DNA of 64,000 nt from Haliclona indistincta. Taxonomy: Eukaryota; Porifera; Demospongiae; Haplosclerida; Chalinidae. Below, piece after piece: positions 1-64,000 of the stretch (within the stretch, counting starts at the first letter, position 1; each line of letters begins with the position of its first letter). A program made the translations under genes and the position numbers. The stretch lies in contig OZ024785.1 in the NCBI GenBank assembly GCA_964017065.1, positions 1,693,142 to 1,757,141 of the forward strand. Reading direction: 5' to 3'. The notes under the pieces were generated by a model. It was not told the origin of the DNA. It saw only the letters and a list, made by a program, of their open reading frames with translations, and did not search any database.

Positions 1-689
1 GCTAGTGTTCGTGCAATGTATCAGGTAATGCACTAGTCTATAGTGATCAAGCACGTGAGTTGCATTATGTATTCAACAACACATTGCTACTGAGAGCCAG
101 CACTCCTGATGCTGCTATCAACACAGACCCAGCTAACACACTCTGATCTCTAGCTAGCTACAGGTACCTCCACGATCTTGGTGCTGATCGGAGCCATGCC
201 CCTCCCTCCCTCTCACCGTTTCCTCCTCCGTGCGGTTGGTCCTCTGATAGCGATTGTGTGATAACATTGTCGAGTCTCTGGTAGCCAGCCATACTGATGC
301 TGTCAGCTCTCTCTTCCGCTAGCTAGCTGGATGGAGCAGCAAGCAAGCAACACGTCACGAGATTATACCTAAACGTTTCTTATTGAACGTTATTACAAAA
401 TTTTTAGCAAATATTTTATAATGAATAATGCTACTGATCATGAATAATGATGTAGCATCCATAAGGCTTCTCTCCAGCATGAGTGCACATATGACGCTTC
501 AGATTGCTGAATGCTCGGTTGCGAAAACTCAGAGCATTCATATTGCTTGTCTCCGGTATGGTGTCACGTGATGCTGTAGAGCACAAAGACGACTGAATTA
601 TTTCTTGCATTGATGAGTGCTAGCTGAGGGAGTGCTACTGAGCTGATAGCCTCGACCTGGTTCGAGGCTACTGAGCTGAGGGAGCGCTA
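1..689. other. no gene recognised
   Basis: AT-rich, non-coding in appearance. I see no convincing exon, RNA gene or complete repeat in this stretch. All six frames are closed by frequent stops. Confidence 0.5.
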
Positions 690-1070
690 GCTGAGAATTT
701 ACTCACGCGAGGTCTTTCGCTCCATCATAGATCAATTCGCACGTGATCAACACGCACGAGATCAATTCTTACGAGATCAACTGTTCACCAGATCAACTTT
801 GCGAGAACAACTACTAGGAAGTCAACTTGGCTATCTACTAAACCCTAAAAAAGACCTCCTAACTGCGCAAAGTCGGGAGGGTCGCCCTAAACGGGGCCTT
901 CGGCCCTTGCTATTAAAAGGATTGATCTCGTGAAGAATTGATCATCCGACGTTATAAGAGTCGACTTAATGAAGTTGATCTCGTGAACAGTTGATCAGCT
1001 GAGAGTTGATCGTGCAAGAGTTGATCACCATGATGGAGTTGCTCTCGTGTTGAGTTGACCTCGCATGTGC
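690..1070. repeat. foldback-like element of short GATCAA / TTGATC motifs
   Basis: The left half carries about five copies of GATCAA spaced by 12-20 bp, and the right half about six copies of TTGATC. They face each other across a GC-rich centre near 840-900 with a small GGGCCTTCGGCCC-type hairpin. The same centre and right half recur at about 34640-34810, so this is a dispersed non-autonomous element. No coding content was seen. Confidence 0.6.
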
Positions 1071-1739
1071 CCCAAGTCAGGGAGTGTTGCTGAGGTTTTT
1101 TTCTGTACACGACGTTTCACACTTGTTTTTTGCTGACTCAGTGATGATCTTGTAGCATGATTGACATGTTCTTGAATAGTTCCATCTCGTTCCTTAGATC
1201 CACTTCCATCTCTCATCGTTAGTGGATCTAAAACCTGAATTATTCAATCTTGTACATAATAATTCTCTCGAGATCTCTATCCTGCTCAGTGGTAGTAGAG
1301 ACCATGAACAGTATGAGTATCATGGAGTGATAATAATAATTCAACAATAAAGTTACAAGTAGCAGGTGACAAGAGAGGTCAAGTTTACTAGCTTAAGTAC
1401 CAAGGTAAAGTTCAAGAGGGAGTAATAGGGGCTTGCAATTGTGTCGGTGGTGGTGAATTCCAGAGAAAAGAAGATTGAGCACAGGAAGTAAAATCATCAT
1501 GCAAAGGCATTCATATCTGCAAATAGTAAGATATCATTAATGAACATTAATTACTTGTTACGTATTGACATGATGTAGCTGTTCACTAGTGTACTTGTCA
1601 CAGCATGCAGGCAAAACAATATACTTATGTAGAGAGAATTTAAGCTGTAGCTAAGAGGATGTCTTGAAAAGAAATGTCATGAAAAGTAGCTCGTACATAT
1701 TATGCAAGATAGTAAGTATGCACAGACCCTGATAAAAAG

Positions 1740-2948
1740 AAAATAAAAAGATTTCTATCGAAATCAAAAGGATGTAGGGTTGTGAAATCTACCACTGGTC
1801 CACAATGTAAACTAACAAGGAACAAGCATGGAATGGTAACACGATTGACTTGCTAACAGACCATAGATCCCTACATCAGTGGCTGCTTTGGCTGACTATA
1901 GCTAGTTCTGCTAGTTGCTGTTGATTGACACCTGACGTGCATTCTTATGTGCAGCCACTGATGTAGGGATCTATGGTCTGTTAGCAAGTCAATCGTGTTA
2001 CCATTCCATGCTTGTTCCTTGTTAGTTTACATTGTGGACCAGTGGTAGATTTCACAACCCTACATCCTTTTGATTTCAATAGAAATCTTTTTATTTTCTT
2101 GTTTGTGTCCTTTTTTTCTTATTCAGTGATGCGCAGTTCAATATCAAGCATGTACTGACTACTGAGCCGTCATTGTTTCCACCATTGGTTTAGTTTTCCT
2201 GTTATTGATGGCTTTTCTTTATTAACAATTTTTTAACTTGTAGCTAAAAATAATTGTTATGCTGTATATCAGGTCGCCTACGCATAGCGCATGCATGCAG
2301 GCTAGGCATGCATTCGAGCACCGCCCACACTTGTTTGTAGACCATACGGCGGTTATAATGATCTGGCGAGCGCAGAATGTTGATTTTACACGAGCTTACA
2401 GTTCTTCGACGACTCCAGACAAATATTTGTTCTCCGTGTTCCATATATACTCAAGCTAGTGCTCGGTCACGTGCGCTAGCCACTGCTTGGTCACGTGCGT
2501 ATTGCGCAATCACACTAATGGCGTCTAACACTTAGCTGACAATGGATCACGATCGAGAACTCGCGGAATGTATATCGCCGTTTCGCTAAAAACAAAGTTC
2601 AAAAGGCACCTGCCAGGAGAATTTCACGACTGTTCGTGGGTGTTTTGGTCTCGTCACTGCTCGCGTAAAGGCGCTAGGCGAGTTGAAGAAAGAAGAAGAA
2701 GAAGAAAACGAAGATGACGAAAGTCGATTTTCACCGTTTCCAGGTTCGTCACTTTAGTAACAATTTCGAGCAATCTCCTTGCTACTGTAAGATGGGGCAA
2801 CGCCAGAGAGCAGATCTAAGTGTCTTTGGACGTATAAAATTCATCGCCAGGCGAAATATCAGCGTTTGAACGCTAATACATTGTATGTAGCCGCCATCTT
2901 GTTTTCTCGTTCAACCCTACATAGGGAGGCACTACCGTGCCTCCCTAA
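1740..2948. mobile_element. foldback element copy, left part truncated
   Basis: Positions 1740-1870 and 1950-2100 are near-perfect inverted repeats of each other (AAAAGATTTCTAT..., CACGATTGACTTGC..., CAGACCATAGATCC...). The right part, 2580-2948, matches the outer arm of the complete copy at 4717-7116 and ends in the same short terminal hairpin, CCTCCCTAA. A GAAGAAGAAG-rich stretch sits near 2690. It carries no transposase. Confidence 0.75.
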
Positions 2949-3004
2949 TATTAGAGGGATCCACATTCATTCCAAACTCACTATGGTGATCCAGTAATCA
3001 GAAG

Positions 3005-4658
3005 CTAGTCAATTTCTGACAGTGCTGTTTTAATGGCTTGTTTAGTACACTCTCCTCCCTGACCCTTCAGCCATGCAGCAAGCATTTCTCGCATGCGCTG
3101 TTTGGCTTTGCTGTAATCAGCTTCAATTTCTTTCAAAGCAAAATAATTCACTTCGAGCTGTAGCCCAAGATCAAACCAGTCACTGCTTTTACACTTCAGT
3201 GCTGTCAACAAACTAGCAAGATGTGAGATATCTGCATGTATAGTGTCACATTGATACATTCACTACAGCAAACAGTACTCACCTAGTGTACCATCATCAG
3301 GTATGGTAGATAGATCAACAGTGGATACTGGTGATGCAGCCATAGGTACAGAGGGTGAAGCACTAAGATCTGTAGGAACTGAAATGAGCATGATGGAAAT
3401 TTGATATTAAGTCACAAAATGAATTACAAAGCTAACCTTTTAAAACTGATGGTGAATGTTTGATGACAGTATCTGAGTCTAGTCCTGCTACTATCTATAG
3501 ACATAATACATATGATCATGAGTCTTACCAACATGAGTGTTAACTCACCAGAGGATTTCTGCCTGCAAATATACTAGTAGTGTCGGCCAAATGCTTCTTC
3601 AAACTTAAGTACCTCTGGGGCTTCAATTGAGGCATCCTACACCGTTCTTCCACTACATAAATGTGGGGATACCAGAATTAATGACTTCACGACTTTAGCA
3701 AGTATATTTTTCTAGTCATGGGTAATTTTTGTACATGGGTATTTGTCTGAATAAAAATATTACCTGAACTAACACGAGCTCTCAATTCAACAGCTGCATG
3801 TGATGGTGGTGGTACAGTAGAGGAAGCGGCAGCTGTTGCTAATGGTAATGCATGGATGATTTCAATGCTACTAATCACTTGATCACCTGTGACAGGACAG
3901 TATTTTTCTTCTATTTTATTAGCTACACTGTTCTCGTTCATATCCTTCAAAGCTATGATAAGCTCTTTCCAAGATGCATCAGGATAACATTTCTGCCACA
4001 CGTGGAGCATCTCAGCCTTCATTCTATCAACACCATCAGTACGGTGAGTGGATTCAATCTTGCGTAATTGGCTCATAGTCAGATCCAGATGTACGCCAAG
4101 TAGATGCCAATCAGTAACATTGCTTACTGCTCTAACATAATCTTTAACTGAGGGAGAAGTTGCTAAAGAAAAATCAACAACAATCTGTTCACTATAATTG
4201 GGGCGAGCCTGAGCGAGCCCAACATTGATGGTGATGTGCGTCCCACGTCGCGGGGAATTTTTGTATGTATGTATCTTGCCGCGTGGTGCGTTTGTCCTCC
4301 CTATGTTCCCGAGAAGTTACGTGCGCGTACACATTGACCGCGCCCCATGATGAAATCCTCACGTGGCGCGATTGAAAACAAGACAGCGCATTGGAGACGC
4401 CTGGATCTACAAGGTAAGAGTACTGCCAGGAAGCGACAATGAGCAGCAGAGTCACCTGATCACAGAGCTCTACGACTGGAGCGACAACGGGAATACAAGA
4501 GCAGAGGGCTCACTGTTGTGCATATGTAGAAAAATGGATTGTTATTGAATTGTGCAGGACATAATCAGCTCAGGCTCGCCCCCAGTATTTTATAAATGTG
4601 CTAGTAATAATCATACCCTTTGACTGTGACTCATCAGGTACTGTGAAATTTATATCTC
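3005..4658 (-). CDS. protein with two Death domains (3' part of gene, six exons)
   Basis: Six minus-strand exons join in phase by my reading: 4617-4658, 3764-4162, 3549-3652, 3437-3494, 3283-3378 and 3005-3231, ending in TAG. The second and last exons each encode a Death domain. The first runs from SVKDYVRAV through DWHLLGVHL to the KIEEKY helix. The second runs from HLASLLTAL through DWFDLGLQL to IKTALSEID. Both keep the helix-2 D-W pair and the L-x-x-A-L-x-x-M/I region typical of the family. Between them lies a Ser/Pro/Thr-rich linker. Death domains form homotypic signalling contacts in apoptosis and innate-immune adaptors; the partner here is unknown. The 5' exons are missing: upstream of 4658 the sequence becomes a foldback element at 4717, so the gene either continues beyond the transposons or is truncated. 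Confidence 0.75.
4200..4583. mobile_element. MITE with GGGGCGAGCCTGAGC terminal inverted repeats
   Basis: GGGGCGAGCCTGAGC at the left is matched by GCTCAGGCTCGCCCC at the right. The element lies wholly within the intron between the 4617-4658 and 3764-4162 exons of the Death-domain gene, and those exons still join in phase. Related ends occur near 19070 and 19550. Confidence 0.65.
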
Positions 4659-4716
4659 CTGAAATTAACCTGTACAAAACATTTGCTTGTCATGATATTC
4701 ACAAGATAACGTAGTA

Positions 4717-7116
4717 TTAGGGAGGCACGGTAGTGCCTCCCTATGTAGGGATGGCCAAGAAAACAAAATGGCGGCTACATACAATGTATTAGCGTTCAAA
4801 CGCTGATATTTCGCCTGGTGATGAATTTTATACGTCCAAAGACACTTAGATCTGCTTTCTGGCGTTGCCCCATCTTACAGCAGCAAGGAGATTGCTCGAA
4901 ATGGTCACTAAAGTGACGAACCTGGAAACGGTGAAAATCGAGTTTCGTCATCTTCGTTTTCTTCTTTCTTCTTTCTTCAGCGCGCCTGGCGCCTTTATGC
5001 GAGCTGCGCCGAGACCAAAACACCCACGAACAGTCGTGAAATTCTTCTGGAAGATGCCTCTTGAACTTAATTTTTAGCGAAACGTCGATATAAATTTGTC
5101 GAGTTCACGATCACGAACAGTTGTCAGCTAATTGTTAGACACCATATTGTGATTACGCAATACACACATGACCAGCCACACGAATTCTAAAAGTAGAGTA
5201 TCGCCGTATGGAGAGTGGATATTGGCGTCTGGAGTCTTCGAAGAACAACTCACCGAGTAAGCCCGTGTAGTATCACCGTTCTGCTGCTCGCCAGATAGTA
5301 TCACAGCCGTACAGAATTTTGTAAAGAAGAGTGGGCGGCGTTCGAACGCTTTGCAGAATGCATGAGCTAGTTTCTTTTTGAGCTACAAGTTAAAAGGGTC
5401 ACATAAAGAAATTATCAACAACAGCAAGCCCAAAAAATGGTGTAAACAAAGAAATACATGATCTTGTCGAATTCGAACTGCACCAAAATTTGAAACTCAA
5501 AAAGGACACAAACAAAAATCTGCTACTGGTCCTCAATGTAAACCAACAAAGAACCAGGGTTCGTACAAATTTTTTGAAGTAATTTCAAGGTCTTTTCAAG
5601 GCCTTTCCAGGTCAAAAATTGCAAAATTCAAGACCATAAACACTGCAAACGCAGTAGCAAAAAGCTGCAAACGCGCGAATATTTAACACGCGTACGCGTA
5701 AATAATTGACGTGGGCGGATACAAGCCACGCCCCCAATTATTACTTTTGCTGCGTTTCTCGTTGCTGGCGATCGCATCTTTGTGCTGCGTGTAGCTACGT
5801 TCAAACTCGAGTCCAAGGTAGCAAAAGTTAATTTTTTCACCAGTCAGCTGCCTACCTACAATCAATGGAGACGTAAAAATCAAGGCTTTTCCAGGTTTAT
5901 ATTTATTTTCAAGCCTTTTCATGGCCTTGAAAAAATATTTTTAAATTCAAGTACTTTTCAAGGTTTTCAAGGCTCGTGCGAACCCTGAGGAACTAGCATG
6001 GAATGGTAACATGATTGACTTGCTAACAGACCACATCAGTGGCTACTGTGGCAGACTATAGCTAATTCAGCTAGTTGCCGTTGACTGACACCAGACGTTC
6101 ATTGAATTGAATTCAACTTGACTGTGACAGATATTATGTACAGCCACTGATGTAGGGATCTATGGTCAGTTAGCAAGTCAATCGTGTTACCATTCCATGC
6201 TAGTTCCTTGTTGGTTTACATTGAGGACCAGTAGCAGATTTCATTCATCCCTACATCCTTTTGATTTCATTAGAAATCTTTTATTTTCTTGTTTGTGTCC
6301 TTTTTGAGTTTCAAATTTTTGGTGCAGTTCGAATTCGGCAAGGTCATGTATTTCTTTGTTTACACCATTGGTTTGGTTTGTTTTTGTTGATAATTACTTT
6401 GTGTGACCTTTTTAACTTGTAGCTCAAAATTTATTATTCCTAAATACTGAAACTAGCTCATGCATTCTGCAAAGCATTCTGCAAAGCATTCGAGCCCCGC
6501 CCACTATAGTTAATAAAATTCTGTACGGCTGTGATACTATCTGGCGAGCAGCAGAACGGTGATACTACATGAGCCTACTCGGTGAGTTGTTCTTCGATGA
6601 CTCCAGACGCCAATATGTGCTCTCCATACGACGCTACTCTACTTCTAGAATTCGTGTGGTTGGTCACGTGTGTATTGCGTAATCACAATATGGCGTCTAA
6701 CACTTAGCTGACAACTGTTCGTGATCTTGAACTCGTAAAATTTATATCGACGTTTCGCTAAAAACTAAGTTCAAAAGGCACCTTTCAGTAGAATTTCACA
6801 ACTGTTAGTGGGTGTTTTGGTCTAGGCACTGCTCGCGTAAAGGCGCCAGGCTAGTTGAAGAAAGAAAAAAGAAAACGAAGATTACGAAACACGATTTTCA
6901 CTATTTCCAGGTTCGTCACTTTAGTGACCATTTCGAGCAATCTCCTTGCTACTGTAAGATGGGGCAACGCCAGAAAGCAGATATAAGTGTCTTTGGACGT
7001 ATAAAATTTATCACCAGGCGAAAATATCAGCGTTTGAACGCTAATACATTGTATGTAGCCGCCATTTTGTTTTCTTGGCCATCCCTACATAGGGAGGCAC
7101 AACCGTGCCTCCCTAA
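4717..7116. mobile_element. complete long-inverted-repeat (foldback) element, about 2.4 kb
   Basis: It begins TTAGGGAGGCACGG and ends in the reverse complement CCTCCCTAA, with TA on both sides as a likely target duplication. The outer arms (4717 to about 5500 and about 6310 to 7116) are inverted copies of each other. Inside sits a second inverted pair around 5510-6300. Each tip carries its own small hairpin (GGGAGGCAC...GTGCCTCCC). No transposase frame is visible; the longest ORFs are repeat sequence. Pieces recur at 1740-2948, 11238-12477, 33633-34085, 35640-35935, 42352-42810, 46500-46660 and 55858-56997. Confidence 0.8.
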
Positions 7117-9751
7117 TATTTTATCACAGTCAAGTTTAATTCACTTCGGTGTCAGTCAACGGCAACTAGCTGAATTAGCTATAGTCTGCCACAGCAGCCA
7201 CTGATGTAGGGATCTATGGTCTGTTAGCAAGTCAATCGTGTTACCATTCAATGCTAGTTCCTTGTTGGTTTACATTGAGGACCAGTAGCAGATTTAATTC
7301 ATCCCTACATCCTTTTGATTTCGTTAGAAATCTTTTAATTTTCTTGTAATGATATAATCACTCAATTGACAGGGATCGATGACACATCATGCCATGCGGT
7401 AGATGTGGCATATTTATGGTTGGGCGGAAAACAAGATGGCGGCTATACATGGTTTCAAAAGTATTCATTAACTCTTTAGTGACTGAATTATTTTGACGAA
7501 AATTCGACTTGCTCTAAACTGACAGTTTGTCTTGCATTTTCTACAACATGCAGTACGCTAGCTGTTCCAAACTAGCACTGTTTTTTCCTGGTATGTCAAA
7601 GTTTACGACCATGTACTAAAATCTGAGTTGGCCACTCCCACTTCGGAACTGAAGCCGCTTAAGTGCTGCGACCTCGTCATTTTCCAGCCAATTTTGGTCT
7701 TCGTTTAGCCCTTGTGACTGATACAAAAACCTGGTGGTGTCCAGGTGAGCAAACAGCATAGTTTAGACCATATTCTATGCCCAAGTATGCATTTCCGGGC
7801 ATCCTGAAGCCCTAAAAATGCCAAAAGTGGCTAGCGGCTGTGCCCCTTCGAACCCCGGGTTAAAGGGGGTACACCCCCTTTAAAAATCCCCCCGTTCTAT
7901 ATATTTTAGTGGGGAGGGCGCGGCGAAAAAGCAGTGGGTTTTTTGAGGTAAAGTTAGCTTTTGCAATTAAACTTTATTTGACCTTTCTAGAGCACTTTTC
8001 ACACTATTTATGACGTCTACAGTAGGTGGAGTCAATTATGACGGCTAAAGCCGCTATAGGCCCTAAAGGGTTAACTCATTAATGCAACCGGCAAATTGGG
8101 CGGTACGTAATTCACGTGTAAGTTGCGCCTATATTTTGGTGGGCAAGCTGTCAGTTCTACCGGACTTTGCAGAGACCTTGCACCACGAAGCGCACGCGGA
8201 ATTAGCTGCTGACCAATCAAATTCACTGCTACTCAAGTGTATTAAGCATCCACACATTAAACCCTTCTTCTGCTTTTCGCTTCGTGGTGCAAGAGTCTGG
8301 TATAATACAGACCTAACCATGGTTACGAGTTGCTGTTTGCATGATTGCACCAATTGTGTCAAAAAAGGCTCTGTTGGAACAAAAGCAAGTTGCTCTGAAT
8401 ACCTCTGTTTCGGTTGTGGCTCCAGAGATGCAATATAATCGCTCAAAGTCGATTTCCCATACATTTTTCACTCTTCTGCCCACCAAGGGAGGCATGGCTG
8501 GTGACGTGGCCCGGCGTGACGCGTGTGCAATTTTTGAAACTATGTATACACTGCTGAAAACAATAATTCACGTATATCTTGGCTTTTGACGACATCAGTA
8601 GTATTTTAACTGCCTAGGAGCTATCCTAAGAGGTAAGCGCTTACAGTTAGTCTACTAATAAAGACTATAAGAGCAGTTGCTATGGGCATGACAAGATGAC
8701 GTCTCGCCTGGAGGCACTAAGTACGGCACTACCATATCTTTGCCGTACAGGGGTTTCAACGTTCTGAAGCTCCTTGCACGATTTGTACGATTACAAAGAA
8801 ACCTTCAGAAGCAAAAGAAACCAGGTCTAAGGTGGTAAACCAGAGTTCACGTGTTCACCCGTTTGTTCATCTTCTTCTTTCTTTCTTATTCTTCAGAGAG
8901 TCTAGCACAGTAGTGAGCGAACCAAACACAACTAAACGTACACAGAAGCAACGCTACCTATGACCATCAGTGTACCTGATATCTATTTAGGCCTAAAACA
9001 CTGGGAAAAGCGAGTATTTTTAGAAAAACAGCGATTTTTTGGTTAATAACAGACTCCATTCCATGCCTTCTGCTTGAACTCTGTTACTAGGTCACGCCTA
9101 CTTGCGCACGCCCATGTACGTAATTATTCTAATACAAGCGCACCTTAGTACAAATGGCTTGGAACACGAGTGCTGCTTCCACTAGCAGTGTTCACAGCAG
9201 ACAACGAGCAAATCTTCACTGATTTGTCTGTCAGGCTTGGTAGCTTAAGCTTAGGTAATGTTGCATGCATGCAGGGCCGATCAAGTGTAGTCACTCAGCA
9301 GTGACCTGAATATTTCTCTTTATAGTAACACTGAATTAGCATAAGTGCAACTAAGTCATTAATAAATAAAAAAGAAAAGAAACAAGTAATAAAAACATTT
9401 TAACAAAAATGTAAGAGATTTAGGGTTGGTACATGTATCGAAAAACAATGGAAACAAGAAGTGTCAACTTAGGTAAGTAAACAAGATTTGAAAAGACTGT
9501 AACAATAGCAGTGTAATGCTACCTCCCTAAATTAAGGTGGTAAAGGAGTCTAAATTCATCTCTCAAATTTGGTTCATTATTTTTTAGTAAAATGTTCTTG
9601 TGATTGATATAAATAACAATGCCAAATTATTCTTGAGAATTCTATTGAATTGCTGAGATATTTTAATGCAAATTTAGCCTTTTGTTGATGTGAGTTACAG
9701 AGTTTTAATTGTTCCGAATTTATAGCTGTTGCAACTTGTATACATGTTATA
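7117..9751. other. repeat-derived intergenic region, no gene recognised
   Basis: It contains a further arm of the foldback family (7117-7340). It also contains a second family whose tip is a hairpin around ATGCCATGCGGTAGATGTGGC near 7390, with an inverted relative at 41345-42347. A GGGTTAA-type element end near 8070 resembles the ends at 51605 and 52200. Overlapping ORFs at 8082-8590 are short, have no domain I recognise and lie in repeat DNA. Confidence 0.5.
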
Positions 9752-10348
9752 TAGCCTCGTACCCAGGCTCTCAGGGGGGGTGGCGTGGGTGGCTATTAGA
9801 GAGCCTGGTACGCATTGCATGCGCATGCATCAGATTTTGAAAAGCACGGGAGAATAATCGAAAGACACCGTCCTCGCCCCACCTTTATAAATTTATGCAT
9901 TAATGCGAACAACGCTGGAAATATTGTTTAGCATCCAACCACGCTCAGGAAAGCTGCTTCATCTACTTGGCCGCTTGTCCAGGTACACACGACCAAATTG
10001 TGAACAATTGGAGATCTGTCTAGACATAGAACACTTACTTTGTCGTAATCAGGCCAAAATTGAGAATATTTGCCGCTCATAGCATTCGATATGGCTCGTA
10101 GCAGTATAATGCTTCATCGTGGCATGCTTAGCCGGCCTAATCACTGCTGCTTGTGCTTTTTTTCAAAACTAACAATGAGTATCCTGATATAAGCAAGAGT
10201 GCACGGACATCAACAGTAGTTTACTGTAGTATACAATGCAACCATCAGACAGCTACATTACGTAATTTTCGCGCATGCACATGCAATGCGTACCAGGTTC
10301 TCTAATAGCCACCCACGCAGCCCGCCCGAGAGCCTGGGTATGAGGCTA
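9752..10348. mobile_element. MITE with TAGCCTCGTACCCAGG termini and perfect 10-bp target duplication
   Basis: The ends TAGCCTCG... and ...GAGGCTA are inverted repeats for roughly 80 bp, including a GGGTGGC/GCCACCC block. ACATGTTATA is present exactly on both sides (9742-9751 and 10349-10358). It is the same family as the larger elements at 25407 and 28331 inside the microexon array. It is non-coding. Confidence 0.85.
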
Positions 10349-10405
10349 ACATGTTATAGCAGCTCTTGTGCCCTTGGGCACAATTGTACACGAACATTAT
10401 GTGTA

Positions 10406-10936
10406 CCGTAAATCGGGAAATTTTCGTGCAACAAAATTTTCATGTGTTAAATTTTCGTGTTAAAATATTTTCGTGTATCGACCTGCCCACGAAAATATTT
10501 TAACAACGAAAATTTATCAACGTGTAAGCAGTTTATAGACGAAACTGCATGGCTGTTGCTGCTGACAGGCAGTGACAGCTGTAACGATGCTTGTATTCGT
10601 GGTTATTGTGTATACAAGAGTGTTGGAGCCAGCTGAATGAATGAATCCTGCCCATTTGTTGGCCTGGACCAGACCAAAACGTTCAGGCGCTGGCGATTGT
10701 CTGAGACGCTCGTTCCTGACAGCAAAGTAGAAGGTCACTCACTGTCGCTGGCTATATAGTAACTCCGGGCAGACAGTGTTTCACCTGCAGCCAAGCTCTT
10801 CAGCATAAACTTACAGCATACAACGGCATACAGGTGTTTACAAATTTTCGTTGTTAAAAATTTTTCGTGTCTTTAATTTTCGCGGTTGGACCTACCTACG
10901 AAAATATTTTAACAACGAAAATTTCCCGATTTACGG
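10406..10936. mobile_element. MITE with CCGTAAATCGGGAAATTTTCG ends
   Basis: CCGTAAATCGGGAAATTTTC at the left is matched by its reverse complement at the right, flanked by TA on both sides. Inner sub-terminal palindromes of ATTTTCG/CGAAAAT occur at each end. The ORF at 10517-10738 has no recognisable domain and is probably fortuitous. Confidence 0.8.
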
Positions 10937-11237
10937 TAGCCTAGCATGTAGGTATACTAATGCCTTAGCAAAATCAACAAGGCATACAGGTAAGCCCTAC
11001 AAAATACAATCATGTCTGCGCACCTACCCAGCGTATTAGTTGGTATTAATCAATAATTGCATTCTTGGCTAGCTTGTTGCTGGGGGAGTGGCCTGCTGTT
11101 TACATGTGGTTTTACTTGTGTAGCCAGTGATTCCGGAGTTGTACTAGAGCGGCAGGCGTGCTGATCGTTCATGTGTAGAGAGCTGCTGCTTGTTGATAGC
11201 TTTTGTTGGCTATTCCTGGCTTGTTCACTGAGTAAAG

Positions 11238-12186
11238 AAATTAAAAAGATTTCTATCAAAATCAAAAGGATGTAGTAATGAAGAAATCTACCACTGGTTC
11301 ACAATGTAAACCAACAAGAAACCAGCATAGAATGGTAACACGATTGACTTGCTAACAGACCATAGATCCCTACATCAGTGGCTGCTGTGGCCAGACTATA
11401 GCTAGTTAAGCTATTTACTGTTGACTGACACTTTGAATACAATTCAGCTTGTGACAAAATATTGATCTTGTGTACAGCCACTGATGTAGGGATCTATGGT
11501 CTGTTAGCAAGTCAATCGTGTTACCATTCTATGCTTGTTCCTTGTTGGTTTACATTGTGAACCAGTGGTAGATTTCTTCATCACTACATCCTTTTGATTT
11601 CGATAGAAATCTTTTTAATTTCTTGTTTGTGTCCTTTTTTCTTTTTAGTGAAGTGCAGTTCAATATCATGCATGTACGGAGAAGTCTTTGTTTCCACCAT
11701 TAGTTTAGTATTCCTGTTGTTGATGGCTTTTCTTAAACTTGTAGCTAAAATTGTTAAGCTGTACGTATCAGGTCTGCCTAGTTGCCTACGCATGCATGCA
11801 GTACATACGAGCCCCGCCCACACCTGTTTGTAGATGGTTATAATTATCTGGCAAGTGCAGAATGGCGATCCTACACGAGCTTACCGTTCTTCGAAGACTC
11901 CAGACAAATGCCGGGTGTGTGTTCTTCGTGATAGTGATCCACACGGCGCAGCGATACTTTAGCTGCTTGGTCACGTGCGCTACCCATTGCTTGGTCACGT
12001 GCGTATTGCGCAATCACAATAATGACGTCTAACACTAAGCTGACAATGGATCACGATCGAGAAATCGCAGAACTTAGATCGCCGTTACGCTAAAAACAAA
12101 GCTCAAAAGGCACATGCCAGGAGAATTTCACGACTGTTCGTGGATGTTTTGGTCTCGGCACTGCTCGCGTAAAGGCGCTAGGCGAG

Positions 12187-12218
<32 letters not shown>

Positions 12219-12477
12219 GAAGAAAGAAAGAAGAAAACGAAGATGACGAAACTCGATTTTCACCGTTTCCAGGTCCGTCACTTTAGTAACAATTTCGAGC
12301 AATCTCCTTGCTACTGTAAGATGGGGCAACGCCAGAGAGCAGATCTAAGTGTCTAAAGACGTATAAAATTCAACACCAGGCGAAATATCAACGTTTGAAC
12401 GCTAATACATTGTATGTAGCCGCCATCTTGTTTTCTCGTTCATCCCTACATAGGGAGTCACTACCGTGCCTCCCTAA
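11238..12477. mobile_element. foldback element copy, left arm shortened
   Basis: An inner inverted pair (about 11240-11370 against 11490-11630) is followed by a right outer arm ending CCTCCCTAA. This matches the complete copy at 4717-7116. A GAAA microsatellite expansion at about 12190-12236 lies within the outer arm. Confidence 0.75.
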
Positions 12478-13838
12478 TAGAGCCATGAAACAGTGTCTCT
12501 GATTTGTGAGTTAGCAAGATCATTGATATCTCGGTCAGGAATCATGGCCTGGTGCTTCTTTCCTAGATTCTGGCATCCAACACATAAAGCTAACTTTTTA
12601 CCCGAAGCCGTCTCTGAAATCTATTTGTTGCCTGGAATGGAGTAGCCAAGAAAAGTGTATTATTTTTCAGTCTAGCAGCGTGCATGAAATATTGCGCGAG
12701 ACAGCTACGGGTGATTTCATAGTCCTTTCTTAGTTCTTTGTGTCAGTATATACAAGATAAACTAAACTGTTATGCAAATAAAGTTATGAGCAAAATTTCC
12801 AAAAACAGTTCACTCTGACAAAGCTGCTTATCTAGCTTGTTGTTCAATAGAAGACTTTGTTTTAACTTTTGACTGTTTGTGTACTAACTGTTGAACCATT
12901 GAGAGAAAACCAGAGTTAAATGAAAGCACCAAAGGTGCAGATGCCTCGGTGGAACATTTGACATACACAGGATGACAGGAAACTGCAGCTGTTATACCTT
13001 CTGCACAGCAATCACAAAGCAATAGTTATGCAATCAGAAGCCAATCAGTGCTGACCACAATTCAACTGGGCGTGTCTACAATGTTCAGTACAGCCCATGC
13101 ATACTGAACACGAGCGAGATAGCTTCCGTAGCTTGCTTACACAATTTCTCTGGACCTGTGCTGCTATCCTGTAGTGAAATTCTAACCTATCAGCTTCTAG
13201 GTAGTCAACTGTGGATAGCTTTGCCTTCAAGTTGACAGCAACAGCCATGATCGATCGCGAATGAGCAAATTGCACCATAACTCACGAACTAAGCATCATA
13301 TAAAGTTTTCACATGTTTGAAAGCGAGATAATACCATGTTCTACTTGCATTGCTAGTTTCAGAGCTTAACTTTTAGTGCACGGTACAAAGCCGAACCAGC
13401 CGTGAGCATCAAACTTCTTAAAATTCAAATCCGAGCAAGTATCGATTTCTACCCGTGTTGCTTGTTTCAGCGAGCGACGACAAATCGTTGCGACAGACAG
13501 ACAGAATGACTGACTGACAACACGACTACTGTATGTCTCGTGGCTCCGGCCACACCGAGGCATATTTACTTGCCCGGTTTGGGTGGATTTTTTGCACATA
13601 ACAAAAATTTACACCTTCACTTCTGTCCCACCTTAACTGCTTTCTAGTTGTAGTTAATTTAATAGGGAGGTAGCATTACACTGCTATTGTTACAGTCCTT
13701 TTTATTTTAAATATTGTTTACTTACCTAAGTTCAAATCTTGTTTCCATACTTTTTTGATACATGTACCAGCCAATCTCTTGAATTTTTGTTAAAATGTTT
13801 TTATAACTTATTTTAATTTATTAACAAGAAGATTTATC
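12478..13838. other. intergenic stretch with possible exons
   Basis: Unique-looking DNA between a foldback element and the end of the Roco gene. It contains the candidate exons described at 12831-13248 and another ORF (13366-13599, minus) without a recognised domain. At 13660-13800 there is an inverted relative of the repeat at 9345-9530. Confidence 0.4.
12831..13248 (-). CDS. possible small gene: a first exon and a separate last exon, unrecognised
   Basis: On the minus strand, ATG at 13248 opens 36 codons (MAVAVNLKAKL...) ending at a plausible GTAAGC donor at 13140. Farther down, an ORF with a TGTGCAG acceptor near 13005 runs to TAA near 12830. The two do not join in phase directly, so either an exon is missing or they are unrelated. 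No domain is recognised. They lie on the same strand as the Death-domain gene at 3005-4658 and could be its 5' part, but nothing proves that. Confidence 0.25.
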
Positions 13839-14048
13839 TCACTTGTCAGCTAGTGTCTTCAGCTTGATTGCTCTGAGGGACTGAGCCAGCTCAACAGTAT
13901 CTCCACCACTGTTATAAAACTGTTCAATGAGGTCATCTGGTACAACGCCTGTAGCTGGCATCATCTCCAGCTCTTTAACAAGAGCTAATATATTAGTGAG
14001 AGACATGGCTGTAGTGAGAGACTCTGCAATTTGAAGCTGATTTTCGTC
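13839..14048 (-). CDS. last exon of the Roco gene
   Basis: The acceptor TTCTCTAG precedes GAC GAA AAT. The exon encodes 69 residues ([10 protein letters not shown]... to ...KTLADK) and stops with TGA at 13841-13839. It is in phase 0 with the AAG/GTATAG donor at 14107/14106 across a 58-nt intron. The predicted segment is helical, with no domain I can name. Confidence 0.75.
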   Translation of the reverse strand, partial: DENQLQIAESLTTAMSLTNILALVKELEMMPATGVVPDDLIEQFYNSGGDTVELAQSLRAIKLKTLADK

Positions 14049-17000
14049 CTAGAGAAGTACAATAATAACAGTGTTCCTGAATTAAATTGTCGTATTATAC
14101 CTATACCTTAGAGACTTGTTTACTATCCTTGTCAACAGGGCAGAGCCAATATCGTTGACTATGAGTAGGCTTGAAGCTGTGATCATTATGCTGACAGTGA
14201 AGATAATCGATCACAGTTTGCTCTTGACTAAATTCACAATACATATCTTGATGGTATCTGAAAGAAGCCATCTGAGCTGGATCAATGCACTGAGTGCAAC
14301 AGAAAGCAAGCTGAGGATTTGCTTCTGGCAACCATTCGGAGATTGAAGTAAAGGACCTTTGTAACAACATGAAGAAATTTCTGCATGACATTCGAAAAGA
14401 TATTTCTGATTGTTCTTTACGAAAAAATTGAATTTTTACTGTGCCTGTGTACTCAGTGATAATCAACCTGTCCACTTTCTCAAAACGCATGGTGATTTTA
14501 TTACACCAGATGCCAACACGAAAGAGAACTATGACACATTTTTCTCTAGATAGACAGGTTGCTAGTCGTACAAAGAAGCCAGGAGGAACGTAACCAGAAC
14601 TAAATACAATGTAGAGAGAAGATGCTCTTTTGACAAATGACTGTGGTGAATTAGAAGCGGACTGCACATCTACTGTACCAAGACTATTACTGTGCTTCAA
14701 CATCAGAGGAACAAAGTACTGCTTGCTGTTAGTTTCAGAAAAGTCAATCGCTTCTTTGATGTTAGCAGCCAGTTGGAACTTCTGTAACAAATTCAAGACT
14801 GCATCAGGAGTGACATTAGTGCCCTTTAAGAGCGGTCTAAGCACTTCAATGTAGAGTGGCTCAGTAAGAACACCATAGTCACTAAACAATGCATACATCT
14901 TCTTGGGCCTATTTTGATATTTCCACTTGCAAAAGAGTGTTCCAAACACATCAACCAGCCACTGGGGCTCTAGGATCACCACAGACTCAAGCCCATGCAC
15001 ATTAGGGTAGAACAACAGCACACCAAGCTCATGATAGAAATTGAGAGCACTGGGAACCTCATCTCTAGGAATAGAACATTTCCCAGCACATCTGTAAACT
15101 TCATCCAATTCCACGACTGGCTTTCCAACATAGGGCTGCAACACATTGCGGAATTCAACCCAACTGACTGGAGTATCTTTAGAAAGATTGTCTTGAACAA
15201 ATTCATAGATAGTCTCTCGAAGCTGGCCGATTCCTTTGTCTTCTCTCTCTCCCATTCCTGCAGTAGTATTGTCAACTACTACTCCTTCCAGTTCATCCAT
15301 AAGAATGTTGGAGTAATCTTTTTCCTTGACAACTGACAAAATCTTATCTAGGCACTTCCTTTTAGACTGATCTGGTCTAAGCTGGTCAGCATGAGTTCCA
15401 ACTAAGATTATCCTAGGATAAGATGGTAGTTGTGCTTCACCACCTCCACCAAACCGAGCATGAATTGAAGCCATCCACATCTGGAGGAGGCTCAAGGCAG
15501 AGATATCCAGTGTCTCTTTAATGTGACTATGTCCATCAATATTGACAATAACTTTACAAGGATCATCAAGTTCAAGAGAAGCATCAAAGACAAGTAGAAA
15601 TACTGTTCTGGAGCTAAGAAAAGCAGGAAGAACGCTGAGAAACACAGGTTGACCACCACAGTCCCAGATGTGAAGCAACACCTTATTTTTGGGAGAATCA
15701 GACTTAGATTCTACCATTTCTTCAATAACATTCTCTCTGTACTGTGCCAATGATTGATCACTACTTTCCTGACATGACATGGATTGAACTCTACGTACAA
15801 GAGAACAATGAACCAACTTATACTGCTAATGAGTAAGAAATGCATTCTATAGCTGAACAGTCAAGTTACCTTCTTATGCGGTGCACATTTGAGCTCTTTG
15901 CAGCTTGAGCAACTTCTTGCATCTTATCTTCAATTGAAAGTTCTGTCCAGTGACTATATCGACCCTCCCCTGTTTTTATCCAGAAGTACTTGACAGATCG
16001 AGTACTAGCCAGAATAGTTGAGTTAGCTCTGTCAGGTAGCTGCTGATTCATCAAGCCATGTATCAGACTAGTCTTTCCCGCTGCTCCCAAACCGATCAAC
16101 ATGATACGACCATAAGATACCTTCACACTTCCTCTCTTCAGTGCTTGAGAATACACCTCAGACACTCAAAAAAATTCAAAATGAGCAATCTTTTACCTAC
16201 ATACAACTCTTACTTTTCTAATGAAATAAATAGTTATTTAGTTACTTGATCCTTGAGCACAGCACAACATTAAACTCACCTGTCTGATATCATGCTAAGA
16301 CAAAAGAAAACGAATTAATTCACAAGCAGTTTTACAATTCACAATAGATGACACAACTCACCTCTTTAGGCTATAGTGACAAAAACAAGAAAGAAGAAAA
16401 AGTTATTCCAAGCAGATGTTGATAGAAATTACATGCACAAAATTAAAGACTATTTCAGTTGAACTTACCCACTGCATGATGTTGATCATAGAGTAGACAG
16501 AGAAGGAGAAAAGAGGTAATCAAACACCATAAGATGCACACAATAATTCAGTTTTACTCACTTTCTGATTTTGATGACAGAGTAGACAGAGAAGGAGAAA
16601 GAAAAAATTAAACACCGTAACATGCACACAATAATTCAGTTTTACTTACCCTCTGATGTTGATGATAGAGTAGACAGAGAAGGAGAAAAGAGATAATCAA
16701 ACATCGCAACATGCACATAATAATTGATATTACTCACCCTCTGATGTTGATGATGGAGTAGAAAGAGAATAAAAGAAATAGTCAAACACCATAACATGCA
16801 CACAATAATTCATATTACTCACCTCCTGATGTCGATGATAGAGTAGACAGAGAAGGAGAAAAGAAATAATTAAACACCATAACATGCACGCAATAATTCA
16901 TTTTTACTCACTGCCTGATTTTGATGATAGAGTAGACAGAGAAGAAAAGAAATAATTAAACATCATAACATGCACACAATAATTCATATTACTCACCATC

Positions 17001-20000
17001 TGATGTTGATGAAAGAGTAAACATAGAAGGAGAAAAGAGATAATCAAACATCGTCACATGCACACAATAATTCAGTTTTACTCACCGCCTGATGTTGAAT
17101 ATAAAGTAGACAGAGAAAGAGAAAAGAGATAATCAAACATCGTAACATGCACACAATAATTCATTATCATACTCACCCTCTGATGTTGATGATAGAGTAG
17201 ACAGAGAATAAAAGAAATAACGTAACATGCACACAATAATTCAGTTTTACTCACCGACTGATGTTGATGATAGAATAGACAGAGAAAGAGGAAAGCAATA
17301 ATCAAACACCGTAACATGCACACAATAATAATTACTCACCTCCTTATGTTGATGATAGAGCAGAAAGAGAGTGAGAAAATAAATAATCAAACATCGTGAC
17401 ATGCACACAATAATTCATATTACTCACCAGCTGATGTTGATGAAAGAGTAGACAGAGAAGGAGAAAAGAAATAATCAAACATTGTAACATGCACACAATA
17501 ATTCATATTACTCACCAGCTGATGTTGATGAATTAAAGAGTAGAAAGAGAAGGAGAAAAGAAATAATCAAACATTGTAACATGCACACAATAATTCAGTT
17601 TTACTCACCGCCTGATGTTGATGATAAAGTAGACAGAGAAGGAGAAAAGAGATAATCAAACACCAAACATGCACACAATAATTGATATTACTTACCCTCT
17701 GATGTTGATGATGGAGTAGACAGAGAAGGAGAAAAGAAATAATCAAACATAGTAACAAGCACACAATAATTCATATTATTCACCTTCTGATGTTGATGAT
17801 GGAGTAGACAGAAGAAGAAGAAGAAAAGAAATAATCAAACATCGTAACATGCACACAATAATTCATATTACTCACCAGCTGATACTGATGATAGAGTAGA
17901 CAGAGAAGGAGAAAAGAAATAATCAAACACCGTAATTTGTACACAATAATTCAGTTTTACTCACCTCCTGATGTTGATGATAGAGTAGACAAAGAAAGAG
18001 AAAAGAAATAATCAAATACCGTAATATGCACACAATAATTCATATTACTCACCTCCTGATGTCAATGATAGAGCAGACAGATAGGGAGAAAAGAAATAAT
18101 TAAACACCATCAAGGGCTCATCGAACCTTAGTGGCTAGAGGGCATGCAACTCTGAATGCCATAGTGTAGACGGCATAGTGCTGAGTGTTACTATAAATAG
18201 TTATCCGTATAATCACGTAAACTTAAGGTGGTACCAGTGTCTGGGTGTAAATTCTTGGTATACCAAAACAAAGAATTGTTGTGGTAAAACCAAACAAGCT
18301 AGAGACATTATTTCTTCGCTTGCTTAAAGTAGAAAGGTTTGTTTATAGCGTACAGAGCAAATCAGGATTTCAATGTTCTTAGTTTTTGCAAACTGTTCGT
18401 TGTTGAAAAGTGTAAATATGTACGTTTTCTAGTTTTTCTCACAGACAGAAACAGATACAGCAATTTCAGTTGCGCGATTGCTTGGAGTACGCTAAGAGCT
18501 AACTTTTCATCAGAGGCCGTCATCACGAACAGTTTTGTTTCCTTGCTCATGCATGTTTTAACTCAATACCGCCTAAGGCGGTATTGAGATTCTGCTGGAT
18601 TGGACTTGGATTCTGCTGAAACGACCTCCGATGAAAAGTTAGCCCAGTCTATTGACTCTTCACGATCCAAGAATGAAGCGTTAGGGATGAGCGCTGGCCC
18701 AGTTATGGAGGCTTGTAGCAAGCTGCTTTAACTAAAGTACACTTCACGTGCGCATTTTGGCGTGAAAACTTACCTTGGCTGACGTAGTCGACTGCGGGCA
18801 AGTGGAAAAACCGGATACAACAGGACACGAACGCGGACACGAATGCGAACTCGGAAACGAACTCAAATGTACGGAAGCCCAGAGCGGACATTCCACTTTC
18901 CATTTTCTACTTCCAGTTTCCACTTTCCATTTTGTAAAAAGCAGGGCAAAAACTGTAGAGCACACGCTGAAAGATGCATATTAATTTTAGCTTGAACCAG
19001 TAACCAGAGAGCGGTTGTAGCTCATTCCAGGCTTCCAGCGCGATGAGCACGCGGCTGGGATGTGTTCGCGAGCCTGAGCGAGCACACCCTTCATCTCACA
19101 AATAATGACATACAGCCGGGGTAGTCTGGGGACCACATTCGTGTGCTCTGACAAACATGCGGGTTATATTTGTAACTGAGATTCACACGTTAACTCTGAA
19201 GAATTATTTCAGTATTAAAGCCGGCGCATCTTGTGAACGCTGCATAAGTTATGATAAGTAGCAGGATCACTACAATCGTACATTATCTATATGCTACAAC
19301 TCTGTTGTGTGTGCCAAGATATACAGTCCATAACTGCACGCCGGCTTCATGCCAACAATGGTATGTCAGATTTAAAGTGTGCATCATGCATTGTAGTGAT
19401 CCATTCCTGCATGCTGTTTGTTACACATCCATTCAATTCCAAATTTTGCAAATTTCTTGCTGCTTCTTTATTTTTATGTAACATGAAATCTACAAACCGG
19501 CCTTAAACTTCGTTGTTTTACTGATAAAATTAATGTTCACATAGAGAGTGCTCGCTCAGGCTCACGAAGCACATGAGGAACAGGTGCTGGAAGCCTGGAA
19601 TGAGCAACCGGCTCACCCCGGTATAACGCGCTCTCTGGTTACTGGTTAAAGCTAAATATGCATCTTTCAACGTGTGCTCTATAGTTTTTGCCTTGCTTTT
19701 TACAAAATGGAAAGTGGAAACTGGAAGTAGAAAATGGAAAGTGGAATGTCCGCTCTGGGCTTCCGTACAAATGTGATCACGTGCTCAATGTAACAGGAAA
19801 CCGCGCCCATAATTACCATAATACTAAACCCAAGACCCTAAAACCTTCGCCTAATGGCGCCCAGTATGGACCTAACGGCGCCCAGTATTCGCCTAACAGC
19901 GCCCAGTATGGACCTGTCATGGCAATTTGTGTCCGGGTGATATTGGTCCGCCCGGACAAAAATCCACGAAAAATTTGGTCCGGCGGACCAAAATCTCTTA

Positions 20001-23000
20001 CAAAGTTATCCAGATATTTTGGTCCGGGCGGACCAAAATCAACGACCTGTTGTGTACTGTGCGACTCCATAAGCAGCAATGAAACTAGCAAGCGAAAGCG
20101 TCTTCAGACTTGTCGAGTGAGCCTGAGCGAGCAAGCGTTGATACAGTCTATGCAAGTCTTCAGCAAACAGCTTGTATTTTTATTACAACAGCTTGTACAA
20201 TGTACATGTACTCTATATATGCTACTACAATCCAATACAATTACTATAATGGTTCTGCTGCTTGCATGCTTCCATAGTTCTGCTGCTTGCATGCTATGGT
20301 TCTGCTGCTTGCATGATACTGTTTTCGTGATGCTTCCATATGGATCTATATACTGCACACATACGTGCTGTCATATGCATAATTGCATGCATGCTAGCAT
20401 ACATGCTACTGCACCGAGCTGCATCTGCACCTTTGGTGTTTTATTTTTACTCGTCACTATTACATTTAAAAAAATAATCAGTGTAGCAAGGATACCTAAA
20501 AATTAATAGCAAAAATGAATAGTACCTTAAGTTAGAAATTACAGATTTTCGTAGAATTACTCTTTTGAATGTCCACATGTAGATTGCAATGGAAGACGGA
20601 AAGAAGGAGGAGTCATAGGAATTAGAATTAGCAGTGGGCCTGGTCAGTAACTGACTAGAGATTCTAGGCAGCGATCTTGCATGGACGGACGCATCATGCA
20701 TAATTATAAGACCTTTTTTAAATCTTGAAATGAGTGATCAAATTTAGATACTGGCGTCTCTGAGCAAGAGAAGGCACTTGGCATGCACTGAGGAGATCGT
20801 CATAGTTGACCTTCCATTGTTTTATAGCAGGTTTGAGGGCAATTTTTTTGAACATTTTCTAGCTTGATAATAAGATTGATCTGATGAAGGTCTCACACAA
20901 CTGCCGCATACTCAAGGTGAGGTCGAACATGAGACAGATAGAGACTAATTAGAAAGTATTGCAACCATCATAATTGTAGAGTGATCTGTACAGGAAACCA
21001 ATTTGCTGCCTAGCTTTCATGCAAATATCGTCAATTTGCAAAGACTAACTCATGCAGAGACGAGGTTATCCAAACTCCCAGATATTTGTATGAATCAACT
21101 TGATCTAAGGGTGAGCTGGATATGGCAGAGTGGGGCTGAACGTTTTCTGGAGATGAGTCATGAATTTGGGAATTGAATTAAATAAAATTATCATCAGACC
21201 AGACACACAAGCGATCAACATCATTCTGAAGAGCAGCGAAGTCAGCATGAGAGTTAATTTGGCAGTAAAGCATCATATCATCCGCATCTTCAGTTCGTCA
21301 ATTTTGTAAGGACTGTGATGGCAGTGGTGAGCGAGGGCAGTTGAGAGGCGACCTTGTATTCCAACACGTGCGTAGCCCACCCATCGGTGACGAGTGTGTA
21401 GGGTCAGAATGCAGCTTTTTAAAAATGCTGTAATTGTCAGCCATTCGCACTAGGACCAAAATCTCCGAGTGTGCACTAATTAGAATTTCTCCCGGACCAA
21501 AATATCCGCCGGACCAAAATAACGGTGACAGACCTAACAGCGCCCAGTATGGGGATCAACCTAAATATTCGCCACCTCACGATCCTTAGTGTTAGAACGC
21601 CGGGAACGACGATCCTTAGTGTTAAAACGCCGGGAACGACGATCCTTAGTGTTAAAACGCCGGGAACGATGATCCTTAGTGTTAAATATCCCGTTAGCGA
21701 ATACTGGGCGCCGTTAGGCGAAGGTTTTTAGGGTCTTGGGATTAGTAGTATAGTAATTATGGGCGCGGTTTCCTGTTACATTGAGCACGTGATCACATTT
21801 GAGTTCGTGTCCGCGTTCGCGTCCTGTTGTATCCGGTTTTTCCACTTACCCGTCGACTGCCGGAGGAAACTACAACTCTCGGCGGCCATGGCGAGTGCAT
21901 TATCATTCCAGGAAATTGTGGTTTACACACCTTCAAGCACCTCCATAGCAACCAAGCAGACCACAGGAATGCAATAATAGATTTGCTGCTAATAGGCCTA
22001 GGCGTTCACTGGTACACTGTCAAAACTGTGTATACAGTGAACAATGACTACTGACAGATAAAACAACTCTTGTATGTTTACCTGTTGGCTCTGAATGCCA
22101 AGTCCAGCCTTTTCATAGCTTCTCTTGTAGACTCCTTGACCAAGAACATACAAAGCTAGCCATATTGCAAATGAACATGCAAATTGCATAATTGTTTCTA
22201 TTACTGACATAGAAACGGTGTTAGGGAGTTTTAGCTGTTGTATCTCTGCAACCAAAAGGACCTGCCTACTTGTATGCAACAATATTGTCTATATCATTAC
22301 CTTGAGCAACATACAAAAAAGGATCAAAATTCATGACATTGCCCTGAAGGACCGGTACCACCTTAACATGAACGGCCATTCGCAAAAGTGTGCAGGCGTG
22401 TCCTGACTTACTTCCGGTTACCACAGGGCGGCAGCGCGTATCAAGAGCGGCAGCTAGTGACTCAGTGCCAATGGATAAGCATATTAGCAGTTTACCTGGA
22501 TCTACTGCATCTAAAACACCTATGAGTACAACCATGGCTGCCACAGCTTTGCGCAAGAAGTACAGACGCTTGAGACAGCAGAGCCATTCTCCAGAACCGT
22601 TCTCTAGGTCGAGCTTCACCTTTGCTTCATGCGCGCTGTGCAGTATCGATGGCGACATCGACAGTACTGCAGTTTGCATACACTTTGAAAACTTATCAAG
22701 CGATAACCGAAGCGCCGCAATAGTGCCGCCGCAGTGCGCTATGGTCCACTATGTCGTATAAACCCTCGAGAACCAAAGCATACGATAGCGATCTTCGCTG
22801 GCGAATGATATACCAAGTCAACGCTTTAGACTACAGTGTTGGTCAAGTTAGTGTCAATCTCGAAGTTAGCCACTCGACTGTAAAGGGCGTGGCTATCACT
22901 GGCCGGCTCAGCGCTTAGCGCTTGGCACCCTGTCAAAGTGTATGCAAACTGCGGTACAGTGAGTACTCGCACGCTCTCAGCAGATCATGCTAGTACACGT

Positions 23001-26000
23001 GACCAACCGGAAACATTAACTTATCGATTCAATAGTTATAGATTCTATTTATAGTAACACTCAGCACTATGCCGTCTACATTAGTTGCATGCCATCTCGC
23101 CGCTTCGCGGCTCGATAAGCCCTTGACACCATAACATGCGCGCCGTCTATAATTCAGTTTTACTCACCGCCTGATGTTGATGATAGAGTAGACAAAGAAA
23201 GAGAAAAGAAATAATCAAATACCGTAACATGCACACAATAATTCATATTCCTCACCTCCTGATGTCGATGATAGAGTAGACAGAGAAGGAGAAAGAAATA
23301 ATCAAACATCGTAACATGCACACAATAATTCAATTTTACTTACCAGCTGATGTTGATGATAGAGTAGACAGAGAAGGAGAAAATTAATAATCAAACACCA
23401 TAACATGCACACAATAATTCAATTTTACTTACCAGCTGATGTTGATGATAGAGTAGACAGAGAAGGAGAAAATTAATAATCAAACACCATAACATGCACA
23501 CAATAATTCAATTTTACTTACCAGTTGATGTTTCTGATAGAGTAGATAGAGAAGGAGAAAAGAAGTAATTAAACACAGTAACATGCATACAATAATTCAT
23601 ATTACTCACCCTCTGATGTTGATGATAGAGTAGACAGAGAAGGAGAAAAGAAATAATCAAACACCGTAACTTGTACACAATAACTCTGTTTTACTCACTT
23701 CCTGATGTTGAGGATAGAGTAGACACATAAGGAGAAAATAAATAATCAAACACTGTAACATGTACACAATAATTCAGTTTTGCTCACCTCCTGATGTTGA
23801 TGAAAGAGTAGACAGAGAAGGAGGAAAGAATCGAACAAATACCATAACATGTACACAATAATTCAGTTTTACTCACCCTCTGATGTTGATGATAGAGTAG
23901 ACAGAAAAGGAGAAAAAAAATAATCAAACACCGTAACATGTACACAATAATTCAGTTTTACTCACATCCTAATGTTGATGATAGAGTAGACAGAGAAGGA
24001 GAAAATAATTGAACAAACACAGTAACAGGCACACAATAATTCAGTTTTACTCACCGACTGATGTTGATGATAGAGTAGACAGAGAAGGAGAAATTAAATA
24101 ATCAAACACCGTAACATGTACACAATAATTCAGTTTTACTCACATCCTAATGTTGATGATAGAGTAGACAGAAAAGGAGAAAATAAATAATCAAACATCG
24201 TAACATGCACACAATAATTCAGTTTTACTCACCCCCTGATGTTGATGATAGAGTAGACAGAGAAGGAGAAATTAAATAATCAAACATCGTAACATGCACA
24301 CAATAATTCAGTTTTACTCACCCCCTGATGTTGATGATAGAGTAGACAGAGAAGGAGAAAATAAATAATCAAACATCGTAACATGCACACAATAATTCAA
24401 TTTTACTTACCAGCTGATGTTGATGATAGAGTAGACAGAGAAGGAAAAAAGAAATAATCAAACACCGTAACATGCACACAATAATTCAGTTTTACTTACC
24501 AGCTGATGTTGATGATAGAGTAGACAGAGAAGGAGAAAAGAAATAATCAGACACCATAAGATGCTCACAATAATTCTTACTAGCTGATGTTGAAGATAGA
24601 GTAATAATCAAACACTGTAACATGTACACATTAATTCAGTTTTACTCACCTTCTGATGTTGATGATAGAGTAGACAGAGTAGGAGAAAAGAAATAATCAA
24701 ACACCATAAGATGCTCACAATAATTCAGTAATACTCACCAGCTGATGTTGATGATAGAGTAGACAAAAGAAAAAATCAAACACCATAGCATGCACACAAT
24801 AATTTAGTTTTACTCACCCCCTGATGTTGATGATAGAGTAGACAGAAATGGAGAAAAGAAATAATCAAACACTGTAACATGCACACATAATTAGGTTTTA
24901 CTCACCTTCTGATGTTGATGATAGAGTAGACAGAGAAGGAGAAAAAAATAATCAAACACCGTAACATGCACACAATAATTTAGTATTACTCACATACTGA
25001 TGTGGTTGATAGAGTAGACAGAGAAGGAGAAAAGAAATAATCAAACAACGTAACATGCACACAATAATTCAGTTTTACTTACCGCCTGATGTTGATGATA
25101 AAGTAGACAGAGAAAAAGAAAAGAAGTGATCAAACACCGTAACATGCACACAATACTTCAGTATTACTCACTTTCTGATGTTGATGATAGAGTATACAGA
25201 GAATGAGAAAAGAAATAATCAAATACTGTAACATGCGCACAATAGTTCAGTATTACTCACCGCCTGATGTTGATGTTAGAGTAGACAGAGAAGGAAAAAG
25301 ATATAATCAAACAACGTAACATGTTCACAAATTCAGTTTAACTCACCGTCTGATGTTGATGTTAGAGTAGACAGAGAAGGAGAAAGAAGTAATCAAACAC
25401 ACTAACTAGCCTCATACCCAGGCTTTCTGGTGGAAATTTTGATTATACGTGGGTGGTGAAGTACGGGGGTGGCGATTGAGAGCCTGGTATCCAGTGTTCG
25501 CACATGCGCAGAATATTCTTGGAATTCAAAGAATCCATTTTGCGTATTTTGCGTAAATTTTGCGTCATTTTGCGTAAATTTTAGCCACTACATTTCTGGT
25601 GCACTGTAGAGTTGTTTTACAGGTTCTTGACACCAGCAGAGGTCTAAATCATGCAGTTATAGCATAGCTACGAGTGTTTGACCAATCAGATTGCCCAGTT
25701 GCCGGGTTATATTTCTCATATGACCCGCGGGTTTTCATATGACCTGGCTACAAGTCATTGTGTTATTTTATGGAATTCATGATTGATAATAAAAATTATT
25801 ACTATTCATAATAACTGCTGTGTAAACAAAGTCGGAATACAACACAGAAAGCAGGTGAATGATGACTGCAGAGATTTGCTGATTTGTTTTAGGTACAGTT
25901 AACCTAGAGCTAGAAGTCTGCTGCTGCTGATGGTAGGAGCTACTAGGTGATGCAGAGTAGGTAGATAGTGCTGTAACAGAGCTGGATAGTGTCGAAGAGG

Positions 26001-29000
26001 CAGTGAGGGAGGAGCTGGTTAGTGGTGATGGAAATACTGGAACAGTAGTAGATGAGAGAGTGGATTGGAGTTAGTTATTGGTGAAGAGGCATTCTGGAAA
26101 AAGCTGGTGGGTGCATGGTATGTCAAGACGGAGGTTAGCGGTAGTAGATGAAAGGGTGGAGCTTGCAAGGGCCGGGCTAGTAACCGGCGATAGAAGTCAC
26201 TGAGAGCGAGCTGCGCGATGGACGGTGGTTGTGGTGGTGGTAGTACGTAGTAGCTGGGATAAAAGCTATTGCTGTTGGAAGGAAGACTAGCCGTAACTTG
26301 TTGAGTCGTCTTGGACAAAAACGCAGCAGCTCTGGACACTCAAGTCAGCAAGCTAGAAAGCGTTCCACCGTAGCTTTTGCGTCAAAAGTGCTGTTGCTAC
26401 GCTATAAATAACTTAGATACCTCGTCCGCGGGTCATACATGATTTATAAACCCTCCGCGGTAAGTAACGACCTCGCTACGCTCGGTCGTCACAACAACCG
26501 CGTCGGGTTTATAAATCCCGTATGACCCTTGATTCGGTATCTAACTATTATATATAACATGCTTTTGTTATTATTTACAGTGTGTATATACATACACAGT
26601 AAAAAGCAGGTAAAAGCATCATGTATTATGTTGTGAAGGGTGTGGACTGGAGGCGTGGCTAGCATAATGCAAAGTAGCTGCTTCTGAGCCAGGCATGGCA
26701 GTTATTCTACTCACCAGCTTCTGCAGTAGATTCAGCTGCACTCGGCACTTGATTGTTGTTCTTCCGTCGAAAGAAGCTATCTAATCGTGGAGTTTTAGCA
26801 ACATCGAGTGCTTTTATGTGACGAGCACTGCGCTTGTGCTCTGAAACATGGTAGTCGCTTAATCCAGTGAGATCTTGGCCGCATTCACAGCGGTAGCGCG
26901 CGTCGCTTTCTGGCCTCTGCTGCTGCAGCAGTGTTCTGCATGATCGCGATCGATACTGCGCTGATGCACCCGTACCCGCACGATCGACAAGCTAGCTACG
27001 TACGCGATCGTCGTCTGTTCATGAATATTAATTAGCTTGGATTGTGAATATCGTTATTATGACATCTTATGATGTAGTGGGTGGGTGGGTATTGGGGCTA
27101 TGTAAAAAACCGGCCTGGGGTCGAAAATTTCCGCCACTGACACCCCCTGGCTGTAGCCTATGTAACTTTGCGGCGCATTCCAGATGGTATTTTAGGCTGT
27201 TAAGTGAGTAGAAAACTGGAGAGAGTTGCCCGCAAGCTAGAACAAGTCTATCAGGCATGACACGTGGACGTACAAGGCTATACCTTAGTCTTGATAAACA
27301 GGAAGGCACCTCGTGGAGCTACACGGATCATGCGCTTTGTGCAAACATTGTCCCACTTGATGCTCTTATGGTAGGCAAACCCAGGCTTGTGGGAGATGCA
27401 GACGCTCGATCAATGCAGTGAAGGCGAAGCCATGTTGGAAACAAAGACGTCATAACGATATCTCGGTGGGCGATAATACGTCATGACGCGTGCTTCTGCT
27501 CTGAGCGCTCATTAATTAAAAACGCTAGATACCAGGCTCTCAATTGCCACCCCCGCATTTGACCACCCACGTATAATTCAAATTTCCGCCAGAGAGCCTG
27601 AGTGCGAGGCTAATACAGTTACATGCAAACAATAATTCAGTCTTACTCACCCCCTGATATTGATTGTAGAGTAGACAGAGAAGGAGAAGAGAAGTAATCA
27701 AACACCGTAACATGCACACAATAATTCAGTTTTACTGACCTCCTGATGTTGACGATAGAGTAGACAGAGAATGAGAAAAGAAATAATCAAACACTGTAAC
27801 ATGCACACAATAATTCATATTACTCACCATCTGATGTCGTTGATAGAGTAAGCAGAGAAGGAAAAAAAGAAATAATCAAACACCGTAACACGCACACAAT
27901 AATTCAGTTTTACTTACTGCCTGATGTTGATGATAAAGTAGACAGAGAAAAAGAAAAGAATTAATCAAACACCGTAACATGCACACAATAATTCAGTAAT
28001 ACTCACTTTCTGATGTTGATGATAGAGTATACAGAGAATGAGAAAAGAAATAATCAAACACCGTAACATGCACACAATAATTCAGTTTTACTCACCGCCT
28101 GATGTTGATGATAGAGTATACAGAGAAGGAAAAAAGAAATAACCAAACACCGTAACATGCACACAATAATTCAGTATTACTCACCGCCTGATGTTGATGA
28201 TAGAGTAGACAGAGAAGGAAAAAGATATAATCAAACAACGTAACATGTTCACAAATTCAGTATTACTCACCGTCTGATGTTGATGTTAGAGTAGACAGAG
28301 AAGGAGAAAGAAGTAGTCAAACACACTAACTAGCCTCATACCCAGGCTTTCTGGTGGCAATTTTAATTAAACTATGATATGAATAATTCTCTTTGATGTA
28401 ATGAGGTATCCAAATTCGCATATTCACCTGTGCGTGGGCGGGTGTAAAAAACATGGCGCCACCACGCACTAGACAGCAAACTAAGTGCCGTTTATCATGC
28501 TATTTGTATGTTTTGCTGCATTTCGGGCAGCTTGCTGGTACAAGAGTGCTATTTTCTCTCCAAGTAAGTCGAAATCATAGTTTAAACCGGTTATAAACCT
28601 CGGTTTTCGGTGCATATGTGAATTTGGATTCCTCGGGCTTCGCCCTCGGTATCCAAATTCCCATATACACCTCTACCTCGGTTTATAACCTACATTTATA
28701 CGTGGGTGGTGAAATACGGGGGTGGTGATTGAGAGCCTGGTATCCAGTGTTCGCACATGCGCAGAATATTCTCGGAATTCAAAGAATCCGTATATTTTAG
28801 TTCACTATTGTGTTACTTTGCGTCACGTTTACGGGAAGACTGTTTCTGATCGTGCACTAAGGCTATGCTGTAGCCTATGTAACTTTGCGGCGCATTCCAG
28901 ATGGTATTTTAGGCTGTTAAGTGAGTAGACAACTGGAGAGAGTTGCCCGCAAGCAAGAACAAGTCCTATCAGGCATGACACGTGGACGTACAAGGCTATA

Positions 29001-32000
29001 CCTTAGTCTTGATAAACAGGAAGGCACCTCATGGAGCTACACGGCTCATACGCTTTGTGCAAACATTGTCCCACTTGATGCTCTTATGGTAGGCAAACCC
29101 AGGCTTGTGGGAGACGCAGACGCTCGATCAATGCAGTGAAGGCGAAGCCATGTTGTAAACAAAGACGTCATAATGATATCTCAGTGGGCGTTAATACGTC
29201 ATGACGCGTGCTTCTGCTCTGAGCGCTCATTAATTCAAAACACTAGATACCTGGCTCTCAATTGCCACCCCCGCATTTCACCACCCACATATAATTAAAA
29301 TACCTCCAGAGAGCCTGAGTACGAGGCTAATACAGTAACATGCAAACAATTATTCAGTCTTACTCACCCCCTGATGTTGATTGTAGAGTAGACAGAGAAG
29401 GAGAAGAGAAGTAATCAAACACCGTAACTTCAGTTTTACTCACCTCCTGATGTTGATGATAGAGTAGACAGAGAAGGAGAAAAGAAATAATCAAATACTG
29501 TAACATGCACACAATATTTCATATTACTCACCATCTGATGTCGTTGATAGAGTAAGCAGAGAAGGAAAAAAAGAAATAATCAAACACTGTAACATGCACA
29601 CAATAATTCAGTTTTACTTACCGTCTGATGTTGATAATAGAGAGACAGAGAAGGAGAAAAGAAATAATCAAATTCCGGAGCAAGTAAACAATAAAAGTAG
29701 GTTATACCTTAAGGCGACTATTGTTAGCGTGTACTTAATTTAGCGAATTTTAGCGATTTACCTATTTTCACTAAATTAAGTACCCGCCATGGGCTCACAG
29801 TACAAAGCAATACATGTCAATGGAGGAGATAAAATTCAGAATTTTTGCACAAGATTTTTCATGCTGTGTAGCAAACTGATTTTAGTCACTAGCACCTACT
29901 TGTAGCTGAACAACTTGCGGAGGCTGGAGCTCTTTATGAAGATTTGCTCCCATACTGAGGTATTTTACTAGGAGTTACGAATACGCATGAATGCCTCGCG
30001 CTGAGTTTATTAAGTAGTTATAATTGAGCTAAAAAAAATTTGGGGGTGGGCTCGACAGCAGACGGCCGGCCGTCGCGGCCAGCAGGTACAGATACAGACT
30101 TACAGCGAGCTAGCTTCCTGTTTTCGGCCTCGTGGACTCGTGTCAGACGACCTAAGAGTCAATGCCGGTTCCGTGTATTGTTAGTAGTACTGCTGATGGC
30201 GTGCCTTGCTTCTTTTGTGGCATTAGGCCGCTGCTCTCTGTTTTCTCTTCCCGAGCTGAGCTAGCCACTTGGCTCTGTCAGGAGTAGACTCTGGGATCTA
30301 ATCCGCCATGGTTTCAGCCCACCGTTAAGTTCTTATCTCATACTGACGCAACCGGGTCTAGCGATCCCTTGACCCCGCAGTATAATACGTAGTATGAGCC
30401 CTCGCCGTAACCCTGATTAGCATTCCTAAGCGTGACATCTAATATTACATACATACTATATTAACATTACCGAGAAAATGCACGACGCTCCAGTCCCCCG
30501 CACACCGTCGCGATTATTTGCCTCGCGCTAAGGCGCTCGGCAATGACTGTTAAAACGCGGGTCACTACACAAAAATTTCCGTTCATCAACGATAACTCGC
30601 GACACGAGGATAATAGCGAAAAAATGCTCGGTCTAGCCCTCGGTACCGTCCTTGGCTTGAAGCTTCTAGTTTCTTATAGACCTGCTACCACTACACGTCG
30701 AGAAATCTGGTGCGAAAAAATTGCTACATCGTTTCGGGGATCGCGTGCACTTCGCACTTAATAAATTTCGCTGAAAGTCGCTGGCAGAGCAGGGACGCAC
30801 ATCAACATGCTTCACAGCAAGTTTCGCTCTACATGGCCTTCTCCGTGAAAAGTTTCGGGCGAAAGAATTTGGCTCATTAATATTCATATCGAAAGGTTGC
30901 CCGCCACCTTAATCACTAAAGACCTAAATGCTAAAATTGATACCCGCTAAATTCATTATTTTCAAAAACGCTTAATTTTGTACCCGCCAATAATAGTCAC
31001 CTTAAGGTGACGGTTACCAGTTTGAGCTAATTAATATTCACAGAATATAACCGTCTGTAGCAGCAAAAAGAAGCATGCTATAACGTTGTGCAGACCATCA
31101 TTCAATGCGCCAAAGTCAGCTGTTCTCCAAAAGTAAAATAAGCAAGCAGCAGATCGAACGCGCCGTCGCCACAAAATCACGGCGAGTTTAGACGTTTTTG
31201 CCTGTAAGTCGTGCTATGTTTATCAGTAGCCGAGTAAACAGGTTCGGGCACTCGAGGAGGTACTGGAGCACTACTAGATACTACTTTCGCTAGCTGCCAT
31301 TGAGCCGTTTGAGAGAATTTTGGCACAAGAAATGTGTTTTTAGTCGCATTCGTTTTGCCCGCTACCAGACGGCGCGTTCGATCTGCTGCTTGCTTATTTT
31401 ACTTTTGGAGAACAGCTGACTTTGGCGCATCAAATGATGGTCTGCTCAACGTTATAGCATGCTTCCTTTTGCTGCTACGGACGGTTATATTCTGTGAATA
31501 TTAATTAGCTCAAACTGGTAACCGTCACCTTACGGTACACCAAGGTGGAGATAATTATGGGAATTTGGATACCGAGGGTGAGCAAGCGAATCCAAATTCA
31601 CATATTTACTGACAACGAGGCGTATAACCGGTTTAAACTATGTGTGAAGTCGTTAATGTAAATTAACTACAGCATGGCGTGAAGGGTTACCATGAGGACG
31701 GCGATCAAGACAGAATACTGCTATACTATACGTATATCCCTACTATAGCTTGCAATCAATCGCTTTGATCTGCCGCGCAGTACTGAACTGATGATCATGG
31801 AGTTTGAAAGCCTTGAAGAAGACTAGGTATACGAGGATGAGCTATTGTTAGCGACGTCGCAGGCGTACGAATACAAACGAGTGGACTAGGAACTGGTAGC
31901 ATCACAAGGGTACAACGATGAAGAAGAGAGCGAAAACAGTGAAGGTACGCTCTATGCAGAGCGAAGATTTTACCGTTGATCGCCTGCTAGAGGACAAGGG

Positions 32001-35000
32001 GTTCTAGAGAACAACAGGTTATGTCTTTTACAGGACCGGCACCGTTCCTCGAAAGCTGTGCAATTTATTTTATTAAAAAATTTCACTTGAACAAGAAAAG
32101 CAAGCGAACAAGATTGAGGTAAAACTAGTAGAGGAAGTACCATCCATTGGAGCCACTTTTCAAGTTTACCCAGAGAATGTGATTATTCAACAGGAAAAGA
32201 AGATGAAACTAGAAAAAACAGCCATCCAAGACAATCCTAACGTTCCACCTGCCACTTGTGAGAAGGAAATACTACTCCTGTGTTTAATTTTAGTTTGTGT
32301 CATGTTGTATTTCATAATCACAATCGGTACCTCATGACGTTCCTGCTTTTGATGTAAAGTATTATGCAATGTGACAGTATGCTATTCTAATGTGACAGTA
32401 TGCTAGCCTGAACAACAAATGTATACATAGCTCCGGCACGAACTCTCACCTCGTTCAGATTTCGATGTTACGCCCATTTCACTCTCATGTTTATTCTGAT
32501 TGGTTGGCAAAAGCTGTTTCAAGCTGCAATGACTACAGCAAACAATGCTGTATCAACAATCTGACTGCTGCTATCATTGTTTCTATAATCCAGGAAACTG
32601 TTAAACGTCGATTTTTCAAAAAGCGCGTTGCTTTTGCTGCCAGGTTGCAATGTGGTGCTTTTCGAAAATCGACGCCTGTTAGTTGAAAAGTGTCTAAAAA
32701 ATCCTGGATAGTAGAAACAATGATAGCAGCAGTCAGATTGTCAATACAGCATTGTTTGCCGTAGTCACAGCTTGATACAGCTTTTGCCAACAATCGGAAT
32801 AAACATGAGCTGAAATGGGCATAACATCGAAATCTGAACGAGGTGAGAGTTCATGCCGCAACTATGTATATGGGAATTTGAAAACCTCATTACATCAAAT
32901 GGAATTATTCATAACTTACTTTAATTCAGTTTTACTCACCTCCTAATGTTGATGATATAGTAGACAGAGAAGGAGAAAAGAAATAATCAAACACCGTAAC
33001 ATGCACACAATAATTTAGTATTACTCACATACTGATGTTGTTGATAGAGTAGACAGAGAAGGAGAAAAGAAATAATCAAACACAGTAACATGCACACAGT
33101 AATTCAGTTTTACTTACCGCCTGATGTTGATGATAGAGTAGACAGAGAAGGAGAAAAGAAATAATCAAACACTGTAACAAGCACACAATAATTTAGTATT
33201 ACTCACATACTGATGTTGTTGATAGAGTAGAAAGAGAAGGAGAAAAGAAATAATCAAACAGCGTAACATGCACACAATAATTCAGTTTTACTCACCATCT
33301 GATGTTGTTGATAGAGTAGACAGAGAAGGAAAAAAATTATAATAATAAAATACCGCAACATGCTCACAATAGAGAGATTAAGTTTTTATTACTTGTACGT
33401 GTAAAATGTAAAAGATCACGTGAGCACTACAATAAGTGGGCTGGGCTGGCTTACCGATATTTTACCCTAGATTTAGGAGACTACGTAACCGGGATTGGAA
33501 ACGGTGCATGTGCGTTGAAACACTCCGCGTCCGTTGCTAGGGTGGACTTGCAATATGGCTGTCAGCTGCGCAGCAACGGTAAAACGACAAATACATAAAG
33601 GAGACTCCTGCACACATTGTAGTGTTATGTTATTAGGGAGGCACGGTAGTGACTCCCTATGTAGGGTTGAACGGAAAAACTGGCTGTTCATAAGATCAAT
33701 ATTTTGTCACAAGCTGAATGCACGTCAGGTGTCAGTCAACAGCAACTAGCTGAACAAGCTATAGGCATCCACAGCAGCCACTGATGTAGGGATCTATGTA
33801 GGGATGAACGAGAAAATAAGATGGCGGCTACATACAATGTATTAGCGTTCAAACGCTGATATTACTCCTAGTGATGAATTTTATACGTCCAAAGACACTT
33901 AGATCTGCTTTCTGCCATTGCCCTATCTTACAGTAGCAAGGAGATTGCTCGAAATGGTCACTAAAGTGACGAACCTGGAAACGGTGAAAATCGACTTTCG
34001 TCATCTTCGTTTTCTACTTTCTTCTTCAACTCGCCTAGCGCCTTTACGCGAGCAGTGCCGAGACCAAAACACCCACGAACGGTTCCATACAAAACTTCAC
34101 TAAATGATAAAATTGCCTACACTATTTGGGAGAGATTTGGTGCCCTATGGCATTAAATCTTGCCAATAACACTTGTGGGATTGGTCACTAAGCAGCTACA
34201 CTAACTGTTTCCTCCACTATGTAGAGAGAAATTAGTGCTAGGTAGCACTAAATGTGTCCTACAATAATGAAGGGGTATTACAGTGGTGGTCACTAAATTT
34301 TCCCTACATTACTATAGGGGAGAAATAGTGAACACAGCATTAAATTTTTCGTAAAGTAATGTAGGGAAGAAATAGTGCAGCCCACACTAAATCTTGCCCA
34401 AGTGGTGTAGGGTATGAATAGTGAAGAGGGTATTAAATGTGAAACGTCCAAGGTGTAAACATGAACTATCTTCTTGGCAAAGCTCACAACATTAGCAAAG
34501 GGACACTGTAAAACATGGAATATGATTCTGGAAGACGCCCATAATTTGAGCGTCTACGTGCCATGGACTGGAATGGCACCATTTTTGCATAGTCTCGCAC
34601 TAGAAACTACTAAACCCTAAACCCAAGACCCTAAAAACCTTCGCCTAACTGCGCAAAGTCGGGAGGGGCGTCCTAAACTGGGCCTTCGGCCCTTGCTAAG
34701 CCTAAGGATCGTTGGGAGGGTCACCCTAAACAGGGCCTTCGGCCCTTGCTAAAGGATTGATCTCGTGAACAGTTGATCAGCTGAGAGTTGATCGTGCAAG
34801 AGTTGATCTCAAGTTGATGTGATTCCCATTATTTTGTACATAGATGCTCAAATTATTTACATTCCAGATCACATTCCATGTTTGTTGGGACGCTGTAAAA
34901 TGCGGAATAACGGAATAGCAGAATAACGGAATTGCGGAATAAAAGAACTAAACCCTAGACTCAAGACCCTAAAACCTTCGCCTAACAGCGCCCAGTATTC

Positions 35001-38000
35001 GCCTAACAGTGCCCTGTATGGACCTAACAGCGCCCAGTATGGACCTAACGGCGCCCAGTATTCACCTAACAGCGCCCAGTACTATAACCGGGCACGTTAG
35101 GCGAATACTGGGCGCTGTTAGGCGAATACTGGGCGCCGTTAGGTCCATACAGGGCACTGTTAGGCGAATACTGGGCGCTGTTAGGCGAAGGTTTTATGGT
35201 CTTGGGTTTAGTAGTAACAATTCTGTTATTCCGCAATTCCGTTATTCCGCTATTCTGTTATTCCGCATTTTACAGCGTCCCTCCCATGTTTTACAGTGTC
35301 CCATTAGTAAAATCAAAACTTAGTTGTCACTTAAGGTGCAACTTCAAAAATGCCACACAAAATAAATTTTGTTCCAACACTATTGGGTGATTAATTTTAG
35401 TGCCTACGGCACTAAATCACCAATTGTGCATTAAAAGTGTCCTAAATCACTTAGGGAAGCTTTAGTGCAACTGTGCATTAAATCTTCCCTAAAATACCTG
35501 GGAAAGATTCAGTGAACGGATATAGCGCAGCATCCCACAACTGTTATGGGAGAGAATTAGTGACTTGTGGCACTAAATCTCTCCTAAATACTGTAGGCGA
35601 GAAATCCCAAATAGTGAAATTTTATCCGGAGCCCCCACGAACAGTCGTGAAATTCTTCTAGCAGGTGCCTTTTGAACTTAAATTTTAGCGAAACGTCGAT
35701 ATAAATTTGACGAGTTCACGATCACGAACAGTTGTCAGCTAAGTGTTAGTCGCCATATTGTGATTACGCAATACACACGTGACCAACCACACGAATTCTA
35801 TAGAAGAGTATCGTGGTATGGAGAGCGCATATTGGCGTCTGGAGTCTTCGAAGAACAACTCACAGAGTAAGCTCGTGTAGTATCACCGTTCTGCTGCTCG
35901 CCAGATAGTATCACAGCCGTACAGAATTTTGTAAAACAAGTAATAAAAACATTTTAACCAAAATGCAAGAGATTTAGGGTTGGTACATTTATTGAAAAAG
36001 TATGGAAACAAGATTTTGAAATGAAAAGGATAGCAGTACAATAGCAATGTAATGATATCTCCCTATTAAATTAACCACAACTATCGAAAGCAGTTAATTT
36101 AGGGAGGTATCATTACACTGCTATTGTTACAATCCTTTTCATTTCAAAATCTTGTTTCCATACCATTGCCAGAAATGTAATACATTTTTCGGACATGTGC
36201 TGTTTACGTACGAAAACGAACCAGAAATCTACAAATTGTTTACTATGACTCTTGGAGAAGCTATTAAACTGCATTGGTGCTCTAAAACATCATCTGTTAC
36301 CACAGGTAGACGGTCAACATCGCATACCGGAAAAACGTATTGCTAGCAATGGTGGACGAAGAAACAAGTCATGGAACACACCTTTCAGCTTCCAGACGCC
36401 CCATAGCGTGTGAATCAACTACTCTACACTGCTAGAAGACATAAGGAGTTTGCAAACAACCTACTTCTTGATCGCTGAAGCAATACAGCCACGAAAGAAC
36501 TGTTTCTAGACCTGACCGTATTATGATTCTATCTAATTATCTGTAATATCACCTATTTTCATGCTAAAAATGGAACGCTCAAAATTTATCTACTGGAAAT
36601 AAAATATGCACCAGGCGAAGCTGTTTATAGCCTAGTACAAGAATCCCCGTCGAACTAGTGAAACCTTGTGCGATCTGTTTAGAAAAACGGTTTCGAAATT
36701 TTGAAATCCTCCATTTTGAACAACATTTTGTATTACGCCATTGAGAGAAACAGTGCAGAAATTGCATCGCGATTTGGAACGGTAAAACTACGTGCTGTTA
36801 TCTATGAATCACCGTCGAACTAAGGAATTATGTTGCTCGTTGGCTACTGCCGCGGCATTTTCTTGGTCCTCTCAATGCTCGCCATACATTTCCGGGCATT
36901 AATTTACGGAAAATATACGGTCAATTATTGTCCGAGTCTAATTATGTAGTAAACATGCAAGCAGACTGATGGCACCAGACTGAACAATATCACTTGTTAT
37001 CATAATACATTATCCATTGTATACTCTGTCACATTTAAGCCCTGGTGGCACATCTCCTCTCATGCTCAGTTCAGTTCTGTCTGTCCTATTTTTATTGCTG
37101 CTGCACAGAGGTTGATTCTCTGTCCACATACTCTGTCATATGCTGCGGTAGCTGGCGTTACTACACACGTATTCTGGCGACGAGGATGGCGGCGTATGGT
37201 TCCATTGGAGAGTTTGACCCTGAAAAGGAAGAATGGATTCCATACGTCGAGCGGTTGGACGAGTACTTCATCGCTAATGGTGTTGAAGACGTGACCAAGA
37301 AGAGGGCAATTCTTCTCAGCAGTTGTGGACACAGTACCTACCAAACTGCTCGCCGACTGTTCGCTCCAACCAAGCTCAATACCCAAACCTACGGAAAGGT
37401 TGTAGAACGTCTAACTGAACACTTCTCTCCAAAGCCGAAAGACATGGTGCAACGTTGCAGGTTCAACGCTAGAGTGCGGCAACCTGGAGAAAGTATCTCT
37501 ACCTTCTGTGCAGAGCTTCGCAGCCTTGCCGAGCATTGCAATTTCGAAGACGCCGCTCTAGAAAATATGCTAAGAGACAGACTGGTGTGCGGTATTTCAG
37601 ACAGAGCAATGCAGCAGAGACTGTTGAGTGAGCCTAACCTGACCTTCAAGAAGGCTTACGACCTCGCTGTGTTAATGGAATCAGTGAGGAAGGACACCAC
37701 GCTGTTGCAGTCAAAACAAGGTGCTGAAGTAAATTTTGTTCGTGGTGCTGATGCCGGTCAACACAAGTCTACGCCACGTGGTCCACCGCCAAAGTTAAAT
37801 CCATGCTACCTCACGACACAAGTCTTCTGCTTGCAAATTTAAAGAAGAGAACTGCCACTTCTGTGGTAAAAGAGGACACATTTCTCGTGTTTGTCGCAGT
37901 CGTCAGCGTCAGCAGCATCCTAAGTCTCGTCCGTCTGGAGCCAAGCCTGAACACGATGCGAAACATGTCGGCGTCAAGGACGCGGATACTTCCACGGTAC

Positions 38001-41000
38001 CGTCTGGTTCTACTGAGCAGCCTACTGATTCATCCGTTGTTGAGGATCCAGTCTACTGGACATTTCAGCTGTCGAAGCAGGGAACTGATCCACTATTGGT
38101 GACTCTCAGCGCTGACCAAGCAGACCTACAAATGGAGATCGACACAGGTGCTTCCGTCTCCGTTATCAGCGAGGAAACCTACCTGTCTGTTTGGCCTGAG
38201 GACCAACGCCCTGTTCTGCAGAAGTCTACTGCTCAGCTGCGTACCTACTCTGGAGAACTAATGCATGTCTGTGGTTCAATTACTGTTTGTGTTTCCTACA
38301 GACAACAGCAGAAGACACTACCTCTACTCGTGGTCAGAGGAGCTGGTCGACCCTTGTTTGGACGAGATTGGATGAAGGAGATAAAGTTAGACTGGAAACT
38401 GCTACAGTCGCTGCACTCTGTCAACAAGGTGGACGATCAGCTGCAATCACTCCTGGAGAACCATGCTGAAGTGTTCGGAGATGAGTTGGGGTCATTGAAA
38501 GATGTTAAAGTAACTTTGCAGATCTCTCCTGGTGCACAACCATGTTATCACAGACCACGTCCCATACCCTATGCTCTACGCTCAAGAGTGGAGAGTGAGC
38601 TGACTAGACTGGAGGAGGATGGAGTGATCGAACCTGTTGCTCACTTGGACTGGGCTGCGCCTATCGTGCCTGTCGTAAAGAGAGATGGGGCGATTCGAAT
38701 CTGTGGAGACTTCAAAGTCACTGTCAACAAAGTCGCAAAGAGAGATATGTACCCTCTTCCCAAAGTTGAAGACCTCCTGTCTACTCTCGCTGGAGGAAAG
38801 TCATTCTCAAAACTAGATCTGAGTCATGCCTATCAACAGCTCCACCTCTCTGAAGAATCCAAGCCGCTAGTGACTATCAACACTACCAAGGCCTCTATCA
38901 ATGCACTCGATTGCCATTTGGCGTCTCTGCAGCACCATCCATTTTCCAGCGCACAATGGAGAATTTGCTGAAAGGAATCCCCAATGTTGTAACCTATCTA
39001 GACGATATCCTAGTGACGGGGAAGACTGATGCTGAGCACCTCGAGAAACTACAGCAAGTGCTACAGAGATTGCAAGAGTCAGGAATGCGATTGAAGAGAT
39101 CTAAATGCAGCTTCATGCTACCCAAAGTGACCTATCTGTGTTATGTCATCTCATCAGAGGGTATTCACCCAGCACCTGAGAAAGTGAGGGCGATCAGAAA
39201 CGCTCCGATACCAACCAATCTATCTCAACTGAAGTCTTTCTTGGGTCTTCTCAATTTCTACGGTCGTTTTCTGCCCAATCAGTCCACCCTATTGGCTCCG
39301 CTGCATCGCCTACTTAGAAACAACACAAGATGGGAGTGGGGTTCTGAACAGCAGAGGGCATTTGAAGCAGCTAAATCCTCTATCTCCTCATCTTCCTTTC
39401 TAACTCACTTCAATCCTGACTTACCTCTCATTGTTTCTGCAGATGCTTCCTCATATGGAGTTGGAGCTGTTCTCACCCATCAGCTAAAGGACGGCACAGA
39501 ACAACCAGTTGCCTTCTCCTCTCGCACATTGTCCCCTTCAGAAAAGAACTATGCTCAGATAGGCAAGGAGGGACTGGCCATTATTTTTGCTGTTACGAAG
39601 TTCCGACAGTACCTCTTGGGACGTTCATTCGAACTGAAGACTGATCACAAGCCACTGACTGAACTGTTTGCACCTGATCGAGCAATATCTCAGATGTCGT
39701 CTGCTCGTATTCAGCGATGGAATCTGATCCTCAGCAGTTTGATTACACCATTCAGTACAAGAAGGGTTGTGAGAATGTAGAAGCTGATACTCTAAGTCGT
39801 TTGCCTTTGCCTGAATCTCCTATTGATGTTCCCCTTCCAGGTGAAACAGTGCTGCTACTTCAGAGTCTCCAGCAATCACCTATCACTGCTACTCAGATCA
39901 AGCTCTGGACTGACAAAGACCCTATCCTCTTACAAGTTCGAAATTTTGTGTCGAACGGTTGGCTGTATTCTGCATCAGAAGAGATCCAGCCGTATTTTCG
40001 TCGTCGGTCAGAGCTGACACTACTTGATGGTTGTCTCATGTGGGGCAGTCGTGTCATCATTCCTGCAGCTGGATGCTCAGCAACTCTTGATGAGCTACAC
40101 ATCGCTCACCCTGGGATTTCCCGGATGAAAGGATTGGCACGTAGCTACCTCTGGTGGCCTGGTGTTGACACTGATCTCGAAAACAAAGTCAAGTCATGTT
40201 CAGAATGTCAACTCCATCAAAATGCTCCTGCAAAAGCTCCCCTCCATCCATGGGAATGGCCTGAGAGACCATGGGCTCGATTACATATTGACTTTGCCGG
40301 ACCGTGTTTTGGAGACAAGATCTTCTTAGTCATTGTGGATGCTCACTCCAAGTGGTTAGAGATCATTGAGTCAAGACAAACAGCTGAATCTATACCATCC
40401 GCCACTTGCAGACACTGTTCTCAACTCATGGACTACCTAAGATTATTGTCTCTGATAATGGTCCAGCATTCCGTAGTGAGGAGTTCAAGGAATATTAATT
40501 TTGTCTTCCAATGGAATTCGACATATTCAGTCAGCGCCATATCACCCTGCATCTAATGGTCTGGCTGAACGAGCTGTCCAATCATTCAAGCGCTCCATGA
40601 AAAAAAACCACTGGTTCTCTCACTATCCAGCTGAATGAGTTTCTCTTCAGATATCGTATTACGCCTCACACAACCACGGGGAGAACTCCAGCTGAGCTAC
40701 TAATGGGGAGGAGACTTAGGTCCCGGTTATCCTTGTTGTTGCCCAATGCAGCGTCAAAGGTACACAAAGCACAGGAAGCTCAGAGAAAGGAACATTCTCC
40801 ATCTCTGATCCTGTGTTTGTCCGCAATTTCAACAACAAGACTCCTCTATGGTTGAGTGGACATATCACTGAAGAAAAAACTGGTCCTCTCTCGTACAAGG
40901 TTTCTCTGGATGATGGACGCATCATTAGACGTCATGTGGACCATATTCGCCACAGAAGTGCTACCAGAGAACCAGCAGGTGTTGACAACCAATTTGATCT

Positions 41001-44000
41001 GATTCCATCGCAACCCACTATTGTACCACCTGCCTCGTCTTCTCCTCAACCAGTTCAGAGATCAACTCTTCGACGTTCTAATAGGAACCGTCGTCCTCCT
41101 GACAGATATTCTCCAAGCAAAGGAGGGAGGAATATGTAGTAAACATGCAAGCAGACTGATGGCACCAGACTGAACAATATCACTTGTTATCGTAATACAT
41201 TATCCATTGTATACTCTGTCACATTTAAGCCCTGGTGGCACATCTCCTCTCATGTTCAGTTCAGTTCTGTCTGTCATATTTTTATTGCTGCTGCACAGAG
41301 GTTGATTCTCTGTCCCCATACTCTGTCATATGCTGCGGTACTTCTGGCAATGCTTTTTCGATAAATGTACCAACCCTAAATCTCTTGCATTTTGGTTAAA
41401 ATGTTTTTATCACTTGTTTCTTTTCTTTTTTTATTAATGACTTAGTTGGCACTTATGCTATTACAGTGTATAAAGAGAACTAGCTATCAGCTGACTGCAT
41501 TCCGCGGCGATCAGGCGACTCTGCATTGAATGCAACACGTATCATGCAACATTAGCTAACCTTAGGCTAGCATTCTTACAAGCCTGAACAGACAAATCCA
41601 GTGTAACAGTGAAGATTTGCTCATACAGACTGCTGTGAACACTGCTAGTGGCAGCAGCACTCGCGTTCCAAGCAATTTGTACTAAGGTGTGCTTGTATTA
41701 GAATAATTACATACACGGGCGTGCGCGAGTAGGCGTAACCTAGTAACGGAGTTCAAACAGAATGATGGAATGGAGTCTGTTATGGACCAAAAATCGCTGT
41801 TTTCCTGAAAATACTCGCTTCTGCTAGTGTTTTAGGCTTAAATAGATATCAGGTGCACTGCTCCCAACGACTAGTGTAGTTTCTGTGTAGGTTTTGTCTC
41901 GAATAGCTCACTAGCCACGGCGCTAGGCTCTCTGAAGAAGAAGAGAAGAAGAATAAGAAGAAAGAAGATGAACGGGTGACCACGTGAACTCTAGTTTACC
42001 ACCTTAGACCTGGTTTCTTGTGCTTCTGAAGATCTCCTTGTAATCGCACAAATCGTGCAAGGAGCTTCAGAACGTTAGATTAGCTTGAAACGCCCGTACG
42101 GTGAAGATATGGCAGTGCCGTACTTAGTGCCTCCAGGCGAGACGCCATCTTGTCATGCCCATAGCAATTTGCCTAATAGTCTTTATTAGTAGACTCATTG
42201 TAAGCGCTTACCTCTTAGGATAGCCCCTAGGTAGTTAAAATACCCCTGATGTCGTCAACAGCCAAGATATATGCGTTTAGCCTAAGTGTAGCCGCCATCT
42301 TGTATTCCGCCCAACCCTAAATATGCCACGACTACCGCGTGGCATAATAGAGTGGGCGAGGCTCGAATGCTTTGCAGAATGCATGAGCTAGTTTCAGTAT
42401 TATAAATTATTTTTGAGCTACAAGTTAAAAAGGTCACATAAAGAAATTATCAACAACAGCAAACCAAATTAATGGTGTAAACACAGAAATACATGATCTT
42501 GCCGAATTCGAACTGCACCAAAAAGTTCAAGTTGAAACTCAAAAAAGGACACAAACAAGAAAATAAAAAGATTTCTAACGAAATCAAAAGGATGTAGGGA
42601 TAAAGAAATCTGCTACTGGTCCACAATGGAAACCAACAAGGAACTAGGATGGAATGGTAACACGATTGACTTGCTAACAGACCATAGATCCCTACATCAG
42701 TGGCTGTACATAAGATCAATATTTGTCACAGTCAAGTTGAATTCAAGTCAATGCACTTCAGTGTCAGTCAACGGCGACTAGCTGAATTAGCTATAGTCTG
42801 CCACAGCAGTATCTAATGTGTTCATAACCATAGAATCCAATAGTCAGTTAGATAAGCGATGTGATCATGTGACATGAGAAGGAGTGAGCGAAAGTATGAT
42901 CTCGATGCACAAACGAGAGTGAGCGAAAGTGTTCAGCGTAGAGTGCCGCCAGCCATGACTGACATGGAGAAACAGTGTGAGGTAAGACTCAACGAGAATG
43001 GCGATGCCCATAGACGTTCGAATCAATCTGTCAAGCAAGGAATGAGGTGAGCAGTCGAGCAAGGAATCGACACCATTGATGTGAGAGAAATCTGCAGCAC
43101 AACAAGTGGTGATTGGTATGCAGAGTTTGTGAGTTGAATGTCCAGACAACGACAATGCAGCAAGTGAGGTCCTAGAGTTGACGACTTCTGGACAACGATC
43201 AATGGAGTAAGTAGCTTCACAGGAAGGGTGAGTAGAAGGTTCATCTGTAACAACCATGAGAAGAGATCTCTCACAAGTGTCAATGGAATCATGGGAAGAT
43301 TGTGAATCAGAGGTCAGAGTTTGTGTCTCATTACTATGTGAGTTCGTGTTCACAAGAGTTGAAGATGTTGCAACGACGAGTGACATGTCTGGAACAGCTT
43401 GTAATTCTTTCTCAATCTGAGGAGTGATGCCTATATCAGACTCAAGCAGTGAAGAAGGAGTGAGAGAGGTGTTAGCTGAAGGCAATAGTCTTCTGATCTT
43501 CAGACAACAATTGAATACATCCTCGTCTAGTTGAGATTCAAGAGAGTAGATCTCGTCCGAGTCTTACACGTCCAAATTGTACGATTCAAGGCATATCTTG
43601 CGTATAGTTCAGCTTTGTAGCTACGAATAGTTTGGGCATATTGGTGAAGATGAGACTCAGGAGTTGACGAAGTGACATTGTCGTGAATAGAAAGAATCTT
43701 CTTTTGCAAGCAACATAGTTCAGACAAACATTTCCTGCGTTGTTGTTCAGTAGACATGGAAGATTGCAATAGGCTGATGCGAACAAACAATGAACTGACT
43801 AGGTCATCATGATTGTCAAGTAGTTCCTGCTCTCTGGAGAGGGCTTCATTGCCAATAAGATCAATGACAGCAAAATGACGCTTCCAAAACTCAGAGTCCA
43901 GAGAGTTAAGTTGCTGTTCGATATCTCGAGCATGATGAAGATTGGCTTCCATCTGATTGCATTCCAAGTTCTCCAGTCTCTTAGCGAGATGTGTGATAGA

Positions 44001-47000
44001 AACAGAAACTGCATTTCTTTGTAGGCGTGCAATTGACAACGAAGACATGACTTGCTTCCTTGAACGAAACTGACGAATAAGTATCGAGAATGATAGTGTG
44101 TCAATAGCAGCAAGAGCAAGAATAGAGCTGAGATGATATCGAGTAAGACAAGTAGTCAAGTAGCTTATCCAGATAGCAGTGTGATACAAGATCAACAAGC
44201 AGAGGTGAGAGATAGATCCTGTAACGAGTGTGAATGACGGTTACGAAATGATGGAGTGATGGATTAACAAGGTCAATTTGAATTGTACGTAGTGCGTCGA
44301 AGAGTCAAGATCGTATCAAGAGATGCTGAACAGATTACAAGTGTGTTGGAACTTTGCTGTAAGCGAAGAGTAGTTATGCTTTAAACAAGAACAATACAAC
44401 AGCAAATTGAAACAAGTGAGGCGACTGACAGCAAGAGAATCGTTTGGTGATATTGTGTCCAAGAGACTGTATCCAATAATGCGAGGTGTTCGAGTAACAC
44501 AAGGTAATGAGCGAAGAATTCTACTGTGAGATCGAGCGGTGTAAGAATCAAATGGCTAACGCTAGATCAGAGCAACGAGAGGGAGCTTTGACAAGAAACA
44601 ATCCGAATTGATGCACAGATGATGCGACGAATGTTCATGTACCAATAAGAGTGTCTTGTGTCAGGCAACAGGGGCAAGTATCACTGTTAGCAGGTGATTA
44701 TACAACTATGAGTGTTCCTTGTACTATCAAGTAGACGAGTTATCAAGTGAAGGTGACTTCTCAGTAGATCAATAGTCACGTATGATGAGTGAGTTGTCCT
44801 TGTCAGTACCAACGAATATAATAGTGTAAGTAAAAGGAATCGACGAATGATTAAGAATGTACCAACCGTCAACTAATTTGAACCAAACAAGCCGAGTGGC
44901 AGAAAGTGAATGTCAACAGATGAATACAAGAATTGCGTCTTTGCTATCGAACAGATTGATGAGCGAAAGATAGTCAATTTGTCAACATTTTTACGACAAG
45001 TGATACTGTACTAGTGAACAACCAAGCACTGCAGTTGAGTGTGAATATGAACAACTACGTAACACGTTCTGTAACGGAGTGAGCAAAGGAATGAGTGAAT
45101 TCTCTCTGTGTACACTAGTCGGCAAGCGAAGGGATAGAATGAAACTGTCGGGTATGTCTCCTGTGCTAGTGAAGAGTTTCGTGTACAATGATCAGACAAG
45201 TGGCAATAGTATGAGTCTCTCTGTGCCAGTGAAACAGACAAGTTCTGGAGGCACCAGCGATCAGACGAGCGGTATTGTATCTCTCCGTGCCAAGGAACAG
45301 ACGAGTCCTGTGTGCACCAGTGAGCAGATGAGCGAATGGGTATAGTCTCTTTGATCAGACGAGTGCTTGAAGTTCCGTGCAGATGAACAAATGAAGACCA
45401 TCAGTGTGAATAGAGCCGTATGTGTGATACTCTCTGTACCAGCAAACAGACCAGTTCTCTGTGTATTCCAGTGAGCAGACGAGTGAGATCTCTCTGTGCT
45501 AGTGAACAGACGTTTTCTGTGTGCACCAGCGATCAGACGAGCGAAGGAGTGTCTCTCTGTACCAGCGAACAGGCGAGTCCTGTGTGCACCAGTGATCAGA
45601 CGAGCGAAGAGTAGTCTCTCTGTGCCAGTGAACAGGCGAGTCCTGTGTACACCAACGATCAGATGAGCGAAGAGTAGTCTCTCTGTGCCAGTGAACAGGC
45701 GAGTCCTGCGTGCACCAGTGATCAGATGAACGAAGAGTAGTCTCTCTGTGCCAGTGAACAGGCGAGTCCTGCGTGTACCAGCGATCAGACGAGTGTATTC
45801 TCCCTAGCCCGTGAACAGACGAGTTCTGTGTGCACCAGCAGTCAGGCGAGCAACAAGGAGTGTGAGACGGTCAACAACGACAAGGAATGAGTATACGGTC
45901 AACAACGACAAGGAATGAGTGTACGGTCAACAACGAATTAGTGTTGAGGTGATGTCCAGCAGGTGAACAGCCACAGTGGTATCGATGAAGTAGAGAAAAT
46001 GAAGGAGAAAACAGCCAATGTACAACCACGTGGTAACGACAATGGAGTGAGTATAGACAGCGGGAGTAGCAACAACAGACTTGAGAAACATGGCAAGAAC
46101 CGATGTAACGCGTCAGTAGATGTTCCAAGACTGTCGTAGTACGCAACAACGAGATTGAATCAGAGTGGTGACGGTAGCACGTGGTTTTCTCAAGATCAGG
46201 TAACGACAAGAGCTGAATCAGGCACAGTTCGATAAATAAAGATGGACAAAGTGAAAAGATGACACTTCACTTCATCCGGTTCGAAGGACCATAATGTAAG
46301 CGCCACTACAGCCCAGGATTGGCTGGATCAGTTTCCCGTGGTTGCGGCCATGTTGTTACTGCCACAAAAACTAATTAATATTCACAATACGTACAAATTA
46401 CAACAATGAGAGTGAGCGAGTGGGAAATGAGAACAGACAGTGTAAACAATAAGATGAGCAAGAGAAAAAGACTATAATAGGCTTGAACACTCCTTGGTGC
46501 TGTAAGATGGGGCAACGCCAGAAAGCAGATCTAAGTGTCTTTGGACGTACAAAATTCATCACCAGGCGAAATATCAGCGTTTGAATGCTAATACATTGTA
46601 TGTAGCCGCCATTTTTCTTGACCATCCCTACATAGGGAGGCACTACCTTGCCTCCCTAATAGTTACACACCCGAACGCTCTGCTACATGCTAGACTACAG
46701 GTAAACTCGCTACGTCTGCAAAACTTAATCGCCATTAGTCTACAATTTACACGTTATGTGTTTATAAAACTTAACCTCCCTAATAATTCAGTTTTGCTTA
46801 CCGCCTGATGTTGATGATAGAGTAGACGAAGAAGGAGAAAAGAAATAATCAGACACAGTAACTTGCACACAATAATTCAGTTTTACTCACCAGCTGATGT
46901 TGATGATAGAGTAGACAGAAAAGGAGAAAGAAATAATCAAACACAGTAACATGCACACAATAATTCAGTTTTACTCACCAGCTGATGTTGATGATAGAGT

Positions 47001-49104
47001 AGACAGAAAAGGAGAAAGAAATAATCAAACACAGTAACATGCACATAATAATTCAGTTTTATTCACCTCCTGATGTTGATGATAGAGTAGACAGAGAAGG
47101 AGAAAAGAAATAATCAAACACAGTAACATGCACACAATAATTCAGTTTTACTCACCGCCTGATGTTGATGATAGAGTAGACAGAGAAGGAGAAAAGAAAT
47201 AATCAAACACCGTAACATGTACAGAGCTAGTAATTCAGTATTATTCACCTTCTGATGTTGTTGATAGAGTAGACAGAGAAGGAGAAAAGAAATAGTCAAA
47301 CACCGTAACATGTACACAATAATTCAGCTTTACTCACCGTCTGATGTTGATGATAGAGTAGACAGAGAAGGGGAAAAGAAATAATCAAACACCGCAACAT
47401 GCACACAATAATTTAGTATTACTTACATACTGATGTTGATGATAGAGTGGACAGAGAAGAAGAAAATAAATAATCAAACACCGTAAAATGCACACAATAA
47501 TTCAGTTTTACTCACCTCCTGATGTTAAAGATAGAGTAGACAGAGAAGAAGAAAAGAGAATTAATAATCAAACACCGTAATATGCACACAATATTGAGTT
47601 TACTCACCGGCTGATGTCGATGATAGAGTATACAGAGAAGGAGAAAGAAATAATCAAACACCGTAACATGCACACAATAATTCGGGCGTATAGAGAGAAG
47701 AGGGCATGCAACGCAATAGTACCCGTGAAAACATCGAAATCTTAATTGTTACTAAGAATAGCACTTTCCGTTATCAGTTATTGTTATAGTATACGGAGGG
47801 TAAACGGAAACTGACGTCACTACACAAAGTAATGGCAGACCAAGCTGAAGAACACTGCACAATACCATCCTGCGCGCGCGGATCACAGCCACGCCAGTCA
47901 AAGCGGAGAAAGAACGTGACTTCGCCTCTGTCCGATACTGCTCGTCACCTGTTGCTGGTAAAATACTCTCCAGCCGATCAGCAGGAAGCGACAGCGCCAA
48001 CGATAGACAGCAGTTTCGTTTTACCTGCGTCTCAACCAACACCATCAGTGATACGCGACATGGCTGGCAACTACCAGTATCCACAGCTTCACTGATGTCG
48101 ATTGTAGATTTGTCAGCTAGTTTTCCATGGAGCACGCCTCGACAAGTACGCTGTATGACGCGTCCACGTTTTATGAACCTTGCGTGATGTCACATCCGCG
48201 TGGGCGTGAAATCTAATTTTAGTAACAACTAGGATTTCGATGTTTCTATGCGTTGCACGCCCTCTTCTCTCTATACGCCCTTGGTATTACTCACCTCCTG
48301 ATGTTGATGATAGAGTGGACAGAGAAGGAGAAATAAATAATCAAACACCGTAACATGCACACAATAATTCAGTATTACTCACCTCCTAATGTTGTTAATA
48401 GAGTAGACAGAGAAGGATAAATGAAAATAACCAAACACTGTAACATGCACACAATAATTCAGTATTACTCACCTCCTGATGTTGATGATAGAGTGGACAG
48501 AAAAGGAGAAAAGAAATAGTCAAACACCGTAACATGTACACAATAATTCAGTTTTACTCACCGCCTGATGTTGATGATAGAGTAGACAGAGAAGGAGAAA
48601 AGAAATAGTCAAACACCGTAACATGTACACAATAATTCAGCTTTACTCACCGTCTGATGTTGATGATAGAGTAGACAGAGAAGGGGAAAAGAAATAATCA
48701 AACACCATAACATGCACACAACAATTTAGTTTTACTCACCTCCTGATGTTGATGATAGAGTAGACAGAAAAGGAGAAAAGAAATAATCAAACTTACCAAA
48801 AATTCAGTATCACTCACCGTCTAATGTTGATGATAAGAAATTAGAAAAGAAAAAATGAAACACCATAAGATGTACACAATATTGTATAGCGGGAAATTGA
48901 ATGCGCGAGATAGAGATTTTCGCAAATCAGCGCTATTGGCCAACTAAAAGAAGACATTCACGGATAAATTTTCGGAATAGCCTGTAATTTGCAGAGAAAT
49001 CATCATGCATGCTGAATACATGTAGAGTTTCCGAAATTACATATTTAGGGCAGGCCCCTCCCTTTTCATGTACTTACCGAACTTGGCTTTTCCTTGGTCG
49101 CCAT
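13839..49104 (-). CDS. Roco GTPase gene with a one-codon microexon array (whole-gene model)
   Basis: Proposed model on the minus strand: a first coding exon 49104-49078 (9 codons), then 79 microexons in four arrays between 48823 and 16469, a 9-nt exon (16370-16362), a 15-nt exon (16294-16280), the ROC exon (16156-15870), the large ROC-COR exon (15790-14107) and a last exon (14048-13839) with TGA. Every junction is phase 0 except the ROC/COR junction, which is phase 2 on both sides. If all units are spliced in, the protein has about 825 residues, near the usual size of a small Roco protein. The N-terminal roughly 100 residues would be helical and charged, ahead of the P-loop. Roco proteins are GTP-regulated dimers that scaffold signalling. 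The ROC-COR end is secure; inclusion of the microexons is inferred from splice signals, phase and composition and is unproved. Confidence 0.65.
14107..15790 (-). CDS. ROC (part) and COR domain exon of the Roco gene
   Basis: This long exon holds the rest of the GTPase: the G3 motif WDCGGQ, a segment after it ([16 protein letters not shown]), and the G4-like VGTHADQL. It is followed by a COR domain ([15 protein letters not shown]..., [29 protein letters not shown]). After COR comes a beta-rich, Cys-containing tail similar in layout to other invertebrate Roco proteins. I place the acceptor at CTTGTACGTAG/A (15791-15792), after the tract TTCATTGTTCTC. This gives a 79-nt intron and restores phase with the previous exon, whereas the nearer-looking TTAG and CAG sites 30 nt upstream would break the frame. 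The exon ends at AAG/GTATAG. Confidence 0.88.
15870..16156 (-). CDS. ROC P-loop exon of the Roco gene
   Basis: It encodes [17 protein letters not shown], a lead-in typical of invertebrate Roco proteins, followed by [18 protein letters not shown], in which G-L-G-A-A-G-K-T-S is the nucleotide-binding P-loop (GxxxxGKT/S). The exon ends in phase 2 at AGAAG/GTAACT. The acceptor is TGTCTGAG/GTG, giving phase 0. An alternative AG eight bases upstream (TTTTTTTGAG) would give phase 1 and would not fit the phase-0 small exons. The only in-frame upstream continuation is a stop (TGA), so this exon needs a 5' partner. Confidence 0.85.
16280..16370 (-). CDS. 15-nt and 9-nt microexons between the array and the ROC exon
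   Basis: The 15-nt exon (16294-16280) has acceptor TTTTGTCTTAG and donor GTGAGT and encodes HDIRQ. The 9-nt exon (16370-16362) has acceptor TTTTTGTCACTATAG and donor GTGAGT and encodes PKE. Their introns differ from the 88-bp unit, so they are not simply array copies, yet both lengths are multiples of three and in phase with the ROC exon. They look like older, diverged members at the edge of the array. For 16280 a 4-nt alternative (acceptor ATATCAG) exists but would break the frame. Confidence 0.6.
16469..18110 (-). repeat. array A: 19 intron/one-codon units
   Basis: Units of 78-93 bp, mostly 85-89. In transcription order, with the lower coordinate of each three-base exon: 18053 GAG, 17965 GAG, 17876 CTG, 17784 AAG, 17696 AGG, 17609 GCG, 17516 CTG, 17428 CTG, 17340 GAG, 17255 TCG, 17177 AGG, 17086 GCG, 16997 ATG, 16912 GCA, 16823 GAG, 16738 AGG, 16650 AGG, 16562 AAA, 16469 TGG. 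These read EELKRALLESRAMAERRKW. Almost every unit has ATCAG before and GTGAGT or GTAAGT after the three bases. Exceptions are acceptor ATAAG at 17340, acceptor ATGCAG at 16469 and donor GTGAAT at 17784. Unrelated sequence begins at 18111, inside an intron copy. Confidence 0.95.
18869..19767. mobile_element. nested MITE with ACGGAAGCCCAGAGCGG ends
   Basis: ACGGAAGCCCAGAGCGGACA at the left is repeated inverted at the right. The arms extend about 150 bp through a purine/pyrimidine block (TTCCACTTTCC/GGAAAGTGGAA). CAAATG(T) flanks both sides as the likely target duplication. The two sides of the interrupted sequence together match one continuous stretch at 21770-21850 in inverted orientation. It is non-coding. 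Confidence 0.75.
20870..21310 (-). pseudogene. degenerate non-LTR retrotransposon (LINE) reverse-transcriptase fragment
   Basis: Minus-strand reading gives, with frame breaks, the run [16 protein letters not shown], then [21 protein letters not shown] and [16 protein letters not shown]. These are the A-D-D catalytic motif, the W-S-x-x-N segment, the YLGV/I segment and the R-x-x-L-E-Y-A segment of CR1/Jockey-like LINE reverse transcriptases, in the right order. Several stops and indels show it is dead. Confidence 0.75.
21933..22658 (-). CDS. small multi-pass membrane protein, three exons, inside the TIR element
   Basis: Exons 22658-22301, 22245-22082 and 22016-21933 join in phase (1, then 0) at GTAATG, GTAAAC and two clean acceptors (TTGGTTGCAG, TTTTGACAG). 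They total 201 codons with a TGA stop. An in-frame ATG seven codons upstream (22679) is an alternative start. Hydrophobic segments include [26 protein letters not shown] and [18 protein letters not shown] do not recognise the family. The gene is complete although it sits inside a TIR element within an intron of the Roco gene, on the same strand, so it is either a captured gene still under some constraint or a recent capture. An unannotated transposon-encoded protein is the alternative. Confidence 0.6.
23126..25406 (-). repeat. array B: 26 intron/one-codon units
   Basis: Transcription order: 25347 ACG, 25261 GCG, 25172 AAA, 25083 GCG, 24994 TAT, 24906 AAG, 24818 GGG, 24739 CTG, 24650 AAG, 24581 CTA, 24500 CTG, 24411 CTG, 24322 GGG, 24233 GGG, 24144 GAT, 24055 TCG, 23966 GAT, 23877 AGG, 23788 GAG, 23699 GAA, 23610 AGG, 23522 CTG, 23433 CTG, 23344 CTG, 23256 GAG, 23168 GCG. 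The first fourteen read TAKAYKGLKLLLGG and the last twelve DSDREERLLLEA. At 23522 the usual acceptor AG is lost (see findings). The units ending at 23344 and 23433 are identical over 88 bp, showing recent duplication. Unusual donors are GTGAGG (23256), GTGAGC (23788) and GTAAGA (24581). The intron before 24581 is only about 66 nt and lacks most of the pyrimidine tract. Confidence 0.95.
25407..27612. mobile_element. 2.2-kb TIR element (TAGCCTC family) inside array intron
   Basis: It starts TAGCCTCATACCCAGGC and ends ...GAGGCTA, with about 90 bp of terminal inverted similarity. The flanks ACACACTAAC and ATACAGTTAC match 7 of 10, consistent with the 10-bp target duplication seen perfectly for the relative at 9752. 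In array units the corresponding sequence is usually ACACxGTAAC, so the insertion is within an intron copy. It carries a zinc-finger exon (26715-26940, minus) and an exon-like piece at about 27200-27420 that is repeated at 28921-29139. Confidence 0.75.
26715..26940 (-). CDS. zinc-finger exon carried by the TIR element
   Basis: The minus-strand frame contains [20 protein letters not shown] followed by [14 protein letters not shown] and LDSFFRRK. This is a C-x-C...H-x(4)-H type finger, as seen at the N-terminus of transposon-derived proteins in invertebrates. It ends at a good donor (GAAGCTG/GTGAGT). The start is not clear, and I did not find the downstream exons. Confidence 0.5.
27613..28330 (-). 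repeat. array C, part 1: eight intron/one-codon units
   Basis: Transcription order: 28271 ACG, 28185 GCG, 28096 GCG, 28007 AAA, 27918 GCA, 27828 ATG, 27740 GAG, 27651 GGG, reading TAAKAMEG. The donor after 27740 is GTCAGT, the only donor lacking A or G at position +3. This block and its flanks resemble parts of array B and of the block at 29330-29690, pointing to segmental duplication. Confidence 0.95.
28424..28568 (+). other. first-exon-like fragment inside transposon
   Basis: An ATG in good context (AACATGGCG) near 28453 opens about 37 codons with a basic then hydrophobic stretch ([15 protein letters not shown]), ending at a CAA/GTAAGT donor. It is surrounded by transposon ends, so it looks like a captured first exon. 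No family is recognised. Confidence 0.3.
28921..29139 (+). other. exon-like ORF repeated in both TAGCCTC elements
   Basis: It encodes a run containing [20 protein letters not shown] and LDKQEGTSW, ending in a stop. The same sequence with a few changes is at about 27200-27420. A splice-acceptor-like context upstream suggests a terminal exon carried by the element family. No domain is recognised. Confidence 0.35.
29330..29690 (-). repeat. array C, part 2: four intron/one-codon units
   Basis: Transcription order: 29622 ACG, 29532 ATG, 29444 GAG, 29368 GGG, reading TMEG. The intron between 29444 and 29368 is shortened to about 73 nt. The order ATG, GAG, GGG repeats the 3' end of the eight-unit block at 27613-28330, supporting block duplication. 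Confidence 0.93.
31005..31530. repeat. long inverted repeat (MITE)
   Basis: The arms start GGTGACGGTTACCAGTTTG and run about 170 bp each, through GAATATAACCGTC and GATCGAACGCGCCGTC, around a centre of about 160 bp. It abuts, and shares the CTTAAGG end with, the neighbouring element at 29707-31008. Confidence 0.75.
32430..32870. repeat. near-perfect hairpin element
   Basis: The arms begin GAACTCTCACCTCGTTCAG and fold back over about 190 bp each. They include CAATGATAGCAGCAGTCAG and GCAAAAGCTG, with a short centre near 32620-32680. The ORFs on either strand here are the two faces of the same palindrome and are not genes. Confidence 0.8.
32931..33370 (-). repeat. array C, part 3: five intron/one-codon units
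   Basis: Transcription order: 33296 ATG, 33207 TAT, 33118 GCG, 33029 TAT, 32940 GAG, reading MYAYE. Acceptors are ATCAG except ATTAG at 32940. TAT-containing units alternate with a GCG unit, as if a two-unit block had duplicated. Confidence 0.95.
33633..35935. mobile_element. foldback element copy split by a nested insertion
   Basis: The left arm starts at TTAGGGAGGCACGG (33633) and runs to about 34085. The element resumes at about 35640 with CACGAACAGTCGTGAAATTC. The intervening block at about 34086-35633 has repeated sub-terminal motifs of the type TAGTG...CACTAAAT and the GGCGCC repeats described at 34975-35200. Confidence 0.6.
34975..35200. repeat. palindromic array of short GGCGCCCAGTAT repeats
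   Basis: About five copies of a 21-22-bp unit (CCTAACRGCGCCCAGTAT) on the left are answered by about five inverted copies on the right, meeting near 35085. Flanking inverted sequences (GGAATAACGGAAT, CTAAAACC) extend the palindrome. Related copies are at 19850-19920 and 21535-21725. Confidence 0.75.
36945..41340 (+). mobile_element. Ty3/gypsy LTR retrotransposon, degenerate
   Basis: The left LTR starts TGTAGTAAACATGC at 36945 and probably ends ACTACA near 37165, before a primer-site-like TGGCGACGAGGAT. The right LTR (41135-41340) matches it but lacks the last 15 or so bases, where another repeat begins. A purine tract (AAAGGAGGGAGGAA) precedes the right LTR. Internal order is gag, protease, reverse transcriptase, RNase H, integrase. 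Confidence 0.9.
37186..41139 (+). pseudogene. gypsy gag-pol remnant
   Basis: Gag starts at ATG 37186 ([10 protein letters not shown]). A zinc knuckle ([14 protein letters not shown]) is at about 37855-37900, in a different frame. The protease motif [12 protein letters not shown] is at about 38130. The reverse transcriptase has [13 protein letters not shown] and YLDDILV (about 38995). RNase H has [14 protein letters not shown], and the integrase has an HHCC region ([12 protein letters not shown]..., CSECQLHQ) and D-F-A-G-P. The reading frame changes at least at about 37810, 38900, 39740 and 40480-40560, so it cannot make a polyprotein. Confidence 0.85.
41345..42810. repeat. repeat debris: ATGCCACG-family arm and foldback inner arm
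   Basis: 41345-42347 is an inverted relative of sequence at about 7390-9530, ending in the hairpin GCCACGACTACCGCGTGGC. 42352-42810 matches the inner part of the foldback family (AAGATTTCTAACG..., CATAGATCCCTACATC). No gene was seen. Confidence 0.6.
42865..44198 (-). CDS. gag-like ORF of the BEL/Pao-type element, two frames
   Basis: The 44198-43527 frame is helical and charged ([55 protein letters not shown]), in the style of retroelement gag N-termini. A second frame, 43485-42865, is rich in Ser and Thr and follows it with a stop and frame change between them. The assignment rests on context and style rather than a diagnostic motif. Confidence 0.35.
45150..45870. repeat. minisatellite of about 63-bp units in the leader of the BEL/Pao element
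   Basis: Units contain GTCTCTCTGTGCCAGTGAAC, AGGCGAGTCCTG and CACCAGTGATCAGA. Three or four units at 45560-45780 are almost identical, with older diverged units on the left. Shorter GGTCAACAACGACAAGGAATG repeats follow at 45865-45935. No function is assigned. Confidence 0.8.
46783..47683 (-). repeat. array D, part 1: ten intron/one-codon units
   Basis: Transcription order: 47608 CCG, 47516 GAG, 47427 TAT, 47338 ACG, 47249 AAG, 47156 GCG, 47067 GAG, 46979 CTG, 46891 CTG, 46802 GCG, reading PEYTKAELLA. Unusual donors are GTGAAT (47067, 47249) and GTAAGC (46802). Acceptors are all ATCAG. Confidence 0.95.
47684..48280. mobile_element. 0.6-kb TIR element inside an array intron, with an ORF
   Basis: The terminal repeats GGGCGTATAGAGAGAAGAGG face their inverse at the right, and similarity extends about 60 bp (GCAACGCA, AAACATCGAAATC). 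Array unit sequence borders both sides; a TTC/TTG target duplication is possible but not clear. A plus-strand ORF, 47832-48095 (MADQAEEHC...), of 87 codons has no recognised domain and could be a captured exon. Confidence 0.7.
48281..48890 (-). repeat. array D, part 2: seven intron/one-codon units (5' end of the array)
   Basis: Transcription order: 48821 ACG, 48740 GAG, 48651 ACG, 48562 GCG, 48473 GAG, 48383 GAG, 48295 GAG, reading TETAEEE. Acceptors are ATTAG at 48821 and 48383 and ATCAG elsewhere; donors are GTGAGT. Similarity to the unit stops near 48885, where ordinary intron sequence begins. The next good donor upstream is that of the 49078-49104 exon. Confidence 0.95.
49078..49104 (-). 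CDS. candidate first coding exon of the Roco gene
   Basis: On the minus strand, GAAAGATGGCG gives an ATG in good context, then nine codons (MATKEKPSS) ending TCG/GTAAGTA, a consensus donor. It ends in phase 0, as required by the three-base exons. The intron to the first microexon (48821-48823) is about 254 nt. It is chosen because it is the nearest upstream ATG-plus-donor in the right phase; untranslated exons or an earlier start are not excluded. Confidence 0.55.
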
Positions 49105-50291
49105 CTTTCTCGGTTCGTACTCGATCTACTCACCCTTCTTTACAGCCCCCCGCCACAGTGACACTGTAGCAGGGGGCACGACGCAAGCGGCAGTGCAACT
49201 AAGGGCTGATCTGAGGGTTTGGAGTCGAATCACATCACGCAGCTCTCAGTCGAAGTCACACATGCTTACTACACTTTTTCTTAAACGTACGTTCAATTAG
49301 AAGCGTGAACGAATCAAACGTGTTGCATTGTTGAATGCACAATGGACTTATTCATTATTATTCTCACATAAATAAAATTTCCGGTGTCACAGACGATCGG
49401 GTCACCCAAGGATTAGGTCCCCCGGGCCAAAACCGCTAGCATATTTGGACAGGAGGACCAAATCCGCGGGTTCACCAGCTCTATATAGTGGAGCGGCATA
49501 GCTCCAAATATCTAACCTATTGTGCACTTCTAACCTATTGTCTAATCTAACATATCTAACCTATTGTGCACGATGAAAAAAGCACCAAACTTGGCACACT
49601 TATAGAGTAAGACCTTGCGAAAAAATTGGATATGGAGGCAGTCGCAATTCTAGTTATTGTTGCTGTAAAAATTAAAGTAAAATAGTCACTGTGCAGCACT
49701 ATTAAAAGGTGCTAATTGAAGTGTGACATTTGATTGCAGTGCTTGTTTTGATTTCAATACAAAGGTTTTATTACTTCTTGCAAGGAAGATTTGAGTGTAA
49801 AGCGTCACCTTGCAGTCACTAATGTGTCAAGTCACTGGTATTTATTCACACAATGGAGCATGATCAAAGACTTAATGGCATTTTAACGCATTAGTGCTCC
49901 ACGCTTTACGGTCTACGCTCTACAGTTTACGCTTTACCCTTGCAAGAAGTAATAAAACCGCTGTAAGAAGTAATAAAACCGTACTATAGTTTTAGTGAGC
50001 CTGTAGTGTAGGAACATGTTGAAATTGCACATTGACACCTCAGAGTACATGCTATCTTCTAATTGGAGCACTATGAGCACATGTAGCTATATAGCTGCCA
50101 CTGTTGATAGGAGGTTGGGTGACACACCCACAATACCGTAAGTGCTCTTACAAAGACACGTAGCTTTAGATAGCCATGGATTAACAAGGCTTGCCAGCAC
50201 AGAAAACGTCTTCATAGGACTATAAATTCAGTGAAGAAGCTGCAGAGAGTGTTTTCGTGGAGATTTTCGAGCTGTAGTGACATACAATGTA
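49105..50291. other. probable 5' flank of the Roco gene, with a small MITE
   Basis: No coding exon was recognised. If the first exon is right, the minus-strand promoter should lie within the first few hundred bases. 49763-49984 holds a MITE-like piece with TTTTATTACTTCTTGCAAGG ends and CTTTACGCTCTACG motifs, the same family as the element inserted at 51438-52674. The short ORF 49094-49300 on the plus strand overlaps the proposed first exon and has no domain. Confidence 0.4.
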
Positions 50292-50501
50292 TGTAGTATC
50301 TCCCGTGAGAACATTGTTTGTGCTAAATTATGTTAATGTATAGAATGCTGACTGTGACACTTTTCTCTTATTTAAACCCTGCTTGTTTTGTACTCTCATG
50401 CTCTTCTTACTCTTGTATGCTGCTGTTGTTGGGTTATAATAAATCTTAGTTAACTCTGCTCCGCAAAGATACTACAGTTGGCGACGAGGATAAACTGAAG
50501 A

Positions 50502-53500
50502 ATGGCGGCAATCCATGGGAGTATTGGCCCCTTCAATAGTTCAGCAGAAGATTGGACATCTTACTCAGAGAGACTGCAGCAATATTTCATTGCCAATGAT
50601 GTCAACGACGACAGCAAACAGCGTGCAATACTTCTGAGCAACTGCGGTCCACAAACGTACCAGTTGCTTAAGAGTCTACTGACGCCAGACAAACCAGCAG
50701 ACAAGACATTCACCGAGATCGTGAAAAAGCTGAAAGACTACTGGCAACCCAAACCGTCTGAAATCGTCCAGCGATTCAATTTCCACTCAAGAGTACAGAG
50801 GCAAGGCGAGTCTGTTGCAGACTATGTAGCAGAACTACGCCGGATCTCAGAACACTGCAATTTCTCCAGCCTCGAGACGATGCTGAGAGATCAACTCGTG
50901 TGTGGCGTAAGAGATTCCCGCATACAGAAGAAGCTATTGGCCGAGTCGACCCTAGACTTCAAGAAGGCGTTCGGCATAGCACAAGCAGTGGAGACGGCAG
51001 AGCATCAGGTGAAAGAGTTACATGACTCCAGCATCAAACCAGTCGGGAGAGAGATACACCGGGTAGTCAAAGAGAATAAACCTGTCAACACAGATCAAAC
51101 CTGCTACCGATGCGGAGGAACTAAACACAGAGCAAGCGAGTGTCGTTTTAAACAAGCAACCTGCAGAGCATGCGGCAAAGTAGGACACATTGCGAAAGTG
51201 TGCAGATCCAAGACCAAAGAGCACAGCAAAGGCGTGACTCCAAAGCCACCGGCGAGAGCACATCACATCACACATAGTGAACAACCAACCGAATCGACAG
51301 AATATGAGGAGATCTTCAACATCACGGACACTCAGAGCACAGCACCGTATACTGTCACAATACTACTCAATAATAGTGAGCTAGAGATGGAGATTGACAC
51401 TGGAGCATCAGTTTCTCTAATCAGCAAAGCCACTTACAGCGGTTTCATGTCTTCTTGCCGGGAAGCCATTGAAATGTTAATGAATACCGTTCATTATGAA
51501 TCGTTAGCACTTCGAGTGCGAGTTATATTAACGTCATCTGGAGCGCTAGCGTAAACGGTGCGGTATGGTCGATCGACTTCGAGTCAAGTAAAGCTCTGCC
51601 CCTTAACCCTTTAAACACTAAATTATCTTGCTGAAATTTTAACCTCGTAAATGCTGACCACTTCTATCGTGAATATCTCGTGTGTCTTTTGTGCTACTGG
51701 TCTCAAATTTGCGTCCTTTTACGCCAGTGAGTAGCCGCAATTGCTCACACTCAAGTCGGTCGATATGCCCCTCCCACTTCGAAAGTGAAGCCGATAAAGT
51801 GCAGCGACCTCGTCAAATTTTGCTCAAAGTTAGTACTTTGGGGCTGGCTACTGAAAAGTACATGTAAATAGCAGTGGTTTTGGTCAATGTAAAATGTAGC
51901 CCAGATCATAGAGAATGCGCAAAAATGTGTATTCCGAGCACCCGAAGCCATAAAATGTCCAAATTTTCTTGGCAGCCATTTTGTTTTTCCTAAAAAGTTG
52001 TGAAATTTGCATTGAAGCCATAGAAATGCCGAAGCCAATACGTTTAGCGCAGGGGGCGCGCCGAAAACCGGTCAATTTTTTGCGGTTATTTGTATTCTTC
52101 AATTTGGCTTAATTTTGGGATATTTTAGCACTTTTTCATTAAGTTATGCTGTCTGAAGTATGTATGACGCAAAATTGCGTCATTAGGGCTTAAAGGGTTA
52201 ACTTACTGATCTATTCAATATGGCTGTTCGCTGAGCCAACGCGGTCCAGCGCTTATCCTGATGGTCTAAGATGGCGCATGGTGTACCAACATGACTCGAA
52301 GCACTGGACTTGACGTACGAGGCCATCGCAGCCAACAGCCAAGTTAGGTGGATGATTACTAAGACCAGCACCAAAAGAAGAGGGTTGATAGTAGCCAGGG
52401 AATGGAGCCCAGGGCGAATAGCGCCACGATTGATCCCTAGTTGAAGGCTACACGTCGAGCTAGCTACACGCGCCACGTGGCCTGGTTTAGATCGGACTCT
52501 AAACCAGGCCACGAACTTACATTCGATTCGTACGAACTTACCGCGCGCTTATAGCGCGCGCTAGCTCAATCGATCCGGGCCAAAGAATGCATTTCAAGGA
52601 CTTAGCGAATTAACAGGTCACGCTCTACGCTTTACGCTCTACGCTTTTTCCTTGCAAGAAGTCATGAAACCGCTGTACCAGAACCTATGGTCTCCTGGAA
52701 CAGCACCACCAATCAAGCCGAGTAAAACAAATCTTCGAACATACACTGGGGAACAGATTCAAGTCATCGGACAAACAGAAGTAGAAGCATCTGTGAATCA
52801 CCAGACAGCAAAGCTCAAACTGGAGATAGTAGAGGGCAATGGACCAAGCTTACTCGGGAAAGACTGGCTACGCAAGTTGAAACTAGACAGATCTTCCAAG
52901 TGCGAGCAGATGGACAGCTTCAGCAGATATTGAGCAACCATAAGGAAGTATTCCAAGACACACTTGGACAAATCAAGGAAGTCAAAGCTAAAGTCTACTT
53001 GAAGACAGATGCTAAACCCAAGTTCTTTAGGGCACAAAACGTACCCTGGGCGCTGAGAGTGAAAGTGGAAGAAGAATTGGAGAGACTACAGAAAGCAGGG
53101 GTGATTGAACCAGTTCGTCACTCAGAATGGGCTACTCCGATCGTACCTGTGATGAAACCCAATGGAGACGTCAGAATTTGTGGAGACTATAAAGCAACCT
53201 TGAATCAAGCAATCACCACCGACAGCTACCCTCTACCTAGAACAGAAGACCTCTTCGGCTCATTGTCTGGAGGAAAATCCTTCTCCAAGGTTGATTTGGC
53301 TCATGCATACATGCAAATTCCGCTAGATGATGAAACCAAGAAGTTGACAACCATCAACACACACCGTGGACTATTCCAGTACAATCGCTTACCCTTCGGG
53401 ATTGCTTCAGCTCCTGCAATATTCCAGCGAACTATCGAAACAGTCTTGCAAGGCATCCCAGACACTTCAGTGTACATTGATGACATTCTAGTAACAGGAT

Positions 53501-55644
53501 CTACCCCAGAGCAGCACATGAAGAACCTGGATGATGTCCTGACCCGATTAGAGGAAGCTGGACTTCGTCTCAAGCAAGAAAAATGCCAGTTTTTGCTACC
53601 TGAAGTGGAATACCTGGGTCATGTGTTGTCAGCAAATGGACTAAAACCGTCACAGAAGAACATCAGAGCAATCCTAGCAGCACCAACCCCGGAGAATGTC
53701 ACTCAGCTGAAATCCTTTCTGGGAATGGTTACCTATTATCTCAAATTCTTACCTAACCTTGCTGACACTCTCTCTCCCCTCTACTCTCTCTCTTACAGAA
53801 AGGCTCCAGTTGGAAGTGGGGTAAAGCACAACAGACTGCTTTCACTCATGTAAAGGAGCAACTGTCATCACCTGTGGTGTTAACGACATACGACCAGGAC
53901 AAAGAACTGCTTCTACAGTGTGATGCGTCGCCATATGGAGTGGGAGCAGTGCTAGCCCATAAAGAACAAGATGGCTCTGAGCGTCCTATAGCTTACTCAT
54001 CCCGCACGCTCGCTCCAGTAGAGAAGCGCTACTCTCAACTAGACAAAGAAGCACTAGCATTGATACATGGAGTCAAGAAATTCCATAGCTACATCTACGG
54101 TCGGAAGTTCACCCTAATTTCGGACCACAAGCCTCTTCAACACATCCTGGGAGAAAAGAAAGGTGTCCCTCAGATGGCATCTGCAAGACTTCAAAGATGG
54201 GCATTGCAGTTAGGAGCTTATGAGTACCACATACAGTACAAGCCTGGGAAAGAGAACTCAGTGGCAGACGCTCTAAGCCGACTTCCACTACCAGACTGCC
54301 CAGATACAGTGCCCCAACCAGGAGAAACAATCTGCTTGATCGAAAGCCTACAAGAAACACCAATCAACACCAAGCAAATTGCTAAGTGGACAGCTAGACA
54401 GTGGGCACCCAGTTCTGTCACGAGTTAGTAATCTGATAGAGAAAGGATGGACTGGTACCACTGATGATGATAACCTAGCACCATACAAGCAAAGACAGAA
54501 TGAGTTAAGTGTGGTGAAGGGATGTGTATTGTGGGGAAGCCGTGTTGTAGTACCAACAGCTGGGAGAGAGAAGGCACTACAAATGTTACACGAAGGACAC
54601 ATAGGAATGTCACGAATGAAGTCAAAAGCACGCAGTATGATATGGTGGCCTAAAATTGACCTGGAAATTGAGAAGCAATGCAAAGAATGCAACCCATGTC
54701 AACTAACACAGCACAACCCAGCTAGAACGCCATGTCAATCTTGGGATTTTCCCACTGAACCTTGGAGACGACCGCATGTGGATTATGCTGGTCCGTTTAT
54801 GGGGAAAATGCTACTCATTGTAGTGGACGCACACTCTAAATGGATTGATGTGGAAATTGTGAACTCAGCAACAGCGCCAGTCACAGTAGAGAAACTAAGA
54901 AAGATTTTCGCTACTCATGGACTACCTACTACAATTGTATCAGACAATGGAGCAGTATTCACCAGTGAAGAATTCGAGACATTCTTAAAGCGGAATGGAA
55001 TTCATCACATTCGGATCACACCTTACCACCCAGCCTCTAATGGACAAGCAGAACGTGCAGTGCAAACAGTTAAAGAAGGTCTGAAAAGAGGAAGTAACGG
55101 TACACTGGAAACAAAATTGAACAGATTTCTATTTCACTATCGTACCACACCACACTCGACAACAGGAGTTACTCCAGCTCAACTACTGTTAGGTCGAAAA
55201 CCACGAACACACCTGGATCTCATGCATCCTGATATAGCTACCGATGTACAGACAAAGCAAGACAAACAGATTGAAGACCGGAACAAAGGAACCAAGAAGC
55301 GAGAATTGGAGATCAATGACAGTGTGTATGTGAGAGACTTGCCCACTGGATCAACATGGATGCAAGGTAAAATCATTGCAAAAAGAGGTCCTCGCTCATA
55401 CTTAGTGGAGTTACCTGATGGTCGTGTTTTCCGTCGACACATTGACAATTTGAGAGATCGTTCTACAAGCAGTAATTCAGAAGAGAGAGAAGTAGATGAC
55501 AATGAGAATTGGTTAGACATTTCACAGACAGAAGACAATACAGAGTCAACAGAGACTGATCGTTTGCCAACCCCACCTCCACGGAGATCCACTCGAAACC
55601 GTCAACAAACAGACTGGTTCGCACCACTAGTACAACACACGTGA
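50502..55644 (+). pseudogene. gypsy gag-pol, disrupted by an insertion and frame changes
   Basis: Gag (MAAIHGSIGPF...) contains two zinc knuckles, CYRCGGTKHRASEC and CRACGKVGHIAKVC. The protease motif [12 protein letters not shown] at about 51390-51430 is cut by the 51438-52674 element. Pol resumes at 52675 and continues with reverse transcriptase (FSKVDLAHAYMQI, YIDDILV), RNase H (LQCDASPYGVGAVL), integrase (HEGHIGMSRMK..., CKECNPCQ; D-Y-A-G-P; SDNGAVF) and a chromodomain-like or basic tail. Frames change near 52910, 53800 and 54390. It is therefore non-functional as read, in contrast to its young-looking LTRs. Confidence 0.88.
51438..52674. mobile_element. TIR element inserted in the gypsy protease region
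   Basis: The ends AGCGGTTTCATG and CATGAAACCGCT are inverted repeats. TAC occurs on both sides (51435-51437, 52676-52678), and removing the element rejoins the protease frame. Nested within it (about 51605-52200) is another element with TTAACCCTTTAA-type ends, related to the sequence near 8070. Confidence 0.75.
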
Positions 55645-55857
55645 AAGACTCTCAAACTGTAGGAGGAAGGAGTGTAGTATCTCCCGTGAGAACATTGTTT
55701 GTGCTAAATTATGTTAATGTATAGAATGCTGACTGTGACACTTTTCTCTTATTTAAACCCTGCTTGTTTTGTACTCTCATGCTCTTCTTACTCTTGTATG
55801 CTGCTGTTGTTGGGTTATAATAAATCTTAGTTAACGCTGCTCCGCAAAGATACTACA

Positions 55858-56997
55858 ATGTATTAGCGTTCAAACCGGCACTGATATTTCGCCTGGTGAT
55901 GAATTTTATACGTCCAAAGACACTTAGATCTGCTATCTGGCGTTGCCCCATCTTACAGTAGCAAGGAGATTGCTCGAAATTGTTGCTAAAGTGACGAACC
56001 TGGAAACGGTGAAAATCGAGTTTCGTCATCTTCGTCTTCTTCTTTCTTCAGCGCGCCTAGCGCCTTTACGCGAGCGGTGCTGAGACCAAAACACTCACGA
56101 ACAGTCGTGAAATTCTCCTGGCAGGTGCCTTTTGAACTTTGTTTTTAGCGTAACGGCGATATAAATTCAGCGATTTCTCGATCGTGATCCATTGTCAACT
56201 AAGTGTTAGACGCCATTATTGTGATTGCGCAATACGCACGTGACCAAGCAGTGGTTAGCGCACGTGACCAGGCACTAACTTGAGTATCGTCGCGCCGTAT
56301 GGATCACGGAGAACACATAGTTTGCCTGGAGTCTTCGAATAACGGTAAGCTCGTATAGGATCACCATTCTGCGCTTGCCAGATAATTCCAACCGCCGTAC
56401 AGTTCTACAAGCAAGTGTGGGCGGGGCTCGTATCCACTGCATGCATGCATGCATGCATGCGTAGGCGAGCTGATATAACGATTATTTTAGCTACAATTTT
56501 AAAATTCTTAATAATAAAGAAAAGCCATCAGCAACAGGAACACTGAACCAATGGTGGAAGCAAAGACAGCTCAGTACGTGCATGATATTGAACTGCACTT
56601 CGCTGAAAAAGAAAAAAGGACACAAACAAGAAAATTAAAAAGATTTCTATCGAAATCAAAAGGATGTAGGGTTGTGAAATCTATCACTGGTCCACAATGT
56701 AAACTAACAAGGAACAAGCATGGAATGGTAACACGATTGACTTGCTAACAGACCATAGATCCGTGGCTGTACATAAGATCAGTATTTTGTCACAAGCTGA
56801 ATGCACGATCAACAGCAACTAGCTGAACTAGCTATAGCCAACCACAGCAGCCACTGATGTAGGGATCTATGGTCTGTTAGCAAGTCAATCGTGTTAGCAT
56901 TTCATGCTTGTTCCTTGTTAGTTTACATTGTGGACCAGTGGTAGATTTCACAACCTTACATCCTTTTGATTTCGATATAAATCTTTTTAATTTTCTT
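55858..56997. mobile_element. foldback element, target of the gypsy insertion
   Basis: It continues the family arm (TTAGCGTTCAAAC, TTATACGTCCAAAGACAC) interrupted at 50291/55858. It contains the inner inverted pair (56630-56760 against 56850-56990). A GCATGCAT microsatellite sits at about 56438-56462. No gene was seen. Confidence 0.75.
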
Positions 56998-57197
56998 GTA
57001 TACAGACGGACACAAACGCATAACCCTGGCGCATACTGCGCACGGGTAATAAGGTATTTATGATCAACAGCATTGCTATACCAAGGTTTGTGTGTATATG
57101 CTCATAATCAAGTTTTTCATTGGCATTGTATATAGAACAGGTGCTGCAGTATTGTGAGCTGTACATGTGGTGTTTTCTAAGCGGAATTAGAGCTGTC

Positions 57198-58286
57198 AGC
57201 ATGTCTTCTAAGAAGTTTGAACTTAAGGGAGACACTCTGAAGGCGTCAACATCTCAAAGCACGACTACAATTGACTGGGACCTTTATGTTATTTGTCAGA
57301 ATCTCTCATTTCTTCTTTACAATCAAAAAGGAAATCAGTTGGAAAAGGATACCATTCACTTGCTGAAAACCTAATGAAGTTCAAAGAACTAGGAAATCTA
57401 CCCAAAACCTTACAGTCTCAGTTAGACACAATTGACGAAGGACAAGGTATCGAAACAGCTCTAGTTACCAATAAGGCTAAGTGGCAAAAGACATGTGTAC
57501 TCCGCTACAACAACCAAATGTTACAACGAGCCATCAAGAGAGAGCGCGACCCAATAGATGATGATGAAGGTCAGCAACGCAAAAGCATTAGATTGAAGTC
57601 TTCACACAACCAAACTGAGGCCAAATATTGCTTTTTTTGTGGTAAAGAAGCTGGCAATGAAGGGTTGCATGAGGTGACAACAACTCAGGTGGAAAAATGT
57701 GCGCGTGAATGTGCTGAACTTACCGGCGACACCTTGCTTTTAGCAAAACTTGGTTCTAGTGACATGATAGCTTTGGAAGCAAAGTATCATATCAAATGTT
57801 TGTTAGCCCTGTACAACCAAGCAAGAAAAGTACGTAGCACACAACTAAAAACTGCCAATGAAGAAGATAAAATATTGGCTGTAGTATTCGCTGAGCTTGT
57901 AGTTTACATTGAAGATGCTCGTTCAAAAGAAAGCATTGCACCAGCATGACCAAACAGCAAGTGTACAGAGAGCTTTTGCAAGAGATGTCCGCTCATTAGT
58001 TACTGTCATCCAAGAGTTGGGAAATCCATTTGAAGAGATGAGTCAAGATATGCTGGTTCTTGATACCAAAGAGATTGCTAGTCCAAGTGTAGTGAAGACA
58101 GTTAATACTGCTGAACAAATCGGACAAGAACAGTTTAATGCATTTGTAAAGGAATGCTTAGTGGACAGAACAAAGCCAATCCATGATACAATTCACCGCA
58201 ATAAACTAGTTTTGTTCAACACTGCTGAGTCCAAGGCAACAAAAGGGAAGCAGCAACTAAGCTCGATGGACTCTTCGAGATGGTGA
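57198..58286 (+). pseudogene. transposon-associated zinc-binding protein gene, frameshifted
   Basis: Three frames follow one another: MSSKKFELKGD... from 57198, a second frame 57293-57949, and a third 57909-58286. The middle part has YCFFCGKEAG...LHEVTT, then CARECAELTGDTLLLAKLG and DMIALEAKYHIKCLLALYN. The last has ELGNPFEEM and IHDTIHRNKL. I recognise this as a repetitive protein family common in cnidarian, sponge and fish genomes, without a settled function. The frame changes near 57293 and 57930 imply a decayed copy. Confidence 0.6.
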
Positions 58287-59320
58287 CAGTGAAGAAGTTA
58301 CTAATGCTGCAACTGCACATACGCACAGAAAAAGTACAATTAGACTAGAATCAGAATAACAAATAATTATAGTTAAGTAGCTGTGTGTATGTATAAGCAA
58401 CATTATCATGTTTCCAGATAGTTCAATAAAAATTATTATTTATACTCGTTGGTGTGTACCCATGGGTTCCATACTGCCGAGGAACCCATGGGTTAACTAT
58501 TTTGTAGCTCAGAAAGCTCTAGGATCCAACAGCAAGACTGGCTTTCTGCACACTTTCGTTCGTTTACTAACCTGAATAAGCCAACTTTGTCGAGTACGCG
58601 AGTGATCATTGGTTGACCGCCCGAAGAACTGACAGCAACGGTAAGCCTCGCTGAGGCATACGTGTGGGTCCTGCAGTTTAGTTATGTAGCCTTTGCAGCT
58701 TAACAAACCTAGGTTGCAGTAGTTTGTCCAGCCATTCCGTGACCGGCGTCGTTCGTCACTGTCGAACGGTCCCGGCGTTTGTCTCGAGTAACGCGTTCTT
58801 TGCTAAGCTCCTCCCGACGAGCTTGGTTGATGCTCCAAACTTAGTCGTGCTTTTAGATGCTGCAAATAGTTCCCTTTACATGATTATGGCTGGTTTATTT
58901 TGTTGTCCACAAGTTCAAGACGCCATTTTTTCGCACTATTTGATTCATGAAACTTTAGTGCTATAAAATCGCCGCAATCTCTTCAAAGGCAACTTCGGCT
59001 TCACTCTCTGTGAAGCCAGCCTCTCCTCCTTTCGTACGGAGGGGTAAGTGGGAGGTAACTTTTTGAAGTCAGCTGACTTCCTGGAGGATATATATATTCC
59101 CCAGGAAGTGAGCGTGACTTCCTGGGCGATATATATATCCCCCAGGAAGTAGAACTACTTCCTGAGGGATATAAGTATTGCCCTGAAATCCGCAGTGTTT
59201 ATATTCCACTAGCGGTGCCTTTGATCTTAGAGCTTCCTGAGCTACAAATTATTATATAGATGTATGTTAAAACTTTGTCAAAACCCATAACTTCGAAGTG
59301 TGTTTGTTTGCCAGTCCCAG
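58287..59320. other. intergenic region with small hairpins
   Basis: 58452-58496 is a perfect hairpin with arms ACCCATGGGTTCC. 59075-59185 has four or five copies, in both orientations, of a CTTCCTGGGGGATATAT motif. The ORFs at 58509-58966 have no recognised domain. Confidence 0.5.
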
Positions 59321-59735
59321 CTCTCCAGCAGACAGTACCACCAGGAGGTGTTGCTGTGTGTCCTCTCAGCACTGTGCAGTACACCTGTGTGGCTGATAAT
59401 AGCTTGGTGTGGAGAGAATTTGGTTCACCAAGTGGGGTTACGTACTCCACGGTATCTGGTGTCAATGTTAGTGGCATTAATACGGGAGTATTCACTACTG
59501 TACTAACTGATATCAGTGGTGGTAACACACTCACATCAACAGCTACTATAGACAGTGTTAACCTGACAGATGATGGAAGGAATGTTTCTTGCCATGATAT
59601 AAGTGGTACTTTTAACCAGCAAGCTCGTACAGTCCGTGTGGCAAGTATGATCATGTAACTATGAAATGTATAAATTTTACTACTCTCATACAGCAGGTAT
59701 ACCACTGGCTCCTAGTAGTGTATCTATTGGTGGTG
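59321..59735 (+). CDS. Ig-like domain gene fragment interrupted by a retrotransposon
   Basis: The exon 59321-59644 is 324 bp with phase 1 at both ends, the usual layout of an extracellular module exon. It encodes an Ig-like fold: the Cys in VQYTC, the aromatic VWREF core, and DDGRNVSCHDISG with the second Cys after the D-x-G-x-x-x-C signature. The next exon starts at about 59694 in matching phase (TGIPLAPSSVSIGG), like the linker into an FN3 or further Ig module. After about 14 codons it runs into the LTR of the BEL/Pao element. It is probably part of a cell-surface receptor or adhesion protein. The upstream exons were not found. Confidence 0.6.
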
Positions 59736-62700
59736 TGGGCGCAGAGTAGGCTCACACTAAGAAATTGGGCAACCCTAAAATCGCAACGATCGCGAGTAAG
59801 TAGATTGGCGGTGTATCCAAACTTTAATGTAATTCAGCAGATAGAACAATGGAGAGAGAGAGTGAGAGAATGAACAACAGAACTGGTTTTTATAGGAATA
59901 CACAGAAATCTAATATTAGAATGATAAAGATAGTAACGAACAGTCATGAGATTAGTTAATGAGTTGAGTGTGAATCCATTGGCGCCAACATACCGCCCCT
60001 CCAAAGACGGAATGTCTTTCGTCAGTTACGTGTGAATGATAGCAATATTGATTCACTGTCAGCAGGTAAGAGTATGGCTAGTCTGGTGACTGGACGTTTG
60101 TACTTGCCATCGACAGTCTTCACAGTTGCTACTCGAACAAGTTTGTCTTTACCGGGATGGATTTCTACGACCTTTCCCAAAGGCCATTTGGTGGGAACAA
60201 GATGATCTTCTTGGAGGATGACAATATCTCCCACAGACAAATTGCGTGATGGATGATGCCACTTTGTGAATCTGTTAATTAGTGTCAAATATTCATTTGA
60301 CCACCTTTGCCAAAAGTGTTGTGTGATAGTCTGACAAAGCTGCCATCGTCGAGGAAGTGAAATGGAAAGAGATCTTACACCTGGTTCATCAGGCAGAGCT
60401 TGCAGAGGCTTCCCAATCAGGAAATGGCCGGGAGTAAGTGCTTCAATGCTGTCACTGTCTGGCAGAGTGGTGAGTGGGCGGCTATTTAGACATGCTTCTA
60501 TCTGAGACAATATTGTCACGGCTTCTTCAAAAGTGAGCTTCATATTGCGAGTAACTGTCTTGAGATGACGTTTTGTCGACTTTACAGCTGCCTCCCAGAG
60601 TCCACCAAAGTGAGGGGAACTAGGAGGATTGAATTTCCATTCAATCTTCTGATCAGTGAGGAATCGGGAAATACTTTGCTGGGTGTCATCCTTTTCCAGG
60701 AAGTGGTAGAGTTCTTTGATCTCTCTATCTGCTCCAACGAAATTGGTGCCATTGTCACTCCACATGAGAGTGGGTAGTCCACGACGAGATACGAAGCGGC
60801 GCAAACAACTTAAGAAAGCCTCTGTAGTTAGATCACTAACAAGCTCTAGATGAACAGCTTTTACTGCAAGGCAAACAAACACACAGATGTATGTCTTGAC
60901 TACAGTAGGCTTACGTACATATCCATGTTTTACCAACAGCGGTCCAGCATAGTCTACACCAACTTTGTCAAACACAGAACTGGGTGTTATTCTCTCAACT
61001 GGCAACTGGCCGAGTAGTTGTGGTCGTGGTCTCATAGCAGATTTGCGACATGTGACGCAGGAGCGAGTGATGGCTCTAATAGTGTTTCTTCCTCTCACAA
61101 TGTGGTAATGTTGTGATAGAGATGCTGCAAGTAGTGTGGGTCCAGCGTGAGATAGTCTCTGATGTTCTGTCCATATGAGTGATTTGACCACTGGATGCTT
61201 GCCACTCAGGATAATAGGATGTCTTGTGTCATAGGAGACGTTGCTGAGTTCCCTTCTTCCACCGACACGTAATAGACCTACGGAATCAAGAAAGGGATGT
61301 AGAGAGAGGATTGAGCTAGAGCGGCTTAAGCGTTTCTTCTTCTCGAGAGAGGTTATCTCAGTAAGATAATACTCATGTTGCATTGCCTTCAGCCAGTAGT
61401 GCTCAGCGTTTAACAATTCTGAAGTGGTCAAATATTTGTTGCAGGTGTTTCTTTTCACGGCGTCACGGCAGTTTTCAGTAAATCTCATGATCCTGGCAGT
61501 GACACGTTTGAGTTTCTTGAAGTCTGAGTATCTATCAAGGGGGAAAATCGTTTCATTCTGAACTGAGCTGGCTATGAGAGTGACGTCCCTCTCTTCTTCT
61601 GAAACAGTGATGGGAAGGTGAGAATAGTGCGGCCAGTAATCTGGTGATTGTTGCAGCCATTTAGGTCCTTTCCACCAGATGTGATGAGTGATGAGCTCTG
61701 AAGGGAGCAGTCCTCGAGAAGCACAGTCAGCAGGGTTTTCTCCAGTTGGCACGTATTTCCAATGGCTCGGAGGAATGAGGTCGACAATTGCTGAGACTCG
61801 ATTTCCTACGAATGTCTTGAACTTTCGTGGCGAACCATCCAACCAACTGAGTACGATTGTGCTGTCACACCAAGCATGAACATGAGAGAGTGGGATTTCC
61901 AAGGCTTTGCTAGTGTGATGTAGTAACTGGGCTAGAAGCTTGGCTCCGCAGAGTTCCAAGCGCGGAATTGTTTGCCTTTTGAGAGGAGCCACCTTTGCTT
62001 TAGAAATGACAAGGGCACTTTGGATAAGTGTGCGTGAGGTTGCTCTGAGATAGATCACAGCGGCATAGGCAGACTCAGATGCATCACAGAAACCATGCAG
62101 TTCTAGCGTTACAGCTTTACCAGCACAATTGGAGTAACAGCGTGGGATCCTAACCTCTGCTAACAAATGGAGTTCACTCTTCCAGGTACACCAGGCGTCA
62201 CAAATGCTTGAAGGTAGACTATCATCCCAGTCCACATTTTGTTCCCAGCATCGCTGAAGCAGGATCTTGGCAATGATCATCACGGGTGAAAACCAACCGA
62301 GCACATCAAAGGTCTTCGCGACATCTGACACGAGCATTCTCTTTGTGAGTTCAACCTGGGAGGGAAGAGAAGGATCAAGAGAGGAGATAGAGATTGAGAG
62401 TGTGTCCGAAGCATGGTTCCACACAATACCGAGAGCTTTGGTGCATGGATCAACCTCAATCGTGATCGTCTGAAAATCAGGATCTTTGAGTTCAGAAGGA
62501 ATGGAATTAAGAACTGCGGGATCAGAGGAGTGCCATTTGCGTAGAAGAAAACCGCCACGACTGAAAAGAGATTGTAATTGCTTCTGAATGTTGATGGCCT
62601 CGGCTACGGTGTCAGCTCCGGTCAGACAGTCATCAACATAGAAGGAGCTGAATGCTATCTTTGCAGCCAACGGATATTCATGAGCAAGATCTTGAGCATT

Positions 62701-64000
62701 CTGTTTTAGACTCATGTTGGCAGCAAAGGAAGATGCAGACACACCAAATGTTATTCTGGTCATTCGATAATCAATCAGGGGTTCCGTGGTGTTCTCTCGC
62801 CATACAAAGCGATGTAGATCTTTATCTTCTGGCACTAGCTTCACTGCTCGATACATCTTGCTTACGTCTGCAGACAAAGCTACGCGGTGACAGCGGAAAC
62901 GGAGTAGTACATCGATGAGTGGTGGGTGTACAGTTGGACCAATCATCAAGGTGTCATTGAGTGAGACTCCTGTTGATGTTTTTGCAGAGGCGTCAAACAC
63001 AACTCTGAGTTTGGTTGTAGTACTTTGCTCCTTCTTGACAGCGTGCATTGGAAGGTAGAAGGTTTTGGCTGTTTCCTTGCCCATATCAATAGATGGCACA
63101 GGTTCTGCGTGACCAAGAGTAAAATACTCCTTTACAACCTTGGCAAATGGCTCAAATTCTTTACGATTGCGGAGTGATTTTTCCAAGGAGGTGAATCTTC
63201 TCACAGCTTGGTATCTTGATTCTCCAAGAGATTTAGCATCAGGTTTTTTAGGCAGAGGTATGACGAATGTCCCATCCTTCAAGCGACGGTGATTGTCTTT
63301 GAAGTGTTGAACTACAGCTTTCTCTTCAAGAGAGTAGGCATCTTCTGGTTTGAACGCTTCTTCTATCTCCCAGAATTTTCTCAGAAGTGTATCTGTGGAA
63401 GAGACAGAGATGTGACAGGTTATCTCGTGCTTAGTTGGCATGTCAAATAGACGAGTTCTTCCTGCGAGTACCCAGCCAAACTTAGTATTCCAAGCGGAAG
63501 GTGTGTCGGTAGGACCAACGCGTCGACCATCCAGCATTACTAGTCCACAGACGTCAATACCCAGCAGTATGTCAACTCTACCAGGCTCGTTGAATTGGGG
63601 ATCAGCAAGTTGTAATCCTTTAATGTGTTTCCAGTGCTGATGATGGATGACAGGTTGTAGTGGTAGCTCAGACGTGATCTTCTGGATGGTGAGGGCAGTT
63701 ACAGACATCTTGTCATTTGGAGAGAATAAAGGTGAAAGTTGAAGAGAAACTGTAGAACGAGATGAACCTCCGGTGCTCCCAGCTACTCCGGCAACCGTCA
63801 CATTATTTGGCGTCCTGTGCAATCGTAGTGACTGAGCAATTCGTTCTGTTACTAGCGAGACAGTAGATCCAGTGTCTAGTAGAGCTCTGGCTTTTATGGT
63901 GTTACCATTTGGACTTTGTACCAAGACTTGACAGGTCATCAAAAGGGAGGTTGATTTTTCTTCAGTAGCAACGTTGGATGAAACAACGGTTTCAGAGCGC
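59736..64000 (-). mobile_element. BEL/Pao LTR retrotransposon, running off the window
   Basis: On the minus strand the pol ORF ends at 60022 and is followed by a purine tract (TTTGGAGGGGCGG) and TGTTGGCGCCAATGG at 59990, the start of the 3' LTR. The LTR end is not certain; 59736 is my estimate, from where the Ig-gene exon stops. Gag and the 5' LTR are beyond 64000. Confidence 0.8.
60022..64000 (-). CDS. BEL/Pao pol polyprotein, partial, open to the window edge
   Basis: One long uninterrupted frame of more than 1,300 codons. In order: an aspartic protease (ALLDTGSTVSLVTE), a reverse transcriptase with VVFDASAKT, SADVSKMYRAV and the catalytic FYVDDCLTG, RNase H (HGFCDASESAYAAV, IPRLELCGAKLL), an integrase with the zinc region (HAGPTLLAASLS..., CVTCRKS) and catalytic D..D..E segments (VDYAGPL, SDNGTNF, FGGLWEAAVKS), and the C-terminal W-x-R-W...VGDIVIL domain seen in Pao elements. 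It ends with ILLSFTRN and a stop. The frame is open upstream of the internal Met at 63942, so the true start lies outside the window. An intact frame suggests a recently active copy. Confidence 0.93.
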   Translation of the reverse strand, partial: RSETVVSSNVATEEKSTSLLMTCQVLVQSPNGNTIKARALLDTGSTVSLVTERIAQSLRLHRTPNNVTVAGVAGSTGGSSRSTVSLQLSPLFSPNDKMSVTALTIQKITSELPLQPVIHHQHWKHIKGLQLADPQFNEPGRVDILLGIDVCGLVMLDGRRVGPTDTPSAWNTKFGWVLAGRTRLFDMPTKHEITCHISVSSTDTLLRKFWEIEEAFKPEDAYSLEEKAVVQHFKDNHRRLKDGTFVIPLPKKPDAKSLGESRYQAVRRFTSLEKSLRNRKEFEPFAKVVKEYFTLGHAEPVPSIDMGKETAKTFYLPMHAVKKEQSTTTKLRVVFDASAKTSTGVSLNDTLMIGPTVHPPLIDVLLRFRCHRVALSADVSKMYRAVKLVPEDKDLHRFVWRENTTEPLIDYRMTRITFGVSASSFAANMSLKQNAQDLAHEYPLAAKIAFSSFYVDDCLTGADTVAEAINIQKQLQSLFSRGGFLLRKWHSSDPAVLNSIPSELKDPDFQTITIEVDPCTKALGIVWNHASDTLSISISSLDPSLPSQVELTKRMLVSDVAKTFDVLGWFSPVMIIAKILLQRCWEQNVDWDDSLPSSICDAWCTWKSELHLLAEVRIPRCYSNCAGKAVTLELHGFCDASESAYAAVIYLRATSRTLIQSALVISKAKVAPLKRQTIPRLELCGAKLLAQLLHHTSKALEIPLSHVHAWCDSTIVLSWLDGSPRKFKTFVGNRVSAIVDLIPPSHWKYVPTGENPADCASRGLLPSELITHHIWWKGPKWLQQSPDYWPHYSHLPITVSEEERDVTLIASSVQNETIFPLDRYSDFKKLKRVTARIMRFTENCRDAVKRNTCNKYLTTSELLNAEHYWLKAMQHEYYLTEITSLEKKKRLSRSSSILSLHPFLDSVGLLRVGGRRELSNVSYDTRHPIILSGKHPVVKSLIWTEHQRLSHAGPTLLAASLSQHYHIVRGRNTIRAITRSCVTCRKSAMRPRPQLLGQLPVERITPSSVFDKVGVDYAGPLLVKHGYVRKPTVVKTYICVFVCLAVKAVHLELVSDLTTEAFLSCLRRFVSRRGLPTLMWSDNGTNFVGADREIKELYHFLEKDDTQQSISRFLTDQKIEWKFNPPSSPHFGGLWEAAVKSTKRHLKTVTRNMKLTFEEAVTILSQIEACLNSRPLTTLPDSDSIEALTPGHFLIGKPLQALPDEPGVRSLSISLPRRWQLCQTITQHFWQRWSNEYLTLINRFTKWHHPSRNLSVGDIVILQEDHLVPTKWPLGKVVEIHPGKDKLVRVATVKTVDGKYKRPVTRLAILLPADSESILLSFTRN

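Follow-up and report, generated by a model that had tools for sequence, protein, structure and literature searches.

Background

In Dscam-type arrays, one region of the protein is varied by means of tandemly duplicated exons, which are long and mutually exclusive. Stepwise splicing occurs at recursive splice sites, in which the acceptor directly abuts the donor (AG/GT) and zero bases are left. The locus described here lies in a window of Haliclona indistincta DNA, by which we mean the whole stretch of 64,000 nucleotides that was analysed, and consists of an array of short units ahead of a Roco gene. As in Dscam-type arrays, its predicted exons are tandem duplicates, although each would hold one codon and they are apparently additive. 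It shares the acceptor-by-donor layout of recursive splice sites and differs from them in that 3 nt separate the two signals in 429 of 429 units, so that one codon would remain. Introner-like elements are near-identical introns dispersed over many unrelated genes, whereas the exact junction pattern of this array family (family A) is confined to regions with Roco arrays (178 of 178, type A).

Among genes rich in microexons, the schistosome MEGs have a central coding part made mostly of microexons, and 26 of the 33 in MEGs 26-32 are divisible by three; the microexons are shorter than 36 bp and the proteins are small with a signal peptide, according to the consulted part of the report (PMC4671649). 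The predicted structure of the Roco gene, with 79 units plus 9- and 15-nt exons in an open frame, would fit a MEG-like layout and would share with MEGs a coding part of mostly symmetrical microexons, but tens of tandem one-codon exons are not described for MEGs in that part of the source (PMC4671649). The Roco protein is also not small, since its ROC-COR part alone measures 725 aa, and its predicted start, MATKEKPSS, is by eye unlike a signal peptide. The amphioxus mirages count few units (the globin example has 6 and 3) and reportedly leave regular splicing undisturbed (PMC3087553). Tandem duplication of an exon-intron boundary is shared with the mirages, the unit here spanning acceptor, codon and donor; the array differs in its 3-nt spacing, its open frame and the splice sites kept in nearly all units. 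A mirage array would be idle in splicing; the AG and GT of the array, kept against neutral expectation, are indirect evidence against such idleness here. As excerpted, the literature on very small exons includes a 1-nt exon in Arabidopsis APC11, the smallest characterised before it being 3 nt (PMC4674806), a 3-bp exon in Drosophila homothorax (PMC7392893), and plant microexons with two adjacent ones among them (PMC8831610). The APC11 and homothorax cases show that exons as short as 1-3 nt are within reach of the spliceosome, but these exons are single and not tandem. In the open-licence literature that we searched, no description of arrays of one-codon exons was found among the titles and abstract openings listed.

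Results

Structure of the window gene

The minus strand of the window carries 79 units of approximately 89 bp, preceded by a first exon of 27 nt in phase 0 and followed, downstream, by the ROC exon (Table 1). A profile search returned 81 rows, two of which were weak (E 1.3 and 0.0068) and were dropped; the 79 kept agree with the hand count of the initial annotation, as does their orientation, all 79 being on the minus strand with the gene. The first exon (49104-49078, phase 0) likewise lies where that annotation had put it. The four blocks into which it had divided the array did not survive, and the units instead form seven clusters of 7, 10, 5, 4, 8, 26 and 19. Each unit comprises a donor (mostly GTGAGT), an intron of approximately 86 nt with a pyrimidine tract, an acceptor, three bases and the next donor. 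This agrees with the proposed sequence of full intron, exactly three bases and next donor, except that one of the 79 units has AA for AG; its upstream AG would yield a 12-nt in-frame exon. On the minus strand of the window, the pattern ATCAG-N{k}-GTRAGT with k from 0 to 12 gave 63 matches for k=3 and a single match for each of k=4, k=9 and k=12.

The ROC exon had been given a start at 16156. A start at 16164 (TGTCTGAG followed by GTG) is more likely, because the 4-nt exon present in 9/9 paralogs keeps the frame only from there. The window gene would thus encode MATKEKPSS, 79 single residues, PKE, HDIRQ and then ROC. Its protein belongs to the Roco (ROC-COR) family, with Pfam matches to Roc (3.5e-13) and COR-A (1.1e-13) that are both above cut-off, and a protein search gave 458 matches, the 120 listed covering the ROC-COR part. 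The other introns of the gene measure 79 and 58 nt from the exon coordinates. The Death exon (Pfam Death E 4.2e-9 on the paralog peptide) follows within a few hundred bases in paralogs, versus approximately 9.7 kb in the window.

Two further features were noted between the exons. Positions 47690-48280, between two microexon clusters, hold an insertion with inverted ends (GGGCGTATAGAGAGAAGAGGGC ... GCCCTCTTCTCTCTATACGCCC) that is probably a small DNA transposon, and positions 34905-35266 hold short-period tandem repeats (21-bp and 16-bp units) that by eye resemble a large inverted repeat.

Table 1 Predicted exons and microexon clusters of the window gene, and array-bearing Roco loci elsewhere in the genome
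Feature	Position	Strand	Evidence and remarks
First coding exon	49078..49104	-	ATG GCG ACC AAG GAA AAG CCA AGT TCG + GTAAGT = MATKEKPSS, 27 nt, phase 0; 27 nt in 10/10 family-A arrays, 8 of them aligned
Microexon cluster 1, 7 units, TETAEEE	48281..48877	-	Profile search
Microexon cluster 2, 10 units, PEYTKAELLA	46779..47675	-	Profile search
Microexon cluster 3, 5 units, MYAYE	32918..33367	-	Profile search
Microexon cluster 4, 4 units, TMEG	29336..29686	-	Profile search
Microexon cluster 5, 8 units, TAAKAMEG	27620..28334	-	Profile search
Microexon cluster 6, 26 units, incl. AA-for-AG unit	23141..25410	-	Profile search
Microexon cluster 7, 19 units, final unit ATGCAG-TGG-GTAAGT with codon TGG at 16471-16469	16449..18120	-	Profile search
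9-nt exon CCTAAAGAG (PKE)	16362..16370	-	9-nt exon here in 9/9 paralogs
15-nt exon CATGATATCAGACAG (HDIRQ)	16280..16294	-	9/9 paralogs
4-nt exon AAAA, donor GTAAGA	16214..16217	-	9/9 paralogs; GAAA in 7/9; joined frame open
ROC exon, probable start at GTG after TGTCTGAG	15870..16164	-	Exon limits and paralog comparison
ROC-COR exon	14107..15790	-	Pfam Roc and COR-A
Next exon of Roco gene	13843..14048	-	Exon limits
Death-domain exon, probably same gene, ~9.7 kb further 3'	3885..4160	-	tblastn 95.7% to paralog's Death exon
Array-bearing loci, 41-61% clade	C2:192260, 533850/538242, 3450603		Pattern matches or read arrays
Array-bearing loci, 41-61% clade	C3:5702452, 5721542, 5746951, 7117557, 7143314, 7173721		Pattern matches or read arrays
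Array-bearing loci, 41-61% clade	Four on C5; five on C8 at 8.22-8.31 Mb		Pattern matches or read arrays

Family A across the genome

The genome searched comprised 144 Mb in 46 contigs. An exact pattern of CATCAACATCAGN and GTGAGTAA separated by 0 to 24 bases matched 178 times genome-wide (106 + 72), and its reversed control 0 times. Five fetched regions contain all 178 matches (31+106+19+17+5), with a gap of exactly 3 in each, and a profile search of these regions gave 432 units in ten arrays, all on the Roco sense strand. Nine of the ten arrays precede Roco paralogs whose aligned stretches are 81-91% identical to the window protein, and in each of these nine genes the ROC exon lies 271-301 bases past the last unit. 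The 27-nt phase-0 first exon was found in 10/10 arrays and the 9-, 15- and 4-nt tail exons in 9/9 genes. Joining the first exon, the codons, the tail exons and the ROC start gave a stop-free frame in 9/9 genes, one junction-less unit having been omitted in each of three genes and the AA-for-AG unit of the window having been taken as one codon. A Death exon is present in all nine genes and a hydrophobic C-terminal segment in four of the nine. The initial annotation had presented the array as what would be an extreme architecture of one gene; the arrangement of the units was confirmed, but it is family-wide and not peculiar to the window gene.

Individual family-A loci showed features of their own. 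The tenth array, C10a (G000:C10:6560326-6565487, L010), has 36 units and a first exon with no ROC match ahead of the next first exon, and is either an orphan array or an alternative 5' part. In the C10d paralog (L015, L016) the Death exon is followed by a tandem coding repeat (PPPSHA-like) and then a hydrophobic end, TWVLAIIVLFVIMCCITEIVYFAVH, which is possibly a membrane anchor. The C6a Roco copy (G000:C6:10466044-10468074) has an in-frame TAG that interrupts the long ROC-COR exon, as well as the sole TTAAGT donor in its array, and is likely decaying. The predicted tail of the paralog at C3:15.13 Mb includes TDWWYTSYELLEEEEEYEYPK.

Other array types and Roco clades

A loose pattern (acceptor, three bases and donor, occurring twice, 58-88 apart) gave 974 matches genome-wide versus 41 in the control, and 561 versus 1 when GTGAGTT was required, some of the 561 being family A. 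Among the matches listed, those outside arrays were TGAG-type simple repeats except one (C2:9776557). We rejected chance or simple repeats as the source of the arrays on the basis of these counts and of the reversed-pattern controls, which were 0 for the family patterns. The 3-nt spacing was present in 51/52 units of a type B array (C3:7.14 Mb), 22/24 of type C (C2:0.53 Mb) and 78/79 of type D (C5). Further intron types are E (C8) and F (C3:5.7 Mb), the latter resembling B, and the non-A arrays have ROC exons downstream on the same strand. Units of type B/F were also seen at G000:C3:7038081-7042070 and 7072265.

A search for Roco genes, in which 62 of 477 candidates were scored, sets a lower bound of at least nine clade-A genes and at least 20 loci at 41-61% identity. 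Array matches were found at all 27 loci examined of the 29 listed in these two Roco clades (all but C8:8960415 and 8965683). Eighteen of the 20 loci at 41-61% identity have array matches on their 5' side; seven of these loci had their complete array read and the others were recognised by listed pattern matches, C2:192260 by a single pair. When the 5' sides of four Roco loci picked by position (two on C8, one on C3 and one on C2) were read, arrays were present in 4/4, with 13, 44, 33 and 22 units after exclusion of one isolated match each in L033 and L037. No array match had been listed there beforehand, although reverse-strand matches beyond those listed had hinted at arrays on some minus strands. 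A distant Roco control (29% identity, n=1) had no unit in 2.5 kb. Viral contigs gave no match to the array pattern, and bacterial and archaeal genomes gave one match, with no second unit within the surrounding 200 bases. Contig C1 carries a large expansion of ROC-bearing long open frames (at least 156 matches, with 150 of 639 candidates scored); the loose pattern, among the matches listed, occurs there at six sites, all TGAG-type repeats, and no TCAG-type array was seen, TTAG-type arrays being not detectable by it.

Sequence evidence for use of the units as exons

Three of the 432 family-A rows have no junction and were dropped. All 429 others have 3 nt before the donor, in 427 cases directly after AG. 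With a non-consensus rate of 0.0616 across 64 intron columns, 52.8 changes would be expected in the AG and as many in the GT, versus 2/858 and 3/857 observed. In both cases of a changed acceptor, an AG lies further upstream, and its use would yield in-frame exons of 12 and 9 nt. Of the donor changes, two are GC donors and the third is the one dead donor (TTAAGT), in C6a. Compensation between -1G and +5G is the pattern associated with U1 dependence of donors. In 427 of the 429 units, -1G is present in 22/22 without +5G and +5G in 99/99 without -1G (Fisher p=0.0036); the 22 represent 15 distinct gene/codon/donor combinations, and 12 of them come from one gene.

A codon CAG or TAG would place a strong second acceptor directly before the donor. 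Among 656 codons pooled from six array types (A-F), CAG occurred 0 times versus 40.6 expected and TAG 0 times versus 18.5. This pool was gathered by simple patterns that took in 49/51 codons of B, 21/22 of C, 68/78 of D and 43/44 of L034, and the 22 of L037 lie outside it. In family A alone both codons are absent versus 30 and 15 expected, and CAA and CAT are absent as well. The CAG test loses strength when applied outside family A (p=0.024), because AAG is absent there too; glutamine in the pooled non-A families is encoded by CAA 15 times and by CAG 0 times, and the glutamate and lysine codons end in G in 106/136.

TAA and TGA together occurred 0 times versus 6.2 expected in the pooled codons. 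When the ordered codons were read in frames 0, +1 and +2, the stops numbered 0, 12 and 23 in A, 0, 8 and 0 in B, 0, 2 and 2 in C, and 0, 1 and 2 in D. The argument from stops in family A leans on the shifted frames, because TAA and TGA are there only 0 versus 3.0 expected (p=0.04). Position 3 has an excess of G in four-fold boxes (162/177 vs 168/252, p 6e-10), but the corresponding degeneracy test is not robust, giving p=0.004 for distinct codons per gene, p=0.002 with second base not A, and p=0.60 with both restrictions. An AG exclusion zone was not seen, as AG upstream of the acceptor was not depleted (56 versus 58.7 in column shuffles). The tests treat units as independent, and all p-values are too small because the units are related by duplication. 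The predicted peptides are hardly conserved between paralogs, and conserved protein sequence is therefore unusable as an argument. The tests on exon use agree with one another. The earlier proposal that the trinucleotides are coding exons thus gains strong support at the level of sequence (selected splice sites, no stops, open frames, many Roco loci).

History of units and codons

Pairs of unit introns differ by 0.110 when taken from the same gene (0.091 when adjacent) and by 0.107 when taken from different genes. The long ROC-COR exon shows a synonymous divergence of 0.07-0.14 among eight family-A genes, C6a being excluded. The first two codon positions differ by 0.72 per site, versus a median of 0.086 in the introns, and the codon differs in 72% of the 364 unit pairs that are identical over 64 intron columns. 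The introns behave as a neutral clock, and the codon diversity exceeds what this clock allows.

Hypermutation of the codon was considered and found no support: of 37 pairs in which both flanks of the codon carry a shared rare variant (one occurring in at most 10 units), 22 have identical codons. When such pairs have at most 5 intron differences, 21/23 keep it, by a hand count in which several pairs come from one duplication; looser pair limits gave more codon differences (49% of 97 pairs and 57% of 166). One reading of the high codon diversity is diversifying selection during array growth, and another is older codon diversity with later homogenisation of the introns. The architecture itself is probably old, because arrays with differing intron sequences occupy the corresponding position in Roco clades of about one-half identity.

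Discussion

We consider it very probable, from the sequence features described above, that the 79 units of the window are 79 one-codon exons joined in order by the ordinary spliceosome, and that the N-terminal tail of this Roco-Death protein is built one residue per exon. Splicing of the array would presumably proceed by intron definition across short introns. This is presumed because exon definition requires exons larger than 3 nt, and it is plausible because the introns of approximately 86 nt (median of 397) resemble the gene's own 79- and 58-nt introns. Each intron removal would extend the upstream exon by one codon, which would then directly precede the next donor, in a ratchet that retains three bases per step. 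The predicted product is a paralog-specific low-complexity tail, of 79 residues in the window, ahead of ROC-COR and Death with or without a hydrophobic C-terminal segment. The chemistry of the predicted tails differs by gene, being acidic-tryptophan, lysine-proline, glutamine-methionine or proline-serine. Placed before ROC-COR and Death, such tails would suit recognition or signalling roles, perhaps as a variable interaction or regulatory arm. Comparison between genes suggests that the arrays grow by duplication of unit blocks and that they persist in Roco clades only about half identical. Somewhat less firmly, yet still with good probability, the data point to a Roco family with tens of single-codon exons, in which a codon-at-a-time ratchet would produce paralog-specific and possibly individually variable N-terminal tails.

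The reading in which the units are never used supposes a non-coding minisatellite, whose repeats duplicate an exon-intron boundary as the amphioxus mirages do and whose whole span is removed as one intron of approximately 33 kb. It draws on the tandem nature of the units, with their higher-order periods, and on the many mirage repeats that hold AG/GT signals, reportedly without disturbing regular splicing, in the consulted part of the source (PMC3087553). Idle splice sites should decay, however, and the near absence of changes in AG (2) and GT (3) against the approximately 53 expected, the avoidance of CAG and TAG, the coupling of -1G with +5G, and the persistence of arrays with different introns across Roco clades together make this reading very improbable. 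We would give even less credence to a splicing ladder, by which a long first intron is removed in steps, much like recursive splicing, and the codons that stay behind are side products that the gene tolerates, with no protein role. The AG-NNN-GT geometry is indeed like that of a ratchet site, and the predicted peptides are free to diverge between genes. A recursive site, however, leaves nothing where 3 nt are kept here in 429/429 units; the very codons that would permit AG/GT with a strong acceptor (CAG and TAG) are absent, and the span is long mainly from the array itself and the sequence between its clusters.

Two other proposals concern the role or the origin of the exons. A combinatorial generator of isoforms is a variant of the main reading and not exclusive of it, in which the exons are real and frequent alternative skipping, yielding many tail variants per individual, is their main role. 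Skipping, from which the initial annotation had foreseen very large isoform diversity, would keep the frame because every predicted exon from the first through the 15-nt exon has a length divisible by three and lies in phase 0. TGCATG, which we take to be the RBFOX motif, lies downstream of the donor in 220/388 A, 33/48 B and 18/23 C units. An RBFOX-type motif is nevertheless not taken as the general mechanism, because it was not seen in D, E and F (it is missing from the family-D consensus, and none was found in the E and F stretches, 44 nt past each codon), and family A often has an A in place of its G (85 TACATG). Moreover, the near-uniform strong donors (GTGAGT in 355/432 rows) argue for constitutive inclusion; we regard isoform production as the main role as a tentative and doubtful proposal, and variation between genes, not between isoforms, is what the sequence directly shows. 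An introner-like origin, in which copies of a mobile intron broke up a formerly unbroken coding exon one codon at a time, concerns how the exons arose and not how they are used. The star-like introns, as different within genes (0.110) as between them (0.107) and close to the synonymous divergence of ROC-COR (0.07-0.14), would fit this origin, as would the changed codons in 72% of the 364 pairs with identical intron columns. Against it, random insertion would not be expected to leave 3 nt each time, all 178 exact family-A junctions lie inside arrays, and shared rare variants and repeated codon blocks demonstrate tandem duplication; we judge it improbable.

Conclusions

The main reading, that the units are one-codon exons of a Roco gene, would amount to a gene architecture for which we found no precedent, and to a codon-wise peptide alphabet that selection on splicing maintains. 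If true, it marks an extreme of gene structure, with runs of tens of one-codon exons at 27 Roco loci in a single genome. Such arrays would probably escape standard gene prediction and read aligners, and similar ones could therefore be hidden elsewhere. The long-standing question of how the spliceosome handles exons far below exon-definition size, repeatedly in one transcript, would become directly testable, and the protein sequence of these Roco genes could evolve through the gain, loss and rearrangement of single residues with the frame intact.
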